This document shows positions 1 through 64,000 of a stretch of 64,000 nt of DNA, in pieces (the first letter of the stretch is position 1; the number at the start of each line of letters is the position of its first letter). Source of the DNA: Olivibacter jilunii (GTDB taxonomy: Bacteria > Bacteroidota > Bacteroidia > Sphingobacteriales > Sphingobacteriaceae); NCBI RefSeq assembly GCF_900607235.1, contig NZ_LR027850.1, positions 62,001 through 126,000 on the forward strand, given 5' to 3'. The position numbers and the translations under genes were made by a program. The notes beneath the pieces are model-generated. The model made no database searches. It had not been told where the DNA came from and worked only from the letters and a program-made list of their open reading frames with translations.

Positions 1-1256
1 GGAAAGCCTTTTAAAGGATTCACGCTATAAAGGCGCTCCATGGCCAATAAAGATTCGCGGCAATTCAGCAAGGCATCGGAATCTTTGGTCGTAGCGTAAC
101 GGAAGGCCTCCGCTGCCAGATACATAGACGTCCATAAACCGTCATTATCAGAATCGGACAAAATGCCTGTTCGTAAATTTCCTTCCTTCAAGCCTTTCAG
201 TGTTGCATTCAAACCGTATCGAATATGCCGCTCGCGCACTTGTTTGTCATAATAGGCGGCTTTCTCTTCCAAGCTCATTGCTTTATGGTGCAAGCGGGCC
301 AAACCTTTGTTCGTAGCTATTAACACCGTTGATTCCGGCCCTTTGGCAAGCGAATATACCGTGTCGCCGGGCAACCAGCGGCCACTTTGATAATAATCAA
401 AAGCCCCATTCTCCTGTTGCCTAAAGGCCCCGTGCATCGATCCAAACCAAAGCGTTCCATCGACATACTGAACTGTGTTCACCGGTTGCGCCGGCAGCCG
501 ATCATCCCAGTTGCGTTGCTGTATCATCCTCACTTGTCCATCCGTTGACTTTTCTATACTGAATAGGCTATACCGATCTGATTTGGCAAGGACCAGTAGT
601 TTTCCGGTTTCATTAAGCGTAAAGCAGCTAAAATCACTCCCCCGATAAACGGTGTGTACCTGCTTGTTTTGTAAACTATAATTATATAGGGCCTGATTAC
701 TGAGCATCCAAAAAAGCTGATTTCGCGTGTCATAGTGTACGGCTTTAATTTTATCATCTACGCGAGCATTTGCGAGCACTTTTCCATCCATCGCATAACA
801 TCTGATCTGTTGCCCATCGGTCAGAAAAACGTTTCCCGTTTCGTCCATTTCCAAAAATTTTGCCTTTGGCAAGTGATGTTTAAATAAACAGGTTCCTGCC
901 CAGGCATTGCTATAAACCAGTTGGTTGGTCAGGTACACAAAATTGTTTTGATATAGGATGATATCTCTAAAAGTTTCCAAGGAGTCGTAACGATACGTGA
1001 TGTCGGCCGATAGCCTGCCTGGAAAGAGCAATTTGCCATCAAAAGGTTTTAATAAACGACCTGCCTGCAAAAATTGAATCCGCCCATTTCGATCACTCAA
1101 AACTTTCGCATTATTCGTTTTTCGATCATGGGTGTAATATTTTATGGCATATTCCTGTTTGAACCGATCCTGGGCAATAGCCGTTCGCCATCCAAAAGGT
1201 TGAAGAGCCAAACATAGAAGCAACACTTGGTAAATCTTCTTTTTATTTAATATCAT
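1..1256 (-). CDS. Secreted beta-propeller-like protein, 3' end beyond window
   Basis: An open frame on the minus strand starts at ATG 1256-1254 and runs off the left edge after about 418 codons. The start has a clear signal peptide (MILNKKKIYQVLLLCLALQP, cleavage near TAIAQD). About 300 residues of short beta-strand-like repeats follow (for example VFLTDGQQIRCYAMDGKVL and GTLWFGSMHGAF), resembling the ligand-binding propellers of Bacteroidota sensor proteins. The visible C-terminal part changes character: a helical stretch with a DSDNDGLWTSMYLAAEAF motif that suggests an alpha/alpha-toroid-like domain, which I cannot name. The start overlaps the end of the upstream sialidase-like gene by 14 bases, so the two are probably co-translated. 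Its job is likely extracytoplasmic sensing or processing of the same glycan. The exact family is unknown. Confidence 0.7.
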   Translation of the reverse strand, partial: MILNKKKIYQVLLLCLALQPFGWRTAIAQDRFKQEYAIKYYTHDRKTNNAKVLSDRNGRIQFLQAGRLLKPFDGKLLFPGRLSADITYRYDSLETFRDIILYQNNFVYLTNQLVYSNAWAGTCLFKHHLPKAKFLEMDETGNVFLTDGQQIRCYAMDGKVLANARVDDKIKAVHYDTRNQLFWMLSNQALYNYSLQNKQVHTVYRGSDFSCFTLNETGKLLVLAKSDRYSLFSIEKSTDGQVRMIQQRNWDDRLPAQPVNTVQYVDGTLWFGSMHGAFRQQENGAFDYYQSGRWLPGDTVYSLAKGPESTVLIATNKGLARLHHKAMSLEEKAAYYDKQVRERHIRYGLNATLKGLKEGNLRTGILSDSDNDGLWTSMYLAAEAFRYATTKDSDALLNCRESLLAMERLYSVNPLKGF

Positions 1257-2421
1257 CGGGAGAAATTTTTAAATACTTTATTGATTTTTTATCGCTTGTC
1301 ACATGGTAAGAATAGCTGAGGTGGATAAAGCCATCGGTCGATTGGACGATTGACGGGTAAGAACAGGAAAGTTTTTTCTTGTCGTCTGCTTCAAGCGGGG
1401 TGCTGAGTTTCCAGGAAGTGCCTTCGTCCTCGGATAAATACAAACTGAGTTGATAGCGTCCATCATCCACATCGTTACCTACCAATAGCCACCGCCCATC
1501 GAGCAAGCGAATGACCTCCACACTGGCGGTATTGGGAATCTCCGTTTTTCTTGCTACCGTCCATGTTTCACCGCCATCCATCGAGATGCTTTGTTGAATT
1601 CGTGCGGGTGCATCCCCGCTGTCGCGCATATAAGCTATAATATCGCCCTGTTTCCGTCTTATTAATGCGGGTTGGATGTTTCCCCGGCCCGCGATAGGTT
1701 TACTTGGTCGCCAACTTTTTCCATCGTCTTCGGATATGGCGATGAGAGAGCAGTTAAAGCCATCGGAATATAAAGGCAACAATATTTTATGGTCGGCCAA
1801 TAGCAGGGGTTTAATGCGTGTCATCCAACCGAAGCTACGTTTGGCGGGATCTTGTGCATTGGTTACGATCATTTCATCATAACGTGGTGCGTAGGCTGCC
1901 CAGCCATGTTGTTGATCGGACAACATCGATAACTTCTCCTTAAGTTCCTGCACAAAACTGCTATCGGGTTTTAAGAGTATATTGTCCTGCCAGCCCCAGT
2001 TGGGGGCCGCACTACCTTCATATTTATCAGCTACGCGATAACGCAAGATCGACTGCTCCCAACGGTTCGCCTGTACGGCAATCCACGCGAGATACAACTG
2101 CTTTTTGTGATTCAAGAACAATACAGGATTGCAATCCGGGATACCTTTCGTATCGGCCATTAGAAAAGGCGTGGACCAAGTTTTGCTTCCTGCGCGCTTT
2201 CTGGATCCCATAATGCAAACATCATCGGCCCCTCGTTCTCCACTGCCATAAAACCAGGCAGCCAATACATCTCCGTTCGGTAAAACGGCCAAACTACTAC
2301 CATGGACATGTTTTGCCTGCAAAGGAAAAATCAGGGTCGCTTCCGCCACTTTAGGTTGTGCTCGAAGCGTTATACTGAATAATAAAAAGATCGCATAAAA
2401 AATGAAATGATGTCGCATCAT
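1243..2421 (-). CDS. Sialidase-like exo-glycosidase (BNR/Asp-box protein)
   Basis: This 392-residue secreted protein has a signal peptide ending at about residue 21 (SITLRAQ). Three Asp-boxes are spaced 50 residues apart, at 230-237 (SEDDGKSW), 280-287 (SMDGGETW) and 330-337 (SEDEGTSW), as expected for a six-bladed sialidase propeller. The N-terminal HGSSLAVLPNGDVLAAWFYG segment is typical of the BNR_2 type of sialidase-like proteins. Not all members are true sialidases, and no classical RIP motif is seen, so the cleaved sugar is uncertain. It would act in the periplasm or at the surface on oligosaccharides. It is transcribed away from the sigma factor at 2590 and followed by an overlapping propeller gene. 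Confidence 0.85.
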   Translation of the reverse strand: MMRHHFIFYAIFLLFSITLRAQPKVAEATLIFPLQAKHVHGSSLAVLPNGDVLAAWFYGSGERGADDVCIMGSRKRAGSKTWSTPFLMADTKGIPDCNPVLFLNHKKQLYLAWIAVQANRWEQSILRYRVADKYEGSAAPNWGWQDNILLKPDSSFVQELKEKLSMLSDQQHGWAAYAPRYDEMIVTNAQDPAKRSFGWMTRIKPLLLADHKILLPLYSDGFNCSLIAISEDDGKSWRPSKPIAGRGNIQPALIRRKQGDIIAYMRDSGDAPARIQQSISMDGGETWTVARKTEIPNTASVEVIRLLDGRWLLVGNDVDDGRYQLSLYLSEDEGTSWKLSTPLEADDKKKLSCSYPSIVQSTDGFIHLSYSYHVTSDKKSIKYLKISPDDIK

Positions 2422-2589
2422 ATGCAGGTTTGTCTTAAGTTAGCACCTTCACCAATCGGATGCTCATTATATCATACGTGGCAATATTCAAATCGGGCTA
2501 CTTGAAATCAAAATTTTAGGATTGACGCAGATTGAGGTTTATTAAGCGCAAAATGCGTCACCAAGGAGGAGCTTTCACCGATAATTTCG

Positions 2590-3159
2590 TTGAACAATCA
2601 AATTAAACAGCTTATGTCAACGGACCTACATGTAACGCTCCTGCAGCAGGTGAAGCAGGGCGACAACAATGCCTTCAATCAATTGTACAAAGCCTACAAA
2701 CTGGATGCTTTTAAATTTGCCATGCATATGCTTCGCGATACGGAAGAAGCAGAAAATATGGTGCATGATCTCTTTACCAAGATCTGGCATAACAAAAACA
2801 GGATAAAGCCCGAACAGAACTTCCGTTCCTTTTTATTTACTTGCCTGCGTAATCTCGTGCTCGACCACATCAAGCGCGAAAAACGAAATCGCATTGCTTT
2901 TCAATCCTATATCAACGAAAGTTGCCAAAAAGAGGACCCCATTGGTGTAAGGGAGCGGCGTTATCGTATGATCCAAACCGCGATGAATGCCTTAAGCGAT
3001 AAACGACGGGAAATTATTTATATGTGTTTTGTAGATGGTAAATCCTATCAGGAAATAGCGGACAGTTATTCCATCTCCAAGAATACGGTCAAAAATCAGC
3101 TGGTAAAAGCAAAGCAGTTATTACGCGATCAGCTAAAACCTAAAATGCTCATTGCTTAA
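2590..3159 (+). CDS. ECF RNA polymerase sigma factor, orphan (no FecR)
   Basis: This is a sigma-70 family protein of 181-189 residues. Region 2 (FNQLYKAYKLDAFKFAMHML, then the -10-binding helix around FRSFLFTCLRNLVLDHIKR) is followed by region 4 (ALSDKRREIIYMCFVDGKSY, helix-turn-helix YQEIADSYSISKNTVKNQL). The start is either TTG 2590 or ATG 2614; the sequence MSTDLHVTL from 2614 is the more usual beginning. An unusually good Shine-Dalgarno-like AAGGAGGA sits at 2563-2570, about 20 bases before TTG. It lies directly upstream of a SusC/SusD pair. No anti-sigma gene accompanies it, and the SusC lacks the STN domain that normally talks to FecR. Its C-terminus is polar, unlike the hydrophobic tails of the other two sigma factors in this window. 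Confidence 0.9.
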   Translation: MNNQIKQLMSTDLHVTLLQQVKQGDNNAFNQLYKAYKLDAFKFAMHMLRDTEEAENMVHDLFTKIWHNKNRIKPEQNFRSFLFTCLRNLVLDHIKREKRNRIAFQSYINESCQKEDPIGVRERRYRMIQTAMNALSDKRREIIYMCFVDGKSYQEIADSYSISKNTVKNQLVKAKQLLRDQLKPKMLIA

Positions 3160-3323
3160 CGTTAATATTATATTAACAAAACAACAACGTATTGTTAAAC
3201 AAGTAATTATTTCAAAATTACCATTGTATTTGATAGCCTTTTTTTACTTATCCGTAGTAGTATAATTGATCAGCTAACAAAATCATCTGCTGTAAAAAGG
3301 GAAAAAATCAAAATAAGGAATTT

Positions 3324-6300
3324 ATGAAATTCAATTTACCAAGCACGCCCAAACTGCTCATTTGTTCGCTAGCGGTGCTGTACCAGCTCGGACTACCGAT
3401 AAGCGCGTCGGCTTCGGTTGGGAACGGAGCCCTGACTACCGCTGCGCACGCAGATGCCGTTTCCGTCAACCGGCAGGCTATCTCTATTCAGGGCGTGGTA
3501 ACTTCGGCCACCGATGGCCGGCCGTTCCCTGGTGTTAGTATTAAAGTTAAAGAAAACGGAAGCACCACTACGACCTCCATGAACGGTACCTTCCGTATTG
3601 AAGTACCCGATGAACAAGCAATTCTCGTATTCACGTTTGTCGGTTATAAAGAAGAGGAAGTACGCGTAGGTAGCCAACGTATGTTGCGCGTGGCCTTGGA
3701 AGAACGGACGGAAGGGCTGGATGAGGTGGTGGTTACCGCCTTAGGCATCAAGCGTTCGACACGCTCATTGGGCTACTCGGTAGGGGAGTTGAGCAGCAAG
3801 GATATTAACAAAGTGGCACAGGATAATGTACTCAATAGCATTACCGGTAAGGTGCCAGGCGTTAGTATCAGCTCTACGGGCTCAACCGGTTCTTCCGTTA
3901 GCATGGTCATTCGGGGAGCAAAATCCTTGAGTTCGGATAACCAACCGCTCTTCGTAGTGGATGGTGTACCGATTGCCAACACGATTAATAATGTCAGTCA
4001 GGTAGGTACCGACAACAACGTAGATTATGGTAATGCCTTGGCCAGCCTGAATCCAGATGATATTGAAAGCATTTCGATCTTGAAAGGGCCGAGTGCCGCG
4101 GCGCTCTATGGTTCACGGGCGGGCAATGGCGTGGTATTGATCACCACCAAAAGTGGTAGCGGTTTAGATAAGGTGCAAATTAATGTGACCAGCAATACGG
4201 TATTCGATGTGCCGTACAAATACCTGGATATGCATCATCGCTTCGCCGCAGGGGTTATTCCTTTTACGCCGGAAAGTACTCCTAATGGGACGCTCACCAT
4301 TGAAGAAGGATCGGCAGGCGCTTTAGGCCCCGAACTTGACCGTGGCTATCAAGCCATTCAATGGAACAGTCCGCTAGACGCGGAGGGTAACCCTGTCGCC
4401 ATGCCGTTGGTCTCTCATCCGAACAATATCAAAGAATTTGTACAAACGGGTATTACCTCTATTAATGGGGTGTCCATCGCTAACAATACGGAGAAGATTA
4501 CTTATCGGATTTCTTATTCTAATATGATGAATCGAGGCCTTATTCCGAATAGCGATCTGAGTCGGAATTCACTGAACCTCAATAGCAGCTTGAAATTGAC
4601 CGATAAACTTAAGCTCAGCTCGCAAATTGATTTCAGTCGTAATGGCTCTGATAATCGGCCCGCAGGTAACCGAGGTACCAATCCCCTTCAATGGGCTTAT
4701 GCCGTAGCACCTCATATTAATATTTTGGATTTAAAAGACTATTGGCTGCCCGGACAAGAGGGGGTGGTGCAGCGTTCGCAAAGTTTGGGCGACTATGATA
4801 ACCCGTATTTTCTGGCCTATGAAGTGAACAATGCCTTTAAGCGCGATCGCGTTTTCGGTAATATACGTGCCGATTGGCAAATTACGCCCGAAATAAGTTT
4901 AATGGGACGCTATGCACTCGATCTTTATCACGAAAAGAGAGAAACCAAAGTTCCGTATAGCTATTCCAATGATCCGAAAGGAGCCTACGGTATCACTAAC
5001 TTAAATAACCTGGAACAGAATATTGATTTCCTCGCTAGTTATCAGAAACGCTTTAACGATGTGAGCTTTAATACGTCAATAGGCGGAAACACCCGCTATC
5101 AGCGCAATGAAAATGTCATCAATGCCTCGATTAATGGAAGCGGTTTAACAATACCCAACTTATATACCTTATCCAATATCGCTCCGACAAGTTTACGTTA
5201 CAACAGTTACATCGGTGAAAAAGCCATTCACAGTATATATGGATTAATTAACGTAGGTTACAAAGATTTCATTTATCTGGATTTAACTGCGCGAAACGAT
5301 TGGTCGAGCACCTTGCCAAAAAACAATCGTTCCTATTTTTACCCTTCCGCCTCCTTAAGTGTATTATTGAATGATGCTTTTAAATTACCCGATCAGATCG
5401 ATCTGTTGAAATTGCGCGGTGGCTGGGCGAGAGCCGGTAATGACACGAGTCCCTATAACTTGATCAACGTTTTACAAAATATGGACCCCTGGGGTAATGT
5501 GGTTCGCCTTGGCTCTTCGAGCGCTTTACTCATCCCCGACCTGAAGCCGGAGCAAAGTACATCCTACGAAGGTGGTTTGGATTTTGCCTTATTTAATAAT
5601 CGATTACGTTTTGCCGGCACCTATTATAAAGTGGATAATCGGAACCAGATTATTCCCATTCAATTGCCCAGCTCCAGTGGTTATACCTCTAAAAACATCA
5701 ATGCCGGCTTATTGGTAAGCAAAGGGTGGGAACTCAGTTTAGGCGGCACACCGATCAAGTCGACCAACTGGAATTGGGATATCAATGTCAACTGGTCGAG
5801 AAACAGAACACGCATTATGGAATTATCAGATGGCTTGGAATACTATGAGTTATGGTCGGACGCCAAGGGCGGTGCCCGTACCTATATAGGGGATGAAATT
5901 GGTGATCTCTACGATGCGGAACTCGTTACAGTGAAAGACGTTAATTCGCCTTATTATGGTTATCCGATCCTCGACGAAAATGGCTCCTGGCAGAGTATAT
6001 CGATGACCAATACACGCACCAAAATCGGTAATTTCAATCCCGATTTTAGCATCGGCTTACAGTCGGGCCTTAGCTATAAACGCTTTAGCCTGAATTTCTC
6101 ACTCGAATGGCGTAAAGGAGGCAAATTCGTTTCCCAAACCTATCGCTATTATGAATCGGACATGAAAACGCAGCGCTTCCTTGACCAGCTGATCAATCCA
6201 AATGGTATGAGCGGGCAAGCGCTACGTGATTACCTGGTGAACAATGACCTGGTGGTTGTGCGTGGCAACCAGTTCCGCATTGTGGGCGGACCAACCCCCG

Positions 6301-6764
6301 AAAGCGGTGGGCTTCCTTTTACAATGGAAGGGCAGACCTATAACTTCGGCGCTTTTAACCCCGGTGTTATCGCACAATATGATGACGATGGCAATATTGT
6401 TGGCTATACCGAAAATTTGGGGGGCGAAGGTACTAAAATCATACCCTTGAGCGATAATTACCCTTGGGACTTTATGAGCGCTGCTACCTTTGATGCCGAC
6501 TTTATAAAGCTCCGGGAAATCTCGCTTGGTTATGAGCTACCTGGCAACTTCGTTAAAAAGCTGGGTATGCAATCGGCCAACGTTTCCATCTACAGTCGTA
6601 ATATTATCTTATGGACGAAATCGAAAATCGGGATCGACCCCGAAACGGCTTTTCAACCCGGAGCCGGAACACAGGCAGGTACCCAGTTCAAACAAGGGAT
6701 TGAACGCTATAATGTAAACCCGTGGGTCATGCCGATCGGTTTCAAAATAGCAGTGGTTTTTTAA
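3324..6764 (+). CDS. SusC/RagA-family TonB-linked outer membrane transporter
   Basis: This 1146-residue outer-membrane receptor has a signal peptide (about residues 1-31), a carboxypeptidase-regulatory-like beta-sandwich (about 53-128) and the SusC signature DEVVVTALGIKR (133-144). A TonB plug ends near the ALYGSRAGNGVVLITTKSG motif, and a long barrel finishes with a C-terminal phenylalanine (KIAVVF). It would import oligosaccharides or similar oligomers together with the adjacent SusD-like lipoprotein, 31 bases downstream. There is no STN domain, so it is not built for FecR signalling even though a sigma gene sits immediately upstream. The TALGIKR signature is shared with the SusC at 41105, whereas the two STN-bearing receptors in this window carry GYGxQKK instead. 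Confidence 0.95.
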   Translation: MKFNLPSTPKLLICSLAVLYQLGLPISASASVGNGALTTAAHADAVSVNRQAISIQGVVTSATDGRPFPGVSIKVKENGSTTTTSMNGTFRIEVPDEQAILVFTFVGYKEEEVRVGSQRMLRVALEERTEGLDEVVVTALGIKRSTRSLGYSVGELSSKDINKVAQDNVLNSITGKVPGVSISSTGSTGSSVSMVIRGAKSLSSDNQPLFVVDGVPIANTINNVSQVGTDNNVDYGNALASLNPDDIESISILKGPSAAALYGSRAGNGVVLITTKSGSGLDKVQINVTSNTVFDVPYKYLDMHHRFAAGVIPFTPESTPNGTLTIEEGSAGALGPELDRGYQAIQWNSPLDAEGNPVAMPLVSHPNNIKEFVQTGITSINGVSIANNTEKITYRISYSNMMNRGLIPNSDLSRNSLNLNSSLKLTDKLKLSSQIDFSRNGSDNRPAGNRGTNPLQWAYAVAPHINILDLKDYWLPGQEGVVQRSQSLGDYDNPYFLAYEVNNAFKRDRVFGNIRADWQITPEISLMGRYALDLYHEKRETKVPYSYSNDPKGAYGITNLNNLEQNIDFLASYQKRFNDVSFNTSIGGNTRYQRNENVINASINGSGLTIPNLYTLSNIAPTSLRYNSYIGEKAIHSIYGLINVGYKDFIYLDLTARNDWSSTLPKNNRSYFYPSASLSVLLNDAFKLPDQIDLLKLRGGWARAGNDTSPYNLINVLQNMDPWGNVVRLGSSSALLIPDLKPEQSTSYEGGLDFALFNNRLRFAGTYYKVDNRNQIIPIQLPSSSGYTSKNINAGLLVSKGWELSLGGTPIKSTNWNWDINVNWSRNRTRIMELSDGLEYYELWSDAKGGARTYIGDEIGDLYDAELVTVKDVNSPYYGYPILDENGSWQSISMTNTRTKIGNFNPDFSIGLQSGLSYKRFSLNFSLEWRKGGKFVSQTYRYYESDMKTQRFLDQLINPNGMSGQALRDYLVNNDLVVVRGNQFRIVGGPTPESGGLPFTMEGQTYNFGAFNPGVIAQYDDDGNIVGYTENLGGEGTKIIPLSDNYPWDFMSAATFDADFIKLREISLGYELPGNFVKKLGMQSANVSIYSRNIILWTKSKIGIDPETAFQPGAGTQAGTQFKQGIERYNVNPWVMPIGFKIAVVF

Positions 6765-6795
6765 CCTAATTAGTTATCCAACAAGAAATAAAGCC

Positions 6796-8442
6796 ATGAA
6801 CAACGTAATAAAAACGCCGGTCGCTTACTTACTCTTGATAGCAATACTCTTGTTTTCCTGTAAGAAGCTGGACGATCTGAATGTGAATCCCAATGGGGTA
6901 GATGAAACGGCGGTGAATCCTAACCTTATTTTGCCAACGATATTGAGCGAAACAGGGAAGCTGTATACCAATTTAGGCTATCAGGATATCGCCGGTGTTG
7001 TGCAACATACGCAGAAAGATGCTTGGTTTGAAAGCCACAACGATTATGATTGGGCGGGCAGCCAAAGCTGGACAGACTACTACAATATTTTACGTAACAC
7101 CCAACTTCTCATGAACCGTGCCGAAGAAAGTGGACAGGCCTTTCATCAGGGCGTTGGCTTGGTGATGAAAGCCTATGTCTTTGGGCTTATTGCCGATTTA
7201 TGGGGTGATGCGCCTTACACCGATGCGTTAAAAGGGAATTTAAACGACCCACAGTATCTTACGCCCAAATATGATACCCAGGCCGATATTTATCATGGCA
7301 TTTTAGCCGAATTGGAAACCGCTAACAATTTACTCTCGCAACCGGCTTCTTCTTATACGGGTATCGAAGCGGCGGCGGATCTGTTCTATAATGGTGATCC
7401 AGCGGCTTGGCGGCGTTTTGCCAATTCACTGGCCTTGCGTTATTATATGCGTCTTTCGGCTAAGGAAGCCTCTTTTGCGCAGGCAGGCATAGAGAAAATC
7501 GCAACGAATCCGGATCAATACCCGCTGATCTTAGCGGCGGATGAAGATGCTGCGATGAGCTACCCCGGTACCACAAGCGCCAATGCCTGGCCTAGTAATA
7601 CCGAGATTGACGATACGGGTGGGTCGAATTTCCGTCGATTGAAGATGTGTGCCACTTTGGTAAACACCTTGCAGCAACTGGATGATCCCCGCCTGACGAT
7701 ATGGGCCCAAAAAGTGGAGATTCCTTTGGTTGTTGATGCCACTTTACCCCCGCGCACCGATCGCATTAGCAATGGGAAGCGATACTTGTCGCCCGATATG
7801 GTAGCCAATACCTCCGTTGATACCGATCCGGATTATGTAGGTATTCCGCCTTCTTACTCCAATTTGCCATCCAGTTATAATTTAAACCCAACACCGGGGC
7901 AGACCTCATTTAATCCCCATGTTTCTTACTTAAACGAGCGCTATCGGAAAGCTTCCGGACCTTTACTAAAGGCACGGCTCCTTTCAGCAGCCGAGGTGCA
8001 TTTTATACTGGCTGAGGCTTCACTGAAGGGATGGAATACGGGTAATGCCGCCGAACATTATAATGCGGCCATTGAGGCTTCTTTAGATGCCTGGCAGCTA
8101 GCCGCCAATTATAATGCGTATATTGAAACAGAAGGAGTTCGTTTTGATGGGTCGCTTGAACAGCTGATTACCCAAAAGTGGATTGCTAGTTGGACGGCCG
8201 CAACGGAGGCTTGGTTCGATTTTCGAAGAACCGGTTACCCTCGGTTGCAAGCGGGGCCGGTAGCGCTTAGGCGGGCCCTTCCCTTGCGCTTTTATTACAT
8301 GCAGGATGAAATCAATATGAACGGGCAACATGTACAAGAGGCTTTAGATCGATTATCGACCACCGCTTTTTCACAGGCTGATGGTAAAAACAGTGCTTGG
8401 TCGAAATGCTGGTTGTTACAAGATACCAATAATCCTTACTAA
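6796..8442 (+). CDS. SusD/RagB-family surface lipoprotein (SusD-like type 2)
   Basis: This 548-residue lipoprotein has a lipobox (LLFSCKK) and acidic residues just after the cysteine, as in surface-export signals of Bacteroidota. The N-terminus LDDLNVNPNGVDE and the helical TPR-like body (AYVFGLIADLWGDAPYTDAL, ILAEASLKGWNTGNA) match the SusD-like family exemplified by proteins starting with NxDPN. The C-terminal EAWFDFRRTGYPRL stretch is diagnostic. It would form the lid of the SusC channel and bind the glycan. It is followed after 13 bases by the PqaA-GDPD fusion, so the operon probably runs from the SusC at 3324 to the GH2 gene. Confidence 0.93.
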   Translation: MNNVIKTPVAYLLLIAILLFSCKKLDDLNVNPNGVDETAVNPNLILPTILSETGKLYTNLGYQDIAGVVQHTQKDAWFESHNDYDWAGSQSWTDYYNILRNTQLLMNRAEESGQAFHQGVGLVMKAYVFGLIADLWGDAPYTDALKGNLNDPQYLTPKYDTQADIYHGILAELETANNLLSQPASSYTGIEAAADLFYNGDPAAWRRFANSLALRYYMRLSAKEASFAQAGIEKIATNPDQYPLILAADEDAAMSYPGTTSANAWPSNTEIDDTGGSNFRRLKMCATLVNTLQQLDDPRLTIWAQKVEIPLVVDATLPPRTDRISNGKRYLSPDMVANTSVDTDPDYVGIPPSYSNLPSSYNLNPTPGQTSFNPHVSYLNERYRKASGPLLKARLLSAAEVHFILAEASLKGWNTGNAAEHYNAAIEASLDAWQLAANYNAYIETEGVRFDGSLEQLITQKWIASWTAATEAWFDFRRTGYPRLQAGPVALRRALPLRFYYMQDEINMNGQHVQEALDRLSTTAFSQADGKNSAWSKCWLLQDTNNPY

Positions 8443-8455
8443 TTAAATTGCGAGA

Positions 8456-10603
8456 ATGAAACAGCGCTTACTGACGGGAATTTTTCATGTGTTTTTTTAT
8501 ATAGGGCTCAGTTTTGCCCAAACTGCTGTGACGCCCCAAAATGCGTTGCAGCAGTATCTAAAGAAAGAAGATGATACGTATAGATGGATCATACACGATA
8601 CCTTGAGCCTTGGCAACGAGACGAAGGTATATCGCTTGCTACTCACTTCTCAAACCTGGCGAAACATCGTTTGGACGCATCAGCTCAGTGTAATTGTACC
8701 GAAAAATTTAAAGCAAAGTGCTGCCTTATTATTTATCAGTGGCGGTTCGCTGGATAAGGGACAGCCAAGATGGACCGATAAGCAGGATGCGTTAACAGTG
8801 AACCTAAGCTCCCTTGCAGAAAAAAATGGAGCCTGTGTAGCGCTATTGAAACAAACACCCAACCAACCGCTATTCAATGGGCTGACAGAAGATGCGCTCA
8901 TTTCTTATACCTTTCATCAGTTTCAGAAAGAGGGCGACTACACATGGCCTTTACTTTTTCCCATGGTAAAAAGTGCTGTTAAAGCCATGGATGCGGTTAC
9001 GGAATTCACTGAAAAACATACGATGGTGCCTGCTGATCGTTTTGTGGTGTCAGGCCTTTCCAAACGGGGATGGACAACTTGGCTGACAGGGGCCAGTGAT
9101 CAACGCGTCATAGCAATTGCTCCAATGGTGATTGATGTGCTGAATATGCCCGTAAGTCTGGATTATCAAATTGAAACCTGGAAAGAATACAGTGTTGAAA
9201 TTCAGGATTATGTAAACTTAGGTATTCCGCAGCAGGCAAAAAGTGAAGCCGGCGCTACACTCCTGCAAATGGTTGATCCCTATAGTTACCGACAGGCGTT
9301 GAAAATGCCTAAAATGATTTTTATGGGTACCAACGATCCTTATTGGGTGGTTGATAATATAAAACACTATTACGATAGTATCCCGGGAACCAATTTGCTG
9401 CATTATGTACCTAACGTAGGGCATAATTTGGGAGACGGACAAGATGCCTTTAATGCGTTGAATGCCTTTTTTGCCTTAACGCTCCGGGATGAAGGATACC
9501 CGCCTGCCGAATGGCAAATCAATACTGAAGGGAAGAAAGTAAATTTGGCGTTGAAAATTCTTCCCGATAAGCTACAGGGTATAAAAGTTTGGGAAGCCTC
9601 CTCTAAAGATGCTGACTTACGCAATAATGTATGGTTATTCAGCCAAAAGAACTACGTGGGAAACGAGGCTCAGCTTCATTATTCCTTTGACTTTCCCAGC
9701 GCGGGCTATAAGGCATTTTTTGTGGAGCTGCTCTATCCCGATCCTACGGGAAGCACCTATGGGCAGTCGAGCCGGATCTTTGTAATGGATAGCCTTGGAT
9801 TGGTAGAAAGTCATCAACACGGTCATCTGGAAGCGACGCTGAAGGCTTTGGCGGAACCACATCGGAATAAAATCTTAGTGGCCGCGCATCGCGGAGTACA
9901 TCACGAAGTACCGGAAAACTCGCTTGCAGCCATTGAAGCCGCCATTAAACAGGGTGTAGATATTGTTGAAATAGACGTAAAGGTAAGCAGCGATGGTATT
10001 CCTTTCTTGATGCATGATCAAACCATCGACCGCACAACGAATGGAAAGGGGGATGCGGAAGGCTTTACTTTTCAGGCGCTAAGCCGATTACAGTTGAAGC
10101 ACCGGGGCAAACAAACCAGCTACCATATTCCCACCTTGGAAGAAGCTTTACAGCTCGCAAAGGGGAAAATTGTACTGGATCTGGATCTTAAAACAGATAA
10201 GTTGGATCCCATCCTGCATACCGTTGCCAAAGTAAAAGCACAGCGGGAAGTGATCTTTTTCGACAGTGATTACAAGCAGTTGGCAAAAGTAAAGGCTGCC
10301 AACTCCTCACTTAAACTAATGCCGAGATCACATGATCTAAAAGAAGCCGACAAAGCGCTCGCGCTGTTTGAGCCAAGCATTGTGCACCTGGACGAAAGTT
10401 TTTATACCAATACCGTAACAGCTCATATCAAAAACAAGGGTGCCAACGTTTGGATGAATACCTTGGGTGATCTGGATAAAATGATCGCACAACAAGCGGA
10501 CCTAAGCGAGTTGGACAAGTTTCTTGCAAAAGGCGCCAATATTATACAAACAGACGAGCCCGAAAAACTATTACGCTATCTCAACGGTAAAGAGAAGCGA
10601 TAA
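8456..10603 (+). CDS. PqaA-type alpha/beta hydrolase fused to glycerophosphodiester phosphodiesterase
   Basis: This 715-residue secreted two-enzyme fusion has a signal peptide ending around SFAQ (residue 22). Residues about 30-450 match the PhoPQ-activated pathogenicity-related (PqaA) family. They include a nucleophile elbow VSGLSKRGWTTWL with Ser202, an acid in GTNDPYWVV and a histidine in NVGHNLGDG. Residues about 472-712 are a GDPD TIM barrel with AAHRGVHHEVPENSL (His478, Glu/Asn pair), VEIDVKVSSDG and the second catalytic histidine in FLMHDQTIDRTTNG. The C-terminal half would hydrolyse glycerophosphodiesters to glycerol-3-phosphate and an alcohol; the substrate of the PqaA half is unknown. 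The gene sits between SusD and a phosphatase remnant, which suggests stepwise removal of glycerophosphate or phosphate groups from an imported polymer. Confidence 0.88.
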   Translation: MKQRLLTGIFHVFFYIGLSFAQTAVTPQNALQQYLKKEDDTYRWIIHDTLSLGNETKVYRLLLTSQTWRNIVWTHQLSVIVPKNLKQSAALLFISGGSLDKGQPRWTDKQDALTVNLSSLAEKNGACVALLKQTPNQPLFNGLTEDALISYTFHQFQKEGDYTWPLLFPMVKSAVKAMDAVTEFTEKHTMVPADRFVVSGLSKRGWTTWLTGASDQRVIAIAPMVIDVLNMPVSLDYQIETWKEYSVEIQDYVNLGIPQQAKSEAGATLLQMVDPYSYRQALKMPKMIFMGTNDPYWVVDNIKHYYDSIPGTNLLHYVPNVGHNLGDGQDAFNALNAFFALTLRDEGYPPAEWQINTEGKKVNLALKILPDKLQGIKVWEASSKDADLRNNVWLFSQKNYVGNEAQLHYSFDFPSAGYKAFFVELLYPDPTGSTYGQSSRIFVMDSLGLVESHQHGHLEATLKALAEPHRNKILVAAHRGVHHEVPENSLAAIEAAIKQGVDIVEIDVKVSSDGIPFLMHDQTIDRTTNGKGDAEGFTFQALSRLQLKHRGKQTSYHIPTLEEALQLAKGKIVLDLDLKTDKLDPILHTVAKVKAQREVIFFDSDYKQLAKVKAANSSLKLMPRSHDLKEADKALALFEPSIVHLDESFYTNTVTAHIKNKGANVWMNTLGDLDKMIAQQADLSELDKFLAKGANIIQTDEPEKLLRYLNGKEKR

Positions 10604-10615
10604 AAAAACAAGAAA

Positions 10616-10916
10616 ATGAATAAAAGATTTCTATTTTTCTTCCTTTGCGGCTTTTATTGCTACAGCTGCTTTGCACAGACGGAGGCGCTTAAACGACCAA
10701 AACTAGTGGTGGGCTTGGTTGTCGACCAAATGCGCAGGGATTACCTTTATCGTTTTTATGATCGCTATGGAGAAGGCGGCTTCAAACGCATATTACGAAC
10801 CGGTTTTAGCCACGGGAATGACAGACATTCGGCCTACGTTGGCAGCACTATTACATATACAAGAACCCAACGGGAATGTTGGCCACCCGTTGATTGATTT
10901 ATTAAACCTACCCTAA
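10616..10916 (+). pseudogene. Remnant of PafA-type alkaline phosphatase with internal deletion
   Basis: The first about 62 codons give an intact signal peptide and the start of a PafA-like alkaline phosphatase (KRPKLVVGLVVDQMRRDYLY, then YGEGGFKRIL). From about 10803 the homology jumps to a different frame, giving TGMTDIRPTLAALLHIQEP and NGNVGHPLIDLL, which is the C-terminal end of the same family, stopping at TAA 10914-10916. Some 430 central residues, including the metal sites and nucleophile, are therefore missing, and the two ends are out of frame. As read from the start codon, the product is a 93-residue frameshifted peptide ending at 10897. The old stop codon still overlaps the ATG of the next gene (TAATG), showing where the intact gene lay in the operon. 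A sequencing or assembly artefact is possible but unlikely for so large a deletion. Confidence 0.85.
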
Positions 10917-13588
10917 TGACGTCTTTTTCGACTGTATTGAAATTACAATTTGGCCTCCTAGCTTGTCTGCTAACGGCTAGCTGCAGGCAAGCTTCAACCG
11001 CATTGCCTATTGCCGAAAATGTGCTCGATTCAGGCTGGGTGATGGCTCCGAGCCAAGTGGTCGGCGACGAAGTGGACAAGGTATTGGAACACACGGCGGA
11101 AAATGATTGGTATCCGGCCTTGGTACCAGGCACCGTGCTTGGGGCATTGGTAGAAGCAGGTGTTTACCCCGATCCTTTTATAGGCACGCGCATGGATAGT
11201 ATTCCTGCGCAAGTCTTTCAATCACCTTGGTGGTTCAAAAAGTCGTTGTATATCCATAACTTAAATTCGGAAGAACAGGTCATCCTTTATTTAGACGGCA
11301 TCAACTATCGCGCGGATATTTGGCTTAACCAGCAGTTAATTGCCGATAAGGACAGCATCTACGGTGCCTTCCGACAATTTGCGTTGCCGGTGAGCCGCGC
11401 CATTAAAGAAGGCGAAAACCAACTGCTCATTAAGATTTATCCACCACAGGTGCGCGATTTTTATATGGGCTTCGTAGACTGGGCGCCCACACCGGCCGAT
11501 CACTTTATGGGCATCTTTCGCGATATCCGGCTGAAGCGCAGCGGATCCGTTTTTATAGAAGACGTTTTTGTTGAGAGCGACTTTGATGTTTGCGATACCA
11601 GCAATGCGGAACTCAAGGCGCAAGTTGCATTAAGAAATGCAAGCGACAGGCCCGAGCAAATCACCTTGGCCCTTCGTATTGCCGGCCAGCAGCTAAAAAA
11701 ACAGATCGTTCTCGAACCCTTCGCCCATCGGATAGTTTCGTTTGACCATCGTGACTTCCCACAGCTTCAAATAAAAAATCCAAAGCTCTGGTGGCCTAAT
11801 GGCTTAGGAGCACCATCTCTTTATAAAGCAGCTGTAAAACTCTACAATAAAAACCAAGAGCTTTCTGATAGCAACTACCTCACGTTCGGGATCCGCAAAA
11901 TCGAAACTTATCGAAACAGCAACCAGGGGCGACATTATAAAATAAACGGTCGTGATATACTCATCAAAGCTGCGGGTTGGGTAGATGATCTTTTTTTGCG
12001 TTATCTTCCCGATAAAGATCGTGCACAAATTCAATATGTGCAGGATATGGGGCTTAACGCCCTTCGTTTGGAAGGGGTATGGGCTAATAATCAGCATCTA
12101 TACGATCTTTGTGACCAGTACGGCATTCTAGTGATGCCCAGATGGAGCTGCCAATGGGAGTGGCCGGATTATTTGGGTCTGCCACTCGAGATGAAAGCAG
12201 GGGACGAAAACCTGCCCATCAATGAAGGGGTTGAGCGCTACGCCATCAAGCTGATGCCGAAAGAAAAAGATTTATTAGCGACTTATTTCCGCGATCAGGT
12301 CAAATGGTTGCGCAACCATCCAAGTATTCTCACCTGGCTTGGTGGAAGTGATGCCATGCCTCCTCCCGATCTGGAACAACGTTATCTGGACACCTTGGCA
12401 AAATATGCGCCTACTACGTCGTTTCTGATCTCTGCGGGTGAGTTTACCAGTACAATATCGGGAAAATCGGGCATGAAAATGAACGGACCCTATCAATACG
12501 TGCCTCCCGTATACTGGTACGAGGACAAAAAATTAGGAGGTGCCTACGGTTTCAACTCGGAGGTCGGTCCAGGCCCACAAATCCCGCCCATTAAAAGCAT
12601 CGAAAAAATGATTCCACCGGCATACCGTTGGCCGGCTGACAATGCGGTATGGAACTACCACTCCGGACGCAAGGATTTTGCTAGCCTGTCTATCTACCTA
12701 GAGGCCTTGCAAAAGCGATATGGCCCTAGTCCTAATCTGGCAACGCTGGCTTTTAAAGCACAACTGTTAAATTATGAGGCGATTCGCCCAATGTTTGAAG
12801 CACATGTTATGAATAGAAAACAGGCAGGAGGTGTGGTTCAGTGGATGTTAAACTCGCCTTGGCCCGAATTTTACTGGCAGCTATATGATTATTACCTGAT
12901 GCCAAATGCTGCTTACTTTGGTACGAAGAAGGCCTTGCAACCCATCCTCCCCTTATATAACTATCATGATAGATCGATTTACCTCAGTAATGATACGCGG
13001 CAAGATTTACGGAAACACCAATTGCTTGTACAAGTATACAATCTGCAGTCACAGTTGATCAGCCGGCAGGTAATACCAATTGATCAAATGAAAGCAAATC
13101 ATGTTGTTAAGCTTATAAAGGTTCCATCAGGCAAGCAAGAGCCGGTCACTTTCCTGCATTTAGCCGTTTTGAATGAGCATGGACAAGCCGTAGCCGACAA
13201 TTTTTATTGGCTGAGTGCGCAGATGGACACACTGGATTGGAACACCTATTCTTGGTTTTATACACCGAGCAAGGAATTTGCAAATTTTCGTCCCTTATCT
13301 GAATTACCGCCTGTTAAGCTCGAAATGGCTAAGAAATTTTTACGGAATGAAGGAGCCTATCAAGTATGGCAAATAACACTAAAGAACACAAGTGACAAGC
13401 TTTCCTTTTTCAACGAATTACAGTTAATGAATGAGTCATTGACGGATAATGTATTGCCTGTTTTATGGTCTGATAATTACCTTTCTCTTCTCCCATATGA
13501 GGTTAAAATGATCACGGTCCGTTATCCAGAGGATCAGAACGCCCGGATTCAATTGCAATCGGTCAATGGGGAAGTAAAGATATTTTAG
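10916..13588 (+). CDS. GH2 exo-beta-D-glucosaminidase/beta-mannosidase-like lipoprotein
   Basis: This 890-residue glycoside hydrolase family 2 protein has a lipobox (LTASC, Cys23), so it is anchored in a membrane. Order: a sugar-binding jelly-roll domain (about 40-215; WFKKSLYIHNL, DGINYRADIWLN), an Ig-like domain (about 215-335), a TIM barrel (about 335-620) and C-terminal beta domains. The barrel shows GSD with Asp479 as candidate acid/base and NSE with Glu549 as nucleophile. This SD-plus-E arrangement is that of the CsxA-type exo-beta-D-glucosaminidases rather than the usual NE of beta-galactosidases. It would remove terminal hexosamine or mannose-like units. Its ATG overlaps the stop of the phosphatase remnant. 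It converges on the next gene with a single base between the stops. Confidence 0.87.
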   Translation: MTSFSTVLKLQFGLLACLLTASCRQASTALPIAENVLDSGWVMAPSQVVGDEVDKVLEHTAENDWYPALVPGTVLGALVEAGVYPDPFIGTRMDSIPAQVFQSPWWFKKSLYIHNLNSEEQVILYLDGINYRADIWLNQQLIADKDSIYGAFRQFALPVSRAIKEGENQLLIKIYPPQVRDFYMGFVDWAPTPADHFMGIFRDIRLKRSGSVFIEDVFVESDFDVCDTSNAELKAQVALRNASDRPEQITLALRIAGQQLKKQIVLEPFAHRIVSFDHRDFPQLQIKNPKLWWPNGLGAPSLYKAAVKLYNKNQELSDSNYLTFGIRKIETYRNSNQGRHYKINGRDILIKAAGWVDDLFLRYLPDKDRAQIQYVQDMGLNALRLEGVWANNQHLYDLCDQYGILVMPRWSCQWEWPDYLGLPLEMKAGDENLPINEGVERYAIKLMPKEKDLLATYFRDQVKWLRNHPSILTWLGGSDAMPPPDLEQRYLDTLAKYAPTTSFLISAGEFTSTISGKSGMKMNGPYQYVPPVYWYEDKKLGGAYGFNSEVGPGPQIPPIKSIEKMIPPAYRWPADNAVWNYHSGRKDFASLSIYLEALQKRYGPSPNLATLAFKAQLLNYEAIRPMFEAHVMNRKQAGGVVQWMLNSPWPEFYWQLYDYYLMPNAAYFGTKKALQPILPLYNYHDRSIYLSNDTRQDLRKHQLLVQVYNLQSQLISRQVIPIDQMKANHVVKLIKVPSGKQEPVTFLHLAVLNEHGQAVADNFYWLSAQMDTLDWNTYSWFYTPSKEFANFRPLSELPPVKLEMAKKFLRNEGAYQVWQITLKNTSDKLSFFNELQLMNESLTDNVLPVLWSDNYLSLLPYEVKMITVRYPEDQNARIQLQSVNGEVKIF

Positions 13589-13589
13589 T

Positions 13590-14756
13590 TTACCTCCTTA
13601 GCTGTTGTCTCTTACGAAAGACGAAAGGGCTGCAACCATAGATCTGTTTAAACTGGCGTGCTACATTTTTGCTGTCCTCGTAACCCAAATCGAGCGCAAT
13701 CTCATAAATTGCATGATCTGTTTGTAGGATTTTTTCGGCAAATTTTTCCATCCTTAAGGTCGAAATATACTTGTAGATAGGCATTCCCGTACATTCCAAA
13801 AATCGTTTCTCCAATACACGCCTGGATAAAGGAATCACCTTTAATACATCTTGTACACACAGGTTTTTCTCAATATTATGATGGATATACTTTAAAGAAG
13901 CCGCCACTTGGATGTCGTTAGTTGCATAAATATCGGTGGATTGGCGAGTAATAATCTGCAGTGGTCCGACATAAATATCTTCACCATTATAGGTGTCTGT
14001 CAGGATCATTTGTTCCATCCTATGTGCCGCTTGATACCCGCCCTTCTCTGCATTTAGTGAAATACTTGATAAGGGCGGATCGGAGAGTTCACAGATCATT
14101 TCGTCGTTGTCAACCCCTAATACGGCAATATCTTCGGGAATACGGATATGGGATAACCGACATGCTTCCGTAATATGTTGTCCCTGATTATCATCGCAGG
14201 CCATCAAAGCAATCGGTTTCGGTAGCGATTTGAGCCACCGACTCAACGCGCTGGGGCGGTAGTACCATAATTCATCGGCAGTAGGCCCGGTATGTTCAAA
14301 ATAGTGTACCGAAAATCCCGCATATGCCAATCGCTGTTCAAATCCTGTAGCCCGTTCTCGCGACCAGACAATATCTTTGAACCCATAAAAAGCAAAGTGG
14401 GTAAAGCCCTTTTTTAAGAAATATTCTGCGGCCATGGCACCTGCTTCAAAATAGCCTCCGGTGATATTGGGAATGTTATGAAAACGCTCCTTAAAATCCT
14501 GCGCGATAACTTTAATATTGGCATCCAGTAACCGGTCGATTTCCGGATCATTGTATAGCTGACCAATGATTCCGTGCGCTCCCCACTCTTTTGCCCACCG
14601 CAAAATCCCTGACATGCCCAAAGTTTCCCGATGAAACAAAGGCATGGAGCAAAACAGCCATTTTCCGGACTCTTTAGCATAAGCCTTTATACCTTTCAAC
14701 AGGCTCTTGCTGTATTCTTCGGCAAAATCGAGGAGCAGAATCACTTTGTAAACCAT
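13590..14756 (-). CDS. XylR-type transcriptional regulator (LacI-like sensor plus AraC HTH)
   Basis: This 388-residue cytoplasmic regulator has a periplasmic-binding-protein-like sensor (about 1-270; for example PEDIAVLGVDNDEMICELSDP, the LacI-type effector core). An AraC double helix-turn-helix follows at about 285-385 (VQDVLKVIPLSRRVLEKRFL, YEIALDLGYEDSKNVARQFK). This architecture is that of XylR of gamma-proteobacteria, which binds a monosaccharide and activates catabolic operons. The gene lies on the opposite strand at the end of the GH2 operon and upstream of nothing on its own strand, so it probably senses a sugar released by that locus. The effector is unknown. Confidence 0.9.
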   Translation of the reverse strand: MVYKVILLLDFAEEYSKSLLKGIKAYAKESGKWLFCSMPLFHRETLGMSGILRWAKEWGAHGIIGQLYNDPEIDRLLDANIKVIAQDFKERFHNIPNITGGYFEAGAMAAEYFLKKGFTHFAFYGFKDIVWSRERATGFEQRLAYAGFSVHYFEHTGPTADELWYYRPSALSRWLKSLPKPIALMACDDNQGQHITEACRLSHIRIPEDIAVLGVDNDEMICELSDPPLSSISLNAEKGGYQAAHRMEQMILTDTYNGEDIYVGPLQIITRQSTDIYATNDIQVAASLKYIHHNIEKNLCVQDVLKVIPLSRRVLEKRFLECTGMPIYKYISTLRMEKFAEKILQTDHAIYEIALDLGYEDSKNVARQFKQIYGCSPFVFRKRQQLRR

Positions 14757-14975
14757 CGCTATTTAAAAATTAGTTCTTTGCCATCTATGCATCACCTCTT
14801 ATGTTATTTATTGAATCAGGTTTATATCGGTAGGATTCATTTGCATGTATTTCGATTAAAAGCTTATAAATCCCGATACGCAATACGTACAATAAAGTTA
14901 AACATAAATGGCCAACACCGATCTTTTTCCCGCAAATTGTTAGACCTAAAAATTATTACATTTATGTATCTCCCA

Positions 14976-15839
14976 TTAAATCCTAGTTCCCTTTGCAAGT
15001 ACATTCATATCAAATTGGATTAAGGAGGCTGCGCCCAAAAGTGCAATATGCGAATGCTCGGAAGCCAACACGCGCACCTTTTGTAAGGTGTTGGAATAAG
15101 CAAAAGACCTCATTGACTCTTCCATGCTTTTCTTAAAAAGAGGGTAGGCCTTGGAGATGGACCCGCCTAATACGACCACTTCGGGATCGTAGGCGTAAAG
15201 CATTATTTTCAGTGCCTCGCCAACGTGAAGGCCAAACTCTTCCCAAAGCCTTATTGCCTCATGATCACCTCCAATAGCTTCTTTTGCGATCTCTTCTGCA
15301 CTTTTTTGCATACGATCCATAAAAAACTGACTGCCTACATATTCTTCCAGTGTTTTATTCAGGTACGGTAAGAGTCCGATTTCGCCGGCCCCGCAATTAT
15401 GGCCCATATAAAGCTGATGATTGAGTATCAGCCCTGCCCCCATACCCGTTCCGATTGTAACGCCAATAAGCGATCCTATCCCCTTTGCTACACCATAGTG
15501 ATATTCGCCTAAGGTAAAGCAATTCACGTCGTTATTTATCTTCACGGGCAGGTGAAGCCGTTCCTGTACAATTCGTTTCAATTCAAGCCTTTTCCAAGCA
15601 GGAATATTCGCTACATCATATACCACGCCCTGTTCAATATCCACGACTGATGGAACGCCAATCCCGATTCCTTCAACGGCTTGGGTGGTTAGTGGTTTAA
15701 TTGTTTCTATAAGTTGGTAGAGCGTAGCATCCATTGAATCCTTGTTTTGCAGTGCGCATTGATTTTGATGAATAACAACACCATTTTCTATCAATCCGGC
15801 ACGAATATTAGTGCCTCCTATATCTACACCTATTACCAT
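14976..15839 (-). CDS. ROK-family sugar kinase-like protein lacking the Cys zinc motif
   Basis: This 287-residue protein begins with the phosphate-binding motif GVDIGGTNIRAG and carries the ROK signature region NNDVNCFTLGEYHYGVAKGI and GVTIGTGMGAGLILN. It would phosphorylate a hexose or N-acetylhexosamine with ATP in the cytoplasm. The position where ROK kinases normally have a CGCGxxGCxE zinc loop reads instead GHNCGAGEIGLLPYL, followed directly by LEEYVGSQF, so the structural zinc site is absent. Proteins of this shortened type occur in Bacteroidota and their substrate is not predictable from sequence. It is on the same strand as the XylR-type regulator, 219 bases upstream of it. Confidence 0.88.
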   Translation of the reverse strand: MVIGVDIGGTNIRAGLIENGVVIHQNQCALQNKDSMDATLYQLIETIKPLTTQAVEGIGIGVPSVVDIEQGVVYDVANIPAWKRLELKRIVQERLHLPVKINNDVNCFTLGEYHYGVAKGIGSLIGVTIGTGMGAGLILNHQLYMGHNCGAGEIGLLPYLNKTLEEYVGSQFFMDRMQKSAEEIAKEAIGGDHEAIRLWEEFGLHVGEALKIMLYAYDPEVVVLGGSISKAYPLFKKSMEESMRSFAYSNTLQKVRVLASEHSHIALLGAASLIQFDMNVLAKGTRI

Positions 15840-16166
15840 TTTTTCGCTGAGTTACAAAGGTTTTTGTTCATACCTTTATAATACGGGCGCATCTTCAAAA
15901 TGTACTATTCAATACCTATAAATTTATCCCTTAGCGTGGTTATGCCGTTGGCACTTTCGCTTGATCATTGGATCGATTAGATTGTTCGAACAAAGAAAGC
16001 CCATTGACATGATGTTAACTTTACGGATAGGTTAAGAAATAGTTGTACGTACCGGGAAATGGCATGTTTAAGCCTGCTTGCTGTTAGCGGTTGAGGCCGC
16101 CGTAATCTCGCGTATTTTACTTATGTTTGTGTATCTCGTTATTGTAAACCCAAATATGACCAATCG
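15840..16166. other. Divergent intergenic region between ROK kinase and cstA
   Basis: This 327-base stretch lies between two divergently transcribed genes and must hold both promoters. A TAnnTTTG-type -7 element (TATGTTTG, 16122-16129) lies 38 bases before the cstA start, but I cannot find a convincing -33 TTG at the right distance. No coding sequence, repeat or strong hairpin is visible. Confidence 0.45.
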
Positions 16167-18008
16167 ATGGAATCGCTAAACGGTATTAATGCACTCACCC
16201 TCGTTTTTACGTCTATTCTCTTATTTGCCATAGCCTATCGTTTTTATGGCATTTACCTGGCAAACAAAACCTTGAAACTCAATAATCAGCATGTTACACC
16301 GGCGATTGAATTTGCAGACGGCAAAGATTATGTAGCAACCAATAAGAATGTCCTCTTTGGGCATCACTTTGCGGCGATTGCTGCAGCGGGGCCGTTGGTT
16401 GGGCCGGTTTTGGCTGCGCAGTTCGGCTATTTGCCCGGGACGCTTTGGATACTTATTGGTTGTGTGCTGGGGGGTGGCGTGCATGATATGGTCGTACTTT
16501 TTGCATCGGTACGCCATAAAGGGCAGAGCCTGGCCACCATTGCGTCCAAAGAAATTGGTAAGATTACGGGGACAGTAGCGGGCTTTGCCATCTTGTTTAT
16601 TCTTATTTTAACATTGGCAGGACTGTCTTTGGCTTGTATTAACGCGATGCACGAAGCCTCGTGGTCGCTCTTTACGGTATTGATTACGATGCCCATCGCG
16701 ATTATCATGGGTTTGATCATGCGCTATAAAGCAAACAGTGTCTTATTTGCGAGCATGCTAGGGGGCGTGCTATTGATTGCCGGAATTATTGGCGGTCATA
16801 GCTTGATGCAGCATGAAGCGATCAATAAGCTATTCAGCTGGGACATTGGCACCATTTCCATTGCCATACCTGCTTATGGTTTTATCGCATCGGTATTACC
16901 GGTATGGCTACTTTTAGTACCGCGAGATTATCTCTCGACTTATCTCAAGATAGGTACCATTGTGATGTTAGCCATTGGGGTTATTTTCATCCATCCCACT
17001 TTAGAAATGCCGGCACTTACTTCTTTCATCCATGGAGGTGGGCCGGTTATTGGAGGACCGGTACTTCCTTTTATTTTCATTGTGATTGCCTGCGGGGCTA
17101 TATCGGGTTTTCATGCGGTAATCGCGACGGGGACAACCCCCAAAATGATTGCCCATGAACGCGAAATTCTTTTTGTAGGATACGGTGCCATGTTGGTGGA
17201 AGGTTTCGTAGCGCTGATGGCGCTGATTGCCGCCTGTACGTTGATGCCCGGGGATTATTTTGCTATCAATACGCCGAAAGAAGGATACGACGCCTTTTTA
17301 GCCGCCCATCCTGCCTTACATGGGGTCGATATCGATTACTTTTCGGAAAAGATTGGGGTAGATCTTCACGGTAGAACAGGAGGTGCCGTTTCTCTTGCCG
17401 TGGGTATGGCGCATATCTTTAATAAGATCCCGGGGATGGACACCCTTATGGCCTATTGGTATAATTTTGCTATTATGTTTGAGGCGGTTTTTATTTTAAC
17501 CGCTATTGATGCCGGTACGCGTGTGGGTCGCTTCTTCTTGCAAGAGATGCTGGGCGCTGTATGGCCGAAGTTCAATGATAAGAACTGGATACCGGGAATT
17601 GTGATCAGTAGTTTGCTTTTTACTTTCGCTTGGGGTTATCTCGTTTATACCGGCAATGTAAGCAGTATTTGGCCTTTGTTCGGTATCAGCAACCAACTTT
17701 TGGCTGCTTGTGGCTTGATTGTGTGTACGACGATGCTGATCCGTTTAAATCGCGGAAAACATGCAGTCTGTGCGGCCGTACCCGGTGTTTTTATGGCTTT
17801 TATCACTTTTTGGGCAGGCTATCTGCAAATCGTTGATATCTATCTTCCTCATGGAGAATACTTGCTGGCCGGATTGGCGACGCTGGCGATGCTGCTTATG
17901 CTTGTGGTATTTATAGGAGCCTTCCGGAAATGGTATCAATTGCTGCAATTGAATAGCCATCAGACAGACTATTACGGCGAGCAGGTAAAGGAGCTTGTGG
18001 AGCGATAA
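16167..18008 (+). CDS. cstA: CstA carbon starvation protein A, inner-membrane transporter
   Basis: This 613-residue polytopic membrane protein has about 16 hydrophobic segments. It shows the CstA hallmarks: LFGHHFAAIAAAGPLVGPVL, GGVHDMVVLFASVRHKGQSL, the internal ISGFHAVIATGTTPKMI motif and the C-terminal ALFILTAIDAGTR-like stretch (here FILTAIDAGTRVGRFFLQE). CstA proteins import pyruvate and/or peptides in carbon-limited cells. The length agrees with the shorter CstA forms. It is a single-gene transcript; its stop codon TAA lies immediately against the intergenic repeat array that follows. Confidence 0.95.
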   Translation: MESLNGINALTLVFTSILLFAIAYRFYGIYLANKTLKLNNQHVTPAIEFADGKDYVATNKNVLFGHHFAAIAAAGPLVGPVLAAQFGYLPGTLWILIGCVLGGGVHDMVVLFASVRHKGQSLATIASKEIGKITGTVAGFAILFILILTLAGLSLACINAMHEASWSLFTVLITMPIAIIMGLIMRYKANSVLFASMLGGVLLIAGIIGGHSLMQHEAINKLFSWDIGTISIAIPAYGFIASVLPVWLLLVPRDYLSTYLKIGTIVMLAIGVIFIHPTLEMPALTSFIHGGGPVIGGPVLPFIFIVIACGAISGFHAVIATGTTPKMIAHEREILFVGYGAMLVEGFVALMALIAACTLMPGDYFAINTPKEGYDAFLAAHPALHGVDIDYFSEKIGVDLHGRTGGAVSLAVGMAHIFNKIPGMDTLMAYWYNFAIMFEAVFILTAIDAGTRVGRFFLQEMLGAVWPKFNDKNWIPGIVISSLLFTFAWGYLVYTGNVSSIWPLFGISNQLLAACGLIVCTTMLIRLNRGKHAVCAAVPGVFMAFITFWAGYLQIVDIYLPHGEYLLAGLATLAMLLMLVVFIGAFRKWYQLLQLNSHQTDYYGEQVKELVER

Positions 18009-18627
18009 GTTCTACGTTATAAGTTTTAAGTTATAAGTTTTAAGTTAGGGCTTTTGCTATTGCCAGTGCAACTAATAAGGCTGTAAGCTATAGGCGCTAA
18101 GCCGTAGGCGTTACCGAATACTGCTGCTGATCGGCTGTCAGAGGTCAGCGTCAGCTTTCAACCGCACATGGCCTATCCAGTTATAAGTTCTACGTTATAG
18201 GTTTTAAGTTAGGGTCTTAACGAGCTTTCAGTGATCAGCTATCAGTCGCACTAGCCCTTCTCATTATCACATTGGCTATTAAGCTATAGGCCATAAGCTA
18301 TAAGCCATAAGCTGTAGGCGTTACCGAATACTGCTGCTGATCGGCTATCAGAGGTCAGCTTTCAGCTTTCAGTCGCGCTAGCCCTTTTCATTATGACATT
18401 GACTATTAAGCTATAGGCCATAAGCTATAAGCTGTAGGCGTCACCGAATACAGCTGCTACTGCAACCATTTAACGACTCAACCATTCAACTACTTCTTAG
18501 CGACTCAACCATTTAACTACTCAACTATTCAACTTATTCTTAGCGACTCAACTATTTAACTACTCAACTATTTAACGGCTCAACTATTTAACTACTTCTT
18601 AACGACTCAACTATTCAACTACTTCCC
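18009..18627. repeat. Intergenic word-repeat array 1 (7-bp and 8-bp degenerate units)
   Basis: The first part (to about 18460) is made of consecutive heptamers. For example, 18283-18324 reads GCTATAG, GCCATAA, GCTATAA, then GCCATAA, GCTGTAG, GCGTTAC, with GTTATAA/GTTTTAA words at 18016-18050 and GCTTTCA/GTGATCA/GCTATCA words around 18224-18246. The second part (18472-18627) is made of octamers of the AACNAYTN type (AACGACTC, AACTATTT, AACTACTC). Larger duplications are superimposed: a segment around 18104 recurs 210 bases later, and a segment around 18243 recurs about 120-127 bases later. The array begins at the cstA stop codon and runs into the last codons of the convergent amidohydrolase gene. 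No protein-coding frame is seen. Confidence 0.85.
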
Positions 18628-19963
18628 TAGGCATCCATTGCCCTGCCTTCATTACCCCATCAATTTGATGGGTGTTTCTGATATCCGTTAATGGGTTTGC
18701 CTCTAAAATAAGTAAATCGGCCACTTTGCCTTTTTCGATGGTGCCATATTGCTTGTCGATGTGGAGGATTTTAGCGGCATTTTGCGTGGCAATGGAAATG
18801 GCTTCTAAGGGTGTTAAGCCCGCGCGTACAAGCAGTTCCAGTTCGCGATGTTCAGCATAACCTTGTACACGGGTCGGCGAGGCACCGGAATCGGTGCCTA
18901 ATCCCACCAGTATGCCTGCTTTTGCCATGCGCAATACGTTCGCCAGCGCATTTTTGAGGGCCAAGACTTTTCTTTCGTATTGTGGATCTTTTTTTACCTG
19001 GCTTTGGTAATCGGGGGCACTGAGCATTTCGTAGACACCCGGTTCCAATGCCTGTTTAAAGAATGGATCGTTCATCCATTCGGGATCCGAGGCATAGGCG
19101 ATAGCAAACTCATCGAGCGTGAGTGTTGGAATATAGGCCACTCGATTGGTTTTCATTTGGGTTAATAAATCGTCATCCACTAATTGATCGCGAATGCTAT
19201 GGCCAAGCACGTCGACACCATCGGCAACGAGTTGACGGGCGTCCTCCAGGTTGTACACATGCGCTACTACGGGAATACTGTGCTTATGAGCTTCTTGGAT
19301 GATGGCTTGGTATATAGAGCGGTCCATTTTTTTTGCGGTACCACCGAAATCGTCTACCCATATTTTGACAGCTTGAGGTTTATATTGCATTAATTGGTCC
19401 ATCAAGGCAGGTACTTCTGAAGCGTTTGTTGGCCGATAGAGTAGATCCATGGGCGAACCGGTGGGTACCGCTCCCGGAACATTGAAACCAATGCCCGCTG
19501 AAAACAGTCGCGCGCCGTCCAATTGCCCATTTTTGAGCGAATCGTATAGTTGATTTTCAAATAACAACGGTCGGTCGGTGCCCATAGAAAGGACCTGTAA
19601 GATGCCATATTGTTGATATTTTCGCAACTGGCGCAGTATGTTTCCCCGTGTAAAATTTTCCGCACTGGCTGATGTTCCTTTCAAGGTGCCGATATGTACA
19701 TGTGCACTGATAAAAGCAGGAAGAACTGTTTTTCCAGCGAGATTGATCACTTTTGCATCGCTTGTATCTAATTGGGAATCAATCGCAGCAATGAGGCCAT
19801 TGAAAATGGCTATATCGGCTTGACGGGGGGCCGCACCGGTTCCATCAATTACCAAGGCATCTTTTAATATTATTTTTGTGTCATCAGCGGTGTCAGCTTC
19901 TTGGCGAGAGGAAGAGCAGGCAAGGAAGAATAAAAGCAAAAGGAATAGCAATAATTTGTCCAT
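18611..19963 (-). CDS. Amidohydrolase-family lipoprotein (imidazolonepropionase-like)
   Basis: This 450-residue metal-dependent hydrolase has a lipobox LFFLACS (Cys16). The beta-sandwich (ILKDALVIDGTGAAPRQADI) is followed by the metal-binding HVH (His88, His90), a lysine-strand region (VKIWVDD), further ligands in PVVAHVYN and VLGHSI, and the catalytic aspartate in GLGTDSGASPTR. The tail IEKGKVADLLILEANPLTDI is typical. Related proteins are annotated as imidazolonepropionase-, prolidase- or carboxypeptidase-like, and the true substrate is unknown. It would face the periplasm or surface. Its final residues EVVE and stop codon are encoded by octamer words of the adjoining repeat array, so the 3' end seems to have been remodelled by the repeat. 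Confidence 0.87.
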   Translation of the reverse strand: MDKLLLFLLLLFFLACSSSRQEADTADDTKIILKDALVIDGTGAAPRQADIAIFNGLIAAIDSQLDTSDAKVINLAGKTVLPAFISAHVHIGTLKGTSASAENFTRGNILRQLRKYQQYGILQVLSMGTDRPLLFENQLYDSLKNGQLDGARLFSAGIGFNVPGAVPTGSPMDLLYRPTNASEVPALMDQLMQYKPQAVKIWVDDFGGTAKKMDRSIYQAIIQEAHKHSIPVVAHVYNLEDARQLVADGVDVLGHSIRDQLVDDDLLTQMKTNRVAYIPTLTLDEFAIAYASDPEWMNDPFFKQALEPGVYEMLSAPDYQSQVKKDPQYERKVLALKNALANVLRMAKAGILVGLGTDSGASPTRVQGYAEHRELELLVRAGLTPLEAISIATQNAAKILHIDKQYGTIEKGKVADLLILEANPLTDIRNTHQIDGVMKAGQWMPREVVE

Positions 19964-20036
19964 AGCTGTCTATATTGGGCGTTTAAAGTTAGCAATTTGT
20001 TTTTTTAACGTGCGGGGCAAATCACACATCGTACCA

Positions 20037-20068
20037 CTTGCATAACGTGCAGGGATTGCCTATGTTTG
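20037..20068 (+). promoter_or_regulatory. Bacteroidota-type promoter for the sigma factor gene
   Basis: CTTG (20037-20040) is followed after 20 bases by TATGTTTG (20061-20068), matching the TTG / TAnnTTTG arrangement of the housekeeping sigma factor of Bacteroidota. Transcription would start near 20075, giving an untranslated leader of about 107 bases before ATG 20182. Confidence 0.65.
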
Positions 20069-20181
20069 CCTCAATCCGTGTCTATGCATAAATTTATGCA
20101 AAGCCGAGTATAAACCCAAAAGCATTTTTAATATTAATTTAATATAAAAGACATCTTTTTTGGCTCATTTTGCCTGTTGAT

Positions 20182-20817
20182 ATGGATATCGAAAAGCTAA
20201 GCGAAACTCAGCATGCTGAAGGCGTTGGTTGCAAAGCCGGCCCTTCTGACACGGCCTTAGCGGATGCTATTCGGCAGGGAGATACGCGTGCTTTTCAGTT
20301 GTTCTATGATCGATTTTACCTGAGGCTACTGGTTCAGCTTAAATTGCTTTCGACTGATTTTCAGTTGGCGGAGGACATTTGTCAGGATGCATTTGTACGG
20401 CTTTGGGAAAAGCGCGAGTCGATCGATCCATCCAAATCACTACAGGCTTACCTGCGCAAGATAGCTCACCACCTTTTTATCGACCTAAAACGAAAACAAC
20501 AACTTCAACAGGTTTGGAATCAGGAAAGGGCTACGGAACCATGCTTGGAGGAAACGGTGCTTGAAAACCTTTATCATAAGGAACTGAACGATAAATTGCA
20601 AGAAGCCTTACAGTTATTGCCGGAGGAAAAGCAGCAAATTTTCCGGCTCAGCCGCGAACAACAGTTGAGCTATAAAGAAATCGCTCAGCTTGAAAATACT
20701 ACACCTAAAGCCATCGAACGTCATATGGCAAGAACAAATGCATTCTTAAAGCGCTACCTACGCGAGTATACTGACTTAGCTTACCTTTTCGTGGTCGGTC
20801 TTTTTCTAGGGAAATAA
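20182..20817 (+). CDS. ECF sigma factor with hydrophobic C-terminal tail
   Basis: This sigma-70 family protein is about 211 residues from ATG 20182; an in-frame TTG at 20170 could add four residues but is less likely. Region 2 includes FQLFYDRFYLRLLVQLKLL and EDICQDAFVRLWEKRESI. Region 4 includes LLPEEKQQIFRLSREQQLSY and YKEIAQLENTTPKAIERHM. The protein ends with a hydrophobic stretch (AYLFVVGLFLGK) that could touch the membrane. A FecR anti-sigma gene starts 62 bases downstream, followed by SusC with STN and SusD, the standard order of a trans-envelope signalling utilisation locus. It would direct transcription of the receptor genes when the anti-sigma factor is released. Confidence 0.92.
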   Translation: MDIEKLSETQHAEGVGCKAGPSDTALADAIRQGDTRAFQLFYDRFYLRLLVQLKLLSTDFQLAEDICQDAFVRLWEKRESIDPSKSLQAYLRKIAHHLFIDLKRKQQLQQVWNQERATEPCLEETVLENLYHKELNDKLQEALQLLPEEKQQIFRLSREQQLSYKEIAQLENTTPKAIERHMARTNAFLKRYLREYTDLAYLFVVGLFLGK

Positions 20818-20879
20818 AAAAAATTTAAAGGGAGAGGGGGATGTGAGCTCCTTGTTCGTATACACTTTATCATAAAGAC

Positions 20880-21881
20880 ATGAAGTATACGACACACCGA
20901 TATATCCATAAACTCTTAGCCGGCACCTTGCTGGAGGAAGAGCGGTTGGAATTGATTAATTGGTTTGATAACCTTTCAGCGGAAGAATCTCAGGCTTTTT
21001 TCGAAGAGCTGGGGCAATATATGGATCGTTTGGATGACGAGCAAGTAGCTCGTTTAGAGGATGTGTTGCAGCACCTGCGAGAACAATCCATCAGTACCGT
21101 GGCGGCAAGCAAATCGAGGAGCTTGTCCTTCTGGAAGGTGGCAGCCATCATCACTTTATTGCTTGTTGGAAGTGTGGTCTTGCTAAATTATTTGAACAAG
21201 AGAGAAGCCTTGTCTTCGGAATCCGCAAAGACATTGGTATGGAAGACAATAACGAATCCCGCCCGTACCCGCACCAAGCTGCGTTTGCCCGATAGTTCGT
21301 GGGTGTGGTTAAACGCAGGCAGTAAATTGGTATATCCGGAGCAATTTGATGATTCCGTTCGTTTAGTCAAGTTAATAGGAGAGGCTTTTTTTGAGATACA
21401 AGAAGATAACCAAAGACCCTTTTACGTGGAATCCTCAAGGCTAGTTACGCAAGTATTGGGAACCGCTTTTAATATGAAAGTTTTTGAGCATGAGCCTTTG
21501 GTGGTTACTGTACAGTCGGGCAAAGTGAAAGTAGCCGGTGAAAAGGAGGAGCGGGTATTGGCACCGAATCAACAAGTTGAGTACTTGGAAGGAATGGGTT
21601 TATCGGCGGTGAAAGCCGTAGACGCCTCGGTAAGCGCGAGCTGGCGAAATGGGGTGCTCAACTTAAATAATAAAACCCTTTGGCAGGCGACACGCGAAAT
21701 GGAGCGCTGGTATGGTGTAACGATCCGTATTGATAAAGAAAAATTAAAGAATTGCGTGATAGCCGGGGAGCATACCAATACCGGTTTATATAATGTGTTA
21801 AACTCGTTGGCTTTTGTCTTGAAGCTGCGGTATACAACTAACGGAAATGAAATCGTCATTACAGACGGAAAGTGTCCTTAA
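20880..21881 (+). CDS. FecR-family anti-sigma factor
   Basis: This 333-residue inner-membrane regulator has a cytoplasmic N-terminal domain (about 1-80) that should hold the neighbouring sigma factor and one membrane segment at about 86-105 (KVAAIITLLLVGSVVLLNYL). A periplasmic FecR domain lies at about 120-225 (RTKLRLPDSSWVWLNAGSKL, GEAFFEIQEDNQRPFYV). A C-terminal DUF4974-like domain lies at about 255-330 (LWQATREMERWYGVTIRID), the part that contacts the STN domain of the SusC receptor. It lies between its cognate sigma gene and its SusC, consistent with SusC-to-FecR-to-sigma signalling. Confidence 0.93.
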   Translation: MKYTTHRYIHKLLAGTLLEEERLELINWFDNLSAEESQAFFEELGQYMDRLDDEQVARLEDVLQHLREQSISTVAASKSRSLSFWKVAAIITLLLVGSVVLLNYLNKREALSSESAKTLVWKTITNPARTRTKLRLPDSSWVWLNAGSKLVYPEQFDDSVRLVKLIGEAFFEIQEDNQRPFYVESSRLVTQVLGTAFNMKVFEHEPLVVTVQSGKVKVAGEKEERVLAPNQQVEYLEGMGLSAVKAVDASVSASWRNGVLNLNNKTLWQATREMERWYGVTIRIDKEKLKNCVIAGEHTNTGLYNVLNSLAFVLKLRYTTNGNEIVITDGKCP

Positions 21882-21938
21882 TTGATCAACCTCAAAAATA
21901 ATAAAATGAAACCGACATAGCATAAAATACATAAAGAA

Positions 21939-21964
21939 GCGGGAACATCGGATAATGTTCCCGC
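21939..21964 (+). promoter_or_regulatory. Hairpin in the FecR-SusC spacer
   Basis: GCGGGAACAT (21939-21948) pairs perfectly with ATGTTCCCGC (21955-21964), leaving a six-base loop. No T-run follows, so a plain intrinsic terminator is unlikely. A comparable hairpin occupies the same place in the other FecR-SusC spacer (35629-35662). It could mark RNA processing or differential expression between regulator and receptor genes. Confidence 0.55.
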
Positions 21965-22047
21965 CGACGGCAGCTTAACAATACTTTGGCCGGTAAGAAA
22001 AGCTGCTACGGATTAACGAACTCAATATTCATTAAACACTCAAAATT

Positions 22048-25000
22048 ATGAAATTAATACTACAACAAGTAGTAATTAGGATAGTTATGCGTATCGCAAC
22101 CATTATTGCGTTTCTTATAATAAGCTTATCCTGTTCTTTTGCCACTACAGGAAAAGCACAGGGACTCGCAACGCTGACCGTTCACTTGGATATGAAACAG
22201 GCAACCGTTAAGCAAGTGCTCGAAGTGTTGGAGTCGAAAATAAACTATAAATTCTTATATCCAAAAGCCTTGGATAGTTATAAAAGTCCGGTTTCAATCT
22301 CCGGAACTTATGCGGTATCGGATATTTTGGTGGAGCTTGCGACCCAAACCGGATTGTCTTTCCGACAAATTAACCATACCATCGCCGTGTCGCTCAACAA
22401 TGTGAAGGCTAAGAGTGATGCGATAAAACAACTGCTGGTAAGCGGTCGTGTAACCGACTCCTTGGGAAACGCCTTACCGGGAGCCAGTGTGCTGGTGAAA
22501 GGCGGTGGCAAGGGTGCGAATACCGATAGTCAAGGGCATTATCGTATTCAGGCCGCTAAGGGTGATGTACTCTTGTTCTCTTATGTGGGCTATCGACAAT
22601 TGGAAGTGCCGGTAGAAGGAAAGCAAACGATCGATGTGCAATTGCATGAAGAAGGTGCCGCTTTGAGTGAAGTAGTAGTGGTTGGCTATGGTGTACAAAA
22701 GAAAGCCACAGTAACGGGAGCGGTTGCAACGGTTTCGGGGAAAGAGATCAATAAGGCGCCTACGACCCATGTAGCCAATACGCTGGCAGGACGTGTAGCG
22801 GGGATTACCGGACTGGAAAAGACTGGCGAACCGGGTTCTGGCGGAGCGCAACTGTTTATACGCGGACAAAGTACGCTGGGCGATAATAGCCCGCTATTAG
22901 TTGTCGACGGAGTACCGAGTTTATTGGGAGGACTTGACAAATTGGACCCGAATGACATTGAAACGGTATCGGTATTAAAAGATGCCTCCGCTTCGATTTA
23001 TGGTGCCAGAGCAGCGAACGGTGTTATCCTAGTAAAAACGAAACGTGGAATTGACGGAAAGCCGACGCTCGATTATAGCTTTAACCAGGGTTTTGTGACT
23101 CCAACGAGAATGCCCAAAATGGCTGATGCTCCGTTATACGCGCAACTGACCAATGAGATTCTTGAATATGCGGGGCAGCCTATTAAATTTTCGGCAGAAG
23201 ATATCCAGGAATTTGCCGATGGTTCTTCACCTTATACCCATCCGAACACGGATTGGATCGATGCGGTTATTAAACCGCTTTCCTTACAGAATCGACATAA
23301 TTTAGGGTTGCGCGGGGGATCGGAGAATATCAAGTACTTTGTTTCATTGGGCTCCCAATATGAAGATGCCGTGTACAGGAATAGTGCAACCAATTATAAG
23401 CAACAAAACTTACGGGTTAATTTGGATGCAAAGGTCAATGAATATATACAATTGAGCTTTGATTTGCAGGGTCGGCATACGAACCGAAATTATGCGCCGC
23501 GCGGAGCGGGCGATATTTTCCGGTTTATTCAACGTGGTCGACCAACGGAAACAGCCATTTGGCCAAACGGCCTCCCCGGGCCGGATATTGAAGGGGGTAA
23601 TAACCCCGTAGTGACATCCACAGAGGAAGCTGGGTATAACCACCATGTGATTAACCTCGGGAATGCGATTATTGGTTATAAAATCAAGATTCCGGGAGTT
23701 GAAGGCTTATTTGTGGATGGAACCTATGCAGCGAGTGTAGAGGTGCTGCACCGCAAAAATTTTGTAAAGCCTTGGACCTTGTATTCCTTTGGCGGTTTTG
23801 ACGAAAATAACGAGCCGAAGTTGGTCGCCGCCCAACGGGGTGTTAATTCGCCGGAACTGACCGAACGTTACGATCAGAATCAGCAGGTTCTTTTTAATAC
23901 AAAGATCAACTATGTACGCTCTTTCGGCAAGCATAGTCTGAATAGCTTTGTGGCATATGAGCAAAATGTGGATAAGGGAACCAACATTCTGGGCTATCGT
24001 CGGGACTTTATATCCCCGGTGGTTGACCAACTTTTTGCGGGAGGTCAGGACATGCGCAGGGTGGAAGGGTATGGCTATGAATTTGCCCGAAGAAATTATT
24101 TTGGTAGAGTATCCTATCAATACAATGATACCTATTTACTCGACCTTAATTTTCGGGTAGATGGTTCGCAGAACTTTCCCGCGGGGAAACGTTATGGTTT
24201 CTTTCCCGGGGTGTCAGCCGGTTGGGTCTTATCCAATGAATCTTTTTGGACCAAATATGCGAAAACAGTCAATTTCATGAAATTAAGGGCCTCTTATGGG
24301 CAAATGGGAAATGATAAAATCGATAATTTCCAGTTCTTAAGTAATTATGGTTTTGAGAAAAATAGTGTTCTCCAGGGAGCAATTTTCGGAGATAACCTAA
24401 CCTTCAATCCCGCAATTTATCCAGTGAGAGTGGCTAATCCCAATATTACCTGGGAGGTAGCCAATACCTTAAACGTCGGTTTGGAAGCTCAATTATGGAA
24501 TGGTCGTTTCGGACTGGAATTCGATTATTTCCGTGCAGATCGTGATAAAATTCTTATTCAGCGTGCGCAGTCAATACCACAGTATGCAGGGTTTTCCTTA
24601 CCTGACGAGAATTTAGGAAAAGTTCGTAACCAAGGTTTTGACGCGGTATTAAGCCATCGGAATACCTTCGGGAATTTACGAATGGACATCAGTGGCACCG
24701 TTTCCTTTGCGCGCAACAAGATTCTGTTTTGGGATGAATCCCAAAATATCCCGGCATACCAACAATATACCGGTTCTCGCATTGGATCCGGGCTCTATTA
24801 CCATGCCATCGGGGTATTCAAAAATGAAGAGGAGCTGGAAAATTATCCTCATTGGTCAGGTGCTCGCCCGGGAGATGTGATCTTTGAGGACTTTAACCGA
24901 GATGGCAAAATAGATGCGTTGGATCGTATCCGTTTTGAACCTTCTTTCCCCGAGTGGAATTTCGGATTGAATATTAATTTGCAATACAAAAACTTTGATC

Positions 25001-25425
25001 TTTCGGCGCTTTTTCAGGGCGCTACCGGAGGCTCGCAATATGTGCGAACCGAGTCGGGCCTGATCGGGAATTTTCCCCTTGCTTTTGTAGAAAATCGCTG
25101 GACACCGGATAATCCGAACACGAATGTTCCTCGTGTATACGATACGCGTGAGTATTGGATTACGCAGGGCAATTCCCATTGGTTATGGGATACCGATTAT
25201 GTTCGTCTGAAGACCTTACAGGTTGGTTATTCCCTTCCGGCACACGTGATCGAAAAAATCAAGCTGAAAGGTTTACGCTTTTATCTCAGTGGACAAAACC
25301 TGTTTACTTGGGATAAAATGAAGATTTTTGATCCTGAAATCCATGACAGAGAGGATAATGGAAATCAAGCTCATTATTATCCCCAAATCAAGATCTATAA
25401 TATAGGTGCTAATATCACTTTCTAA
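22048..25425 (+). CDS. SusC-family TonB-linked receptor with STN signalling domain
   Basis: This 1125-residue outer-membrane transporter has a signal peptide (about 1-38) and an STN secretin/TonB short N-terminal domain (about 42-115; VKQVLEVLESKINYKFLYP). A carboxypeptidase-regulatory-like domain (about 130-200), the signature SEVVVVGYGVQKKA (207-220), a plug ending in ASIYGARAANGVILVKTKRG, and the barrel follow. The STN domain is the part that signals substrate occupancy to the FecR protein encoded just upstream. It is partnered by the SusD gene 10 bases downstream and by two phosphoesterases, which suggests import of phosphate-containing oligomers. Confidence 0.95.
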   Translation: MKLILQQVVIRIVMRIATIIAFLIISLSCSFATTGKAQGLATLTVHLDMKQATVKQVLEVLESKINYKFLYPKALDSYKSPVSISGTYAVSDILVELATQTGLSFRQINHTIAVSLNNVKAKSDAIKQLLVSGRVTDSLGNALPGASVLVKGGGKGANTDSQGHYRIQAAKGDVLLFSYVGYRQLEVPVEGKQTIDVQLHEEGAALSEVVVVGYGVQKKATVTGAVATVSGKEINKAPTTHVANTLAGRVAGITGLEKTGEPGSGGAQLFIRGQSTLGDNSPLLVVDGVPSLLGGLDKLDPNDIETVSVLKDASASIYGARAANGVILVKTKRGIDGKPTLDYSFNQGFVTPTRMPKMADAPLYAQLTNEILEYAGQPIKFSAEDIQEFADGSSPYTHPNTDWIDAVIKPLSLQNRHNLGLRGGSENIKYFVSLGSQYEDAVYRNSATNYKQQNLRVNLDAKVNEYIQLSFDLQGRHTNRNYAPRGAGDIFRFIQRGRPTETAIWPNGLPGPDIEGGNNPVVTSTEEAGYNHHVINLGNAIIGYKIKIPGVEGLFVDGTYAASVEVLHRKNFVKPWTLYSFGGFDENNEPKLVAAQRGVNSPELTERYDQNQQVLFNTKINYVRSFGKHSLNSFVAYEQNVDKGTNILGYRRDFISPVVDQLFAGGQDMRRVEGYGYEFARRNYFGRVSYQYNDTYLLDLNFRVDGSQNFPAGKRYGFFPGVSAGWVLSNESFWTKYAKTVNFMKLRASYGQMGNDKIDNFQFLSNYGFEKNSVLQGAIFGDNLTFNPAIYPVRVANPNITWEVANTLNVGLEAQLWNGRFGLEFDYFRADRDKILIQRAQSIPQYAGFSLPDENLGKVRNQGFDAVLSHRNTFGNLRMDISGTVSFARNKILFWDESQNIPAYQQYTGSRIGSGLYYHAIGVFKNEEELENYPHWSGARPGDVIFEDFNRDGKIDALDRIRFEPSFPEWNFGLNINLQYKNFDLSALFQGATGGSQYVRTESGLIGNFPLAFVENRWTPDNPNTNVPRVYDTREYWITQGNSHWLWDTDYVRLKTLQVGYSLPAHVIEKIKLKGLRFYLSGQNLFTWDKMKIFDPEIHDREDNGNQAHYYPQIKIYNIGANITF

Positions 25426-25435
25426 AAGCTAAATC

Positions 25436-27196
25436 ATGAATAAAAGATATAATATTGCGGTACTTTTTTTCCTTTTGGTATTCGGTGCCTGTAAGGACGA
25501 TTTTTTGGATCGGAAACCCATGGATTCCATTTCCGATGCGGACGTATGGAAGGATCCTGCCTTGGTACAATCGTATGTAAATGAATTATATGTGGACGTG
25601 TGGGACCCCTTTATTGATAGTTGGAAGGTGATGCATACCGCCATTACGGATGAAGGGATGTACCTACGTGATAAGGGCACGGACGTCGTTTTAAAAGGGA
25701 CTTTTACACCGGAAAATATGGGAACCTTAACCCAGTTCGGACGATGGGAACCGTACTATAAGGCGATCCGGAATTGTAACCTCCTTTTTGAAAATATGGA
25801 TCGTGTGCCGTTTACCGACGAAGCGATGAAAAATCGTTTGTTAGGAGAAACTTATTTTTTGCGCGCCTATTTTTACCTAAATTTGGTAAGTCATTTTGGC
25901 GGGGTACCGTTGATTACTAAATCTTTCGGCTTGGACAGTGGTGAGGAAATGTTTGTAGAGCGTAGTTCTTTTGAAGACTGCGTTGAGCAAATTGTGGCTG
26001 ATTGCGATCAAGCGATTGCGTTATTGCCGGAAAGTTACGGGGCGGATCATAAGGGACGGGCTACCAAGTTTTCCGCCATGGCGGCTAAATCGCGCATCCT
26101 TTTATATGCAGCGAGTGATCTATATAATAAAGCTGCAAACAGCAATGCTTTGGTAGGCTATGTAGGTGGTAACCGGCAGGAACGGTGGCAGCGAGCTTAT
26201 GAGGCGGCCAAAGATCTGTTGGATAACCCAGGGCCGCATCGTTTATACCAACCTACAGATTCTGCTACCGAAAATTACGGACGAGTATTTTTAGACAATC
26301 ATAATCCGGAGATCATTTTTGCCATTCTGCATAACAAAGAATTGAAAGGTACATCCGTGGATTTATGGAACGGACCAAATGGTTATCATAACTGGGGTGG
26401 CAACCTGCCGATAGAGAACTTTGTTTCGGGTTATCAAAAACGGGATGGCTCTCCTTTTGATTGGAATAATCCGGAGGATGCAGCAAATCCATATGTAGGT
26501 CGTGATCCGCGATTTTATGCGTCTATTTTATATAATGGTGCCAAATGGCGACAGCGGCCCACAGACGCGGCGGCGCTGGATCCCGACAATGTGATTCAAA
26601 CGGGGCGTAAGGAAGTATATAATGCCTCCACCAATAAAATTGAGGAAGTATGGGGCGTGGACACCCGTTATAGTCCGATTGAGAATTGGAATGCTTCCAT
26701 CACGGGCTACTATACCCGAAAATTTCTGGATATCAATGTAGATGGTCAATTTTTTCGCGGAGAGCAGCCTTGGATCATTTTTCGCTATGCCGAAATCTTG
26801 TTGAATTATGCCGAAGCCGCGCTCGCTTTAGGTAGGGAATCAGAGGCCCGGGAAGCAATCAATACGGTAAGAACACGTGCCGGCATGCCGACCTCAACGG
26901 TCAGTGGACAGGCTTTGGTCGATCTGTATCGTTATGAGCGTAAGTATGAACTGGCTTTCGAAGGGCATCGTTACTTCGATATGCGACGCTGGTTGATTGC
27001 TGAAAGTTTAATGAACGTACCGGCAAAAGGAATAGATATCTTGGCGAAGCTCAATGCAGACCGGAAGACTTACACCTATCAATACAAAATAATTGATGTG
27101 GCACCGCGCCAATTTAATGTAAAGGGCTATTTTGCGCCTATTCCCATTGGGGAAATACAAAAGAATCCTAAATTACAGCAAAATCCTAATTTTTAA
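25436..27196 (+). CDS. SusD/RagB-family surface lipoprotein
   Basis: This 586-residue protein has lipobox VFGACKDD and the classic SusD start FLDRKPMDSISDADVW. The helical repeats (NRLLGETYFLRAYFYLNLVSH-type segment, LNYAEAALALGRESEAREAI) and the C-terminal KYELAFEGHRYFDMRRW stretch identify the RagB/SusD family, with both N-terminal SusD-like and C-terminal SusD domains. It would cap the SusC pore and bind the substrate on the cell surface. It ends in IQKNPKLQQNPNF, the usual C-terminal NPGY-like motif. It is co-transcribed with the SusC before it and the phosphoesterase 9 bases after it. Confidence 0.94.
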   Translation: MNKRYNIAVLFFLLVFGACKDDFLDRKPMDSISDADVWKDPALVQSYVNELYVDVWDPFIDSWKVMHTAITDEGMYLRDKGTDVVLKGTFTPENMGTLTQFGRWEPYYKAIRNCNLLFENMDRVPFTDEAMKNRLLGETYFLRAYFYLNLVSHFGGVPLITKSFGLDSGEEMFVERSSFEDCVEQIVADCDQAIALLPESYGADHKGRATKFSAMAAKSRILLYAASDLYNKAANSNALVGYVGGNRQERWQRAYEAAKDLLDNPGPHRLYQPTDSATENYGRVFLDNHNPEIIFAILHNKELKGTSVDLWNGPNGYHNWGGNLPIENFVSGYQKRDGSPFDWNNPEDAANPYVGRDPRFYASILYNGAKWRQRPTDAAALDPDNVIQTGRKEVYNASTNKIEEVWGVDTRYSPIENWNASITGYYTRKFLDINVDGQFFRGEQPWIIFRYAEILLNYAEAALALGRESEAREAINTVRTRAGMPTSTVSGQALVDLYRYERKYELAFEGHRYFDMRRWLIAESLMNVPAKGIDILAKLNADRKTYTYQYKIIDVAPRQFNVKGYFAPIPIGEIQKNPKLQQNPNF

Positions 27197-27205
27197 TCCT
27201 AAAGA

Positions 27206-28420
27206 ATGACTGGCATGACAACAAAATTAAATAGAAGGGCTTTTGTATCGGTGATTTCTAAAAGTAGTGCGATAGGGTTTATTGCTCCGGCCTGGATCGG
27301 TGCAGAATCTCAGGCAAACCATGTGTTTCTTACGAAGCCGTACCTGCAAAACCCAATGGCGAATGCGATGACCATCTGCTGGATAACAGCTAAACCGAGC
27401 CATAGTTGGGTAGAATTTCAGGAAGTAAAAGGTGGCGAGCAGCGAAAAGCGCAGGCTGTCGTATTGGGTTTGGTGGTTGCGAACAATACCATGCATCGAA
27501 TTACGCTCCGGAATTTAAAACCTGGCGTTACTTATCGTTATCGCGTGTGTTCGCGCGAGATACAGATGTTTAAACCTTATGAGAAAACATTCGGGGAAAC
27601 GATCTTTAGCGACTTTTATCAGTTTACTACACCCGATCCTTCCAATAGGGAAGTCTCCATGCTGATCTTTAACGATATTCACGATCGGCCTCTTTCTTTT
27701 GGTCAGCTCATGAAGTTAAATGGCACGGATCCTTTTGATTTTGTTTTTTTGAATGGAGACATGTTCGACTATCAGGAAAGTGAACAACAACTGATTGATC
27801 ACCTGATTCAGCCGTGTACGGAAATATTTGCGTCAGAAAAGCCTTTTTTATTTGTTCGTGGAAACCATGAGACGCGTGGAAAGTTTGCTTACCATCTGGC
27901 TGATTACTTTGAAAATATAAATAATCAGCCTTATTTTTCTTTTACCCGTGGACCGGTGCATTTTATTGCTTTGGATACGGGGGAAGACAAGGTAGACGAC
28001 GATGTGGAATACGACGGGTTGGCCGCTTTTGATGTCTTTAGGGAAGAGGAAGCACGCTGGCTGGAAACCGAGTTACAAAGCAAAAGTGCAAAGGAAGCTG
28101 CCTTTCGCGTGGTACTAATGCATATTCCTCCTTTCCATTCAGGCGACTGGCATGGAACTATGCATTGTCGGAAGCTCTTCTCGCCGCTGTTTGAAAAGTA
28201 CGGAGTTGATATGGTTATTTCAGGACATACCCATCGCTACGGTGTACACAAACCGCAGGAAGGTCACAGTTATCCCATTATCATTGGAGGGGGCCCAAAA
28301 GAAGGAAATCGTACATTGATAAAACTAAAGGCCAACGAAAGAGAATTGAATCTTTCCATGCTAGCTGATACGGGAACTGAAGTAGGAATCTACCGCTTGG
28401 TGGCACGTAAGAGAAAATAA
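27206..28420 (+). CDS. Secreted calcineurin-like metallophosphoesterase with FN3-like domain
   Basis: This 404-residue protein has a twin-arginine-like leader (LNRRAFVSVI, then a hydrophobic stretch). An N-terminal fibronectin-III/purple-acid-phosphatase-like domain lies at about 40-145 (NAMTICWITAKPSHSWVEFQ, RYRVCSRE). The metallophosphoesterase core has all metal-ligand motifs: NDIHD, LNGDMFD, RGNHETRG, LMHIPPFH and SGHTHRYG. It would hydrolyse phosphomono- or diesters outside the cytoplasm. It follows SusD by 9 bases and ends the operon, with a strong terminator 30 bases downstream. Tat export is inferred only from the RR motif. Confidence 0.9.
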   Translation: MTGMTTKLNRRAFVSVISKSSAIGFIAPAWIGAESQANHVFLTKPYLQNPMANAMTICWITAKPSHSWVEFQEVKGGEQRKAQAVVLGLVVANNTMHRITLRNLKPGVTYRYRVCSREIQMFKPYEKTFGETIFSDFYQFTTPDPSNREVSMLIFNDIHDRPLSFGQLMKLNGTDPFDFVFLNGDMFDYQESEQQLIDHLIQPCTEIFASEKPFLFVRGNHETRGKFAYHLADYFENINNQPYFSFTRGPVHFIALDTGEDKVDDDVEYDGLAAFDVFREEEARWLETELQSKSAKEAAFRVVLMHIPPFHSGDWHGTMHCRKLFSPLFEKYGVDMVISGHTHRYGVHKPQEGHSYPIIIGGGPKEGNRTLIKLKANERELNLSMLADTGTEVGIYRLVARKRK

Positions 28421-28448
28421 TCACATAGGGGATAAGCTCGAGTAAATT

Positions 28449-28482
28449 AAAAAGCCTTGGCTTAAGAGCCAAGGCTTTTTCG
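28449..28482 (+). terminator. Rho-independent terminator after first phosphoesterase
   Basis: AAGCCTTGGCT (28452-28462), a four-base loop and AGCCAAGGCTT (28467-28477) form a perfect 11-bp stem followed by a T-run. It closes the operon that starts at the sigma/FecR genes. Confidence 0.9.
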
Positions 28483-28507
28483 TGGGAATCGGTCTGATAA
28501 CTTAATA

Positions 28508-28536
28508 CTTGCTTAATATTACGACCGGTATATTTG
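28508..28536 (+). promoter_or_regulatory. Bacteroidota-type promoter for second phosphoesterase
   Basis: TTG (28509-28511) and TATATTTG (28529-28536) are separated by 17 bases, a good fit to the Bacteroidota consensus. Its position shows that the in-frame TTG at 28509 is promoter rather than start codon and supports ATG 28569 as the translation start. Confidence 0.65.
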
Positions 28537-28568
28537 CATTGCAACCTGATTTTATTCAGCTTACATTT

Positions 28569-29849
28569 ATGAGCGCACACATCAAATTCTTTTGCTACTG
28601 CTGTCTTTTCTTTTTTGTAACGGGCAAGGTACAGGCACAGCTATTTAAACCAACGGTGTACCCGGACCGCGTCATATTGACTTGGGCCGAGGATCCGACT
28701 ACCACACAGTCTGTTACCTGGCGTACGGATACTTCAATAGTTACCGGTTGGGCGGAAATTGCCGAGGAAATGAGTGCTCCAGGACTCGAACCACCCAAAG
28801 CACGTCAACTCCAAGCAACAACGAACAGTCTGATGGATAAGGAATATGCGGCTGCACATTATCATCGAGTGACATTTCGTGACCTCAAACCAAGTACGCT
28901 CTATGCTTATCGTGTGGGAAGTGATACTTTATGGAGCGAATGGTTTCAATTTAAAACCGCTCCTGCGAAAGAAGAGGCTTTCTCTTTTATCTACTTGGGT
29001 GATGCGCAGAATGATATTAAATCCAAATGGTCTAGAGTAATTCGAAAGGCATTTGCTACCGAAGGCGATGCGCGGTTTATTGTACATGCAGGCGATTTGA
29101 TCAATCGGTCGAACAACGATGAGCAATGGGGTGAATGGCATTTCGGCGGTGGGTTCATCAATGGTATGATACCGAGTGTGCCGACACCGGGTAATCATGA
29201 GTATAAGCGTGATGAACAGCAAATGTTAAGGTTGGATCCACATTGGAAAGCACAGTACACTTTACCTACGAATGGGCCGGAAGGAATGCAGGAAAGTGTT
29301 TACTACGTAGATTACGCCAATGTTCGCTTGATTTCGCTGAATTCGCAAATGATTGTACTGGACAGTCTTGCGCGTAGAAAACAATTCGATTGGCTGGAAC
29401 AGGTTTTGAAGAATAATCCGCAGCGGTGGACATTCTTGACTTTTCATCATCCGATTTACTCGACAGCGAAAGGAAGAGATAATAAGGAGTTCCGAGAATT
29501 GTTTCAGCCATTATTTGAGAAATACCATGTTGATATATTGATGCAAGGGCATGATCATACCTATGGGCGTGGTAGAAATTTGCCAGTCGGAAAGTCGAAA
29601 AAAAGTGCCGGTGGCCCTATGTATTTGGTGTCCGTGGCGGGGCCAAAAATGTATGAGATGGGCTCGGATAACCAATGGGCTGATAAGCTGGCATCTCATA
29701 CACAGTTATTTCAGGTCATTCATGTTGATCACGATCGATTAATCTATAAAGCCTATAAGGCATCAGGTGAACTTTTTGACACTTTCGAACTGAAGAAAGG
29801 CTCGCGTAATCAACCCGCTACCTATATCGAGCGGATGCGCCCGGATTGA
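28569..29849 (+). CDS. Secreted purple-acid-phosphatase-like metallophosphoesterase
   Basis: From ATG 28569 the product is 426 residues with a clear signal peptide (CCLFFFVTGKVQAQ). An N-terminal purple-acid-phosphatase FN3-like domain (PDRVILTWAEDPTTTQSVTW, LYAYRVGSD) precedes the catalytic core with YLGDAQND, HAGDLIN, PGNHEYK, FHHPIYS and QGHDHTYGRG, the five metal-binding blocks. It would release phosphate from organic phosphoesters in the periplasm or outside. It is a paralogue in architecture of the preceding gene but has its own promoter and sits behind a terminator, so it can be expressed apart from the SusC/SusD operon. Confidence 0.91.
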   Translation: MSAHIKFFCYCCLFFFVTGKVQAQLFKPTVYPDRVILTWAEDPTTTQSVTWRTDTSIVTGWAEIAEEMSAPGLEPPKARQLQATTNSLMDKEYAAAHYHRVTFRDLKPSTLYAYRVGSDTLWSEWFQFKTAPAKEEAFSFIYLGDAQNDIKSKWSRVIRKAFATEGDARFIVHAGDLINRSNNDEQWGEWHFGGGFINGMIPSVPTPGNHEYKRDEQQMLRLDPHWKAQYTLPTNGPEGMQESVYYVDYANVRLISLNSQMIVLDSLARRKQFDWLEQVLKNNPQRWTFLTFHHPIYSTAKGRDNKEFRELFQPLFEKYHVDILMQGHDHTYGRGRNLPVGKSKKSAGGPMYLVSVAGPKMYEMGSDNQWADKLASHTQLFQVIHVDHDRLIYKAYKASGELFDTFELKKGSRNQPATYIERMRPD

Positions 29850-29945
29850 TAGACTCCGATTGGTGATGAAAATGTTCCAGAATCATTCGGAATATAGGTA
29901 GACGGTTCATAAAATGCTAAAATTGCTGATAGATTAGGTTATATC

Positions 29946-29980
29946 TTGTAATTTTTTCTCTCCCGGTATAATTAGTTTTG
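29946..29980 (+). promoter_or_regulatory. Possible promoter for the 30028 sigma factor
   Basis: TAGTTTTG (29973-29980) fits TAnnTTTG, and TTG lies at 29946-29948. The spacing of 24 bases is a little long. It would give a short leader of about 40 bases before ATG 30028. Confidence 0.45.
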
Positions 29981-30027
29981 TAACATCTTCGATGGAAAAC
30001 TAACGAATCGGAATCAAATAACCAATT

Positions 30028-30627
30028 ATGAGAGAGCAATCGGCATGGGATGATCGGTCTATGTGGGATGGACTGGTTGATGGGCAACAAGGGGCTTTCA
30101 CTGCCCTAGTGAGGCGTTATACAGACACTCTTTACGATTATGGCATGCGCTTGTGCACAGATGAGGAATTAGTAAAGGACTGCGTACAAGAGGTGTTTCT
30201 TTTTATATGGAGGCGAAGGCAATACTTGCAGCAGCCGGTTTCTTTGAAATTTTACCTGATGAAGGCTGTTCGAAATAAAATAGGCCGTGAACTTCCGAAG
30301 TGGCAAATGAAAGAGCAGCTTCAGGAGTCTGAGTATCAATTTCCCGACTTCTTTATCGAACTGGACGAACAGACTGCGACGCCCCCCGCTGTTCGAAAGC
30401 GTTTGAAGTCCTATATCGATCAGCTTTCACCTCGTCAGCGGGAAATTCTTTATTTACGGTTTTATGAAGGCCTCCGACAACAAAAAATTGCTGAAATGAT
30501 GAATCTAAATCATCAATCGGTTTACAATCTTTTGCGCGGGGCACTGGTTGCGCTCAAGAAAAAAGTGGACTATGAAACACTGATTGCTTACTGGTGTTTC
30601 TTTTTCGTATTGTTGTCCTTTAGCTAA
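30028..30627 (+). CDS. ECF sigma factor with hydrophobic tail, separated from its FecR
   Basis: This 199-residue sigma-70 family protein has region 2 (FTALVRRYTDTLYDYGMRL, KDCVQEVFLFIWRRRQYL) and region 4 (QLSPRQREILYLRFYEGLRQ, QKIAEMMNLNHQSVYNLLRG). The C-terminus is strongly hydrophobic (IAYWCFFFVLLSFS), like the sigma factor at 20182. No FecR gene follows directly. The nearest candidate is the FecR at 34509, which has no sigma partner of its own, with three opposite-strand genes and a repeat array between them. The pair probably formed one sigma-FecR-SusC-SusD locus. Confidence 0.92.
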   Translation: MREQSAWDDRSMWDGLVDGQQGAFTALVRRYTDTLYDYGMRLCTDEELVKDCVQEVFLFIWRRRQYLQQPVSLKFYLMKAVRNKIGRELPKWQMKEQLQESEYQFPDFFIELDEQTATPPAVRKRLKSYIDQLSPRQREILYLRFYEGLRQQKIAEMMNLNHQSVYNLLRGALVALKKKVDYETLIAYWCFFFVLLSFS

Positions 30628-30653
30628 AGGAGCAAGCCTGTATCGACAAATAA

Positions 30654-31322
30654 CTAAGGTTGCAAGATCTTGACAATTTCTTTAAATCCTTTGGTTTGTG
30701 CATGCTGAAGCGGTGTTACACCTTGATGATCGGGAATATCTAGCTTGGCACCTGCGTCTTTCAGGATCTGTACGATCCGTTGGTATTTTTCGCTTCCGTC
30801 ACCTAGCAGTACGGCTTCCATCAGGGCGGTCCATCCCAAGCGATTGACATGATCTATCGGGAATCCTTTGGTGTTAGCTAATAGTTGAACGGTTTCGATA
30901 TGCCCGCGCTCACAAGCGGGAATAAGCGCCGTTCCTTGATAACGATTGAAGATATCGAAACGCGCTCCGTGATTCAGAAATAACTGTACCAGCTCGGTTT
31001 GTCCACTGGCACCGGCATAAAGAAAAGGGCTGTCTTGGTTATCTGCTTGTAGATTGACGTCCGCTCCATGCGTTACCAGCAGTTTAGCCAGCTCAGTTTG
31101 ATGGTTGATTGTCGCGATCAAGAGCAGTGATCGTTTGCTCTTATCTCTTGTGTTTACATCCGCTCCGTTTTGCAGTGCTTTAGAAACGCCTTGTATATCG
31201 TTTTTTTCTACTAGGTTTAGAATGTCCTGATTGTTCAAGATCTTTTTTGTACTTTCCGGCATCGTTAAATTACATGAGGTAACAGTCGTTATGAGCATCA
31301 TTACAAAAAATATTGTTTTCAT
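30654..31322 (-). CDS. Ankyrin-repeat lipoprotein
   Basis: This 222-residue protein has a lipobox TVTSC (Cys17), followed from about residue 33 to the end by five to six ankyrin repeats. Recognisable units include DVNTRDKSKRSLLLIATINH, GADVNLQADNQDSPFLYAGA, ERGHIETVQLLAN and LGWTALMEAVLLGDGSEKYQ. Ankyrin arrays bind proteins; no catalytic motif is present. It is the last gene of a three-gene minus-strand block and converges on the sigma gene with 26 bases between. The partner is unknown. Confidence 0.88.
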   Translation of the reverse strand: MKTIFFVMMLITTVTSCNLTMPESTKKILNNQDILNLVEKNDIQGVSKALQNGADVNTRDKSKRSLLLIATINHQTELAKLLVTHGADVNLQADNQDSPFLYAGASGQTELVQLFLNHGARFDIFNRYQGTALIPACERGHIETVQLLANTKGFPIDHVNRLGWTALMEAVLLGDGSEKYQRIVQILKDAGAKLDIPDHQGVTPLQHAQTKGFKEIVKILQP

Positions 31323-31386
31323 AATTCAATTAGTTTTGAATGATCGGTCTCCTCAGCACTTTTGTCAAGTGCTGGAAATTTTCAAT

Positions 31387-32730
31387 TTAAAAGACAATAT
31401 TGCCTTGATAGATGAGTGATTTAACAGGTGAAACCCGCGAAACAGCTTCAGCAGAACAGCTGGCCTCGATGAAAACTATATTAGCATCATCACCCACTTT
31501 TGGCCATTGTTGTACCCCTTGATCGTTCAAGGGAAGCGGACCGGCGGTTGCCAGCTTTAAGATTCTCGATAAGTCAAATTCGGTGGTGTATCCGTACAAT
31601 TGTGCAGCTAGATTCGCTTTTTGCAGTACGCTTCCCGTTCCGAAAGTGTTCCAGTGATCGATAACGCTATCATTCCCGGTCATGATTTTCACCTTGTGCT
31701 TTAGTAAGAGGGGAATCGGCATGATCAGTCCTCCGAAAGGTATCGTAGAAACAACGCCTATTACAGCGGCACCAAGCCTTTCAGCGATTTCTTCCTGTTT
31801 GCTAGCATCTAGCTTTCCAAGAACGAAACAATGACTCAGGTAAGTTTTTTCTTTTAGCCTCGGATTTTCGATTACCCTATCGATGAGGTATTCTACTGTT
31901 CTCAATCCAGATTCTCCGGATTCGTGTAGGTGTGTATCGATGCCTTTGTTGTGGTCGAGCGCAAGTTGTACGGTAAAATCTATTGTCTTTTCGATTGCGC
32001 CATCGATTGAATAAGGATCCAGTCCGCCAATAAAATCTATATCGGTTTTAGCTGCTTCTTTCAAGTAGGGAACGGTATCGGTATAAAAAACGCCGTGTTG
32101 GGGAAATGCGACCAGCTCGGCTCCGAAACCATTTTTTTTGTTTTCTAATGCGTTTTGAAGATGCTTTAAGGAATCTAGCTTCGACGTTGGTTCGATATTG
32201 ACATGGCTTCTTGCAAAGGATGTTCCCTTCGATTGAAGAAGTTCAATAAGTTTTTCTGCTTTGTAAGTTGAATTTTTCAACATTTCGGGCAATATTTTCT
32301 GCTCAAGGGCAATCATTCCTTTTACGCCCCCGGTCCTTTTTCTTACTGCCTGCCAGTTTTCTCCGTAGAAAGTTTTATCAAGATGAATGTGCATGTCCCT
32401 AAAGGAAGGGAGCATAAGTAGGCCTTTGGCATCAATTGCCTCCGCAGTGGACTGATTAGGACTAATTTTTCTGATTTTTCTATTTGCTACTTCAATGGAA
32501 AAAAGCGCTGTTTTGGTGGCAACCACTTCGCCGTCTTCGTACTCGAAACCAGTTTCTAAGCGAACATTCTTCAGCGTGTAATTACCGGCCTCCATTAATT
32601 TTTCCTCTTTTCTCTCCGCTGCTCCTTTGCTAACCTGTGCATTGACCACACCTGGCGTGAGTGATAAGCCTGCAAATCCTATGGTTGCGTTTTTAAGGAA
32701 TTCTTTACGTGATAGCATTGAATGATTCAT
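31387..32730 (-). CDS. Amidohydrolase, cytosine-deaminase-like, exported
   Basis: This 447-residue metal hydrolase has a Tat-like leader (SRKEFLKNATIGFAGLSL, an RK rather than RR motif). Core motifs are FRDMHIHLDKTFYGE (metal-binding His114 and His116), DTHLHESGESG, YLSHCFVLG and MTGNDSVIDHWNTFGTGSVL with the catalytic aspartate. These match the CodA/AtzC-like branch of amidohydrolases, which deaminates cytosine-like or triazine rings. An exported location is unusual for a cytosine deaminase, so the substrate may be something else. The upstream AraC regulator on the same strand probably controls it. Confidence 0.87.
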   Translation of the reverse strand: MNHSMLSRKEFLKNATIGFAGLSLTPGVVNAQVSKGAAERKEEKLMEAGNYTLKNVRLETGFEYEDGEVVATKTALFSIEVANRKIRKISPNQSTAEAIDAKGLLMLPSFRDMHIHLDKTFYGENWQAVRKRTGGVKGMIALEQKILPEMLKNSTYKAEKLIELLQSKGTSFARSHVNIEPTSKLDSLKHLQNALENKKNGFGAELVAFPQHGVFYTDTVPYLKEAAKTDIDFIGGLDPYSIDGAIEKTIDFTVQLALDHNKGIDTHLHESGESGLRTVEYLIDRVIENPRLKEKTYLSHCFVLGKLDASKQEEIAERLGAAVIGVVSTIPFGGLIMPIPLLLKHKVKIMTGNDSVIDHWNTFGTGSVLQKANLAAQLYGYTTEFDLSRILKLATAGPLPLNDQGVQQWPKVGDDANIVFIEASCSAEAVSRVSPVKSLIYQGNIVF

Positions 32731-32821
32731 CTTTTTATTGTTTGTTCACGTTCAAATTATACGATACCTAATGACAAAGGTACGATGCCTACTTTTTATA
32801 AGGTGTGAAGGATTTCTGCTA

Positions 32822-33715
32822 TTACTTGTGGGATTTATCTATTTCGCGAAAAGCCGAAGGCGTTATTCCTGTTTGGGTTTTAAAAAAGTTGGAGAAATAA
32901 GCGTGATCTACGAAACCCAGTTCGAAAGCAATTTCTTTAATGGAAAGGCTTGTGCTTTGTAGCATTCTTTTTGCTTCGATACATACTCGTTGCTGTATGA
33001 GCTGTGTTGCTGAAACTTTTAGATTTTTTTTACAAAGGATATTCAGATAATTGGGTGAAATATGTAGCTGTTCTGCATAGAAAGTCACTAGCTTCTGCTC
33101 TTTGAAAAATTCATCTATTAAGGTGTTGAATTTAGCTAGCCGGGGATTGGATTGATAAACCTTGAACTCGGTGAACGTGCCTTCTGCTTCTCTACTAACA
33201 ATTGCGGCAATGACTGCAGCGCGAGCGCTGATCAGATGTACGAGTGAACGATCATTCTTTAATTCATGCTTGATAGCATCAAACTCATATAATAATAATT
33301 GGAAGGCCTCATCAGTCAATTGAATAACAGGGTGATTTTGGTAGTTGGTAAAGGAAAACCTGAAATAGGGAGCAAATTGCTCGAAAAATGAACGTTCGAT
33401 CATCAGTTGATATCCGGTGGTTCCTGTTTCGATATCCCATTTATGCATCTGGCCCGGAAATAAAACGTGTATTTGATGGTTGCCGATTTGATAATCTATC
33501 GAATCAATATTGTGTGTTCCCTGTGCTTGATCAAAGAGGATGATAATAAAAAAGTCGTGTTTATGAGGCTTCTCGATTAGCCGTTTACCATGAAGTTCAT
33601 TGAATATGATTTCCTCACGACCGGCAATCTGTCCTTTTCGAAACCCATGGATTCCGATAATGGGTATTGTATGATCCTCTTTATAGGTAGGCATAAGGTA
33701 AATATAGTGAATCAT
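32822..33715 (-). CDS. AraC-family transcriptional regulator
   Basis: This 297-residue protein has an N-terminal cupin sensor (about 35-160; KPHKHDFFIIILFDQAQGTH, NHQIHVLFPGQMHKWDIE). A C-terminal AraC double helix-turn-helix lies at about 200-292 (FYAEQLHISPNYLNILCKKN, IKEIAFELGFVDHAYFSNFF, TPSAFREI). It lies 91 bases upstream of the amidohydrolase gene on the same strand and is its likely regulator. A start at internal MPTYKEDHT (residue 8) is also possible. Confidence 0.92.
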   Translation of the reverse strand: MIHYIYLMPTYKEDHTIPIIGIHGFRKGQIAGREEIIFNELHGKRLIEKPHKHDFFIIILFDQAQGTHNIDSIDYQIGNHQIHVLFPGQMHKWDIETGTTGYQLMIERSFFEQFAPYFRFSFTNYQNHPVIQLTDEAFQLLLYEFDAIKHELKNDRSLVHLISARAAVIAAIVSREAEGTFTEFKVYQSNPRLAKFNTLIDEFFKEQKLVTFYAEQLHISPNYLNILCKKNLKVSATQLIQQRVCIEAKRMLQSTSLSIKEIAFELGFVDHAYFSNFFKTQTGITPSAFREIDKSHK

Positions 33716-33775
33716 GAATGTTTTTTAATTTCATCCTATTATTTTCTTTTGGTTGATGAGAGCTCGAGTAAATAA

Positions 33776-34412
33776 CCGAAGCGGCAGCGAAGCTCATTGA
33801 CACCTGAAAATGTAAACACTTGTCAATAATAATTGCCCTGTGTGTACAGACAGTTGCACTAGTACAAGCTCCTGCTTAAAACGTATAACTTAGCACTTAT
33901 AACTAAAAAGCTATCAGCAGTCAGCTTTCAGCCATCAGCTTTAATAATATATTATTACAGTGGCACGAGTAGTTACAATAGCATAGGCCCTTACTTAATT
34001 ACGTATAACTTAGCACTCTTAAGCCTTAAACGGACACTGGTAGCAGGACATGGGTAGCAGGACAAGTCATTACAGTTGCACAAGCACTAGTACAAGCTCC
34101 TGCTTAAAACGTATAACTTAGCACTTATAACTAAAAAGCTATCAGCAGTCAGCTTTCAGCTATCAGCTTTAATAATGTATTATTACAGTGGAACGAGTAG
34201 TTACAATAGCACAGGCCCTTACTTAATTACGTATAACTTAGCACTTATAACCGGCATAGGCTATGTACGACCCATCGCTGACCGAAAGCTAATTCCTAAT
34301 AACTAACAACTAACAACCAATAACCAACAACTAACAACCAACAACTAACAACCAATAACCAACAACTAACAACCAATAACTAACAACTAATAACCAATAC
34401 CTAATAATTAAC
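33776..34412. repeat. Intergenic word-repeat array 2 with 162-bp direct duplication
   Basis: A segment at 33856-34017 recurs at 34084-34245 (offset 228) with only a few differences. Inside each copy run heptamers such as GCTATCA, GCAGTCA, GCTTTCA, GCCATCA (33910-33937). From 34301 to 34412 the sequence is a clean run of 16 heptamers of the form AAYYAAY with two minor deviations (AACTAAC, AACCAAT, AACCAAC). No coding frame is visible. The array separates the minus-strand AraC block from the FecR gene and uses the same kind of words as the arrays at 18009 and 50488. Confidence 0.85.
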
Positions 34413-34508
34413 ATCCCAAAACTATTTTTATTCAAAAAAAAGCAAAAGCATGAGTAGATTTTGCTTTTTGATGTCTATATAGTTTTAGAGACAGCGCTTG
34501 AACGCCAC

Positions 34509-35579
34509 ATGCAACATTATAGACATTATAAAACGGTCGATTTTTTAACTGATGACAATTTTGCTGACTGGGTGAGGTTTCCGCGGCCGGATAGCGACCG
34601 GCACTGGCAAGAAGTTTTTGTTCTTTTTCCGGCACTTGTTCCCTTTGCAGAAGAAGCGCGACAGATGTTGTTGCATATGCAGATAAAGCCAATAAACGGG
34701 GGAACGGACGACTTACAAAAAAATATTCTAGATAAAGCCTTTGATGCCGACAATGTTACAACGAAAAAAATAGGCGCCCTGCAAGGAAAGCTCTATAAAT
34801 GGGGTGCTGCGGCACTGATCGTCCTTGTGTCCGGACTTATATTGTGGAAGGGATTAGTTACCCGTTCGACCAAATTGGAAGTGGTTATTGCAAAAGATGG
34901 AGGCGTAAAGCGAGTGAAGAATTCGGCAGATATGGCCTTACTGGTTCAACTTCCGGATCAGTCTACCGTTATCTTGCAACCAAAGTCGCAACTAAGCTAT
35001 CAGGTCGACTCCTTTGCTGTTAAAAGAGCGGTGTACCTAACGGGAGAGGCATTCTTTGATATTACTAAAAATGAACAGCAACCTTTTGTCGTTAATACGG
35101 ATCAATTGAGCACAGTGGTTTTGGGAACGAGTTTTTTCATAGATGCTAAACCAGGCGTAGCAGACCATCATGTGGTAGTAACGAGCGGCTCTGTCCGTGT
35201 CAAGGAACGAATACACCGGGCTAAATCGAGACCCGATGAATCCGATGGATTGCTATTAAAAGCGGGCGAAGAAACGCGAACGCAAGGGGATCATTCACTC
35301 GTTGCTATACCTTCACGAGAAGCTTTACACATGCAGGATGATTTTGAAAAAGCCTTTGATTTTCAAAATATATCAATGGATAGGGTGGCTAAAATCATAC
35401 AGGAATATTATGGTGTGCCTGTGCGGATTGAAAGCCAAGTTTTGACGAATCGAACGATTACGGCTTTTTTAGGAAAGGTTTCTTTGCAGGAGAAGCTCGA
35501 CTTAATTGCCAAAGCTGTTGAAGCGCGGTATCAATTGGAAGACGGTATGGTCATATTTACTTTAAAAAACCAACAATAA
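34509..35579 (+). CDS. FecR-family anti-sigma factor
   Basis: From ATG 34509 the product is 356 residues; an in-frame TTG at 34461 would add 16 atypical residues. It has a cytoplasmic N-terminal region, one membrane segment at about 97-114 (WGAAALIVLVSGLILW), a FecR domain at about 130-230 (VQLPDQSTVILQPKSQLSYQ, GEAFFDITKNEQQPFVV) and a C-terminal DUF4974-like domain (MDRVAKIIQEYYGVPVRIES). It should hold an ECF sigma factor and be released by the STN-type SusC encoded next. Its sigma gene is not adjacent; the candidate at 30028 lies 3.9 kb upstream on the same strand. Confidence 0.92.
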   Translation: MQHYRHYKTVDFLTDDNFADWVRFPRPDSDRHWQEVFVLFPALVPFAEEARQMLLHMQIKPINGGTDDLQKNILDKAFDADNVTTKKIGALQGKLYKWGAAALIVLVSGLILWKGLVTRSTKLEVVIAKDGGVKRVKNSADMALLVQLPDQSTVILQPKSQLSYQVDSFAVKRAVYLTGEAFFDITKNEQQPFVVNTDQLSTVVLGTSFFIDAKPGVADHHVVVTSGSVRVKERIHRAKSRPDESDGLLLKAGEETRTQGDHSLVAIPSREALHMQDDFEKAFDFQNISMDRVAKIIQEYYGVPVRIESQVLTNRTITAFLGKVSLQEKLDLIAKAVEARYQLEDGMVIFTLKNQQ

Positions 35580-35628
35580 AACCGATATGAACAGAATAAA
35601 CAGGAGAACGTAACCAAGCATGCTAAAA

Positions 35629-35662
35629 ACCCGCTAAAGCTGCTGGAACATCATTAGCGGGT
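35629..35662 (+). promoter_or_regulatory. Hairpin in second FecR-SusC spacer
   Basis: ACCCGCTAA (35629-35637) pairs with TTAGCGGGT (35654-35662) across a 16-base loop. It occupies the same place as the hairpin at 21939, between FecR and an STN-type SusC, and again lacks a T-run. Confidence 0.5.
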
Positions 35663-35749
35663 AAGTTTCAGCCCATCAATTTATTACCGCTCGTCAAAGT
35701 GGTTTGGGGGCTATTTGTTAAATTTTCAGTAAACCTAACAACCAAATGT

Positions 35750-38700
35750 ATGGAAAAAAAATCAACATTTATTGTTGTCATGAGGACAGGCACATTACAA
35801 TTATTAATGGCAGTATTTCTTCTGGGGAGCACGTGGGCGGCCAATACCCATGGGCAGGGAATACTCAATGAGCGCATTACATTTTCAAAAAAAGAGGCCT
35901 CTTTACAAGTTTTGTTAAAAGACATTGAACAGGCTTTCAACATTCACTTCATTTATAGTCCGGCACTCATTAATGTCGATCAGACTGTAACGATTATTGC
36001 TAAGGATCGGCCCTTGGGCGGATTATTGGACGAATTGTTGGATCCTTTACGTATTAGCTATGAGGCGTCAGGCAATAATGTGGTATTAAGGCGTGCACGT
36101 GGACAAAAGCAGCTTGCCATAAAGGGAATCGTACGGGATAAGGCGGGGTTGCCCTTGGGAGGCGTTTCCGTGTTGCTGAAAAACGCTGCGGGTAAGGGTA
36201 CTTCAACGAATGAAACCGGCACTTTTTCCATCTCGGTACCGAGCAATGCGACGCTGGTGTTTCGTTATATCGGCTACCAAGAGCAGGAAGTATCGCTGAA
36301 TAATCGTAGCTTTTTGGAAGTGGTCATGATAGAGGATCCTGCTAACCTTGATGAAGTAGTTGTAGTGGGATATGGTACCCAAAAGAAAGCGAACTTAACA
36401 GGTGCCGTAGCGACCGTGAGTGGAGAAGAGTTGGTGAAACGACCGGTAACCAATGCCGCATCCATGTTGCAAGGACAGGTGCCGGGTCTACGTGTTGTAC
36501 AGAATTCGGGTGAACCCGGAAACGAGGGGCTGTCTGTCCGAATTCGTGGGCAGGGTACTTTCAGTGGCGCAGGTTCTAACCCATTGGTGTTGATTGATGG
36601 GGTAGAAGGAAGCTTAAACGACGTTAACCCCAATGATATCGAGAACGTGTCGGTATTGAAAGATGCTGCCTCGGCGTCGATCTACGGATCTAGAGCAGCA
36701 AACGGGGTTATTTTAGTGACCACCAAAGCAGGTCAGTCCGGCGGTTTTGTGGTCGACTATACCTTTAATGGTGCCGTGCACACCCCTACAAGATTGTTCG
36801 ATCTCATTACCAACTCGGCCGAATATATGGAACTTTGGAATGAGGCAAGATTGAATAATGGCAATACCGCCGGCTTATATCCTCAGGAAGCGATCGATTT
36901 ATATCGGAATGCAACCGATAGGGTGCAGTATCCAAATGCTGATTGGTTGGATATTATGTTCAATCCTGCTTTTGTACAAACACATAATCTCGGAATCAGC
37001 GGTGGTACCGGTGGTACGCACTACAATTTATCATTGGGTTATATTGATCAACCCGGCGTGATGAAGGGTTTTGAATACAAAAGGTACAATGCCCGTTTTA
37101 ATATTGGTTCTTCTATCAACGACCATATTAAAATAGGGGCTAACATAAGTGTAAAACAAGGCGATGTTTCCCGCCCTCGTCAAGGAGCACAAGATGCTTT
37201 TATTGCTACCATATCACAGGCTCCTACGTATTTGCCAAAGCTTCCGGATGGACGTTATGCATTTAAAGCCTATGATTTTGAATACAACAATAAAAATATG
37301 TTGGCCATTGTGGAGAACGAGGTATTCTGGAAGAATCGTGACTATTCCGTTAATCTGCAAGGTTGGTTGGATGTGCAGTTGAGTAAAAAATTGAACTGGT
37401 ATTCTAAAGCGGCTATTGTTGCGGACTTTGACAAATCGAAAGACTGGCGTCCGGTAGTGCCGCTGTATAATTACCAAACAGGTGATTTCGCGACAGATTT
37501 AGATGTAGGTGGTAAGGGACTTGGGGTTAACAACAGCGAAAATCGATATACCAACTTATTTACTTATTTAAAGTATGACGATGTTTTTGCAGGCAGTCAT
37601 CAATTATCGGCGCAGCTTGGTTTCAGCCAGGAAGCGAATAAGCATGAATACTTATACGGTTATCGCCGCGACTTTTTCAGTACGGACTTGAAGGAGTTGG
37701 ATGCCGGGGGGTTAGCAGTGCAGAATTCAAGCGGTTCTACCTACGAGTGGGCGATGCGTTCATTCTTCGGTCGACTTACCTATAATTATAAGGAACGCTA
37801 TTTATTGGAAGTAAACATGCGTTATGATGGAACCTCCCGATTGCACAACGACCATCGCTGGGGGGCTTTCCCATCTGTGTCTGGAGCATGGCGGGTTTCC
37901 GAAGAATCTTTTGTGAAGCAAGCAGATTTGAGCTGGTTGAATAACCTGAAAATCCGTGGCTCCTATGGGGAATTGGGAAATCAGAATATCAATATTGATA
38001 TCCGGAGTAGCTCGCCTTATCAATATGCTTATCAGGAAACATACCCATACCCTTACCAGGATATTTTAAATTATACCGGCAATTATCCATTTGATAATGC
38101 CAATTTAAGCACCGGTGCGGCGCAGACGGCCTTGGCGAACCAGCTACTTACTTGGGAGACGACCAAAATTGCCGATATTGGTTTGGACTTGGCTGTTTTA
38201 AACGGTTTGGATCTTACCCTAGACTGGTATCGGAAAACAACTTCCGATATTCTTCGGCCATCCCAATTAACCGGTGTAGTGGGGCTTACAGCGCCAAATA
38301 TCAATAGTGGTACCATGCAGAATGAGGGTATTGAGCTTGCGCTGCGTTATAGTAGACGCGTACAATCAGGCGCTTTAGAGGGCTTATCATATAGTTTTGG
38401 TGGGAACATTGATCGTTTCCGAAATAAGCTGGTAAAGTTCGGGCAGCGTGAAATTGGCAGTAATACAATTAAGGAGGAAGGTCGTCCTTGGGATACTTTT
38501 TATATGTTGGAGTGGATCGGCATTTTTCAAAGCGAAGAACAAATACAGGCATCTCCCCGTCAATATAATGACGATACACAGCCAGGTGATTTGATCTTTA
38601 AGGATCAAAATGGTGACGGTATCATCGATGATGATGACCGGACTTATCTCGGGGGTCAATATCCCTCGTTTGAATATGCCTTTACGGGCAACGCTAGCTG

Positions 38701-39142
38701 GAAGAACTTCGATCTTTCCTTTATGTTCCAAGGGGTAGAGGGGAGAAAAATTTATGTCGCCGATTGGGGCACGGTACCTTTTATTCAGGGATCGCCACCT
38801 ACAACCTATTGGCGCAATCGGTGGACACCGGAGAACCCGTCGACAACGATGCCGCGAATATATTGGGGTTTTGATGCACCGGCAAAAGTGCGGCGGACAT
38901 CTAGCTATTATTTACAGGATGCTTCTTATTTACGGTTAAAGAATATCACGATCGGTTATACCTTCCCGGCTAATTTAGTAGAACGGATAGGTTTGAGAAA
39001 GCTGCGTCTGTTTTTCTCGGGCGACAACTTGTTTACCCTTACGGATTATCCGGGTTTGGATCCGGAGCGGGGCGGAAATGGTGTTTTCGTAGGCTATCCT
39101 CAAAACAAAATCTATTCGTTTGGTCTAAATGTGCAATTTTAA
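35750..39142 (+). CDS. SusC-family TonB-linked receptor with STN signalling domain
   Basis: From ATG 35750 the product is 1130 residues; an upstream in-frame GTG at 35699 would precede the signal peptide with an unlikely extension. Order: signal peptide (about 1-36), STN domain (about 42-115; LQVLLKDIEQAFNIHFIYS), carboxypeptidase-regulatory-like domain (about 122-195), the signature DEVVVVGYGTQKKANLTGAV, a plug ending in ASIYGSRAANGVILVTTKAG, then the barrel. It transports an unknown oligomer with the SusD below and signals to the FecR above. No enzyme gene is linked to this pair, so its substrate cannot be guessed. Confidence 0.95.
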   Translation: MEKKSTFIVVMRTGTLQLLMAVFLLGSTWAANTHGQGILNERITFSKKEASLQVLLKDIEQAFNIHFIYSPALINVDQTVTIIAKDRPLGGLLDELLDPLRISYEASGNNVVLRRARGQKQLAIKGIVRDKAGLPLGGVSVLLKNAAGKGTSTNETGTFSISVPSNATLVFRYIGYQEQEVSLNNRSFLEVVMIEDPANLDEVVVVGYGTQKKANLTGAVATVSGEELVKRPVTNAASMLQGQVPGLRVVQNSGEPGNEGLSVRIRGQGTFSGAGSNPLVLIDGVEGSLNDVNPNDIENVSVLKDAASASIYGSRAANGVILVTTKAGQSGGFVVDYTFNGAVHTPTRLFDLITNSAEYMELWNEARLNNGNTAGLYPQEAIDLYRNATDRVQYPNADWLDIMFNPAFVQTHNLGISGGTGGTHYNLSLGYIDQPGVMKGFEYKRYNARFNIGSSINDHIKIGANISVKQGDVSRPRQGAQDAFIATISQAPTYLPKLPDGRYAFKAYDFEYNNKNMLAIVENEVFWKNRDYSVNLQGWLDVQLSKKLNWYSKAAIVADFDKSKDWRPVVPLYNYQTGDFATDLDVGGKGLGVNNSENRYTNLFTYLKYDDVFAGSHQLSAQLGFSQEANKHEYLYGYRRDFFSTDLKELDAGGLAVQNSSGSTYEWAMRSFFGRLTYNYKERYLLEVNMRYDGTSRLHNDHRWGAFPSVSGAWRVSEESFVKQADLSWLNNLKIRGSYGELGNQNINIDIRSSSPYQYAYQETYPYPYQDILNYTGNYPFDNANLSTGAAQTALANQLLTWETTKIADIGLDLAVLNGLDLTLDWYRKTTSDILRPSQLTGVVGLTAPNINSGTMQNEGIELALRYSRRVQSGALEGLSYSFGGNIDRFRNKLVKFGQREIGSNTIKEEGRPWDTFYMLEWIGIFQSEEQIQASPRQYNDDTQPGDLIFKDQNGDGIIDDDDRTYLGGQYPSFEYAFTGNASWKNFDLSFMFQGVEGRKIYVADWGTVPFIQGSPPTTYWRNRWTPENPSTTMPRIYWGFDAPAKVRRTSSYYLQDASYLRLKNITIGYTFPANLVERIGLRKLRLFFSGDNLFTLTDYPGLDPERGGNGVFVGYPQNKIYSFGLNVQF

Positions 39143-39152
39143 GTTGAACACG

Positions 39153-40613
39153 ATGAAAAAGTATATATTATGGATGTGTACCACCCTTTTTCTGTTAAGC
39201 ATGGGTGGTTGTAGTAAAGATTTTCTTGATAAAGATCCCTTGGATCGTTTAACGGGTGATCAGTACTGGAAATCGAAAGCCGATTTTGATATGGCACTAA
39301 CCGCTATTTATGGGCAGTTGCAAAATAGCATCTTTTCCTATGGTAGTCCTAATTGGGATGTGTTGACGGATAATGGCTACGGTCAACATAATTATAACGG
39401 CAGCCAAGGCATTGTGCGCGGTGAAATTTTTCCTTCCTCGGGAGGATATATTGTTGATATTTACAATGCATGTTATAGTGGCATAGCCCGGGCCAATATC
39501 TTTCTTTCTAAATTAAGTGCTTACGAGGGGGCGGAATTGGATGCAGCTGCCCGTTCGCGCTATGAGGGGGAGGTTCGCTTTATGCGTGGCTTCTACTACT
39601 ATATGCTCTATGCCTGTTATGGTGCAGTGCCTGTGGTAACGGAGCCGCTCACTTTGGAAAATCAAGTTCAGCCAAAGGCTGCTGAAGCGGATGTATTGGC
39701 GCAGACACTTGCTGACTTGGACGTAGCCATTGCCAATTTAGGATCAACTCTTTACGCTAGTGGAGATGGCCATATAGTTAAAACATCCGCACAAGCGTTA
39801 AAATTACGGGTGTTACTTTATGCGGCCTATGATGAAAATGGAACGCCTGACCCCGCTTTGTTAAGCGAGGCGAGTACCTTGGCAAAAGAAATCATGGCGG
39901 CCGGTTATACATTGACTCCCTCCTTTGAGAGCACCTTTAGGGACGGTACACAAGAGGGTAATCCGGAAATTATTTTTTCCATCAAGTTTCTAGCACCCAA
40001 TAATGCAACGCCAATGGATCAATGGTATGGTGATTGGGCGGTGGTTAGCCCCTTACCTAACTTTTTTAATGCATTTGAACCAGGTGACATTCGTCGAGAC
40101 CTGACGATTTTTGATAAGGTGGTGAATTTTGACGGTGTTGTCCATCGGCCTTCCAATAATGTGCCCACCGGCTACGGGTTAAAGAAATTTCTGACGCCGG
40201 GCCTGATACCTTATGGTTATTCGACACAAAGTCAGCAAGACTGGGTTATGCTGCGTTACGCGGAGGTATTGCTTTCTTTTGCAGAAGCGGAGAATGAGCT
40301 TTCAGGGCCTACACAGGAGGTGTTAGAGGCCTTAAATGCGATACGTTTACGTGCCAAATTGGATCCGCTAGCTGCGGGTTTGACCAAGGAAGCAATGCGA
40401 GCGGCTATTCGCAAGGAACGCCGTTTAGAGTTGGCTTTTGAAGGCTTGCGCTATTTTGATCTGAAGCGTTGGCGGATAGCAGAAGAGGTGCTCAATAATG
40501 TGAAGGATGGTATCCTTACGTATCGATTTGAAGAGCGCTTTTATCATTGGCCTTTGCCGCAAACGGAAATCGATAAAAGTCAGGGCGTACTGGAACAGAA
40601 TCCGGATTATTAA
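39153..40613 (+). CDS. SusD/RagB-family surface lipoprotein
   Basis: The start ATG 39153 gives 486 residues (the GTG at 39129 lies inside the end of SusC). It has lipobox SMGGCSKDF and the typical FLDKDPLDRLTGDQYWKS beginning. Helical repeats (GEVRFMRGFYYYMLYACYGA, VLLSFAEAENELSG), LELAFEGLRYFDLKRWRI and a C-terminal LEQNPDY motif mark the RagB/SusD family. It is the binding partner of the preceding SusC, and the operon is closed by a terminator at 40681. Confidence 0.94.
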   Translation: MKKYILWMCTTLFLLSMGGCSKDFLDKDPLDRLTGDQYWKSKADFDMALTAIYGQLQNSIFSYGSPNWDVLTDNGYGQHNYNGSQGIVRGEIFPSSGGYIVDIYNACYSGIARANIFLSKLSAYEGAELDAAARSRYEGEVRFMRGFYYYMLYACYGAVPVVTEPLTLENQVQPKAAEADVLAQTLADLDVAIANLGSTLYASGDGHIVKTSAQALKLRVLLYAAYDENGTPDPALLSEASTLAKEIMAAGYTLTPSFESTFRDGTQEGNPEIIFSIKFLAPNNATPMDQWYGDWAVVSPLPNFFNAFEPGDIRRDLTIFDKVVNFDGVVHRPSNNVPTGYGLKKFLTPGLIPYGYSTQSQQDWVMLRYAEVLLSFAEAENELSGPTQEVLEALNAIRLRAKLDPLAAGLTKEAMRAAIRKERRLELAFEGLRYFDLKRWRIAEEVLNNVKDGILTYRFEERFYHWPLPQTEIDKSQGVLEQNPDY

Positions 40614-40680
40614 GTTATTTATAAATGCATTAGGGCCGTCGCTTGCTAGAGTGGGGCACTTTGTCGGTGCTATGAAATGA

Positions 40681-40721
40681 GAACGTCCGGCTTTTGGGGA
40701 TGCCGGACGTTCGTCTTTTTT
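40681..40721 (+). terminator. Rho-independent terminator after SusD
   Basis: GAACGTCCGGC (40681-40691) pairs with GCCGGACGTTC (40702-40712) around a ten-base loop and is followed by a T-run, a strong intrinsic terminator. Confidence 0.9.
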
Positions 40722-40847
40722 TAATCAACCTAAACCTATCTTATTATTTTCAAATCCTGTGCCAAATGTTTTCGTCGTTTTTCAGTTAGATTAGCGCGGA
40801 ATTAGAAATGAAATCCTCGACAGGTATATTCCCTTGTCCTAAAAAAT

Positions 40848-40921
40848 GGACAATTGAGGTTTATCTACGTAATAAAATACCAGACAAATTGTAATGAGTA
40901 TACCGGACAATTGTAACGAGT
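40848..40921. promoter_or_regulatory. Tandem operator-like repeats upstream of the regulator-less SusC
   Basis: Two adjacent 22-23 base units, 40877-40899 and 40900-40921, share the pattern ATACCrGACAAwTTGTAAyGAGT. A shorter relative, GGACAATTG, lies at 40848-40856. The common core contains ACAATTGT, a palindrome. They end about 55 bases upstream of a weak -7-like TATTCTTG at 40976-40983, the usual place for activator sites. No sigma/FecR gene accompanies the SusC at 41105, so a trans-acting regulator binding here is plausible. The rest of the 40722-41104 spacer shows nothing else. Confidence 0.5.
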
Positions 40922-41104
40922 CCGTGTAACTTTTACGGATAATAGTAAGTTAACCTACACTTAACATAATAGGGCTATTCTTGCGCCAAATTGAAAAGTT
41001 AGCATGAACCGTCCATGTTTAAAATTTCATTTTCATTACACTGGGAAATGTAAATTTTAAATATGGTAAGCTCCATCTTACCGATGGATTAAAACTATTT
41101 ACAG

Positions 41105-44100
41105 ATGAAACATTTTAAACCCTATTTTTTTACAAGCTTATTGGTGGCAGGCCTCAGTGTTACGAATCAGGTAAGTTTGGCAAAACTAAACAACCACATT
41201 CACTTAACAGAAGCACCGCAGGAAGAAATTGCACTTGCAGGCCTAGTAAAGTCGGCCGAAACCGGCGAAACGATTCCCTCCGTTTCCATTATAGCTGATG
41301 GTAAGGCCGTCGGGGTGACTGATGTCAATGGAAAATTTCAGGTAAAAGTACCACGAGGAGCGGAAGTACGCTTTCAGTACATGGGTTATCAGCCGTATTC
41401 CACCAGATTTACGGAGGATAATCAAAGCTTATTGATTTCACTTGGCAGTGCAAGTACCGACTTAAGCGAAGTGGTGGTAACGGCATTGGGTATCAAAAGG
41501 GATGAAAAAGCGCTGGGCTATTCGGTATCTAAGCTCGATAATAAAGACTTGACCGAAGCGATGCCAAACAATTGGTCGGAAGCCCTTAAAGGAAAAGTAG
41601 CCGGTTTAAATATTACACAGGCCAGCTCGGGTCCGCTGAATACTTCGCGGATTAACTTGCGTGGCAATTTATCACTCGACCCGGCCAAAAATCAGGCCTT
41701 GATTGTGGTAGATGGTATCCCCATGATCAATGGAAATATCAGCTCGGGAGTTGATCAGGCTTATGGTGCGGGTGCAAGTGGTGCGGATAAAGATATTCCA
41801 ATCGATTTCGGAAACGGTTTAGGCGATATTAATCCAGACGATATTGAGTCGATCACCGTCTTAAAAGGAGCCGCGGCAACCGCTCTCTATGGTAGCAGAG
41901 CTGGTAACGGAGCTTTGATCATTACCACTAAATCAGGCGCTAAACATGAAGGGGGGATTGGCATTACAATCAATTCCAATACCAGTATCAGTGATGTTTT
42001 ACGTTGGCCGGATTATCAATACGAGTATGGGCAGGGTGTACAAAACCGCAACGCCGCAGGTGAGCTTTACTATTCGTATGATTTATCGGAAGATGGGGCG
42101 AATACGGGTTCTACCTCCAGTGCGTTTGGACCTAAGTTTGACGGTCAGTCATATTTCCAATACGATCCCGCAACGGGTGCACAATCGGCCACGCGTGTGC
42201 CATGGGTACCTTACAAGGATAATATCAAAAGCTTTTGGCGCACGGGAACAAACTTTACTAATAGCGTAGCCTTGGATGGAGCAACCGATCGATTTTCGGC
42301 GAGAGCTTCCATTACGCATACCAAAAATAAGTGGATTATGCCGAACACGGGTTTCGACCGTTTAGTGGCGAGTTTGAATACCAGCGCGCAACTGACCGAG
42401 AAATTGAAATTGAACGCGAAGTTGTCTTTTACTAATAAGAACAGCGATAACCTCCCGGGTACAGGTTATAACAATCAGTCGATCGGCTATTTTATGATCT
42501 TCCAAAATCCGAATGTTGATCTGGATTGGTATCGTCCCATTTGGAAGCCCGGCATGGAAAACATAGAACAAATTCACCCTTTTAGCTCCTTTATTGAGAA
42601 CCCTTTCTTAATTGCCTATGAGATGACCAATAGTCTGCGCAGTACCAACTTGGAAGGGAACTTGCAGGGTATCTATAGCTTTAACAGTAAATGGGAATTG
42701 ATGCTCCGTTCCGGCTTAAATATGAGGCAGGATCAGCGCGAGCAACGGCGGCCCTATAATACGGCAAATTTCCCCCAAGGGTATTATAAACAACAAGACG
42801 TGTTTTTCAAAGAGACCAATACGGACGGATTGTTGACCTATCGTGATAAATTGAGCGAGGACTTCTCTTTTACAGGGTCGGTAGGGGCAAACTTTATGCA
42901 TAATCAAATCAGAACCAGTAATGGAGTTGCACGGGGTTTGATGGTTCCGGGTATCTATAAACTGTCTAATGCCCTAACACAGGCTGTGGCCGAAAACCAA
43001 ACTGTTGAACGTAAAACCCATAGTGTTTATGGTTTGATCAATATCGGTTGGAAAGATAAAATCTTTTTAGATGTAACCGGAAGAAACGATTGGTCGTCTA
43101 CCTTACCCGATGGCAACAATTCCTATTTCTATCCTTCGGTGAGTTCAAGTTATGTTTTGAGTGATTTATTCGAATTGCCTGAATTGATCTCTTTTGCCAA
43201 AGCACGTTTGTCGTGGGCTCAAGTGGGCACCGATACCGATCCGTATCGTACCCGCAGCTATTTTGAAACTTCGCCTTTCCCTGGTTCGGCCGGTGCACCT
43301 GCCATCTTGTTCAATGACGATCTTAAGCCTGAAATTTCAACCTCGTGGGAGGGGGGTGTGAATTTCATGCTGTTTAATAACCGCATCAATGCAGATGTAA
43401 ACCTGTATACGAATAATACGGTAAATCAAGTGTTGCGAGTTCCATTAGATGTGACAACGGGTTATCAAGAGCGCTTCATCAACGCAGGGAAAATCCAGAA
43501 TCAAGGTGTTGAAATCTTACTGAGCGGCAAACCTATAGTCAGTAAAGATTTCAATTGGAATACCACCATTACGTGGGCAAAGAATGTAAACAAGATTTTG
43601 ACCTTGAGCGAAGATATGGGAGTAGACCAACAGCTTTATGCCGAAAGTGGTACGGTATATTTCTACGCCACGAAGGGCGGATCGATTGGAGACCTTTATG
43701 GCTACGGTTTAGTACGTAATGAGGCCGGGCAAGTGGTATTTGATGCAAAAACGGGCTTGGCGTTACGACCTACTGATATAGAGAAAATCGGTAACGCTTA
43801 CCCTTTATGGCGTGGTGGTTTTCAGAATGAGTTCTCTTACAAGAATTGGCGTTTAAGCATATCGATTGACGGACAATATGGTGGGATTGTCTATTCGCAA
43901 AGTCACCATAAAATGACTGAACAGGGTAAGTTAGGTCATACTTTATTGGGGCGGGAAACCGGTACCGTCGTTGGCGATGGTGTGGTGCAAAACGCAGATG
44001 GCAGTTATTCACCTAATACAACACCGGTGGCCATTAATACCTGGTATGCTGATTATTATAGAAGAGCCAATGTAGAAACCAATAGCTTTGATGCCTCGTA

Positions 44101-44338
44101 TGTTAAATTAAGGGAAGCACGTATTGAATACGCTTTACCCAAGGAGTTATGTAAAAAACTTCGGGTGGGCGGTGCGAGTATTGCGGTCTTTGGCCGCGAC
44201 TTAGCGATAATTTCCAAGTTCCCGATTTTCGATCCGGAGACGGCAGCTTTAAATGGAGCCACGATTATTCCAGGCGTGGAGATGGGACAAATGCCTACAC
44301 CGCGGACATGGGGAATGAATCTAAATGTAAAATTCTAA
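41105..44338 (+). CDS. SusC/RagA-family TonB-linked outer membrane transporter, no STN
   Basis: This 1077-residue receptor has a signal peptide (about 1-26), a carboxypeptidase-regulatory-like domain (about 43-115; GLVKSAETGETIPSVSIIAD), the signature SEVVVTALGIKRDEKALGYS, a plug ending in ALYGSRAGNGALIITTKSG, and a barrel finishing NLNVKF. It lacks the STN domain and any neighbouring sigma/FecR gene, so its expression must be controlled differently from the 22048 and 35750 receptors. Its TALGIKR signature and lack of STN group it with the receptor at 3324. The partner SusD starts 10 bases downstream. Confidence 0.95.
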   Translation: MKHFKPYFFTSLLVAGLSVTNQVSLAKLNNHIHLTEAPQEEIALAGLVKSAETGETIPSVSIIADGKAVGVTDVNGKFQVKVPRGAEVRFQYMGYQPYSTRFTEDNQSLLISLGSASTDLSEVVVTALGIKRDEKALGYSVSKLDNKDLTEAMPNNWSEALKGKVAGLNITQASSGPLNTSRINLRGNLSLDPAKNQALIVVDGIPMINGNISSGVDQAYGAGASGADKDIPIDFGNGLGDINPDDIESITVLKGAAATALYGSRAGNGALIITTKSGAKHEGGIGITINSNTSISDVLRWPDYQYEYGQGVQNRNAAGELYYSYDLSEDGANTGSTSSAFGPKFDGQSYFQYDPATGAQSATRVPWVPYKDNIKSFWRTGTNFTNSVALDGATDRFSARASITHTKNKWIMPNTGFDRLVASLNTSAQLTEKLKLNAKLSFTNKNSDNLPGTGYNNQSIGYFMIFQNPNVDLDWYRPIWKPGMENIEQIHPFSSFIENPFLIAYEMTNSLRSTNLEGNLQGIYSFNSKWELMLRSGLNMRQDQREQRRPYNTANFPQGYYKQQDVFFKETNTDGLLTYRDKLSEDFSFTGSVGANFMHNQIRTSNGVARGLMVPGIYKLSNALTQAVAENQTVERKTHSVYGLINIGWKDKIFLDVTGRNDWSSTLPDGNNSYFYPSVSSSYVLSDLFELPELISFAKARLSWAQVGTDTDPYRTRSYFETSPFPGSAGAPAILFNDDLKPEISTSWEGGVNFMLFNNRINADVNLYTNNTVNQVLRVPLDVTTGYQERFINAGKIQNQGVEILLSGKPIVSKDFNWNTTITWAKNVNKILTLSEDMGVDQQLYAESGTVYFYATKGGSIGDLYGYGLVRNEAGQVVFDAKTGLALRPTDIEKIGNAYPLWRGGFQNEFSYKNWRLSISIDGQYGGIVYSQSHHKMTEQGKLGHTLLGRETGTVVGDGVVQNADGSYSPNTTPVAINTWYADYYRRANVETNSFDASYVKLREARIEYALPKELCKKLRVGGASIAVFGRDLAIISKFPIFDPETAALNGATIIPGVEMGQMPTPRTWGMNLNVKF

Positions 44339-44348
44339 TTGTTGACTG

Positions 44349-45812
44349 ATGAAACTAAAACCGTATATCAAAACATTGGCTATTGTATCCTTCTTAGGGA
44401 TGAGCGCCTGTACAAAGGACTTTGAAGAAATTAATACCGATCCTAATAAGTTGGAGGTGGTATCACCAGGTAGTATGCTTACCCCCGTTATCTACAACAT
44501 GAGCACTTATTTTACCGAGCAGAGCTACAACTTTGATTGGCAGATGATGCAGGTATGCATTCCCCATCCAAGCGTTTCTAATGGGATTCACCGTTATGAC
44601 TTGAATGAAAATTCAGGAAATGGAACTTGGAATACGTGTTATAAGTGGATGGCCAATATTAGGGAGATGGAAACTGCAGCCGACAATTACAATTTACCTG
44701 TCTACAGAGCTGTAGCGGCTACCTTAAAGGCCTATATAATGGGGATTCTCACCGACAGTTTCGGAGATGTCCCTTTTTCTGAGGCAATGAAGGCCGCTGA
44801 AGGTATCAGTCAACCACGCTTTGATACACAACAGGAAATTTATGAAAACCTTATTGCACAATTAGAAGAGGCGAACACCATTTATGCGACAGATGACTCC
44901 AAGATGTTTGGAGAGGATCTGCTTTATAGTAACGATAAGACGAAGTGGCAGCGCTTTAATAACTCCTTGTTGATGCGTTTATTGCTGCGCATGTCTAAAA
45001 GAACGGAAATGAATAGCTATGAACGGTTGCAAACAATAATCGATAATCCGGATCAATATCCGGTGTTCACAAGTAATGCTGAAGCTGCCTTTGTAACCAT
45101 TACAGGAAATTCCCCTTATGATTATGCCTGGGGCAGAAGGCAGGATTATGCCAATGCTAAGGCTATGGCATCCTTCTTTGTCGATTTACTAAATGCACAA
45201 GAAGATCCGAGGCGTAGCTTGTTTATGACAGGAGCGAGCCGTTTAGAAGGGGGTAAGCCTGTCGATATCGGTTATAAAGGCGTACCGGCGGCGCATTCAG
45301 GGGATGCCTCACAATTCAATTTCAATCCAAGTCAGCCGAATGCCGACCTCATGGTTTATACCACTTTGGGGACGGAGATTGTTGAAGTGATGATGAGTTA
45401 TGCCGAGGTGGAGCTTATTAAAGCGGAAGTAGCTTTGGAACGAGGAGATTTAAATGCGGCAAAAGCAGCTTACGAAAAAGGTGTTGCTGCAGGGATCACC
45501 CAGTGGAAAAATGGTGTTATGCCCCAAGGCTATCTAAACCATCCCGTGGTAGCATTCAATGGAACGATGAAGCAGTTGATGGAACAAAAGTATATTGCTC
45601 TATTTTATAATGATTATCAGCAGTGGTTTGAGTATAGGCGAACCGGTTACCCGGAACTTCCGAAAACAGAGTATATGCTACATGATGGTGTCATGCCAAC
45701 CCGTTTCATGTATCCAACAGAAATCCGCAGATCAAATCCAACGAATTACCAGGAAGCGGCTAATCGGATCGGTGGTGATGATATCATGACGAAAGTTTGG
45801 TGGGATAGATAA
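44349..45812 (+). CDS. SusD-like type 2 surface lipoprotein
   Basis: This 487-residue lipoprotein has lipobox GMSACTKDF followed by FEEINTDPNKLEVVSPG, the NTDPN beginning of the SusD-like type 2 group. Further signatures are ATLKAYIMGILTDSFGDVPF, MSYAEVELIKAEVALERG and QWFEYRRTGYPEL. Together with the SusD at 6796 it forms the type paired with STN-less SusC receptors in this window. No enzyme is linked; a terminator follows 18 bases after the stop. Confidence 0.93.
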   Translation: MKLKPYIKTLAIVSFLGMSACTKDFEEINTDPNKLEVVSPGSMLTPVIYNMSTYFTEQSYNFDWQMMQVCIPHPSVSNGIHRYDLNENSGNGTWNTCYKWMANIREMETAADNYNLPVYRAVAATLKAYIMGILTDSFGDVPFSEAMKAAEGISQPRFDTQQEIYENLIAQLEEANTIYATDDSKMFGEDLLYSNDKTKWQRFNNSLLMRLLLRMSKRTEMNSYERLQTIIDNPDQYPVFTSNAEAAFVTITGNSPYDYAWGRRQDYANAKAMASFFVDLLNAQEDPRRSLFMTGASRLEGGKPVDIGYKGVPAAHSGDASQFNFNPSQPNADLMVYTTLGTEIVEVMMSYAEVELIKAEVALERGDLNAAKAAYEKGVAAGITQWKNGVMPQGYLNHPVVAFNGTMKQLMEQKYIALFYNDYQQWFEYRRTGYPELPKTEYMLHDGVMPTRFMYPTEIRRSNPTNYQEAANRIGGDDIMTKVWWDR

Positions 45813-45830
45813 AAAATAACTGATCGTATC

Positions 45831-45881
45831 AAAACAAAGGCGAGGCCCTAATCACTACGTTAGCGCCTCGCCTTTGTTTTA
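45831..45881 (+). terminator. Rho-independent terminator after SusD
   Basis: AAAACAAAGGCGAGGC (45831-45846) pairs with GCCTCGCCTTTGTTTT (45865-45880), a perfect 16-bp stem with an 18-base loop. The A/T-rich base makes it usable in both directions, so it may also stop transcription of the small minus-strand gene next to it. Confidence 0.9.
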
Positions 45882-45889
45882 TAGCTCTT

Positions 45890-46063
45890 TTATTGTCTTT
45901 CCTGTGAACGCCGATTATCGACGGGTACTTTATAGTATACCTCGCCGTCATCGTTCAATGCATTCAGTGATTTCACGAGGCTATCGACTTCGGTAGCCAA
46001 TACGTTTTCCATCACCAGCGTCACGACCCCATGATGACGCATGAAAATGTTAAATAACATCAT
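45890..46063 (-). CDS. Small hypothetical protein, 57 residues
   Basis: An open frame from ATG 46063-46061 to TAA 45892-45890 encodes 57 residues with a protein-like composition: a hydrophobic start (MMLFNIFMRHHGVVTLVMEN), an acidic helix-like middle (ATEVDSLVKSLNALNDDGEV) and a basic C-terminus (RRSQERQ). A TACCTTTG promoter element on the same strand at 46183-46176 and the two-sided terminator just after the stop support expression. I recognise no family. The next ATG (second codon) is an equally good start. Confidence 0.5.
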   Translation of the reverse strand: MMLFNIFMRHHGVVTLVMENVLATEVDSLVKSLNALNDDGEVYYKVPVDNRRSQERQ

Positions 46064-46175
46064 GTTAACTTATTTATACACACAACGCACAGTGGGGATT
46101 CTTGTTACTTGGTAAGATTCTGTATCACAAAGCTTTTATGTCATTGAAAGAACCCCTCCCTATAGGTTTTAGAAT

Positions 46176-46183
46176 CAAAGGTA
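46176..46183 (-). promoter_or_regulatory. Possible -7 element for the small gene
   Basis: TACCTTTG on the minus strand fits TAnnTTTG; no clear -33 TTG at standard distance was found. A palindrome ATTTCGAAAT lies just upstream at 46191-46200. Confidence 0.35.
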
Positions 46184-46261
46184 GCGGATAATTTCGAAAT
46201 ACGAAATACCTACAAATTAGGAAATAGAAAGTTGTGCCGATTATGGTCGGCAATATGAAGG

Positions 46262-46332
46262 TTAGTGAATTTTCAAAGCGATGATCATAGGGCCATGATC
46301 ACCGCCGTTGTTCAGGTATTCTTGGTTAAATA
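46262..46332 (-). pseudogene. Possible C-terminal gene fragment
   Basis: A short minus-strand frame without start codon, beginning inside the end of the CpsB-like gene, reads LFNQEYLNNGGDHGPMIIAL and ends KIH-stop. The GGDHGPMIIALKI composition looks like the C-terminal strand of an enzyme rather than random sequence. No upstream continuation exists (a TAA precedes it). It may be debris of a lost gene; chance is not excluded. Confidence 0.25.
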
Positions 46333-47003
46333 ATTTCTTTGTTTTTTATGCAAGCTGACTGCAACTGTTTCATTAATTTCTTTGAATGAAAAAGCTCGTT
46401 GATCATTTGTTGATCATCGGTATTCCGTGCACCTGATCCTACAAAACTTACACGTTCTTCTTTAAATAATTTCTGTGCTACACGCTTTGCGTCGACCCCA
46501 TTAGATCCAGCTAAGGAAAGTAAATCACTTTCATACAGGCATCCTTGCAAGTGAAGGCGTGTTATATTCCGATAGTTATCTTGCAAGCAGGCGTATTGCT
46601 CTGTCTTAGCCAGTACCGGTTGCAGGCCTTTACCGGTGAGATAAGCGACAACATCTTCCAGATCGCGGCTTAAAATATCTGCCGGTGCCTCTAGCAGTAC
46701 ATAATTTTTTCCAAAAGTCTCTAATTTTTCTTGTTGAAGAAGGGCTCCGTCCGTATCCAAACGATAAAGCCTAATTGAATGTATTGGCAAGGCGCTGTTA
46801 AACGTTTTAGCATCTATAGCATCCTGACTCACAGCTCCGAAGATGCAAGCATAGCCAGCGTTTTTCAGTTCTTCGGTTACATCAGTGCTATTGAAATAGC
46901 CGAAACTTGGTTTCAGTAAATCAATATGTATATCGGCAGCGAGTATGCTTCCAACCCTATTGCCTGTATACGTTGCTGATTGAGTTGGTAAAATTGAAAA
47001 CAT
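46326..47003 (-). CDS. CpsB/YwqE-like PHP-family phosphatase homologue, active site degenerate
   Basis: From the internal start MFSILPTQS (47003) the product is 225 residues; an upstream in-frame ATG at 47075 adds 24 residues of doubtful origin. The pattern follows the CpsB/CapC tyrosine-phosphatase family: an N-terminal ADIHIDLL where the family has DxHSHLLPGIDDG, then NYVLLEAPADI, LTGKGLQPVLAKTEQY, LLSLAGSNGVDAKRVAQKLF and VSFVGSGARN. The metal-binding histidine and aspartate of the usual HPERY and GTDxHN motifs are replaced (KTEQY, GSGARN), and the first HxH pair is broken. It is therefore probably inactive, perhaps a regulatory pseudo-enzyme of exopolysaccharide synthesis. It lies 2 kb from the initiating sugar transferase. 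Confidence 0.65.
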   Translation of the reverse strand: MFSILPTQSATYTGNRVGSILAADIHIDLLKPSFGYFNSTDVTEELKNAGYACIFGAVSQDAIDAKTFNSALPIHSIRLYRLDTDGALLQQEKLETFGKNYVLLEAPADILSRDLEDVVAYLTGKGLQPVLAKTEQYACLQDNYRNITRLHLQGCLYESDLLSLAGSNGVDAKRVAQKLFKEERVSFVGSGARNTDDQQMINELFHSKKLMKQLQSACIKNKEII

Positions 47004-47152
47004 CCTTATATAATTTATACAATACTTGTGATATAATGTATAAATATAATCGTATTTGCTCAACTCGTTTCGCAAGTGTTTTCGTTTTGTGTCTAAATGA
47101 CGTATTTCTGTGTGTAAACTGATGGATATTTGTTCAGTTTGTTAGGAATATG

Positions 47153-47848
47153 CTAAACAATCAATAAATTTGATTTGATATCCGCAAAGTAAGTCCGACC
47201 TATCGGTATACCGGTGCCATCTTTCAGCTTTAGTTCCAATTGGTTAAAAGAATGAATATGAGAACGATTGACGAGGTACGACTTATGTACGCGTAAAAAA
47301 GGGTGTCCTGCCGGTAATTTAGCTTCGAATTCCTTTAAATTTTTTCGAAGGGCTACTCGTCTGGTGCCAATCTGCAATTCCACATAATTACCATTTGCCT
47401 TGATAAAAACTAAGTCCTTTAACGATACGTGATGTTTATTTCGACCCATAGGTAGAAACAAGCTTGGTTCGTCTGTTTTTTGAAAATGACTCATGGCAAT
47501 CTCGATGGCAGCATATAAGTCAATCTTGGTAAAAGGTTTGATAAGGTAACCGTAAGGCCGTGTATCTTTTGCGTTTTCGATCGTGGCGGGTTCCGCGTGT
47601 GAGGTCGTAAAAATGAACGGTATACCCTTAATGCGTAACACGCGAGCCACATCAATACCGCTTCGTGCACTGCGTATGCCAATGTCTAAAAGCACGAGAT
47701 CCGGCGTTTTTTCTTTTACGAAGCTTAATGCTTCCTCGTAATCAGCCGCTATACCACATACGGTGTAACCAACTTCTTCGAGCATTTCCTGCATGTCCAA
47801 TGCAATGATCATCTCGTCTTCAACTATAAGAATTCGTAAATTTTGCAT
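47153..47848 (-). CDS. LytTR-type response regulator
   Basis: This 231-residue cytoplasmic protein has a receiver domain (about 4-120; acidic pocket VEDE, phosphoacceptor Asp55 in LVLLDIGIR, conserved lysine in YLIKPF). A LytTR DNA-binding domain lies at about 138-230 (VFIKANGNYVELQIGTRRVA, FLRVHKSYLVNRSHIHSFNQ). Its ATG follows the kinase stop with no spacing (TAGATG), so the two are translationally coupled. It would bind direct repeats near target promoters; exopolysaccharide genes on the opposite strand are candidate targets. Confidence 0.94.
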   Translation of the reverse strand: MQNLRILIVEDEMIIALDMQEMLEEVGYTVCGIAADYEEALSFVKEKTPDLVLLDIGIRSARSGIDVARVLRIKGIPFIFTTSHAEPATIENAKDTRPYGYLIKPFTKIDLYAAIEIAMSHFQKTDEPSLFLPMGRNKHHVSLKDLVFIKANGNYVELQIGTRRVALRKNLKEFEAKLPAGHPFLRVHKSYLVNRSHIHSFNQLELKLKDGTGIPIGRTYFADIKSNLLIV

Positions 47849-48712
47849 CTATGTACTTCTGAAATTAATTTTAAAAATGGAGGCTTCGTTAAATTCGTAA
47901 TGGATCGTTCCCTGTAGTTGTTTTGTAAGGTTGGTTAGCAGGCGTAGGCCCATGGTACCTGTTTGTTCCCAATTGATGCCCGAAGAAATGCCCGGGCCGT
48001 TGTCACTGTAATACAAACGATAGTACCCTGCTTCTGTGGGCGTAACCTGGATGGTTACTTGTAGGTGTTCATCTTCTTGTCTCGCATATTTAATTGAATT
48101 GGTAATCAGTTCGGTAATCAGTAAACCATACGGTATGATAACATCAGTTTTTACTTTAGCCGCACAGATATTGATTTTTTTTTGTATTTGTTCTTGTCCG
48201 CTATAACTCTTTACGATGTAATGGACTAAATCTTTCGTATAATTTGCTAAATCAATGGTGTCATGCAAATTGTCAGTGTATAGCTTTTGGTGCACTAAAA
48301 GCATCGATTGAAGTCGCACGGCGCTATCGTGAAGGGCTTTTTTTACTTCGGGGTGCTTACTTGTACGTATGTGCATGTTCAATAAAGAGGACGCAAACTG
48401 TAGATTATTCTTGACGCGATGATGTGTCTCGTTTATGAACAGCTCGTGCGATTCTGTTTTGTTGCGCAAAGCCTGATAACGTTCGTCCAACTCAGCATAT
48501 TCTCGCTTTAGCCTGTGAATACGTTGTCTATTTTTGTGCCGGCTAATAAAAAAGATACTCACAACGGTGAGAACAATGCCAAGGATACCGAAAAAGCCGG
48601 CGTCCAAAAGTGCAAACATACCCTTCATTCGCATGGGAATAGGCTTTTTAGGAATATCACTGATTAAAAATGGTATCACAATATCTCTTTCTTTTAGACG
48701 TGAAAAAAGCAA
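47849..48712 (-). CDS. Sensor histidine kinase of the HisKA_2 type
   Basis: This 287-residue protein has one membrane segment at about 36-57 (LLDAGFFGILGIVLTVVSIF), a short coiled-coil-like linker and the HisKA_2 phospho-acceptor block NETHHRVKNNLQFASSLLN (His97/His98). The ATPase domain shows VIPYGLLITELITNSIKYA (N-box) and YYSDNGPGIS and TMGLRLLTNL (G-boxes). There is no extracytoplasmic sensor domain, so it probably senses the membrane or a cytoplasmic partner. The start could also be an internal methionine at residue 27 or 29. The partner regulator is encoded immediately downstream. Confidence 0.92.
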   Translation of the reverse strand: MLFSRLKERDIVIPFLISDIPKKPIPMRMKGMFALLDAGFFGILGIVLTVVSIFFISRHKNRQRIHRLKREYAELDERYQALRNKTESHELFINETHHRVKNNLQFASSLLNMHIRTSKHPEVKKALHDSAVRLQSMLLVHQKLYTDNLHDTIDLANYTKDLVHYIVKSYSGQEQIQKKINICAAKVKTDVIIPYGLLITELITNSIKYARQEDEHLQVTIQVTPTEAGYYRLYYSDNGPGISSGINWEQTGTMGLRLLTNLTKQLQGTIHYEFNEASIFKINFRST

Positions 48713-49066
48713 AATTCTCTTAGTGGTAAAGAACGTATTGCCTGTTTGCTGAGTATCTTATTTGCAAATTCGCTATTAAATATTAAAAATCATGCCAATA
48801 TTTTTAATTTTCCACTCGATTTCTTTTTAAAAAATGTAAAAATGTCTTGTTGCGTTTAAAATCGCTTTTTCTTGCTGATATTAAATTTATATTAATTGTG
48901 TTAACTCTATGTTTTTGTGCATTTAAGTTGGTTTTTTTCACGATTTTATGAAAAATATGTATGCAATATGGCCTTTTCTTGAATTTTATTTACCGGTATG
49001 ATGTTTGTTGAGCGCATTTCACAGGAATAAACATTTTTGTTAAATTTTTCTCGTAATTTCCCTTTT
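48713..49066. other. Divergent AT-rich region before the exopolysaccharide genes
   Basis: This 354-base spacer lies between the histidine kinase gene and the initiating sugar transferase gene, which point away from each other, so it must hold both promoters. It is very AT-rich with many T-runs. Several TTTG strings occur, but none has both boxes at standard spacing. No coding sequence or repeat array is seen. Confidence 0.4.
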
Positions 49067-50482
49067 ATGGATTTAAGCAGCCGTTACCTCTTTCATTTTA
49101 CACACGTAGTTACCGATTTTTTCTTTATTATCCTTTCCTTTTTACTTGCTGTTCGATTTAGTAACTACGAGTATTTTTATCAGCTGAGCCTTTATGATGC
49201 GGGATTTCTACTTTTTTTGCTTTGTGGGTGGTACTTTACCGCTCGTTCCAATCGATTATATGAAGATAAGATCCAGGAAAACCAGATGCGTGAGCTGTTT
49301 AAAACAGCTAATACGATTTTATGGCAGGTGATGTTGGTGGTTTTGTTCATTTTTGCTGTAAAGGAAAATGACTATTCGCGAACTTTTGTTGTGATCTATG
49401 GCTGTCTGGTTGCTTTCTTCATACCTTTCAGTAAGATTCTGCTTAAGAAGATCTATTTGATGGTATTTCGCCATGGCTACTTACGCCGTCGTGCACTCGT
49501 GATCGGAGGAGGAGAGCATGGTCAGCAATTTTGCAGGTATATCAAAGAAAATAAGTATTACGGCTATGAAGTGGTGCGCCATATTCAGGGCGCCTTGACT
49601 TTTTCCCAGCCAGCCCAAAGCTTTGGAGAGCGTATGTTGATGGTGGGAGGGCAACCCTTAGGGGATATCAATGACATTGATGAGGTGTTTATTGCAGATG
49701 GTCCGGAAACCTCTTATAATACGAAAGAAATCGCTTCTGCCTTAAGTGCCCACGCGGTAAGACTTCGCATTATTCCGGATGTCTTTCAAATGAGTAACTC
49801 GGGGATGTATACTTTTAGCATGATTGGCGGTTTTCCGTTGTTAAGCGTACGGAATGAGCCATTGGAAGATATTTATAATCGGGCGGCAAAAAGAGCCTTT
49901 GATATTTTCTTTAGTTTGTTTGTGCTCGTCTTTGTATGCTCCTGGCTGTTTCCTCTTATCGCCATTCTCATTAAATTGGGATCGGAAGGCCCCGTGTTTT
50001 ACAAACAAGAACGCTGGGGTAAACGCAACCGACCTTTTCTCTGTTATAAATTCAGATCAATGTATGTGAAGGCGCCTGATACCAATCAGGCCGGTAAATT
50101 TCAACAGGCGCAAAAGAACGATCCCCGGATTACGCCGATCGGGCGTTTCCTTCGTAAAACGAGCTTAGATGAATTTCCACAATTCCTAAATGTACTTTGG
50201 GGCGAAATGTCGGTGGTAGGACCTCGCCCGCACGCTTCGCTGATGAATGTCGAATCTACCTATATTGTAAAAAACTACCTGGTAAGGCATCAGGCCAAAC
50301 CCGGTATTACGGGATGGGCTCAAGTGAACGGACTACGCGGAGAATCCGGAAATCCGAATCTATTAAAAGCGCGGATTGAACATGATATCTGGTATATCGA
50401 ACACTGGACTTTTTTGCTTGATTTGAAAATTATTTTCTTAACCTTCTGGCGAATGATTATCGGCGATAAGCAAGCTTATTGA
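49067..50482 (+). CDS. Undecaprenyl-phosphate glucose phosphotransferase (WcaJ-like)
   Basis: From ATG 49067 the product is 471 residues; the in-frame TTG at 49037 is less likely. Four N-terminal membrane segments and a nucleotide-binding-like CoA_binding_3 domain ([20 protein letters not shown]) precede a fifth membrane helix. The C-terminal bacterial sugar transferase domain ([76 protein letters not shown]) follows. It would start repeat-unit assembly by transferring sugar-1-phosphate to undecaprenyl phosphate at the inner membrane. A 210-bp repeat array separates it from the rest of the cluster. Confidence 0.94.
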
Positions 50483-50487
50483 TTATT

Positions 50488-51330
50488 GAACAAGGGAGCT
50501 TGTTAGTAGGCGATAGGCTTTAAGCAATAAGCTATAGGCGATGAGTGGTGAGTGATGAGTGATGAGTGATGAGTAATAAGCTATAAGGCTTGTACTGCTG
50601 TTATTCATCACTTACAACGCGCAATTACACTAACTACTGAACGACTTAACTATTTAACGACTCAACTACTGAACGACTCAACTACTCCCTAACTAGTGAA
50701 CAAGGGAGCTTGTTAGTAGGCGATAGGCTGTAAGCAATAAGCTATAGGCGATGAGTGGCGAGTGATGAGTGATGAATGATGAGTAATAAGCTATAAGGCT
50801 TGTACTGCTGCTATTCATCACTTACAACGCGCAATTACACTAACTACTGAACGACTTAACTATTTAACGACTCAACTACTGAACGATTCAACTACTCCCT
50901 AATTAGTGAACAAGGGAGCTTGTTAGTAGACGATAAGCTTTAAGCAATAAGCTGTAGGCGATGAGTGGCGAGTGATGAGTGATGAATGATGAGTAATAAG
51001 CTATAAGGCTTGTACTGCTGCTATTCATCACTTACAACGCGCAATTACACTAACTACTGAACGACTTAACTATTTAACGACTCAACTACTGAACGACTCA
51101 ACTACTCCCTAACTAGTGAACAAGGGAGCTTGTTAGTAGGCGATAGGCTGTAAGCAATAAGCTATAGGCGATGAGTGGCGAGTGATGAGTTATGAATGAT
51201 GAGTAATAAGCTATAAGGCTTGTACTGCTGCTGCTATTCATCACTTACAAGTAGCAATTACACTAACTACTGAACGACTTAACTATTTAACGACTCAACT
51301 ACTGAACGACTCAACTACCCCCTATTACGT
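50488..51330. repeat. Word-repeat array 3: four tandem copies of a 210-bp unit
   Basis: Copies begin at 50488, 50698, 50908 and 51118 with GAACAAGGGAGCTTGTTAG (itself a small hairpin) and differ at only a few bases; the fourth has a three-base insertion. Each unit contains a run of 11 heptamers (first copy 50510-50586: GCGATAG, GCTTTAA, then GCAATAA, GCTATAG, and several GTGATGA). A further inverted repeat is formed by GTGATGAAT and ATTCATCAC. Seven octamers of the AACNAYTN type follow (first copy 50632-50687). Heptamer-like words continue to about 51352 (ACTTAAA, ACTTACA). No coding frame is visible. The array starts five bases after the transferase stop codon. Confidence 0.93.
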
Positions 51331-51596
51331 AAAACATAGGACTTAAAACTTACAACTCACAAACCGTGATTCCTCATACTCATAATTGAACCATTGGTAC
51401 ACATTTGTATGATTATATTTCGTTGATTGTGTTGCTTTTATCCATATTTGCCTTTGGAAAATAAAGATTTTTTATTTTAGGATCAAGGTATTCGCCAATT
51501 ACACCTGATATCATCTGTACGTTAAAAAATGTTAAAACTCATTGTTTTATACAAAAATATCTAGTGTTAGGTATATATATGAAAAAGATTATTATG

Positions 51597-51604
51597 TACA
51601 TTTG
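51597..51604 (+). promoter_or_regulatory. Possible -7 promoter element
   Basis: TACATTTG fits TAnnTTTG and lies 45 bases upstream of the small ORF at 51649. A -33 TTG at standard spacing is not obvious. The stretch 51353-51596 is AT-rich with no other recognisable content. Confidence 0.4.
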
Positions 51605-51648
51605 TGCCGTAAAAAACAACTGTAAGTACCTAATTGTAAAATTGTTAA

Positions 51649-51840
51649 ATGAATAGTAAAAGTAATGCACCGGCCTTATTGAGGCAAGGACCGAGGCTTC
51701 CGTTGAGCGAGAGAGGGCGCTCTGGAAGCAATAGTAAGAAACGAGAAATATTTATTGAAGTGTCGCGGCAATCTCCTTTCATGCCTGTATATGATGATTT
51801 TGAAATCAACGATGGTTATCTGACTTTATTTGCGAAATAA
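51649..51840 (+). CDS. Small hypothetical protein, possible leader ORF
   Basis: This open frame of 63 residues has a basic, serine-rich first half (RQGPRLPLSERGRSGSNSKK) and an ordinary protein-like second half (FEINDGYLTLFAK). It lies behind a promoter-like element and in front of two hairpins, one a clear terminator at 51916-51962, in the leader region of the exopolysaccharide operon. I recognise no family. It could be a small standalone protein or a leader peptide tied to attenuation of the operon. Evidence for translation is only the intact frame and composition. Confidence 0.4.
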   Translation: MNSKSNAPALLRQGPRLPLSERGRSGSNSKKREIFIEVSRQSPFMPVYDDFEINDGYLTLFAK

Positions 51841-51882
51841 TTATAGATTAGATTTTTACTTATACCAATCTTTGGACGCGAC

Positions 51883-51899
51883 TGGGTCTACTAGACCCA
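51883..51899. promoter_or_regulatory. Inverted repeat after the small ORF
   Basis: TGGGTCTA and TAGACCCA flank a single C, giving a perfect inverted repeat; as RNA the loop would be tight, so it may instead be a protein-binding site. Confidence 0.4.
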
Positions 51900-51915
51900 T
51901 AGACATAAATTTGAG

Positions 51916-51962
51916 GCTTGTTTCCAATTTAGTTATCAAAAATTGGAAGCAGGCTTTTTATT
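51916..51962 (+). terminator. Terminator-like hairpin upstream of the exopolysaccharide operon
   Basis: GCTTGTTTCCAATTT (51916-51930) pairs with AAATTGGAAGCAGGC (51940-51954), with two G-U pairs in RNA, followed by a T-rich tract. It would end a transcript covering the small ORF, or act as an attenuator for the genes from 52242 on. Confidence 0.7.
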
Positions 51963-52010
51963 TTTAGCGTGTTCAGGCTATAAACCTTCCCCTTTTCTTC
52001 TGTACATATT

Positions 52011-52026
52011 TACACAATATTGTGTA
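52011..52026. promoter_or_regulatory. 16-bp perfect palindrome, candidate operator
   Basis: TACACAATATTGTGTA is a perfect palindrome 215 bases upstream of the operon's first start codon; a second palindrome, TGCTCATTTGAGCA, lies at 52179-52192. TTG (52165-52167) and TTTG (52185-52188) near it could form a promoter, though the TA of the -7 box is missing. Confidence 0.45.
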
Positions 52027-52241
52027 GTTCGTACACAAGTGCCTTATGGCTTTTTGTTTACTGTCATTTTGCGTAGTATTTTCGAAATAAATCAATCAGT
52101 TGATCATTTGCTTAACTTTTATTTAACAAACGATCTTGTTTTTTGATAAATATTCATTTATAGCTTGTGCTTAATCTGTGCTCATTTGAGCAAGTTGGCG
52201 CATATTAAGGACAGAATTGAAAAATATAGCCCGTTTCTATC

Positions 52242-52733
52242 ATGCGCATCTCATATAAAGCTGATTTTTTCGAGGAAGTTAAAAGAAAAATAACATCCCA
52301 GGGCTTCCGGATTGTTGGTCTTGATCATTCGCAGCCGTGGGGTGGTTCAGTAATGATCGACGAAAGCCAGGCACAACGCTTCGCTGACCTATTTTTTCAA
52401 GAGGTTATACAGTCTCAAGAGAAAAAGGCCGCTCATCCCTCTAAACCCAAAGTCTTGGTTATTGAACCAAAGCAGGCTATTGCTTGGCAATATCATCAAC
52501 GTAGGGCCGAATGGTGGCAAGTGATTGTAGGCGAAGTAGGCGTGATTACGAGTGATGATGATGAAGAAAGAAGGCTATTGGTTAAACAGTCAAAAGATAT
52601 CATCGAGCTGAGACCGGGAAAGCGACACCGCTTGGTAGGATTAGACGACTGGGCTGTTATCGCACAACTTTGGAACCATGTGGATGTTCAGTATCCTTCG
52701 GATGATGCAGACGTAATACGATTGAAATTATAG
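52242..52733 (+). CDS. Cupin protein related to type II phosphomannose isomerase
   Basis: This 163-residue protein has a C-terminal cupin of the mannose-6-phosphate isomerase/ManC type (about 70-155; AIAWQYHQRRAEWWQVIVGE, then IIELRPGKRHRLVGLDDWAV, with histidines in YHQRRAEWW and KRHRL) and a PWGG motif near residue 33, also found before such cupins. The pyrophosphorylase domain of ManC is absent. It may isomerise or bind a sugar phosphate for GDP-mannose supply; a regulatory role is also possible. It opens the operon, 37 bases before gmd. Confidence 0.7.
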   Translation: MRISYKADFFEEVKRKITSQGFRIVGLDHSQPWGGSVMIDESQAQRFADLFFQEVIQSQEKKAAHPSKPKVLVIEPKQAIAWQYHQRRAEWWQVIVGEVGVITSDDDEERRLLVKQSKDIIELRPGKRHRLVGLDDWAVIAQLWNHVDVQYPSDDADVIRLKL

Positions 52734-52770
52734 CTCATAGGAGTGAAATAATATAAAAACAATGTAACAT

Positions 52771-53871
52771 ATGAAGACAGCATTAATTACTGGTGTAAAT
52801 GGGCAAGATGGAGCCTATCTTGCAGAACTTTTATTAGAGAAAGGCTACATGGTGCATGGTGTTAAACGCCGTTCGTCATTGATCAACACCGATCGTATAG
52901 ACCATCTATATCAAGACCCACACAGCGAAAATGTGCGCTTTAAGTTGCATTATGGCGACATGACAGATAGCACCAACCTGATTCGTATTATCCAGGAAAC
53001 GCAACCCGATGAAATTTACAATTTAGCGGCGATGAGCCACGTAAAGGTAAGTTTTGATACACCGGAATATACTGCTAATGCCGACGGGATAGGAACTTTA
53101 CGTATTCTAGAGGCCATCCGTATTCTTGGTTTGGAAAAGAAAACGCGCATTTACCAAGCTTCGACCTCTGAGCTATATGGTTTAGTGCAAGCAGTACCGC
53201 AAAGCGAAACCACACCCTTTTATCCACGGAGCCCTTACGCCGTAGCTAAGTTATATGCTTATTGGATTACGGTGAATTATCGTGAAGCGTACAATATGTA
53301 TGCCTGCAACGGAATCCTGTTTAACCACGAGAGTCCCTTACGTGGTGAGACGTTTGTGACGCGGAAAATCACACGAGCGGTGGCGGCTATTTCTCTAGGC
53401 CTGCAGGACAAGATGTTCTTAGGCAATTTGGATGCGCGCCGCGATTGGGGACATGCCAAGGACTATGTAAAAGCAATGTGGCTTATCCTACAACAAGAAA
53501 AAGCGGAAGATTATGTTATTGCAACCGGAATTACCACACCGGTGCGTGATTTTGTAAAAATGGCTTTTGCGGAAGTGGGCGCCGAAATAGAGTTTAAAGG
53601 TGAAGGTGTAAATGAAAAAGGATTTGTCAAGTCACTAAGCAATCCGGAATATGATGCTTTACAGATAGGACAAGAGGTAGTATCTGTAGATCCGGCTTAT
53701 TTCCGTCCGACGGAGGTTGAGTTGTTGATCGGTGATCCGACTAAGTCGAAAACAAAATTGGGCTGGGAGCCGGAATATGATTTATCTGCTTTGTGCCGCG
53801 AAATGGTGGCTTCGGATATCGAGGTGTTTAAAAAGGACAATAAAACGCAGTGGGAGCATTTGGCGGGGTAG
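52771..53871 (+). CDS. gmd: GDP-mannose 4,6-dehydratase
   Basis: This 366-residue extended short-chain dehydrogenase has the NADP-binding [17 protein letters not shown], catalytic Thr132/Glu134 in STSELYG, and Tyr156-Lys160 (YAVAK). It also has the family-specific [12 protein letters not shown] and [19 protein letters not shown] segments. It converts GDP-D-mannose to GDP-4-keto-6-deoxy-D-mannose, the precursor of GDP-fucose, GDP-rhamnose and GDP-perosamine. No reductase or aminotransferase that would complete the sugar is seen in this window; it may lie past the right edge or elsewhere. Length and motifs are normal. Confidence 0.96.
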
Positions 53872-53901
53872 TATATAAAATGATTAGATGAAAGACGCTT
53901 A

Positions 53902-55347
53902 ATGAATAATGCGAAAAAACTCGTAGCAAAAGGTGTTTTTTGGACGGGCATACAAATGGTGGTTAATCAAGGATTTGGTTTTATCATTCGTTTGGTATTG
54001 GCGAAGCTCTTGTTCCCGGAGCAATTCGGTATCGTAGGAATGGCAACTGTGTTTACGGGATTTGTTCAGGTGATGAACGACTTAGGCATAGGAGCTGCGC
54101 TTGTCCAAAAAAAGGATGAGACATTGAGCGAGGAGCACTTTCACACAGCATTTTGGACGGGTTTCGGATGGTCATTATTCATTTATCTGATCATTTGCTT
54201 TGCTGTAGCGCCATTAGCCGCTATGTTTTATAGTGAACCTATCTTGAAGGCACTTATTCCTGTAATCGGTTTGGGGGTACTATCAAGTCCGATCAATTTG
54301 GTTAATAAGGCTCAATTAACAAAGCGCATGGATTTCAAAAAAATTGCGTTTATTGACAACACATCGAACATTCTCTCAGGATGTCTTTCTCTCGGCCTTG
54401 CATTTTCCGGAGCGGGTGTGTGGTCGTTGGCCTTTAACTCGGTAGCTTCAATTATTGTAGCGATTCCGCTTTATTTTAAAGCAACCGGATGGAAGCCCAG
54501 GTTTATTTGGAATAAGCAAGCTTTTCACGATATCTTCGGTTTTGGTATCTATACGACAGGGACTAATGTGCTTAATTATCTAATTAACAATGTGGACTAT
54601 TTGTTAATAGGAAAGTTATTAAGCGCACAGCTGCTTGGTGCTTATACATTTGCCTTCATTCTTACTGATACATTTCGGAGCAGGCTTATGGCCGTCATCA
54701 ACAATGTAATGTATCCGCTTTATGGCAAGAAGCAGACAGACCATAAGGCGCTAAAAAGCTACTATTTGAAAGTCATCAATTATAATAGCTTAATTATTTA
54801 TCCTATTATGACGGCTTTCTGCGCGCTGGCTGAACCTATAATTCTTGTATTCTTTGGCGACAAGTGGGAAATGGCTATTGAGCCACTTCGCATTTTAGCC
54901 ATCGCGGTGATGTTCCATATGATGGTTAATAGCAATACGGCGCTGATTAGAGGAGTCGGTAGGCCTGGCTTGGAAATGAAACTTCAATTGGTAAAGGCAG
55001 TTATATTCTTACCCATGCTGTTAGCAGGCATCTATTACTATGGAATTATTGGGGCTGCTTGGGCGATACTATTGAACAAAGTGATAGCAGTATTAATCGC
55101 TCAGTATACCTTTAATAAGCTACTGGCAATTAAGGTAAGCACCAAAGAGTTCTTAGTAGCCATTAAAGACCCGTGGATTGCATCGTTATTGGCTTATCTG
55201 GTGTCAAAAATCACATTTACCCTACTGGGTTGGCCCTTTGTTGTATCGGCTTCCTTACTGATGTTGACTTATATGTTGGTTATTTGGTTGCTCATGGGAA
55301 ATGAGATTCGTCTACAAATCAATCAACTCAAATTAATGAAGAAATAA
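53902..55347 (+). CDS. Polysaccharide flippase of the MOP/WzxC family
   Basis: This 481-residue inner-membrane protein has about 12-14 hydrophobic segments and the start AKKLVAKGVFWTGIQMVVNQ typical of Polysacc_synt lipopolysaccharide flippases. Further motifs are FPEQFGIVGMATVFTGFVQV, LGIGAALVQ and DYLLIGKLLSAQLLGAYTFA. It would flip the undecaprenyl-linked repeat unit to the periplasmic side, where the Wzy-type protein at 60524 polymerises it. It lies in the operon between gmd and a nitroreductase-like gene. Confidence 0.93.
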   Translation: MNNAKKLVAKGVFWTGIQMVVNQGFGFIIRLVLAKLLFPEQFGIVGMATVFTGFVQVMNDLGIGAALVQKKDETLSEEHFHTAFWTGFGWSLFIYLIICFAVAPLAAMFYSEPILKALIPVIGLGVLSSPINLVNKAQLTKRMDFKKIAFIDNTSNILSGCLSLGLAFSGAGVWSLAFNSVASIIVAIPLYFKATGWKPRFIWNKQAFHDIFGFGIYTTGTNVLNYLINNVDYLLIGKLLSAQLLGAYTFAFILTDTFRSRLMAVINNVMYPLYGKKQTDHKALKSYYLKVINYNSLIIYPIMTAFCALAEPIILVFFGDKWEMAIEPLRILAIAVMFHMMVNSNTALIRGVGRPGLEMKLQLVKAVIFLPMLLAGIYYYGIIGAAWAILLNKVIAVLIAQYTFNKLLAIKVSTKEFLVAIKDPWIASLLAYLVSKITFTLLGWPFVVSASLLMLTYMLVIWLLMGNEIRLQINQLKLMKK

Positions 55348-55360
55348 TAGAAGAATAGCT

Positions 55361-56425
55361 ATGATGAAGGCCCTAAAAGCACCTATTAAACGAATGATCA
55401 AAGAGACAATACCGATCTATTGTGCTCGATCAAAAAAATTATCTGTTCTTTATTATCTGCTGTTTGATAAATCTTTTGCCCGAGAAAGCCAAGCTGTATT
55501 AGCTGGAAGAGTGAAACATGTAAAGGAGGCGAAGGAAATCAAAGCAAACTACTTTTTATTAGTACGCAATACGCACCGGATTGAAAAGGGCTTATTGATG
55601 CGTCCTCGCAGGGCCGTTTTTGGAAAGGATTATATTGAAGAGACGATTGATAGCTTTGAAGGAATTTGCAAATTGCAATCTACGACGGATACAAATTTAC
55701 AATTGAAGTGGTTTAAGGACGTCTTGTCCGCCTATTTCGAGTCTGCAGGCGAAGAAGACCCCTTCGTCTATAAGTTGGGGCAACGCTATCACCGCATTCT
55801 TCAAGAGTGTATGCCGCCTACGAATATACCAGACGGAAAAGCGGAAGCAAAGTCCGTTCCCTATGTCCGTTTGGAAGAACATCGGAGTAACATTTCCTTT
55901 GAGGATTTTTATCAATTGTGCCGTCAACGTCGATCCGTTCGTTGGTTTTTAGACATACCCGTTCCACGGGAAATGATCGATAAGGCGATTCTAGCGGCTA
56001 ATCAAGCACCGAGTGCTTGTAATAGGCAGCCATTTGAATTTCGCATTTTTGATGAGGCCCAGCTGGTAAAGGAAGGGATTAATTTACCTATGGGAACCAA
56101 AGGGTACGGTCATTCGATACCTGTCTTTATTGTTTTGGTGGGAAATCTGGATGCCTATTTTGATGAAAGAGACCGTCATGTAATGTATATTGATGCTTCT
56201 TTGGCTTCTATGTCCTTTATGTTGGCTCTAGAAACTATGGGTTTAAGCAGCTGCGCTATTAACTGGCCTGATATTGAAAGTCGTGAACAAAAAATGGATA
56301 AATTTTTAATGTTGAAGCCTTATCAACGTGCGTTGATGTGTATGGGAGTCGGCTACCCTGATCCGGAAGGTTTGGTGGCTTTTTCGGAAAAAAGACCGTT
56401 GGACCAAATTCGTAGATATAATTAA
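55361..56425 (+). CDS. Nitroreductase-family protein with long N-terminal domain
   Basis: The C-terminal part of this 354-residue protein (about 183-354) is a nitroreductase fold: FMN-binding RQRRSVRWFL, AANQAPSACNRQPFEF, ASLASMSFMLALETMGLSSC and MCMGVGYPDPEG. The first about 180 residues are an extra helical region with a conserved-looking RNTHRIEKGLLMRPRRAVFG motif, absent from ordinary nitroreductases. Position inside a polysaccharide operon, between flippase and pyruvyl transferase, suggests a redox step on the glycan or its precursor rather than nitro-compound reduction. The reaction is unknown. Confidence 0.85.
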   Translation: MMKALKAPIKRMIKETIPIYCARSKKLSVLYYLLFDKSFARESQAVLAGRVKHVKEAKEIKANYFLLVRNTHRIEKGLLMRPRRAVFGKDYIEETIDSFEGICKLQSTTDTNLQLKWFKDVLSAYFESAGEEDPFVYKLGQRYHRILQECMPPTNIPDGKAEAKSVPYVRLEEHRSNISFEDFYQLCRQRRSVRWFLDIPVPREMIDKAILAANQAPSACNRQPFEFRIFDEAQLVKEGINLPMGTKGYGHSIPVFIVLVGNLDAYFDERDRHVMYIDASLASMSFMLALETMGLSSCAINWPDIESREQKMDKFLMLKPYQRALMCMGVGYPDPEGLVAFSEKRPLDQIRRYN

Positions 56426-56432
56426 TAGACAC

Positions 56433-57578
56433 ATGATAATCGAATTACGTGGGGTTGAATTCCACAATAAAGGTGCCGAATTGATGCTACATGCCATTAT
56501 GGATGTTGTTAAAAAACAAATTCCTGATGTGGTTTTCGTTATGGAGAAACGGCCTAGTGCAACAATTAAACAACAACGTAGCTTGGGTATTTATACCAAA
56601 TTGAACGTGAAGAAATATGGGATAGACTCGGCTAAGTGGGGTCGATTTATGCCAAAATTCCTGATGCGCAGTTTAGGTTTTGTTCACGAAAAGGACATTC
56701 AGGCTGTGCTTGATGGTTCGGGGTTCGCGTTTGGCGATTTTTGGGGCGAAAAAAAGGCGGGTGAACGTTTGGCAAATCATATTGAAAAGTGGAAAAGGCA
56801 AGGGAAAAAAGTCATTATGCTGCCACAAGCTTTTGGAGCATTTGAGAATCCTGCATTACAACAGAAAATGAGAATTATTTTAGATCAAGCCGATCTGGTC
56901 TTCGCGCGTGATCAATATTCACTTGCTTATTTGAATGGTTTGCAGGTGTCAACCGATCGAATACACCTTAGACCGGATTTTACCAATCTGATCAAAGGAA
57001 AGGTACCCGATTATTTTAATCCGAAGGAAACGGAAGTGGCCATCATTCCTAATAATAAACTGTTGGAGTCCAATATTTTTACACACCGTGGTCAATACCT
57101 GGAACGTTTACACGATCTAGTCGTATTGATTGAAAGGCATGGTAAGATCCCTTTTTTCCTTATTCACGAAGGAAAAAAAGACCTGCAGCTTGCGGAGGAT
57201 GTAAATACTCAATTCAGTAAAACCGTCAAAATTATCAAAGAAGATGACCCGCTTAAAGTGAAAGGAATTATTGGCGCCTGTAAAGGTGTTGTCACATCAA
57301 GGTTTCACGGCCTGGTCAGTGCACTTTCTCAAGCAGTACCTTGTCTTTGCATTGGGTGGAGTCATAAATATCAAGCCTTAATGGAAGATTACAATTTCAA
57401 GGAGGGCGGAATTGGAAAAGAGGACATGGATTTGGAGTCGCTCGAAGCTAAAATCTCATTGATTTTGGATGAGAAGAGCGCTGCTATATGCAAGCAGACA
57501 TTAGCAGACGCAGGTGCGAAGCAAAAGGAACTATCGAAACAGATGTGGGAGCAGGTGTTTTACGTACTAAGGAATTGA
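56433..57578 (+). CDS. Polysaccharide pyruvyl transferase (WcaK/CsaB-like)
   Basis: This 381-residue protein has the family's N-terminal glycine/asparagine-rich motif (ELRGVEFHNKGAELMLHAIM) and the C-terminal nucleotide/PEP-binding block (GVVTSRFHGLVSALSQAVPC, LCIGWSHKY). Such enzymes add a ketal-linked pyruvate from phosphoenolpyruvate to a sugar, giving an acidic polymer. It starts 8 bases after the nitroreductase-like gene. Together with WcaJ-, WcaF- and Gmd-type genes it makes the cluster resemble colanic-acid loci. Confidence 0.9.
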   Translation: MIIELRGVEFHNKGAELMLHAIMDVVKKQIPDVVFVMEKRPSATIKQQRSLGIYTKLNVKKYGIDSAKWGRFMPKFLMRSLGFVHEKDIQAVLDGSGFAFGDFWGEKKAGERLANHIEKWKRQGKKVIMLPQAFGAFENPALQQKMRIILDQADLVFARDQYSLAYLNGLQVSTDRIHLRPDFTNLIKGKVPDYFNPKETEVAIIPNNKLLESNIFTHRGQYLERLHDLVVLIERHGKIPFFLIHEGKKDLQLAEDVNTQFSKTVKIIKEDDPLKVKGIIGACKGVVTSRFHGLVSALSQAVPCLCIGWSHKYQALMEDYNFKEGGIGKEDMDLESLEAKISLILDEKSAAICKQTLADAGAKQKELSKQMWEQVFYVLRN

Positions 57579-57603
57579 TAAAATAAGCAGATAAAGCTAT
57601 CGT

Positions 57604-58542
57604 ATGGAAATCGCAGTCATTATACCGGTATACAATGCTGAAGCCTATGTGGCAGATGCAGTACAGTCTGCCTTACAGTTTGAGGAAGTGAAAGAGGTCA
57701 TTCTTATTGAGGACTGCTCACCGGACAATGCTTTGGCCGTATGTAAGGAGTTGGAAAGACAACATGAACGGGTTAAGCTTTATCAGCACGAAAATGGCAT
57801 AAATAAAGGAGCCGGCGCATCTCGAAATCTTGGCATACAGAAGGCTACTTGTCCCTATATCGCTTTTTTGGACGCTGATGATCTGTTTTTAACGAATCGC
57901 TTTGATGCTGAACGGGAGTATTGGCGGGAGGGAAAAGATTTCGACGCCATGTATGGGGCCTTAGGTATTCACTTTTACTCGCAAGAGGCTCAAGAGAAAT
58001 ATGCCAGCCATTTCTCATCGAAGTTTACGGTGGTGCGAAATTTTAAGGCAGGCGAGTCCATGTTCGAAGAACTGCTTGGTATCAATGAGAAACGTAGAGG
58101 GCACATTCATTTGGATACGCTTACTGTAAGAAAAGTAGTTCTTGCTCGAATGCCGATGCACTTTCAGGAAAATTTGCGATTACATCAAGACTATGAATTT
58201 ACTATCCGATTGGGCTATTACGCACAGGTCGTTCCCGGCATTCTTGCCCAGGCGATCGCTACTAGAGGTGTCCATTTGGAAAATCGGTATACGAAGGTGG
58301 GGTTTAAGGAGAAAAAGTACTACCGTAACCAGTTACTCGTATGGGAAGCGTTAGATCGATGGGCCCAGGAAGAAGGTTTGGCTGCTCGATATAAGCAATT
58401 TATCGCCCGAAAAATTTACGCATATAAAATAGCTGGTTCCTATTTCTTCAGTGCTTGGTCACTCTTTTTGAAATACTTATTGAAGGAGCGGCAAGTATTA
58501 AAAGAGTATAGAATTTATTATAGAACTATGTTGAATCGTTAG
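57604..58542 (+). CDS. Glycosyltransferase family 2
   Basis: This 312-residue cytoplasmic GT-A enzyme has the N-terminal IAVIIPVYNAEAYVADAVQS, VILIEDCSPDN, GAGASRNLGIQKA and the metal-binding FLDADDLFL motif. A C-terminal basic amphipathic region may touch the membrane. It would transfer one sugar of the repeat unit from a nucleotide-sugar to the lipid-linked acceptor; donor and linkage cannot be read from sequence. Confidence 0.93.
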   Translation: MEIAVIIPVYNAEAYVADAVQSALQFEEVKEVILIEDCSPDNALAVCKELERQHERVKLYQHENGINKGAGASRNLGIQKATCPYIAFLDADDLFLTNRFDAEREYWREGKDFDAMYGALGIHFYSQEAQEKYASHFSSKFTVVRNFKAGESMFEELLGINEKRRGHIHLDTLTVRKVVLARMPMHFQENLRLHQDYEFTIRLGYYAQVVPGILAQAIATRGVHLENRYTKVGFKEKKYYRNQLLVWEALDRWAQEEGLAARYKQFIARKIYAYKIAGSYFFSAWSLFLKYLLKERQVLKEYRIYYRTMLNR

Positions 58543-58546
58543 CCTT

Positions 58547-59344
58547 ATGACGAAAGATATGATAAAAAAGCCATTAGTATCTATTATAGTACCCGTATAT
58601 AATCGAGCAGATTTTATCGGTGTTACTTTAGAGAACCTCGTGGCAAATCAATATCGCCCATTGGAAATAATACTGGTAGACGATGGCTCTTCGGATACGT
58701 CGCTTTCTGTGCTTGAGCGGTTTAGGGAAAGCCAGCAGAACGAGCTCTTTACAGTAAAAGTTTTTACGCAGTCAAACCAGGGAGCGCCCGCTGCTCGGAA
58801 TTATGGTTTTTTACAGGCTAAGGGGGCTTTTATTCAATTTTTGGACAGCGATGATTTAATTGACACGAATAAGTTCTCCGAGCAGATCCACAGCATGGAG
58901 TTAGAAAGTGCCGACTTCGGCCTCTGTGATTTTCAAATGATCTATGTAGATACAAATGAGCAGGTTTATCATTCCAATGCCCATAAGTTAAAGAAAGTAC
59001 TTAAAACACACGGTTCTTTCGGTTGTGGCTCACCTTTACTCAGAAAAGACTTAGCTGATAAGATTAGCTGGAATGTGCGATTGAAAAGAAATCAAGACGT
59101 TGATTATTTCCTCAAAGCTGCCCTTATGTCGATGCGTATTGCCTATGTGCCAAAAGCACTTTATACCTATGTGAGGCATAGCAGCGACCGAATTTCTGCT
59201 TCTTACAGTAAAACATCGCCAGTATATGACGAACGTATACGGTCTCTCAGGCAGTTGTTTGGCAGAATACCGAATAAATTCCATGCAGCCATCGCATTAA
59301 TGAACTTGTATTTAAGCTTATTCAAATTCAAATTAACAAGATAG
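58547..59344 (+). CDS. Glycosyltransferase family 2
   Basis: This 265-residue GT-A enzyme has VSIIVPVYNRADFIGVTLEN, ILVDDGSSD, NQGAPAARNYGFLQAKGAFI and the FLDSDDLID metal-binding motif. It starts 4 bases after the preceding transferase. Start MTKDMIKK; an internal methionine at residue 5 is equally possible. Its role is one linkage of the repeat unit. Confidence 0.93.
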   Translation: MTKDMIKKPLVSIIVPVYNRADFIGVTLENLVANQYRPLEIILVDDGSSDTSLSVLERFRESQQNELFTVKVFTQSNQGAPAARNYGFLQAKGAFIQFLDSDDLIDTNKFSEQIHSMELESADFGLCDFQMIYVDTNEQVYHSNAHKLKKVLKTHGSFGCGSPLLRKDLADKISWNVRLKRNQDVDYFLKAALMSMRIAYVPKALYTYVRHSSDRISASYSKTSPVYDERIRSLRQLFGRIPNKFHAAIALMNLYLSLFKFKLTR

Positions 59345-59345
59345 T

Positions 59346-60512
59346 ATGGTGAAATTATTCTTCGATATTATGATTACGGGGCATCACGTAGAATATATTG
59401 ACCATATGGTGAATTATCTTCGAGAAAAAGAAGATGGGCACAACTACGTTTTTGTGGTACACCCTCAATTTGAAGAACGCTTTCCTGAAATTGCGATTAA
59501 GATAAAAGAAGCGCGCAATTTGCGCCTTGTCTGTGTTAGTCTACATGAATTTGAGAAAACCCAAGGTCGAGGGCTGGTGAAAATGTCTTTTAATACTTAT
59601 CGGTTAGCCCATCGATATGCTTTACAAGTAGGGGCGGATCATGTCTGCTTTCTCTATTTCAATTTATTGCAATTACCATTAATCTTTTACACGCCAAGCT
59701 ACAGCGTAAGTGGTATCCTATTCCTTCAATTTTATCGTATGCATCGAGGAAGCTTAAAGGAGCGGATTAAATATTTGCGCAAATATTTAATTACCAAAGG
59801 TTATACAGGAAACAAAAAAGTGAATCGTGTTTTTGTTTTGAACGATGAACAAACAGTTTCTTTTCTGAATAGGAAATTTAAAACTTCCATTTTTAAGACG
59901 TTGGCTGACCCTATTCCAAACATAGAACCGTTGGAAGCTTTCAGTGTGTATGAACATTATGGTATTTCGAAAGATCGCCAAATATACTTACATATTGGAA
60001 GTTTGAGTGACCGGAAAGGAACGATCGAATTTGTGAACTCCGCCACCTATTTAAAGCCCGAAGTGCAGATGAAAGTGGTGTTTCTATTGGTGGGAAAGGC
60101 GGGGAACAGCCAAGAGGAAGAAGAACTTCAATTGGCACTTAATGAGCTTCGCATGAAAACGCAAGTACCTATTATTTGGGATAATCGTTTTGTACCGAAT
60201 GCCATGATGAAAAGTCTTTTTAACCAGTGTTATGCGGTGGTGATTCCCTATAAAAACGCAGAAGCTTCCAGTGGAATTCTCGGCCATGCCGCTGCTTCCA
60301 ATAAAATGGTGATTACAACGGGTAAAGGATTATTAAAGGATATTGTTAACACGTATCAACTTGGTCTGTTAGTCGATGAGGTTACGCCGGGGGAAATTGG
60401 CAGACAAATTACCGTTGCCAGTGGCCACTATAACTTCGTTAGCAAGGCTCGGGATTTTGTTGAATTGAAAAGCGTGGATCATTTTGCAGCTGAAGTTGAG
60501 ACTGCTTTATAG
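59346..60512 (+). CDS. Glycosyltransferase family 4-like
   Basis: The N-terminal half of this 388-residue protein lacks strong motifs (FFDIMITGHHVEYIDHMVNY). The C-terminal half is a GT-B nucleotide-sugar-binding domain with IYLHIGSLSDRKGTIEFVNS, VFLLVGKAGN, AVVIPYKNAEASSGILGHAA and MVITTGKGLLKDIV. It begins 1 base after the preceding stop. It would use a nucleotide-sugar; the fold assignment is firm and the donor unknown. Confidence 0.85.
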   Translation: MVKLFFDIMITGHHVEYIDHMVNYLREKEDGHNYVFVVHPQFEERFPEIAIKIKEARNLRLVCVSLHEFEKTQGRGLVKMSFNTYRLAHRYALQVGADHVCFLYFNLLQLPLIFYTPSYSVSGILFLQFYRMHRGSLKERIKYLRKYLITKGYTGNKKVNRVFVLNDEQTVSFLNRKFKTSIFKTLADPIPNIEPLEAFSVYEHYGISKDRQIYLHIGSLSDRKGTIEFVNSATYLKPEVQMKVVFLLVGKAGNSQEEEELQLALNELRMKTQVPIIWDNRFVPNAMMKSLFNQCYAVVIPYKNAEASSGILGHAAASNKMVITTGKGLLKDIVNTYQLGLLVDEVTPGEIGRQITVASGHYNFVSKARDFVELKSVDHFAAEVETAL

Positions 60513-60523
60513 TAATATAATAT

Positions 60524-61675
60524 ATGGAAGAGAACGGAAATAAATTAGTGATTTACCTCTGTATGATCGGAGTGGTCTTCCTTAGTTCCTTCCGTTCGCC
60601 GGATCCGGAGCTAGCACTGGATTATTCCGTTCCCTCCTATATTCAGTTTCTCCAGACACTGTCTGTACCCATCGTGTTGCTTTTGATGCTGTTGAGTATT
60701 GGATTTATGTTCCGGGTGCCGACAGAAATGGAAAAAGAAGGTGGGAAATCTTATTTGCCGTATTTTTTTATCTTCCAAGTCATTATTCTGTTAACCGAAT
60801 TTTCACGGCAGAATAATGCGACGGAGTTTTTGATACGTTTGTTATTCGGTATCATCACCTTTATTTATTTCTTGAAGGTAGTGGCCAATTTGCCCATTTA
60901 TCGAGCAGAGGGGTTTTCCGTTTTAGCAGCTTTTTTCTGGGGCAGTTTTTTCTTCATCGCATTGAACGTGCTTATACACGTTTCAGGAATAGGGCATGTC
61001 ATATGGAAAGGCCGATTATTTGGAGTGACGGCTCATCCCAATTTTATGGGAATCTGCGCGTCTATTGAAACGATCCTCGCTTTTGTCTTTTTATGGAAAG
61101 AACGGAAGTGGAAGAGACGCTCTATTTTCTTGATAGCTTTTGCAGTGGGTATCTATGCGTGTCTCTTGACAATGTCTCGTACATCCATGCTAGGAGTAGC
61201 CACCGGGGTTTTCATTTTCTTCATGGTAGGGATGAAAAATTCATCTTTCAAACCGTTTTTTATGATATTGTTAGCGCTGGTTTCAATGCTGTTGGTGGCT
61301 AACCTAACTATGCAGTCGTTGGATTATGCCGATCGGGGAAATACCCGAGAGCAGACGTGGCGCGAACTTTACGAAGATGCCTCTGAATTACCATTGATTG
61401 GGAAAGGACGAAGCGGTGCTAGCACAAATGCCTATATGTTTGCCATCGTGGCAGGAGGTGTTTTGGGAGCTGCATTTTTTTTCCGGAGCCTGTTTGGGGT
61501 GATGGCTTCAGCTTTTACGGATCTATTAAATACACACAACTTTAAGCGGTTGGCTTTCTTGGCTTTACTGACGTTGATATTGGTGACATCTGTTTTTGAA
61601 GGATACCTACTGGATACGGTGAGTATCCCATCCTTTACATATTGGATGTTATTGGCGGTTACTAGACAGTTATAA
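60524..61675 (+). CDS. O-antigen ligase/polymerase-like membrane protein (Wzy/WaaL family)
   Basis: This 383-residue protein has about 10 hydrophobic segments and a WaaL/Wzy_C-type core, with the conserved FGVTAHPNFMGICASI segment, TMSRTSMLGVATGVFIF and the large periplasmic loop containing EQTWRELYEDASELPLIGKG. In a cluster with Wzx and an initiating transferase it is best read as the repeat-unit polymerase. Its stop codon overlaps the next start (TAATG). Confidence 0.88.
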   Translation: MEENGNKLVIYLCMIGVVFLSSFRSPDPELALDYSVPSYIQFLQTLSVPIVLLLMLLSIGFMFRVPTEMEKEGGKSYLPYFFIFQVIILLTEFSRQNNATEFLIRLLFGIITFIYFLKVVANLPIYRAEGFSVLAAFFWGSFFFIALNVLIHVSGIGHVIWKGRLFGVTAHPNFMGICASIETILAFVFLWKERKWKRRSIFLIAFAVGIYACLLTMSRTSMLGVATGVFIFFMVGMKNSSFKPFFMILLALVSMLLVANLTMQSLDYADRGNTREQTWRELYEDASELPLIGKGRSGASTNAYMFAIVAGGVLGAAFFFRSLFGVMASAFTDLLNTHNFKRLAFLALLTLILVTSVFEGYLLDTVSIPSFTYWMLLAVTRQL

Positions 61676-62751
61676 TGGAAAAGAGAATTGCAATTGTGAA
61701 CCCTTCGGTACCTCATTATAGGGAAGACTTTTATCGCTATATAAAAGAACGATTAGCTTGTGATGTGTTCACTTATGAAGACATGAAAAGTACGAGTAAC
61801 CGCAATTTCAAAGAGAGCCAGTTGATAACGAAACGCTTGAAAAGTATTAAGTTGAAAAAATTTCTGCTCTTTAATATTTTTCCCTTACTCAGTAAACAGT
61901 ATCAAACATTAGTGTTGATGTGGGACTTTGCGCAAATCAGTACTTGGTTGCTTTTGATTACGAAACCGCTCCACCGTAAAAAAATTATTCTTTGGGGGCA
62001 GGGTATTTCTGTAAAACGCTATCTCGTGGAGGAGGTACATCCAAACCGGCTTTTAATGGCAATGTTGAAGCTGGCAGATGGCGCTTGGGTTTATATGGAA
62101 AAAGAGACTGTTCAATGGAAGGCAATTTTTCCCGATAAGGCTATCGTTGCGCTGAACAATACGATCTCCGGTGTTGAAAAGGTTTTGGATACGCACTACG
62201 ATGTAGATGAATTAAAAGGCATTAAGAAAAAGCATAACATCACGGAGGACATCTTATTGATTTACTGTGCCCGCTTTGATAATCCCTATAGACGTTTTGA
62301 TTTACTGATTCAAACTATTGAATTGCTGGACCCTCGGAAATATGGCTTTATCATTATAGGTGAAGGCGCTTATAAGCCTGATTTTTTACCTTATAAGAAT
62401 GTGTATGATTATGGAAAAGTGTATGAAAAGCAACTAAAGGATGAGCTTTTTTCGATTGCCGATATTTATTATCAGCCCGGCTGGATTGGTTTATCGGTTG
62501 TTGAAGCCATGGCATATGGAAAGCCAATTTTAACATTTAAACGGAGCGAGGCAGTCTTACAATGTGTGGAGTACCATTATATAGAGCATGATCGGAATGG
62601 AATTTTATTAAATAATATCGAGGAGTTAAAAGAGACGCTGTCGAAGCTTATGCAACGAGAACTGATAGCAATGGGCATGCAATCGAAGCGAATTGTCCAG
62701 GATAAACTACTTATGGGAAATATGGTGCAAAATGCTTTATCCATCTTATAA
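61675..62751 (+). CDS. Glycosyltransferase family 4
   Basis: This 358-residue GT-B protein begins RIAIVNPSVPHYREDFYRYI. The donor-binding domain has LLIYCARFDNPYRRFDLLIQ, GFIIIGEGAYKPDF, DIYYQPGWIGLSVVEAMAYG and KPILTFKRSE, with the EX-type acidic residue in VVEAMAYG. It is translationally coupled to the polymerase gene by a one-base overlap. It adds a further sugar to the repeat unit. Confidence 0.92.
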   Translation: MEKRIAIVNPSVPHYREDFYRYIKERLACDVFTYEDMKSTSNRNFKESQLITKRLKSIKLKKFLLFNIFPLLSKQYQTLVLMWDFAQISTWLLLITKPLHRKKIILWGQGISVKRYLVEEVHPNRLLMAMLKLADGAWVYMEKETVQWKAIFPDKAIVALNNTISGVEKVLDTHYDVDELKGIKKKHNITEDILLIYCARFDNPYRRFDLLIQTIELLDPRKYGFIIIGEGAYKPDFLPYKNVYDYGKVYEKQLKDELFSIADIYYQPGWIGLSVVEAMAYGKPILTFKRSEAVLQCVEYHYIEHDRNGILLNNIEELKETLSKLMQRELIAMGMQSKRIVQDKLLMGNMVQNALSIL

Positions 62752-62752
62752 T

Positions 62753-63916
62753 ATGAGAACAAAAATCTTACATGTTATTTCAACTATGGATCCTAAAGCC
62801 GGGGGCGTTAGCCAAGCTGTTAAAACCATGGTAAGGGGACTAAAGTTTTACAATATTTCAAGTGCTATTGTTTCGTTAGATGAGGAAGAGATAAAAAGAG
62901 ATTATCCGGACTTTGAACTAATTACAATAGGTAAAGGAACAACATCTTGGAATTACCATACTAAATTGATCAGTTGGCTTAAAGAAAATCTGGACGCATA
63001 CGAAAATGTCATTGTTCATGGTCTCTGGCAGTTTCAATGCTATGCTATCCTGAAAAGTATGCCTGCGGCTACTGCCACGAAAATTTACGTAATGCCCCAT
63101 GGTATGTTGGATCCTTACTTTCAAAAATCAGCTGGCCGAAAACTGAAAGCCTTTAGAAATCAACTCATTTGGTCGTTGGTTGAAAATCGGCTGATTAAAA
63201 AAGCGGAAGGGCTATTATTTACTTGTGAGATGGAAAAGACTTTGGCTCATGAGACATTTAATGGCTATAAGCCCAAAAAAGAACTTGTTGTAGGGTTAGG
63301 AGTGGAAAAAGATTTAGAGGAAAATGAGGCAATGGCTAACGAATTTAAGATTGCTTTTCCCCAAGTTACTTCTGATGGTTATTTCTTATTCATTAGCAGA
63401 ATTCATCCCAAAAAAGGATTGGATTTGTTGGTAAATGCTTATTTAAACCTTAAGCAATCAGGTACGCATTCATTAGCTCCTTTGGTTATAGCCGGGCCGG
63501 GTTTGGATACACCTTATGGAAGGGAAATTCGAGAACTGGCAGCTAAAGATCCTGATATCATTTTTACGGATATGTTAACAGGGCGTTTGAAATGGGGTGC
63601 CTTTTACGGTTGCGGCGCTTTTGTGTTACCGAGCCATCAGGAGAATTTTGGTATAGCGGTGGTAGAAGCTCTTTCTTGCCAGAAGCCGGTCCTGATTAGC
63701 AATCAAGTGAACATATGGCGAGAAATTGAGAGAGAAGGGGGAGGGATCGTGGTGGATAATACACAGAAAGGCGTCGAGCGTTTACTCCATAGCTGGACAC
63801 ACTTAGATCCAAACGAGAAAATAAAAATGGGAAGAAACGCAGAGCGAACATTTCATAAGTATTTTACCGTGGGCATGGCCGCGAAGCGTTTAAAAGAAGC
63901 GTTGAATTATGACTAA
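62753..63916 (+). CDS. Glycosyltransferase family 4
   Basis: From ATG 62753 the product is 387 residues; an in-frame upstream start at 62693 would overlap the previous gene by 59 bases and disrupt the typical KILHVISTMDPKAGGVSQAV beginning. The GT-B donor domain shows YFLFISRIHPKKGLDLLVNA, PLVIAGPGLDTPYG, CGAFVLPSHQENFGIAVVEA and KPVLISNQVN. The start follows the previous stop by one base, and its own stop overlaps the next start by 8 bases. Confidence 0.93.
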   Translation: MRTKILHVISTMDPKAGGVSQAVKTMVRGLKFYNISSAIVSLDEEEIKRDYPDFELITIGKGTTSWNYHTKLISWLKENLDAYENVIVHGLWQFQCYAILKSMPAATATKIYVMPHGMLDPYFQKSAGRKLKAFRNQLIWSLVENRLIKKAEGLLFTCEMEKTLAHETFNGYKPKKELVVGLGVEKDLEENEAMANEFKIAFPQVTSDGYFLFISRIHPKKGLDLLVNAYLNLKQSGTHSLAPLVIAGPGLDTPYGREIRELAAKDPDIIFTDMLTGRLKWGAFYGCGAFVLPSHQENFGIAVVEALSCQKPVLISNQVNIWREIEREGGGIVVDNTQKGVERLLHSWTHLDPNEKIKMGRNAERTFHKYFTVGMAAKRLKEALNYD

Positions 63917-64000
63917 AGTATATAATAATGATACGTACGTAGGAGCGTCCTTTTCCTTAAGTAACCGTTTGATGCGGGTGCTTTGGAGCCTTGTTTATGC
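63909..64000 (+). CDS. WcaF-like acetyltransferase, 5' part only
   Basis: ATG 63909 opens a frame that runs off the right edge after 30 codons. The visible residues TYVGASFSLSNRLMRVLWSL match the N-terminal helix of WcaF-type (colanic acid) hexapeptide-repeat acetyltransferases, though the repeat domain itself is out of view. It overlaps the preceding glycosyltransferase by 8 bases. It would O-acetylate the polysaccharide, again as in colanic acid clusters. Confidence 0.6.
   Translation, partial: MTKVYNNDTYVGASFSLSNRLMRVLWSLVY

Follow-up and report, generated by a model that had tools for sequence, protein, structure and literature searches.

Heptamer and octamer arrays between the genes of Olivibacter jilunii and the outward orientation of their words

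Arrays of heptamers are known from a scattering of bacteria and have no settled function. The STRR heptamers of heterocystous cyanobacteria are degenerate 7-bp tandem arrays between genes, and REP/RAYT elements are dispersed intergenic inverted sequences. Heptamers of the GGGAATC/GGGGAYT type were the subject of a PLoS One paper of 2015, whose first author is said to be Rehm. More generally, the introduction of MacGregor (2015, PMC4679880) assigns units of 1-11 nt to the long simple-sequence repeats of bacteria, and the portion of that article considered here mentions the proposal that their copy number changes fast by slippage. The same portion describes TAACTGA repeats from Beggiatoaceae, Cyanobacteria and five Bacteroidetes, in the last group partly together with other heptamer direct repeats. 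In the main genome of that article, two to six copies are placed mostly directly upstream of start codons, whereas arrays of up to 43 copies are given for several Bacteroidetes and Cyanobacteria (PMC4679880). For the GGGAATC/GGGGAYT heptamers of Xanthomonas and Nostoc, the part of the article at hand (PLoS One 2015, PMC4692102) reports the same outward rule that we describe below, i.e. the strand rich in G points away from whichever ORF is nearer, regardless of the direction of this ORF. It further states that in related species these repeats usually occupy the gap between the same genes and vary there in length and sequence, that they are rarer between divergent genes, and that G-quadruplexes were considered as their basis.

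The window analysed here comprises 64,000 nucleotides of Olivibacter jilunii (Sphingobacteriaceae; contig NZ_LR027850.1), and three of its intergenic regions are indeed made largely of 7- and 8-bp words, as the first-pass annotation had claimed. Array 1 begins directly 3' of the stop codon of the gene for the carbon starvation protein CstA (16167-18008, + strand, PF02554) with a GT-rich heptamer arm of GTTATAA/GTTTTAA words (18009-18056, + strand). More heptamer blocks with GTTATAA, GCTATAA and GCTTTCA words follow at 18176-18444 (+ strand), in and around which imperfect duplications of 86-89% identity occur, and an AC-rich octamer arm of the AACTATTC type (18463-18625, + strand) extends to the 3' end of a convergent amidohydrolase gene (18611-19963, - strand, PF01979). 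Array 2 is situated between the divergent genes for an AraC-type regulator (32822-33715, - strand, PF12833) and FecR (34461-35579, + strand, PF04773). It includes, at 33856-34245 (+ strand), two copies of a 162-bp block with CTTATAAC and GCTATCA words, which are 97.5% identical (33856-34017 and 34084-34245), and an AC-rich heptamer arm (AACTAAC/AACCAAT, 34281-34415, + strand) upstream of the FecR gene. Array 3, to the right of a sugar transferase gene (49037-50482, + strand, PF02397), consists of a unit of about 210 bp that is present four times in tandem (50487-51324, + strand), and every copy combines a GT-rich heptamer arm with an AC-rich octamer arm. In its first copy these arms are located at 50505-50593 and at 50630-50695 (AACTACTG/AACGACTC), both on the + strand, and the 11 related heptamers in a row that had been noted before are read at 50512-50588. 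A further heptamer block (ACTTAAAACTTACAAC) ends the array at 51323-51365 (+ strand). The higher-order duplication seen in the array 2 block and in the array 3 copies fits slippage or unequal exchange. A search of the window with the Rfam families gave no match at gathering thresholds.

In one contiguous stretch of 800 kb (C1:1-800000), period-7 or period-8 arrays were found in 54 of 439 intergenic regions, versus only 0-1 array-bearing regions per period in five shuffles. About one in eight sampled gene gaps carries such 7- or 8-letter words, which in most cases point away from the genes beside them; this incidence was drawn from C1:1-800000, because some other stretches had been picked with array hits already known. 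In 1.264 Mb of the genome, a sample that takes in the window and C2:500001-900000, the 714 intergenic regions included 48 with period 7 (mean of 0.8 in dinucleotide-preserving shuffles) and 27 with period 8 (1.2 in shuffles), and the harmonics at 14, 16, 21, 24 and 28 were likewise far over the shuffles. Small excesses appeared at periods 10 (9 vs 1.2), 11 (10 vs 1.6), 13 (5 vs 1.2), 22 (5 vs 1.0) and 30 (4 vs 0.0), and the remaining periods in these regions stayed approximately at chance level. The 7/8-bp periodicity is hence a real signal, and in these two samples the refuting outcome named in the first-pass annotation, a lack of enrichment or equal periodicity in shuffles, did not occur. 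Within C1:1-800000, period 7 was located in 35 of the 439 intergenic regions (82.5 kb) versus 5 of 680 genes (717 kb), and arrays often stand at the edge of a gene. The likeness to the heptanucleotide repeats of cyanobacteria, drawn in the first-pass annotation, is apt in that both include degenerate tandem arrays of 7-bp words; compared with the STRR unit length of 7, the Olivibacter regions show period 7 and, standing out as well, period 8. Furthermore, the arrays resemble long simple-sequence repeats in being tandem short units beyond genome chance, here with degenerate units.

Classified by gene layout, and with duplicated regions included, arrays are borne by 22 of 237 regions between divergent genes, 33 of 209 between convergent genes and 91 of 751 between tandem genes. 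When the array is subtracted, the median residue is 62 bp in convergent array regions vs 78 bp in ordinary ones, 65 vs 93 bp in tandem and 274.5 vs 206 bp in divergent regions. Array-bearing regions thus keep approximately the ordinary intergenic residue, which indicates that the arrays are mostly added DNA.

The arrays share a common word grammar of GTTRTTR, GTTRAGTR and their relatives. The previously proposed octamer formula AACNAYTN fits, its fuller profile being GTTRAGTR plus complement. AACTAACAACTAACAAC with up to two mismatches occurs at 225 places in the genome vs 11 for the reversed control, and the octamer pattern at 544 vs 29. The recurrence of words in distant arrays thus extends genome-wide, far above reversed-pattern controls. 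The supposition that they always use the same strand fails, since both strands are used genome-wide, with 102/123 in the AACTAACAACTAACAAC search and 238/306 for the octamer pattern; a further genome-wide word count split 216/220. In this further count and in the octamer search, few-match genomes often show equally many reversed-control matches. TAACTGA, reversed and rotated, becomes GTTATCA and fits this grammar. The exact TAACTGA is not among the main words of genome G000, and AACTGAT-type arrays were found in G015 (L267), the genus mate matching Olivibacter sp. XZL3. The TAACTGA repeats, too, are heptamers located between genes and are mixed with related ones in some genomes, but the portion of PMC4679880 considered here reports no octamers. 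The first-pass annotation knew of no described equivalent with mixed 7/8-bp words in Bacteroidota; an equivalent made of heptamers is described there, namely the TAACTGA arrays of MacGregor (2015, PMC4679880), and mixed 7/8-bp words do not appear in that portion of the article.

The regularity lies in the orientation: seen from a gene, the GT-rich strand of the words points away from it, at both gene ends. Inside one intergenic region, the GT-rich form stands on the left and the AC-rich form on the right. In Olivibacter and further genera, 44 array clusters showed this order and one the reverse, and clusters with a heptamer arm opposite an octamer arm follow it as well; the order counts include duplicated regions such as the related copies in L096. 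Among the mixed pairs, the octamer arm was on the right in 13 cases (four of them copies in array 3 of the window) and on the left in two. The first-pass annotation had suggested a check of position relative to stop codons, which revealed a strong bias: adjacency was outward in 73 of 84 cases at stops and in 38 of 45 at starts, with genes of at least 450 bp taken from our own longest-ORF calls, which define the genes in all counts given here. Weakly strand-asymmetric arrays were excluded from both counts. Single arrays, with 12 mid-placed ones set aside, behaved similarly, the GT-form being closer to the left gene in 34 cases and to the right gene in 9, the AC-form in 11 and 24 cases, respectively. 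The single-array rule was obeyed 19 vs 1 in convergent regions and is weaker in tandem regions (30 outward, 16 inward). Divergent regions keep the order too (5 GT-AC, 0 AC-GT, 3 GT-GT, 1 AC-AC), and the clusters of G015 are mostly AC-AC (4 of 6). In contigs of a viral collection (80 of 88 stretches analysed in one set, 80 of 104 in the other), the rule was weak for AACTAAC (order 4 GT-AC, 1 AC-GT, 2 AC-AC; starts 9 outward and 4 inward, stops 3 and 4) and absent for TAACTGA (order 1 AC-GT; stops 13 outward and 5 inward, starts 6 and 9). Over the 30 bp immediately downstream of stops, the outward GC skew was 0.448 in array regions vs 0.040 elsewhere, and at starts 0.181 vs 0.075, a contrast which rules out background intergenic skew as the source of the polarity. 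Seeding of the arrays in register from the stop codon was not supported, as the words adjoin the stop in varying phase, with every column represented. Next to arrays, TAG stops were mildly commoner (32/73 vs 262/907, p=0.011).

The rule was already known for G-rich repeats, and is seen here in words without such guanine runs. The Olivibacter arrays read outward like the GGGAATC/GGGGAYT repeats and resemble them in often keeping their positions between related species and in being less frequent between divergent genes, but their words are GT/AC-rich, they include octamers and two-armed regions are common. A three-tetrad quadruplex motif was present in none of 220 arrays and a two-tetrad motif in 17 (5 in shuffles), so the outward rule in such words weakens the G-quadruplex explanation.

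It is unlikely, though worth weighing, that the two arms fold into RNA hairpins at the ends of genes, resembling terminators or stabilisers, and that pairing maintains the array grammar. Long hairpins do occur in a number of convergent regions (L107, L126 and L097 among them), and array regions fold better than others (102 regions with a mean z of -1.84, a sample of 130 others with -1.17, p=0.012; convergent regions -2.66 vs -1.83). Moreover, the site at L129:8432-8552 and its counterpart in G063 (L484) have arms that, judged by eye, match within each species while the words differ between the species. However, co-evolving arms were not supported overall: arms of the same region pair hardly better than arms of different regions (26 pairs), and in a permutation on 117 regions the self score of 9.44 vs 8.72 permuted (sd 0.34) was reached in 119 of 5000 permutations, with a similar self excess in non-array regions (8.21 vs 7.24). 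The 8 divergent array regions show no folding (mean z -0.37), an AC-rich 3' arm makes a poor intrinsic terminator, and hairpins work in either arm order, which leaves the 44:1 ratio unexplained.

Alternatively, the RNA of inward transcripts would be AC-rich and G-poor immediately ahead of the gene, where Rho could be loaded and stop antisense or read-through transcription. The outward rule, valid as it is at the start and at the stop of genes, implies such a boundary, and the skew values given above correspond to C over G on the inward strand. Nevertheless, heptamers such as AACTAAC offer few pyrimidine-C steps, and the Nostoc arrays obey the same rule although cyanobacteria are not known to have Rho. 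We regard this role as very unlikely.

Array positions are often kept among related species, and the words are mostly changed. The orthologous gene pairs obtained from bulk stretches numbered only 12, none with arrays; sites were instead compared between species by synteny searches plus 13 short stretches. For seven G000 array sites, 9 of the 13 stretches from relatives contained an array in a loose whole-stretch scan without shuffle control. The words at kept sites mostly differ from those of G000, and one site (L474) is nearly identical. These comparisons bear on the proposal that the polarity stems from array making, i.e. that repeats were synthesised outward, starting at DNA ends or at gaps within intergenic DNA, by 3'-end extension on both sides and then joined, comparable to a head-to-head fusion of two telomere ends. 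It would account for the GT-then-AC order regardless of gene directions, for arms that need share neither period nor words, as in the common case of a heptamer facing an octamer arm, and for the hardly elevated complementarity of same-region arms. The arrays being mostly added DNA agrees with it, as does a 249-bp two-armed G000 site (283 bp between aligned flanks), whose flanks are only about 35 bp apart in G015. But G015 bears arrays and has no RVT_1 match, so that an origin through this reverse transcriptase is not supported, and most RVT_1 matches (7) were found in the array-poor G052. Ku occurs in all five same-genus genomes, array-rich or not, which makes it uninformative inside the genus, and is absent from three array-bearing genomes of genus g21, and the same sites in related species are unlike random break scars. 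We therefore consider this origin improbable. Only slightly less doubtful is a single process, operating in several phyla, that generates 7-8-base repeats in an outward direction, starting at a gene border or a DNA end; the idea arises from finding the rule in GT-rich words of Bacteroidota and its report in G-tract words of Xanthomonas and Nostoc, and such a process would require no quadruplexes, no given transcription direction and neither RVT_1 nor RAYT enzymes. By far the least probable are REP-like mobile palindromes that were moved by a RAYT transposase and whose arms later decayed into words. The arrays are dispersed, intergenic and often have two inverted arms, but they contain no fixed palindrome, the arms are not specific inverted copies, and the absence of Y1_Tnp (PF01797) matches in G000, G063, G015 and G052 largely refutes this origin.

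We tentatively favour, as a reading with nearly even chances, that these belong to the simple-repeat class of bacteria as degenerate tandem arrays of heptanucleotides and octanucleotides, made by slippage, tolerated at gene edges and selected for orientation. Slippage, one of the possibilities named in the first-pass annotation, is the likeliest maker. Strand slippage during DNA synthesis would make and renew the arrays, they would be tolerated mainly at gene-edge and intergenic positions, and selection would then filter their orientation. Start codons occur 7.2-7.3 times per 100 positions in the GT-form, 0.6-0.9 times in the AC-form and 4.5 times in all intergenic DNA; on the start side, the kept orientation would provide an AC-rich leader nearly without start codons. 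On the stop side it would provide a GU-rich trailer, for which we see no convincing reason. Slippage alone predicts neither the orientation rule nor the sharing of words between far-apart arrays, and avoidance of start codons leaves the stop side (73/84) and the convergent regions (19 vs 1) unexplained. A function as all-frame stop codons was also considered and rejected: the density of stop codons is the same for the two strands of the heptamer forms (9.8 and 9.8 per 100) and unequal for those of the octamers (17.1 and 6.5 per 100), and no consistent rule emerged overall.

The outward rule poses a testable question, namely whether the orientation results from selection acting on RNA at the borders of genes or arises when the repeats are made. 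Heptamer arms that face octamer arms, together with the changed words at kept positions, provide clear experimental handles.

The periodicity of the arrays is real. When 22 of 35 bases were required to be identical at a given lag in 714 intergenic regions (1.264 Mb) of the Olivibacter jilunii genome (6.70 Mb, 21 contigs), 48 regions had period 7 and 27 had period 8, against shuffle means of 0.8 and 1.2, respectively. The multiples 14, 16, 21, 24 and 28 were also raised, small excesses appeared at a few other periods, e.g. 10, 11, 13, 22 and 30, and the remainder was close to chance. A 19-of-28 test on C1:1-800000 (contig C1) detected arrays in 54 of 439 intergenic regions, compared with 0-1 per period in five shuffles, and the genes there are array-poor (period 7 in 5/680, period 8 in 3/680). 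Moreover, the words are common to distant arrays: the heptamer word occurs at 225 genome places and the octamer pattern at 544, versus 11 and 29 for reversed-pattern controls. Hence, the first-pass annotation of period-7/8 arrays with shared words holds, the words being common to the whole genome. When aligned, 160 heptamer arrays give a profile approximating GTTRTTR, with several other word types mixed in, and 60 octamer arrays one approximating GTTRAGTR.

Within the window, arrays lie between the gene for CstA (93% to Olivibacter sp. XZL3, closest among the named loci listed) and a convergent amidohydrolase gene, between divergent AraC regulator and FecR genes, and 3' of a sugar transferase gene. 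Upstream of the AraC/FecR pair, a sequence of ~100-124 bp (window 33722-33845) has other copies in the congeneric genomes G063 and G052 (80-93% identity), one further copy in the sampled stretches of the own genome (L223, 88% over 120 bp) and shorter partial matches; it could represent either a small dispersed element or a regulatory region common to these places.

Heptamer arrays were already in print for Bacteroidota, since MacGregor 2015 (PMC4679880) describes TAACTGA heptamers, some of them alongside related ones, in five Bacteroidetes as well as in Beggiatoaceae and Cyanobacteria. Heptamer satellites are named in other bacteria as well (PMC6749651). Our search of largely non-subscription literature returned papers neither on such arrays in Sphingobacteriaceae nor on mixed 7/8-bp words. 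Occurrence among relatives is patchy. Within the genus, heptamer-form counts (reversed control in brackets) were 436 (164) in O. jilunii, 206 (36) in G063, 72 (13) in G015, 2 (0) in G037 and 0 (1) in G052; in sampled stretches, period 7 was found in 5/215 regions of G063 and 0/215 of G052. The heptamer pattern was matched by 40 and the octamer pattern by 16 of 121 family genomes, low counts often being equalled by the reversed control, and a related heptamer pattern (≤1 mismatch) by 38 of 247 genomes across the phylum. At 79 other CstA loci, mostly from Chryseobacterium, period-7/8 regions did not exceed shuffles (N runs included), and only Pedobacter locus L090 has such words by eye. G015 carries long AACTGAT/CACTGAT arrays within L267 (G015:C58:5900-7900), which belong to the TAACTGA type known from Beggiatoaceae and cyanobacteria.

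The arrays mostly face outward from genes. Summed over the Sphingobacteriaceae sets, the GT-rich strand (GT-form: GTTRTTR, GTTRAGTR; AC-form: its complement) reads away from the nearest gene at 73/84 stops and 38/45 starts. Comparing the first and last oriented array per region in O. jilunii gave GT-AC in 21 of 31 (tandem 10, convergent 6, divergent 5), AC-GT in none, GT-GT in 7 and AC-AC in 3. Independently of gene calls, clusters of arrays within 300 bp in eight genomes (O. jilunii, G063, G015 and five further ones) comprised 44 GT-AC, 1 AC-GT, 6 GT-GT and 11 AC-AC (44:1, p=2.6e-12, duplicated regions included). Single-array regions had the GT-form 34 times left and 9 right, and the AC-form 11 left and 24 right; the rule was strong in convergent regions (19 vs 1) and weaker in tandem ones (30 vs 16). 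A similar skew is absent from array-free regions. According to PMC4692102, GGGAATC/GGGGAYT repeats of Xanthomonas and Nostoc obey the same outward rule. The three-tetrad quadruplex motif occurs in 0/220 Olivibacter arrays. In viral-collection contigs the rule is weak for AACTAAC (4 GT-AC, 1 AC-GT, 2 AC-AC) and absent for TAACTGA, and G015 clusters are mostly AC-AC; therefore, we do not extend it to every heptamer array. That a Rho-loading boundary before genes explains the outward rule seems improbable to us.

Paired arms could instead be kept as RNA hairpins at gene ends. Long hairpins are predicted in some array regions, predicted folding is somewhat better in array regions overall than elsewhere, divergent array regions excepted, and the orthologous sites L129/L484, one pair whose arms look matched within each species, slightly raised the standing of this idea, which we nevertheless consider unlikely. 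Complementarity between the arms of one region barely exceeds that between arms drawn from different regions, and the two arms are probably made apart. Among 26 GT-then-AC pairs, 13 combine a heptamer GT arm with an octamer AC arm (four being copies within window array 3), 9 are both heptamer, 2 both octamer and 2 octamer then heptamer. On contig plus strands of O. jilunii, mixed pairs were heptamer-left/octamer-right in these 13 cases versus 2 for the mirror, where strand symmetry predicts equality. At L096 7548-8322, near C1:107500-108300, a ~362 bp unit that includes octamer as well as heptamer arms occurs in tandem copies. A GC-rich palindrome of the CCTGCCTACCGGCAGGCAGG type lies inside the array regions L206 13146-13514, L170 18146-18394, L210 11319-11532 and L268; a simple pattern search found 35 matches in 12/101 own stretches.

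Without their arrays, array regions have about the length of ordinary intergenic regions, hence arrays are mostly additions. At the two-armed region L170:18146-18394 (249 bp), 283 bp lie between aligned flanks in O. jilunii versus ~35 bp in G015. For seven array sites compared with G015 and/or G063, a loose whole-stretch scan found an array in 9 of 13 relatives' stretches and none in 4, with words mostly unlike those of O. jilunii, except for the nearly identical L474; thus, positions often persist while words change. In all three species, the tandem site L115:11434-11542 begins in GT-form and ends in AC-form, as judged by eye. Heptamers next to the CstA stop codon of the XZL3 relative consist of other words (GTTRYCA, GCYTAMR), and array-poor G052 has no more than a short TTACGTTCTACGTC stretch there (by eye).

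Slippage was proposed for heptamer arrays by Mrazek, as relayed in two of the papers cited above. Slippage with turnover is the conventional explanation and agrees with the periodicity, duplication steps and word change of the Olivibacter arrays, but does not itself give polarity. The array geometry is best matched by a generating process that proceeds outward, from DNA ends or the edges of genes, and would thereby set polarity; however, the enzymes tested (RVT_1, RAYT and Ku) do not track the arrays, and we regard such a process as improbable. For this reason we tentatively favour, somewhat short of an even chance, arrays made by slippage combined with selection on orientation, in which strand slippage and turnover would make and renew the arrays. 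On the stop side, a selective reason is without a good candidate. On the start side, AC-form arrays hold 0.6-0.9 start codons per 100 positions versus 7.2-7.3 in the GT-form, and the retained orientation keeps the leader nearly free of them, which is a plausible selective reason.
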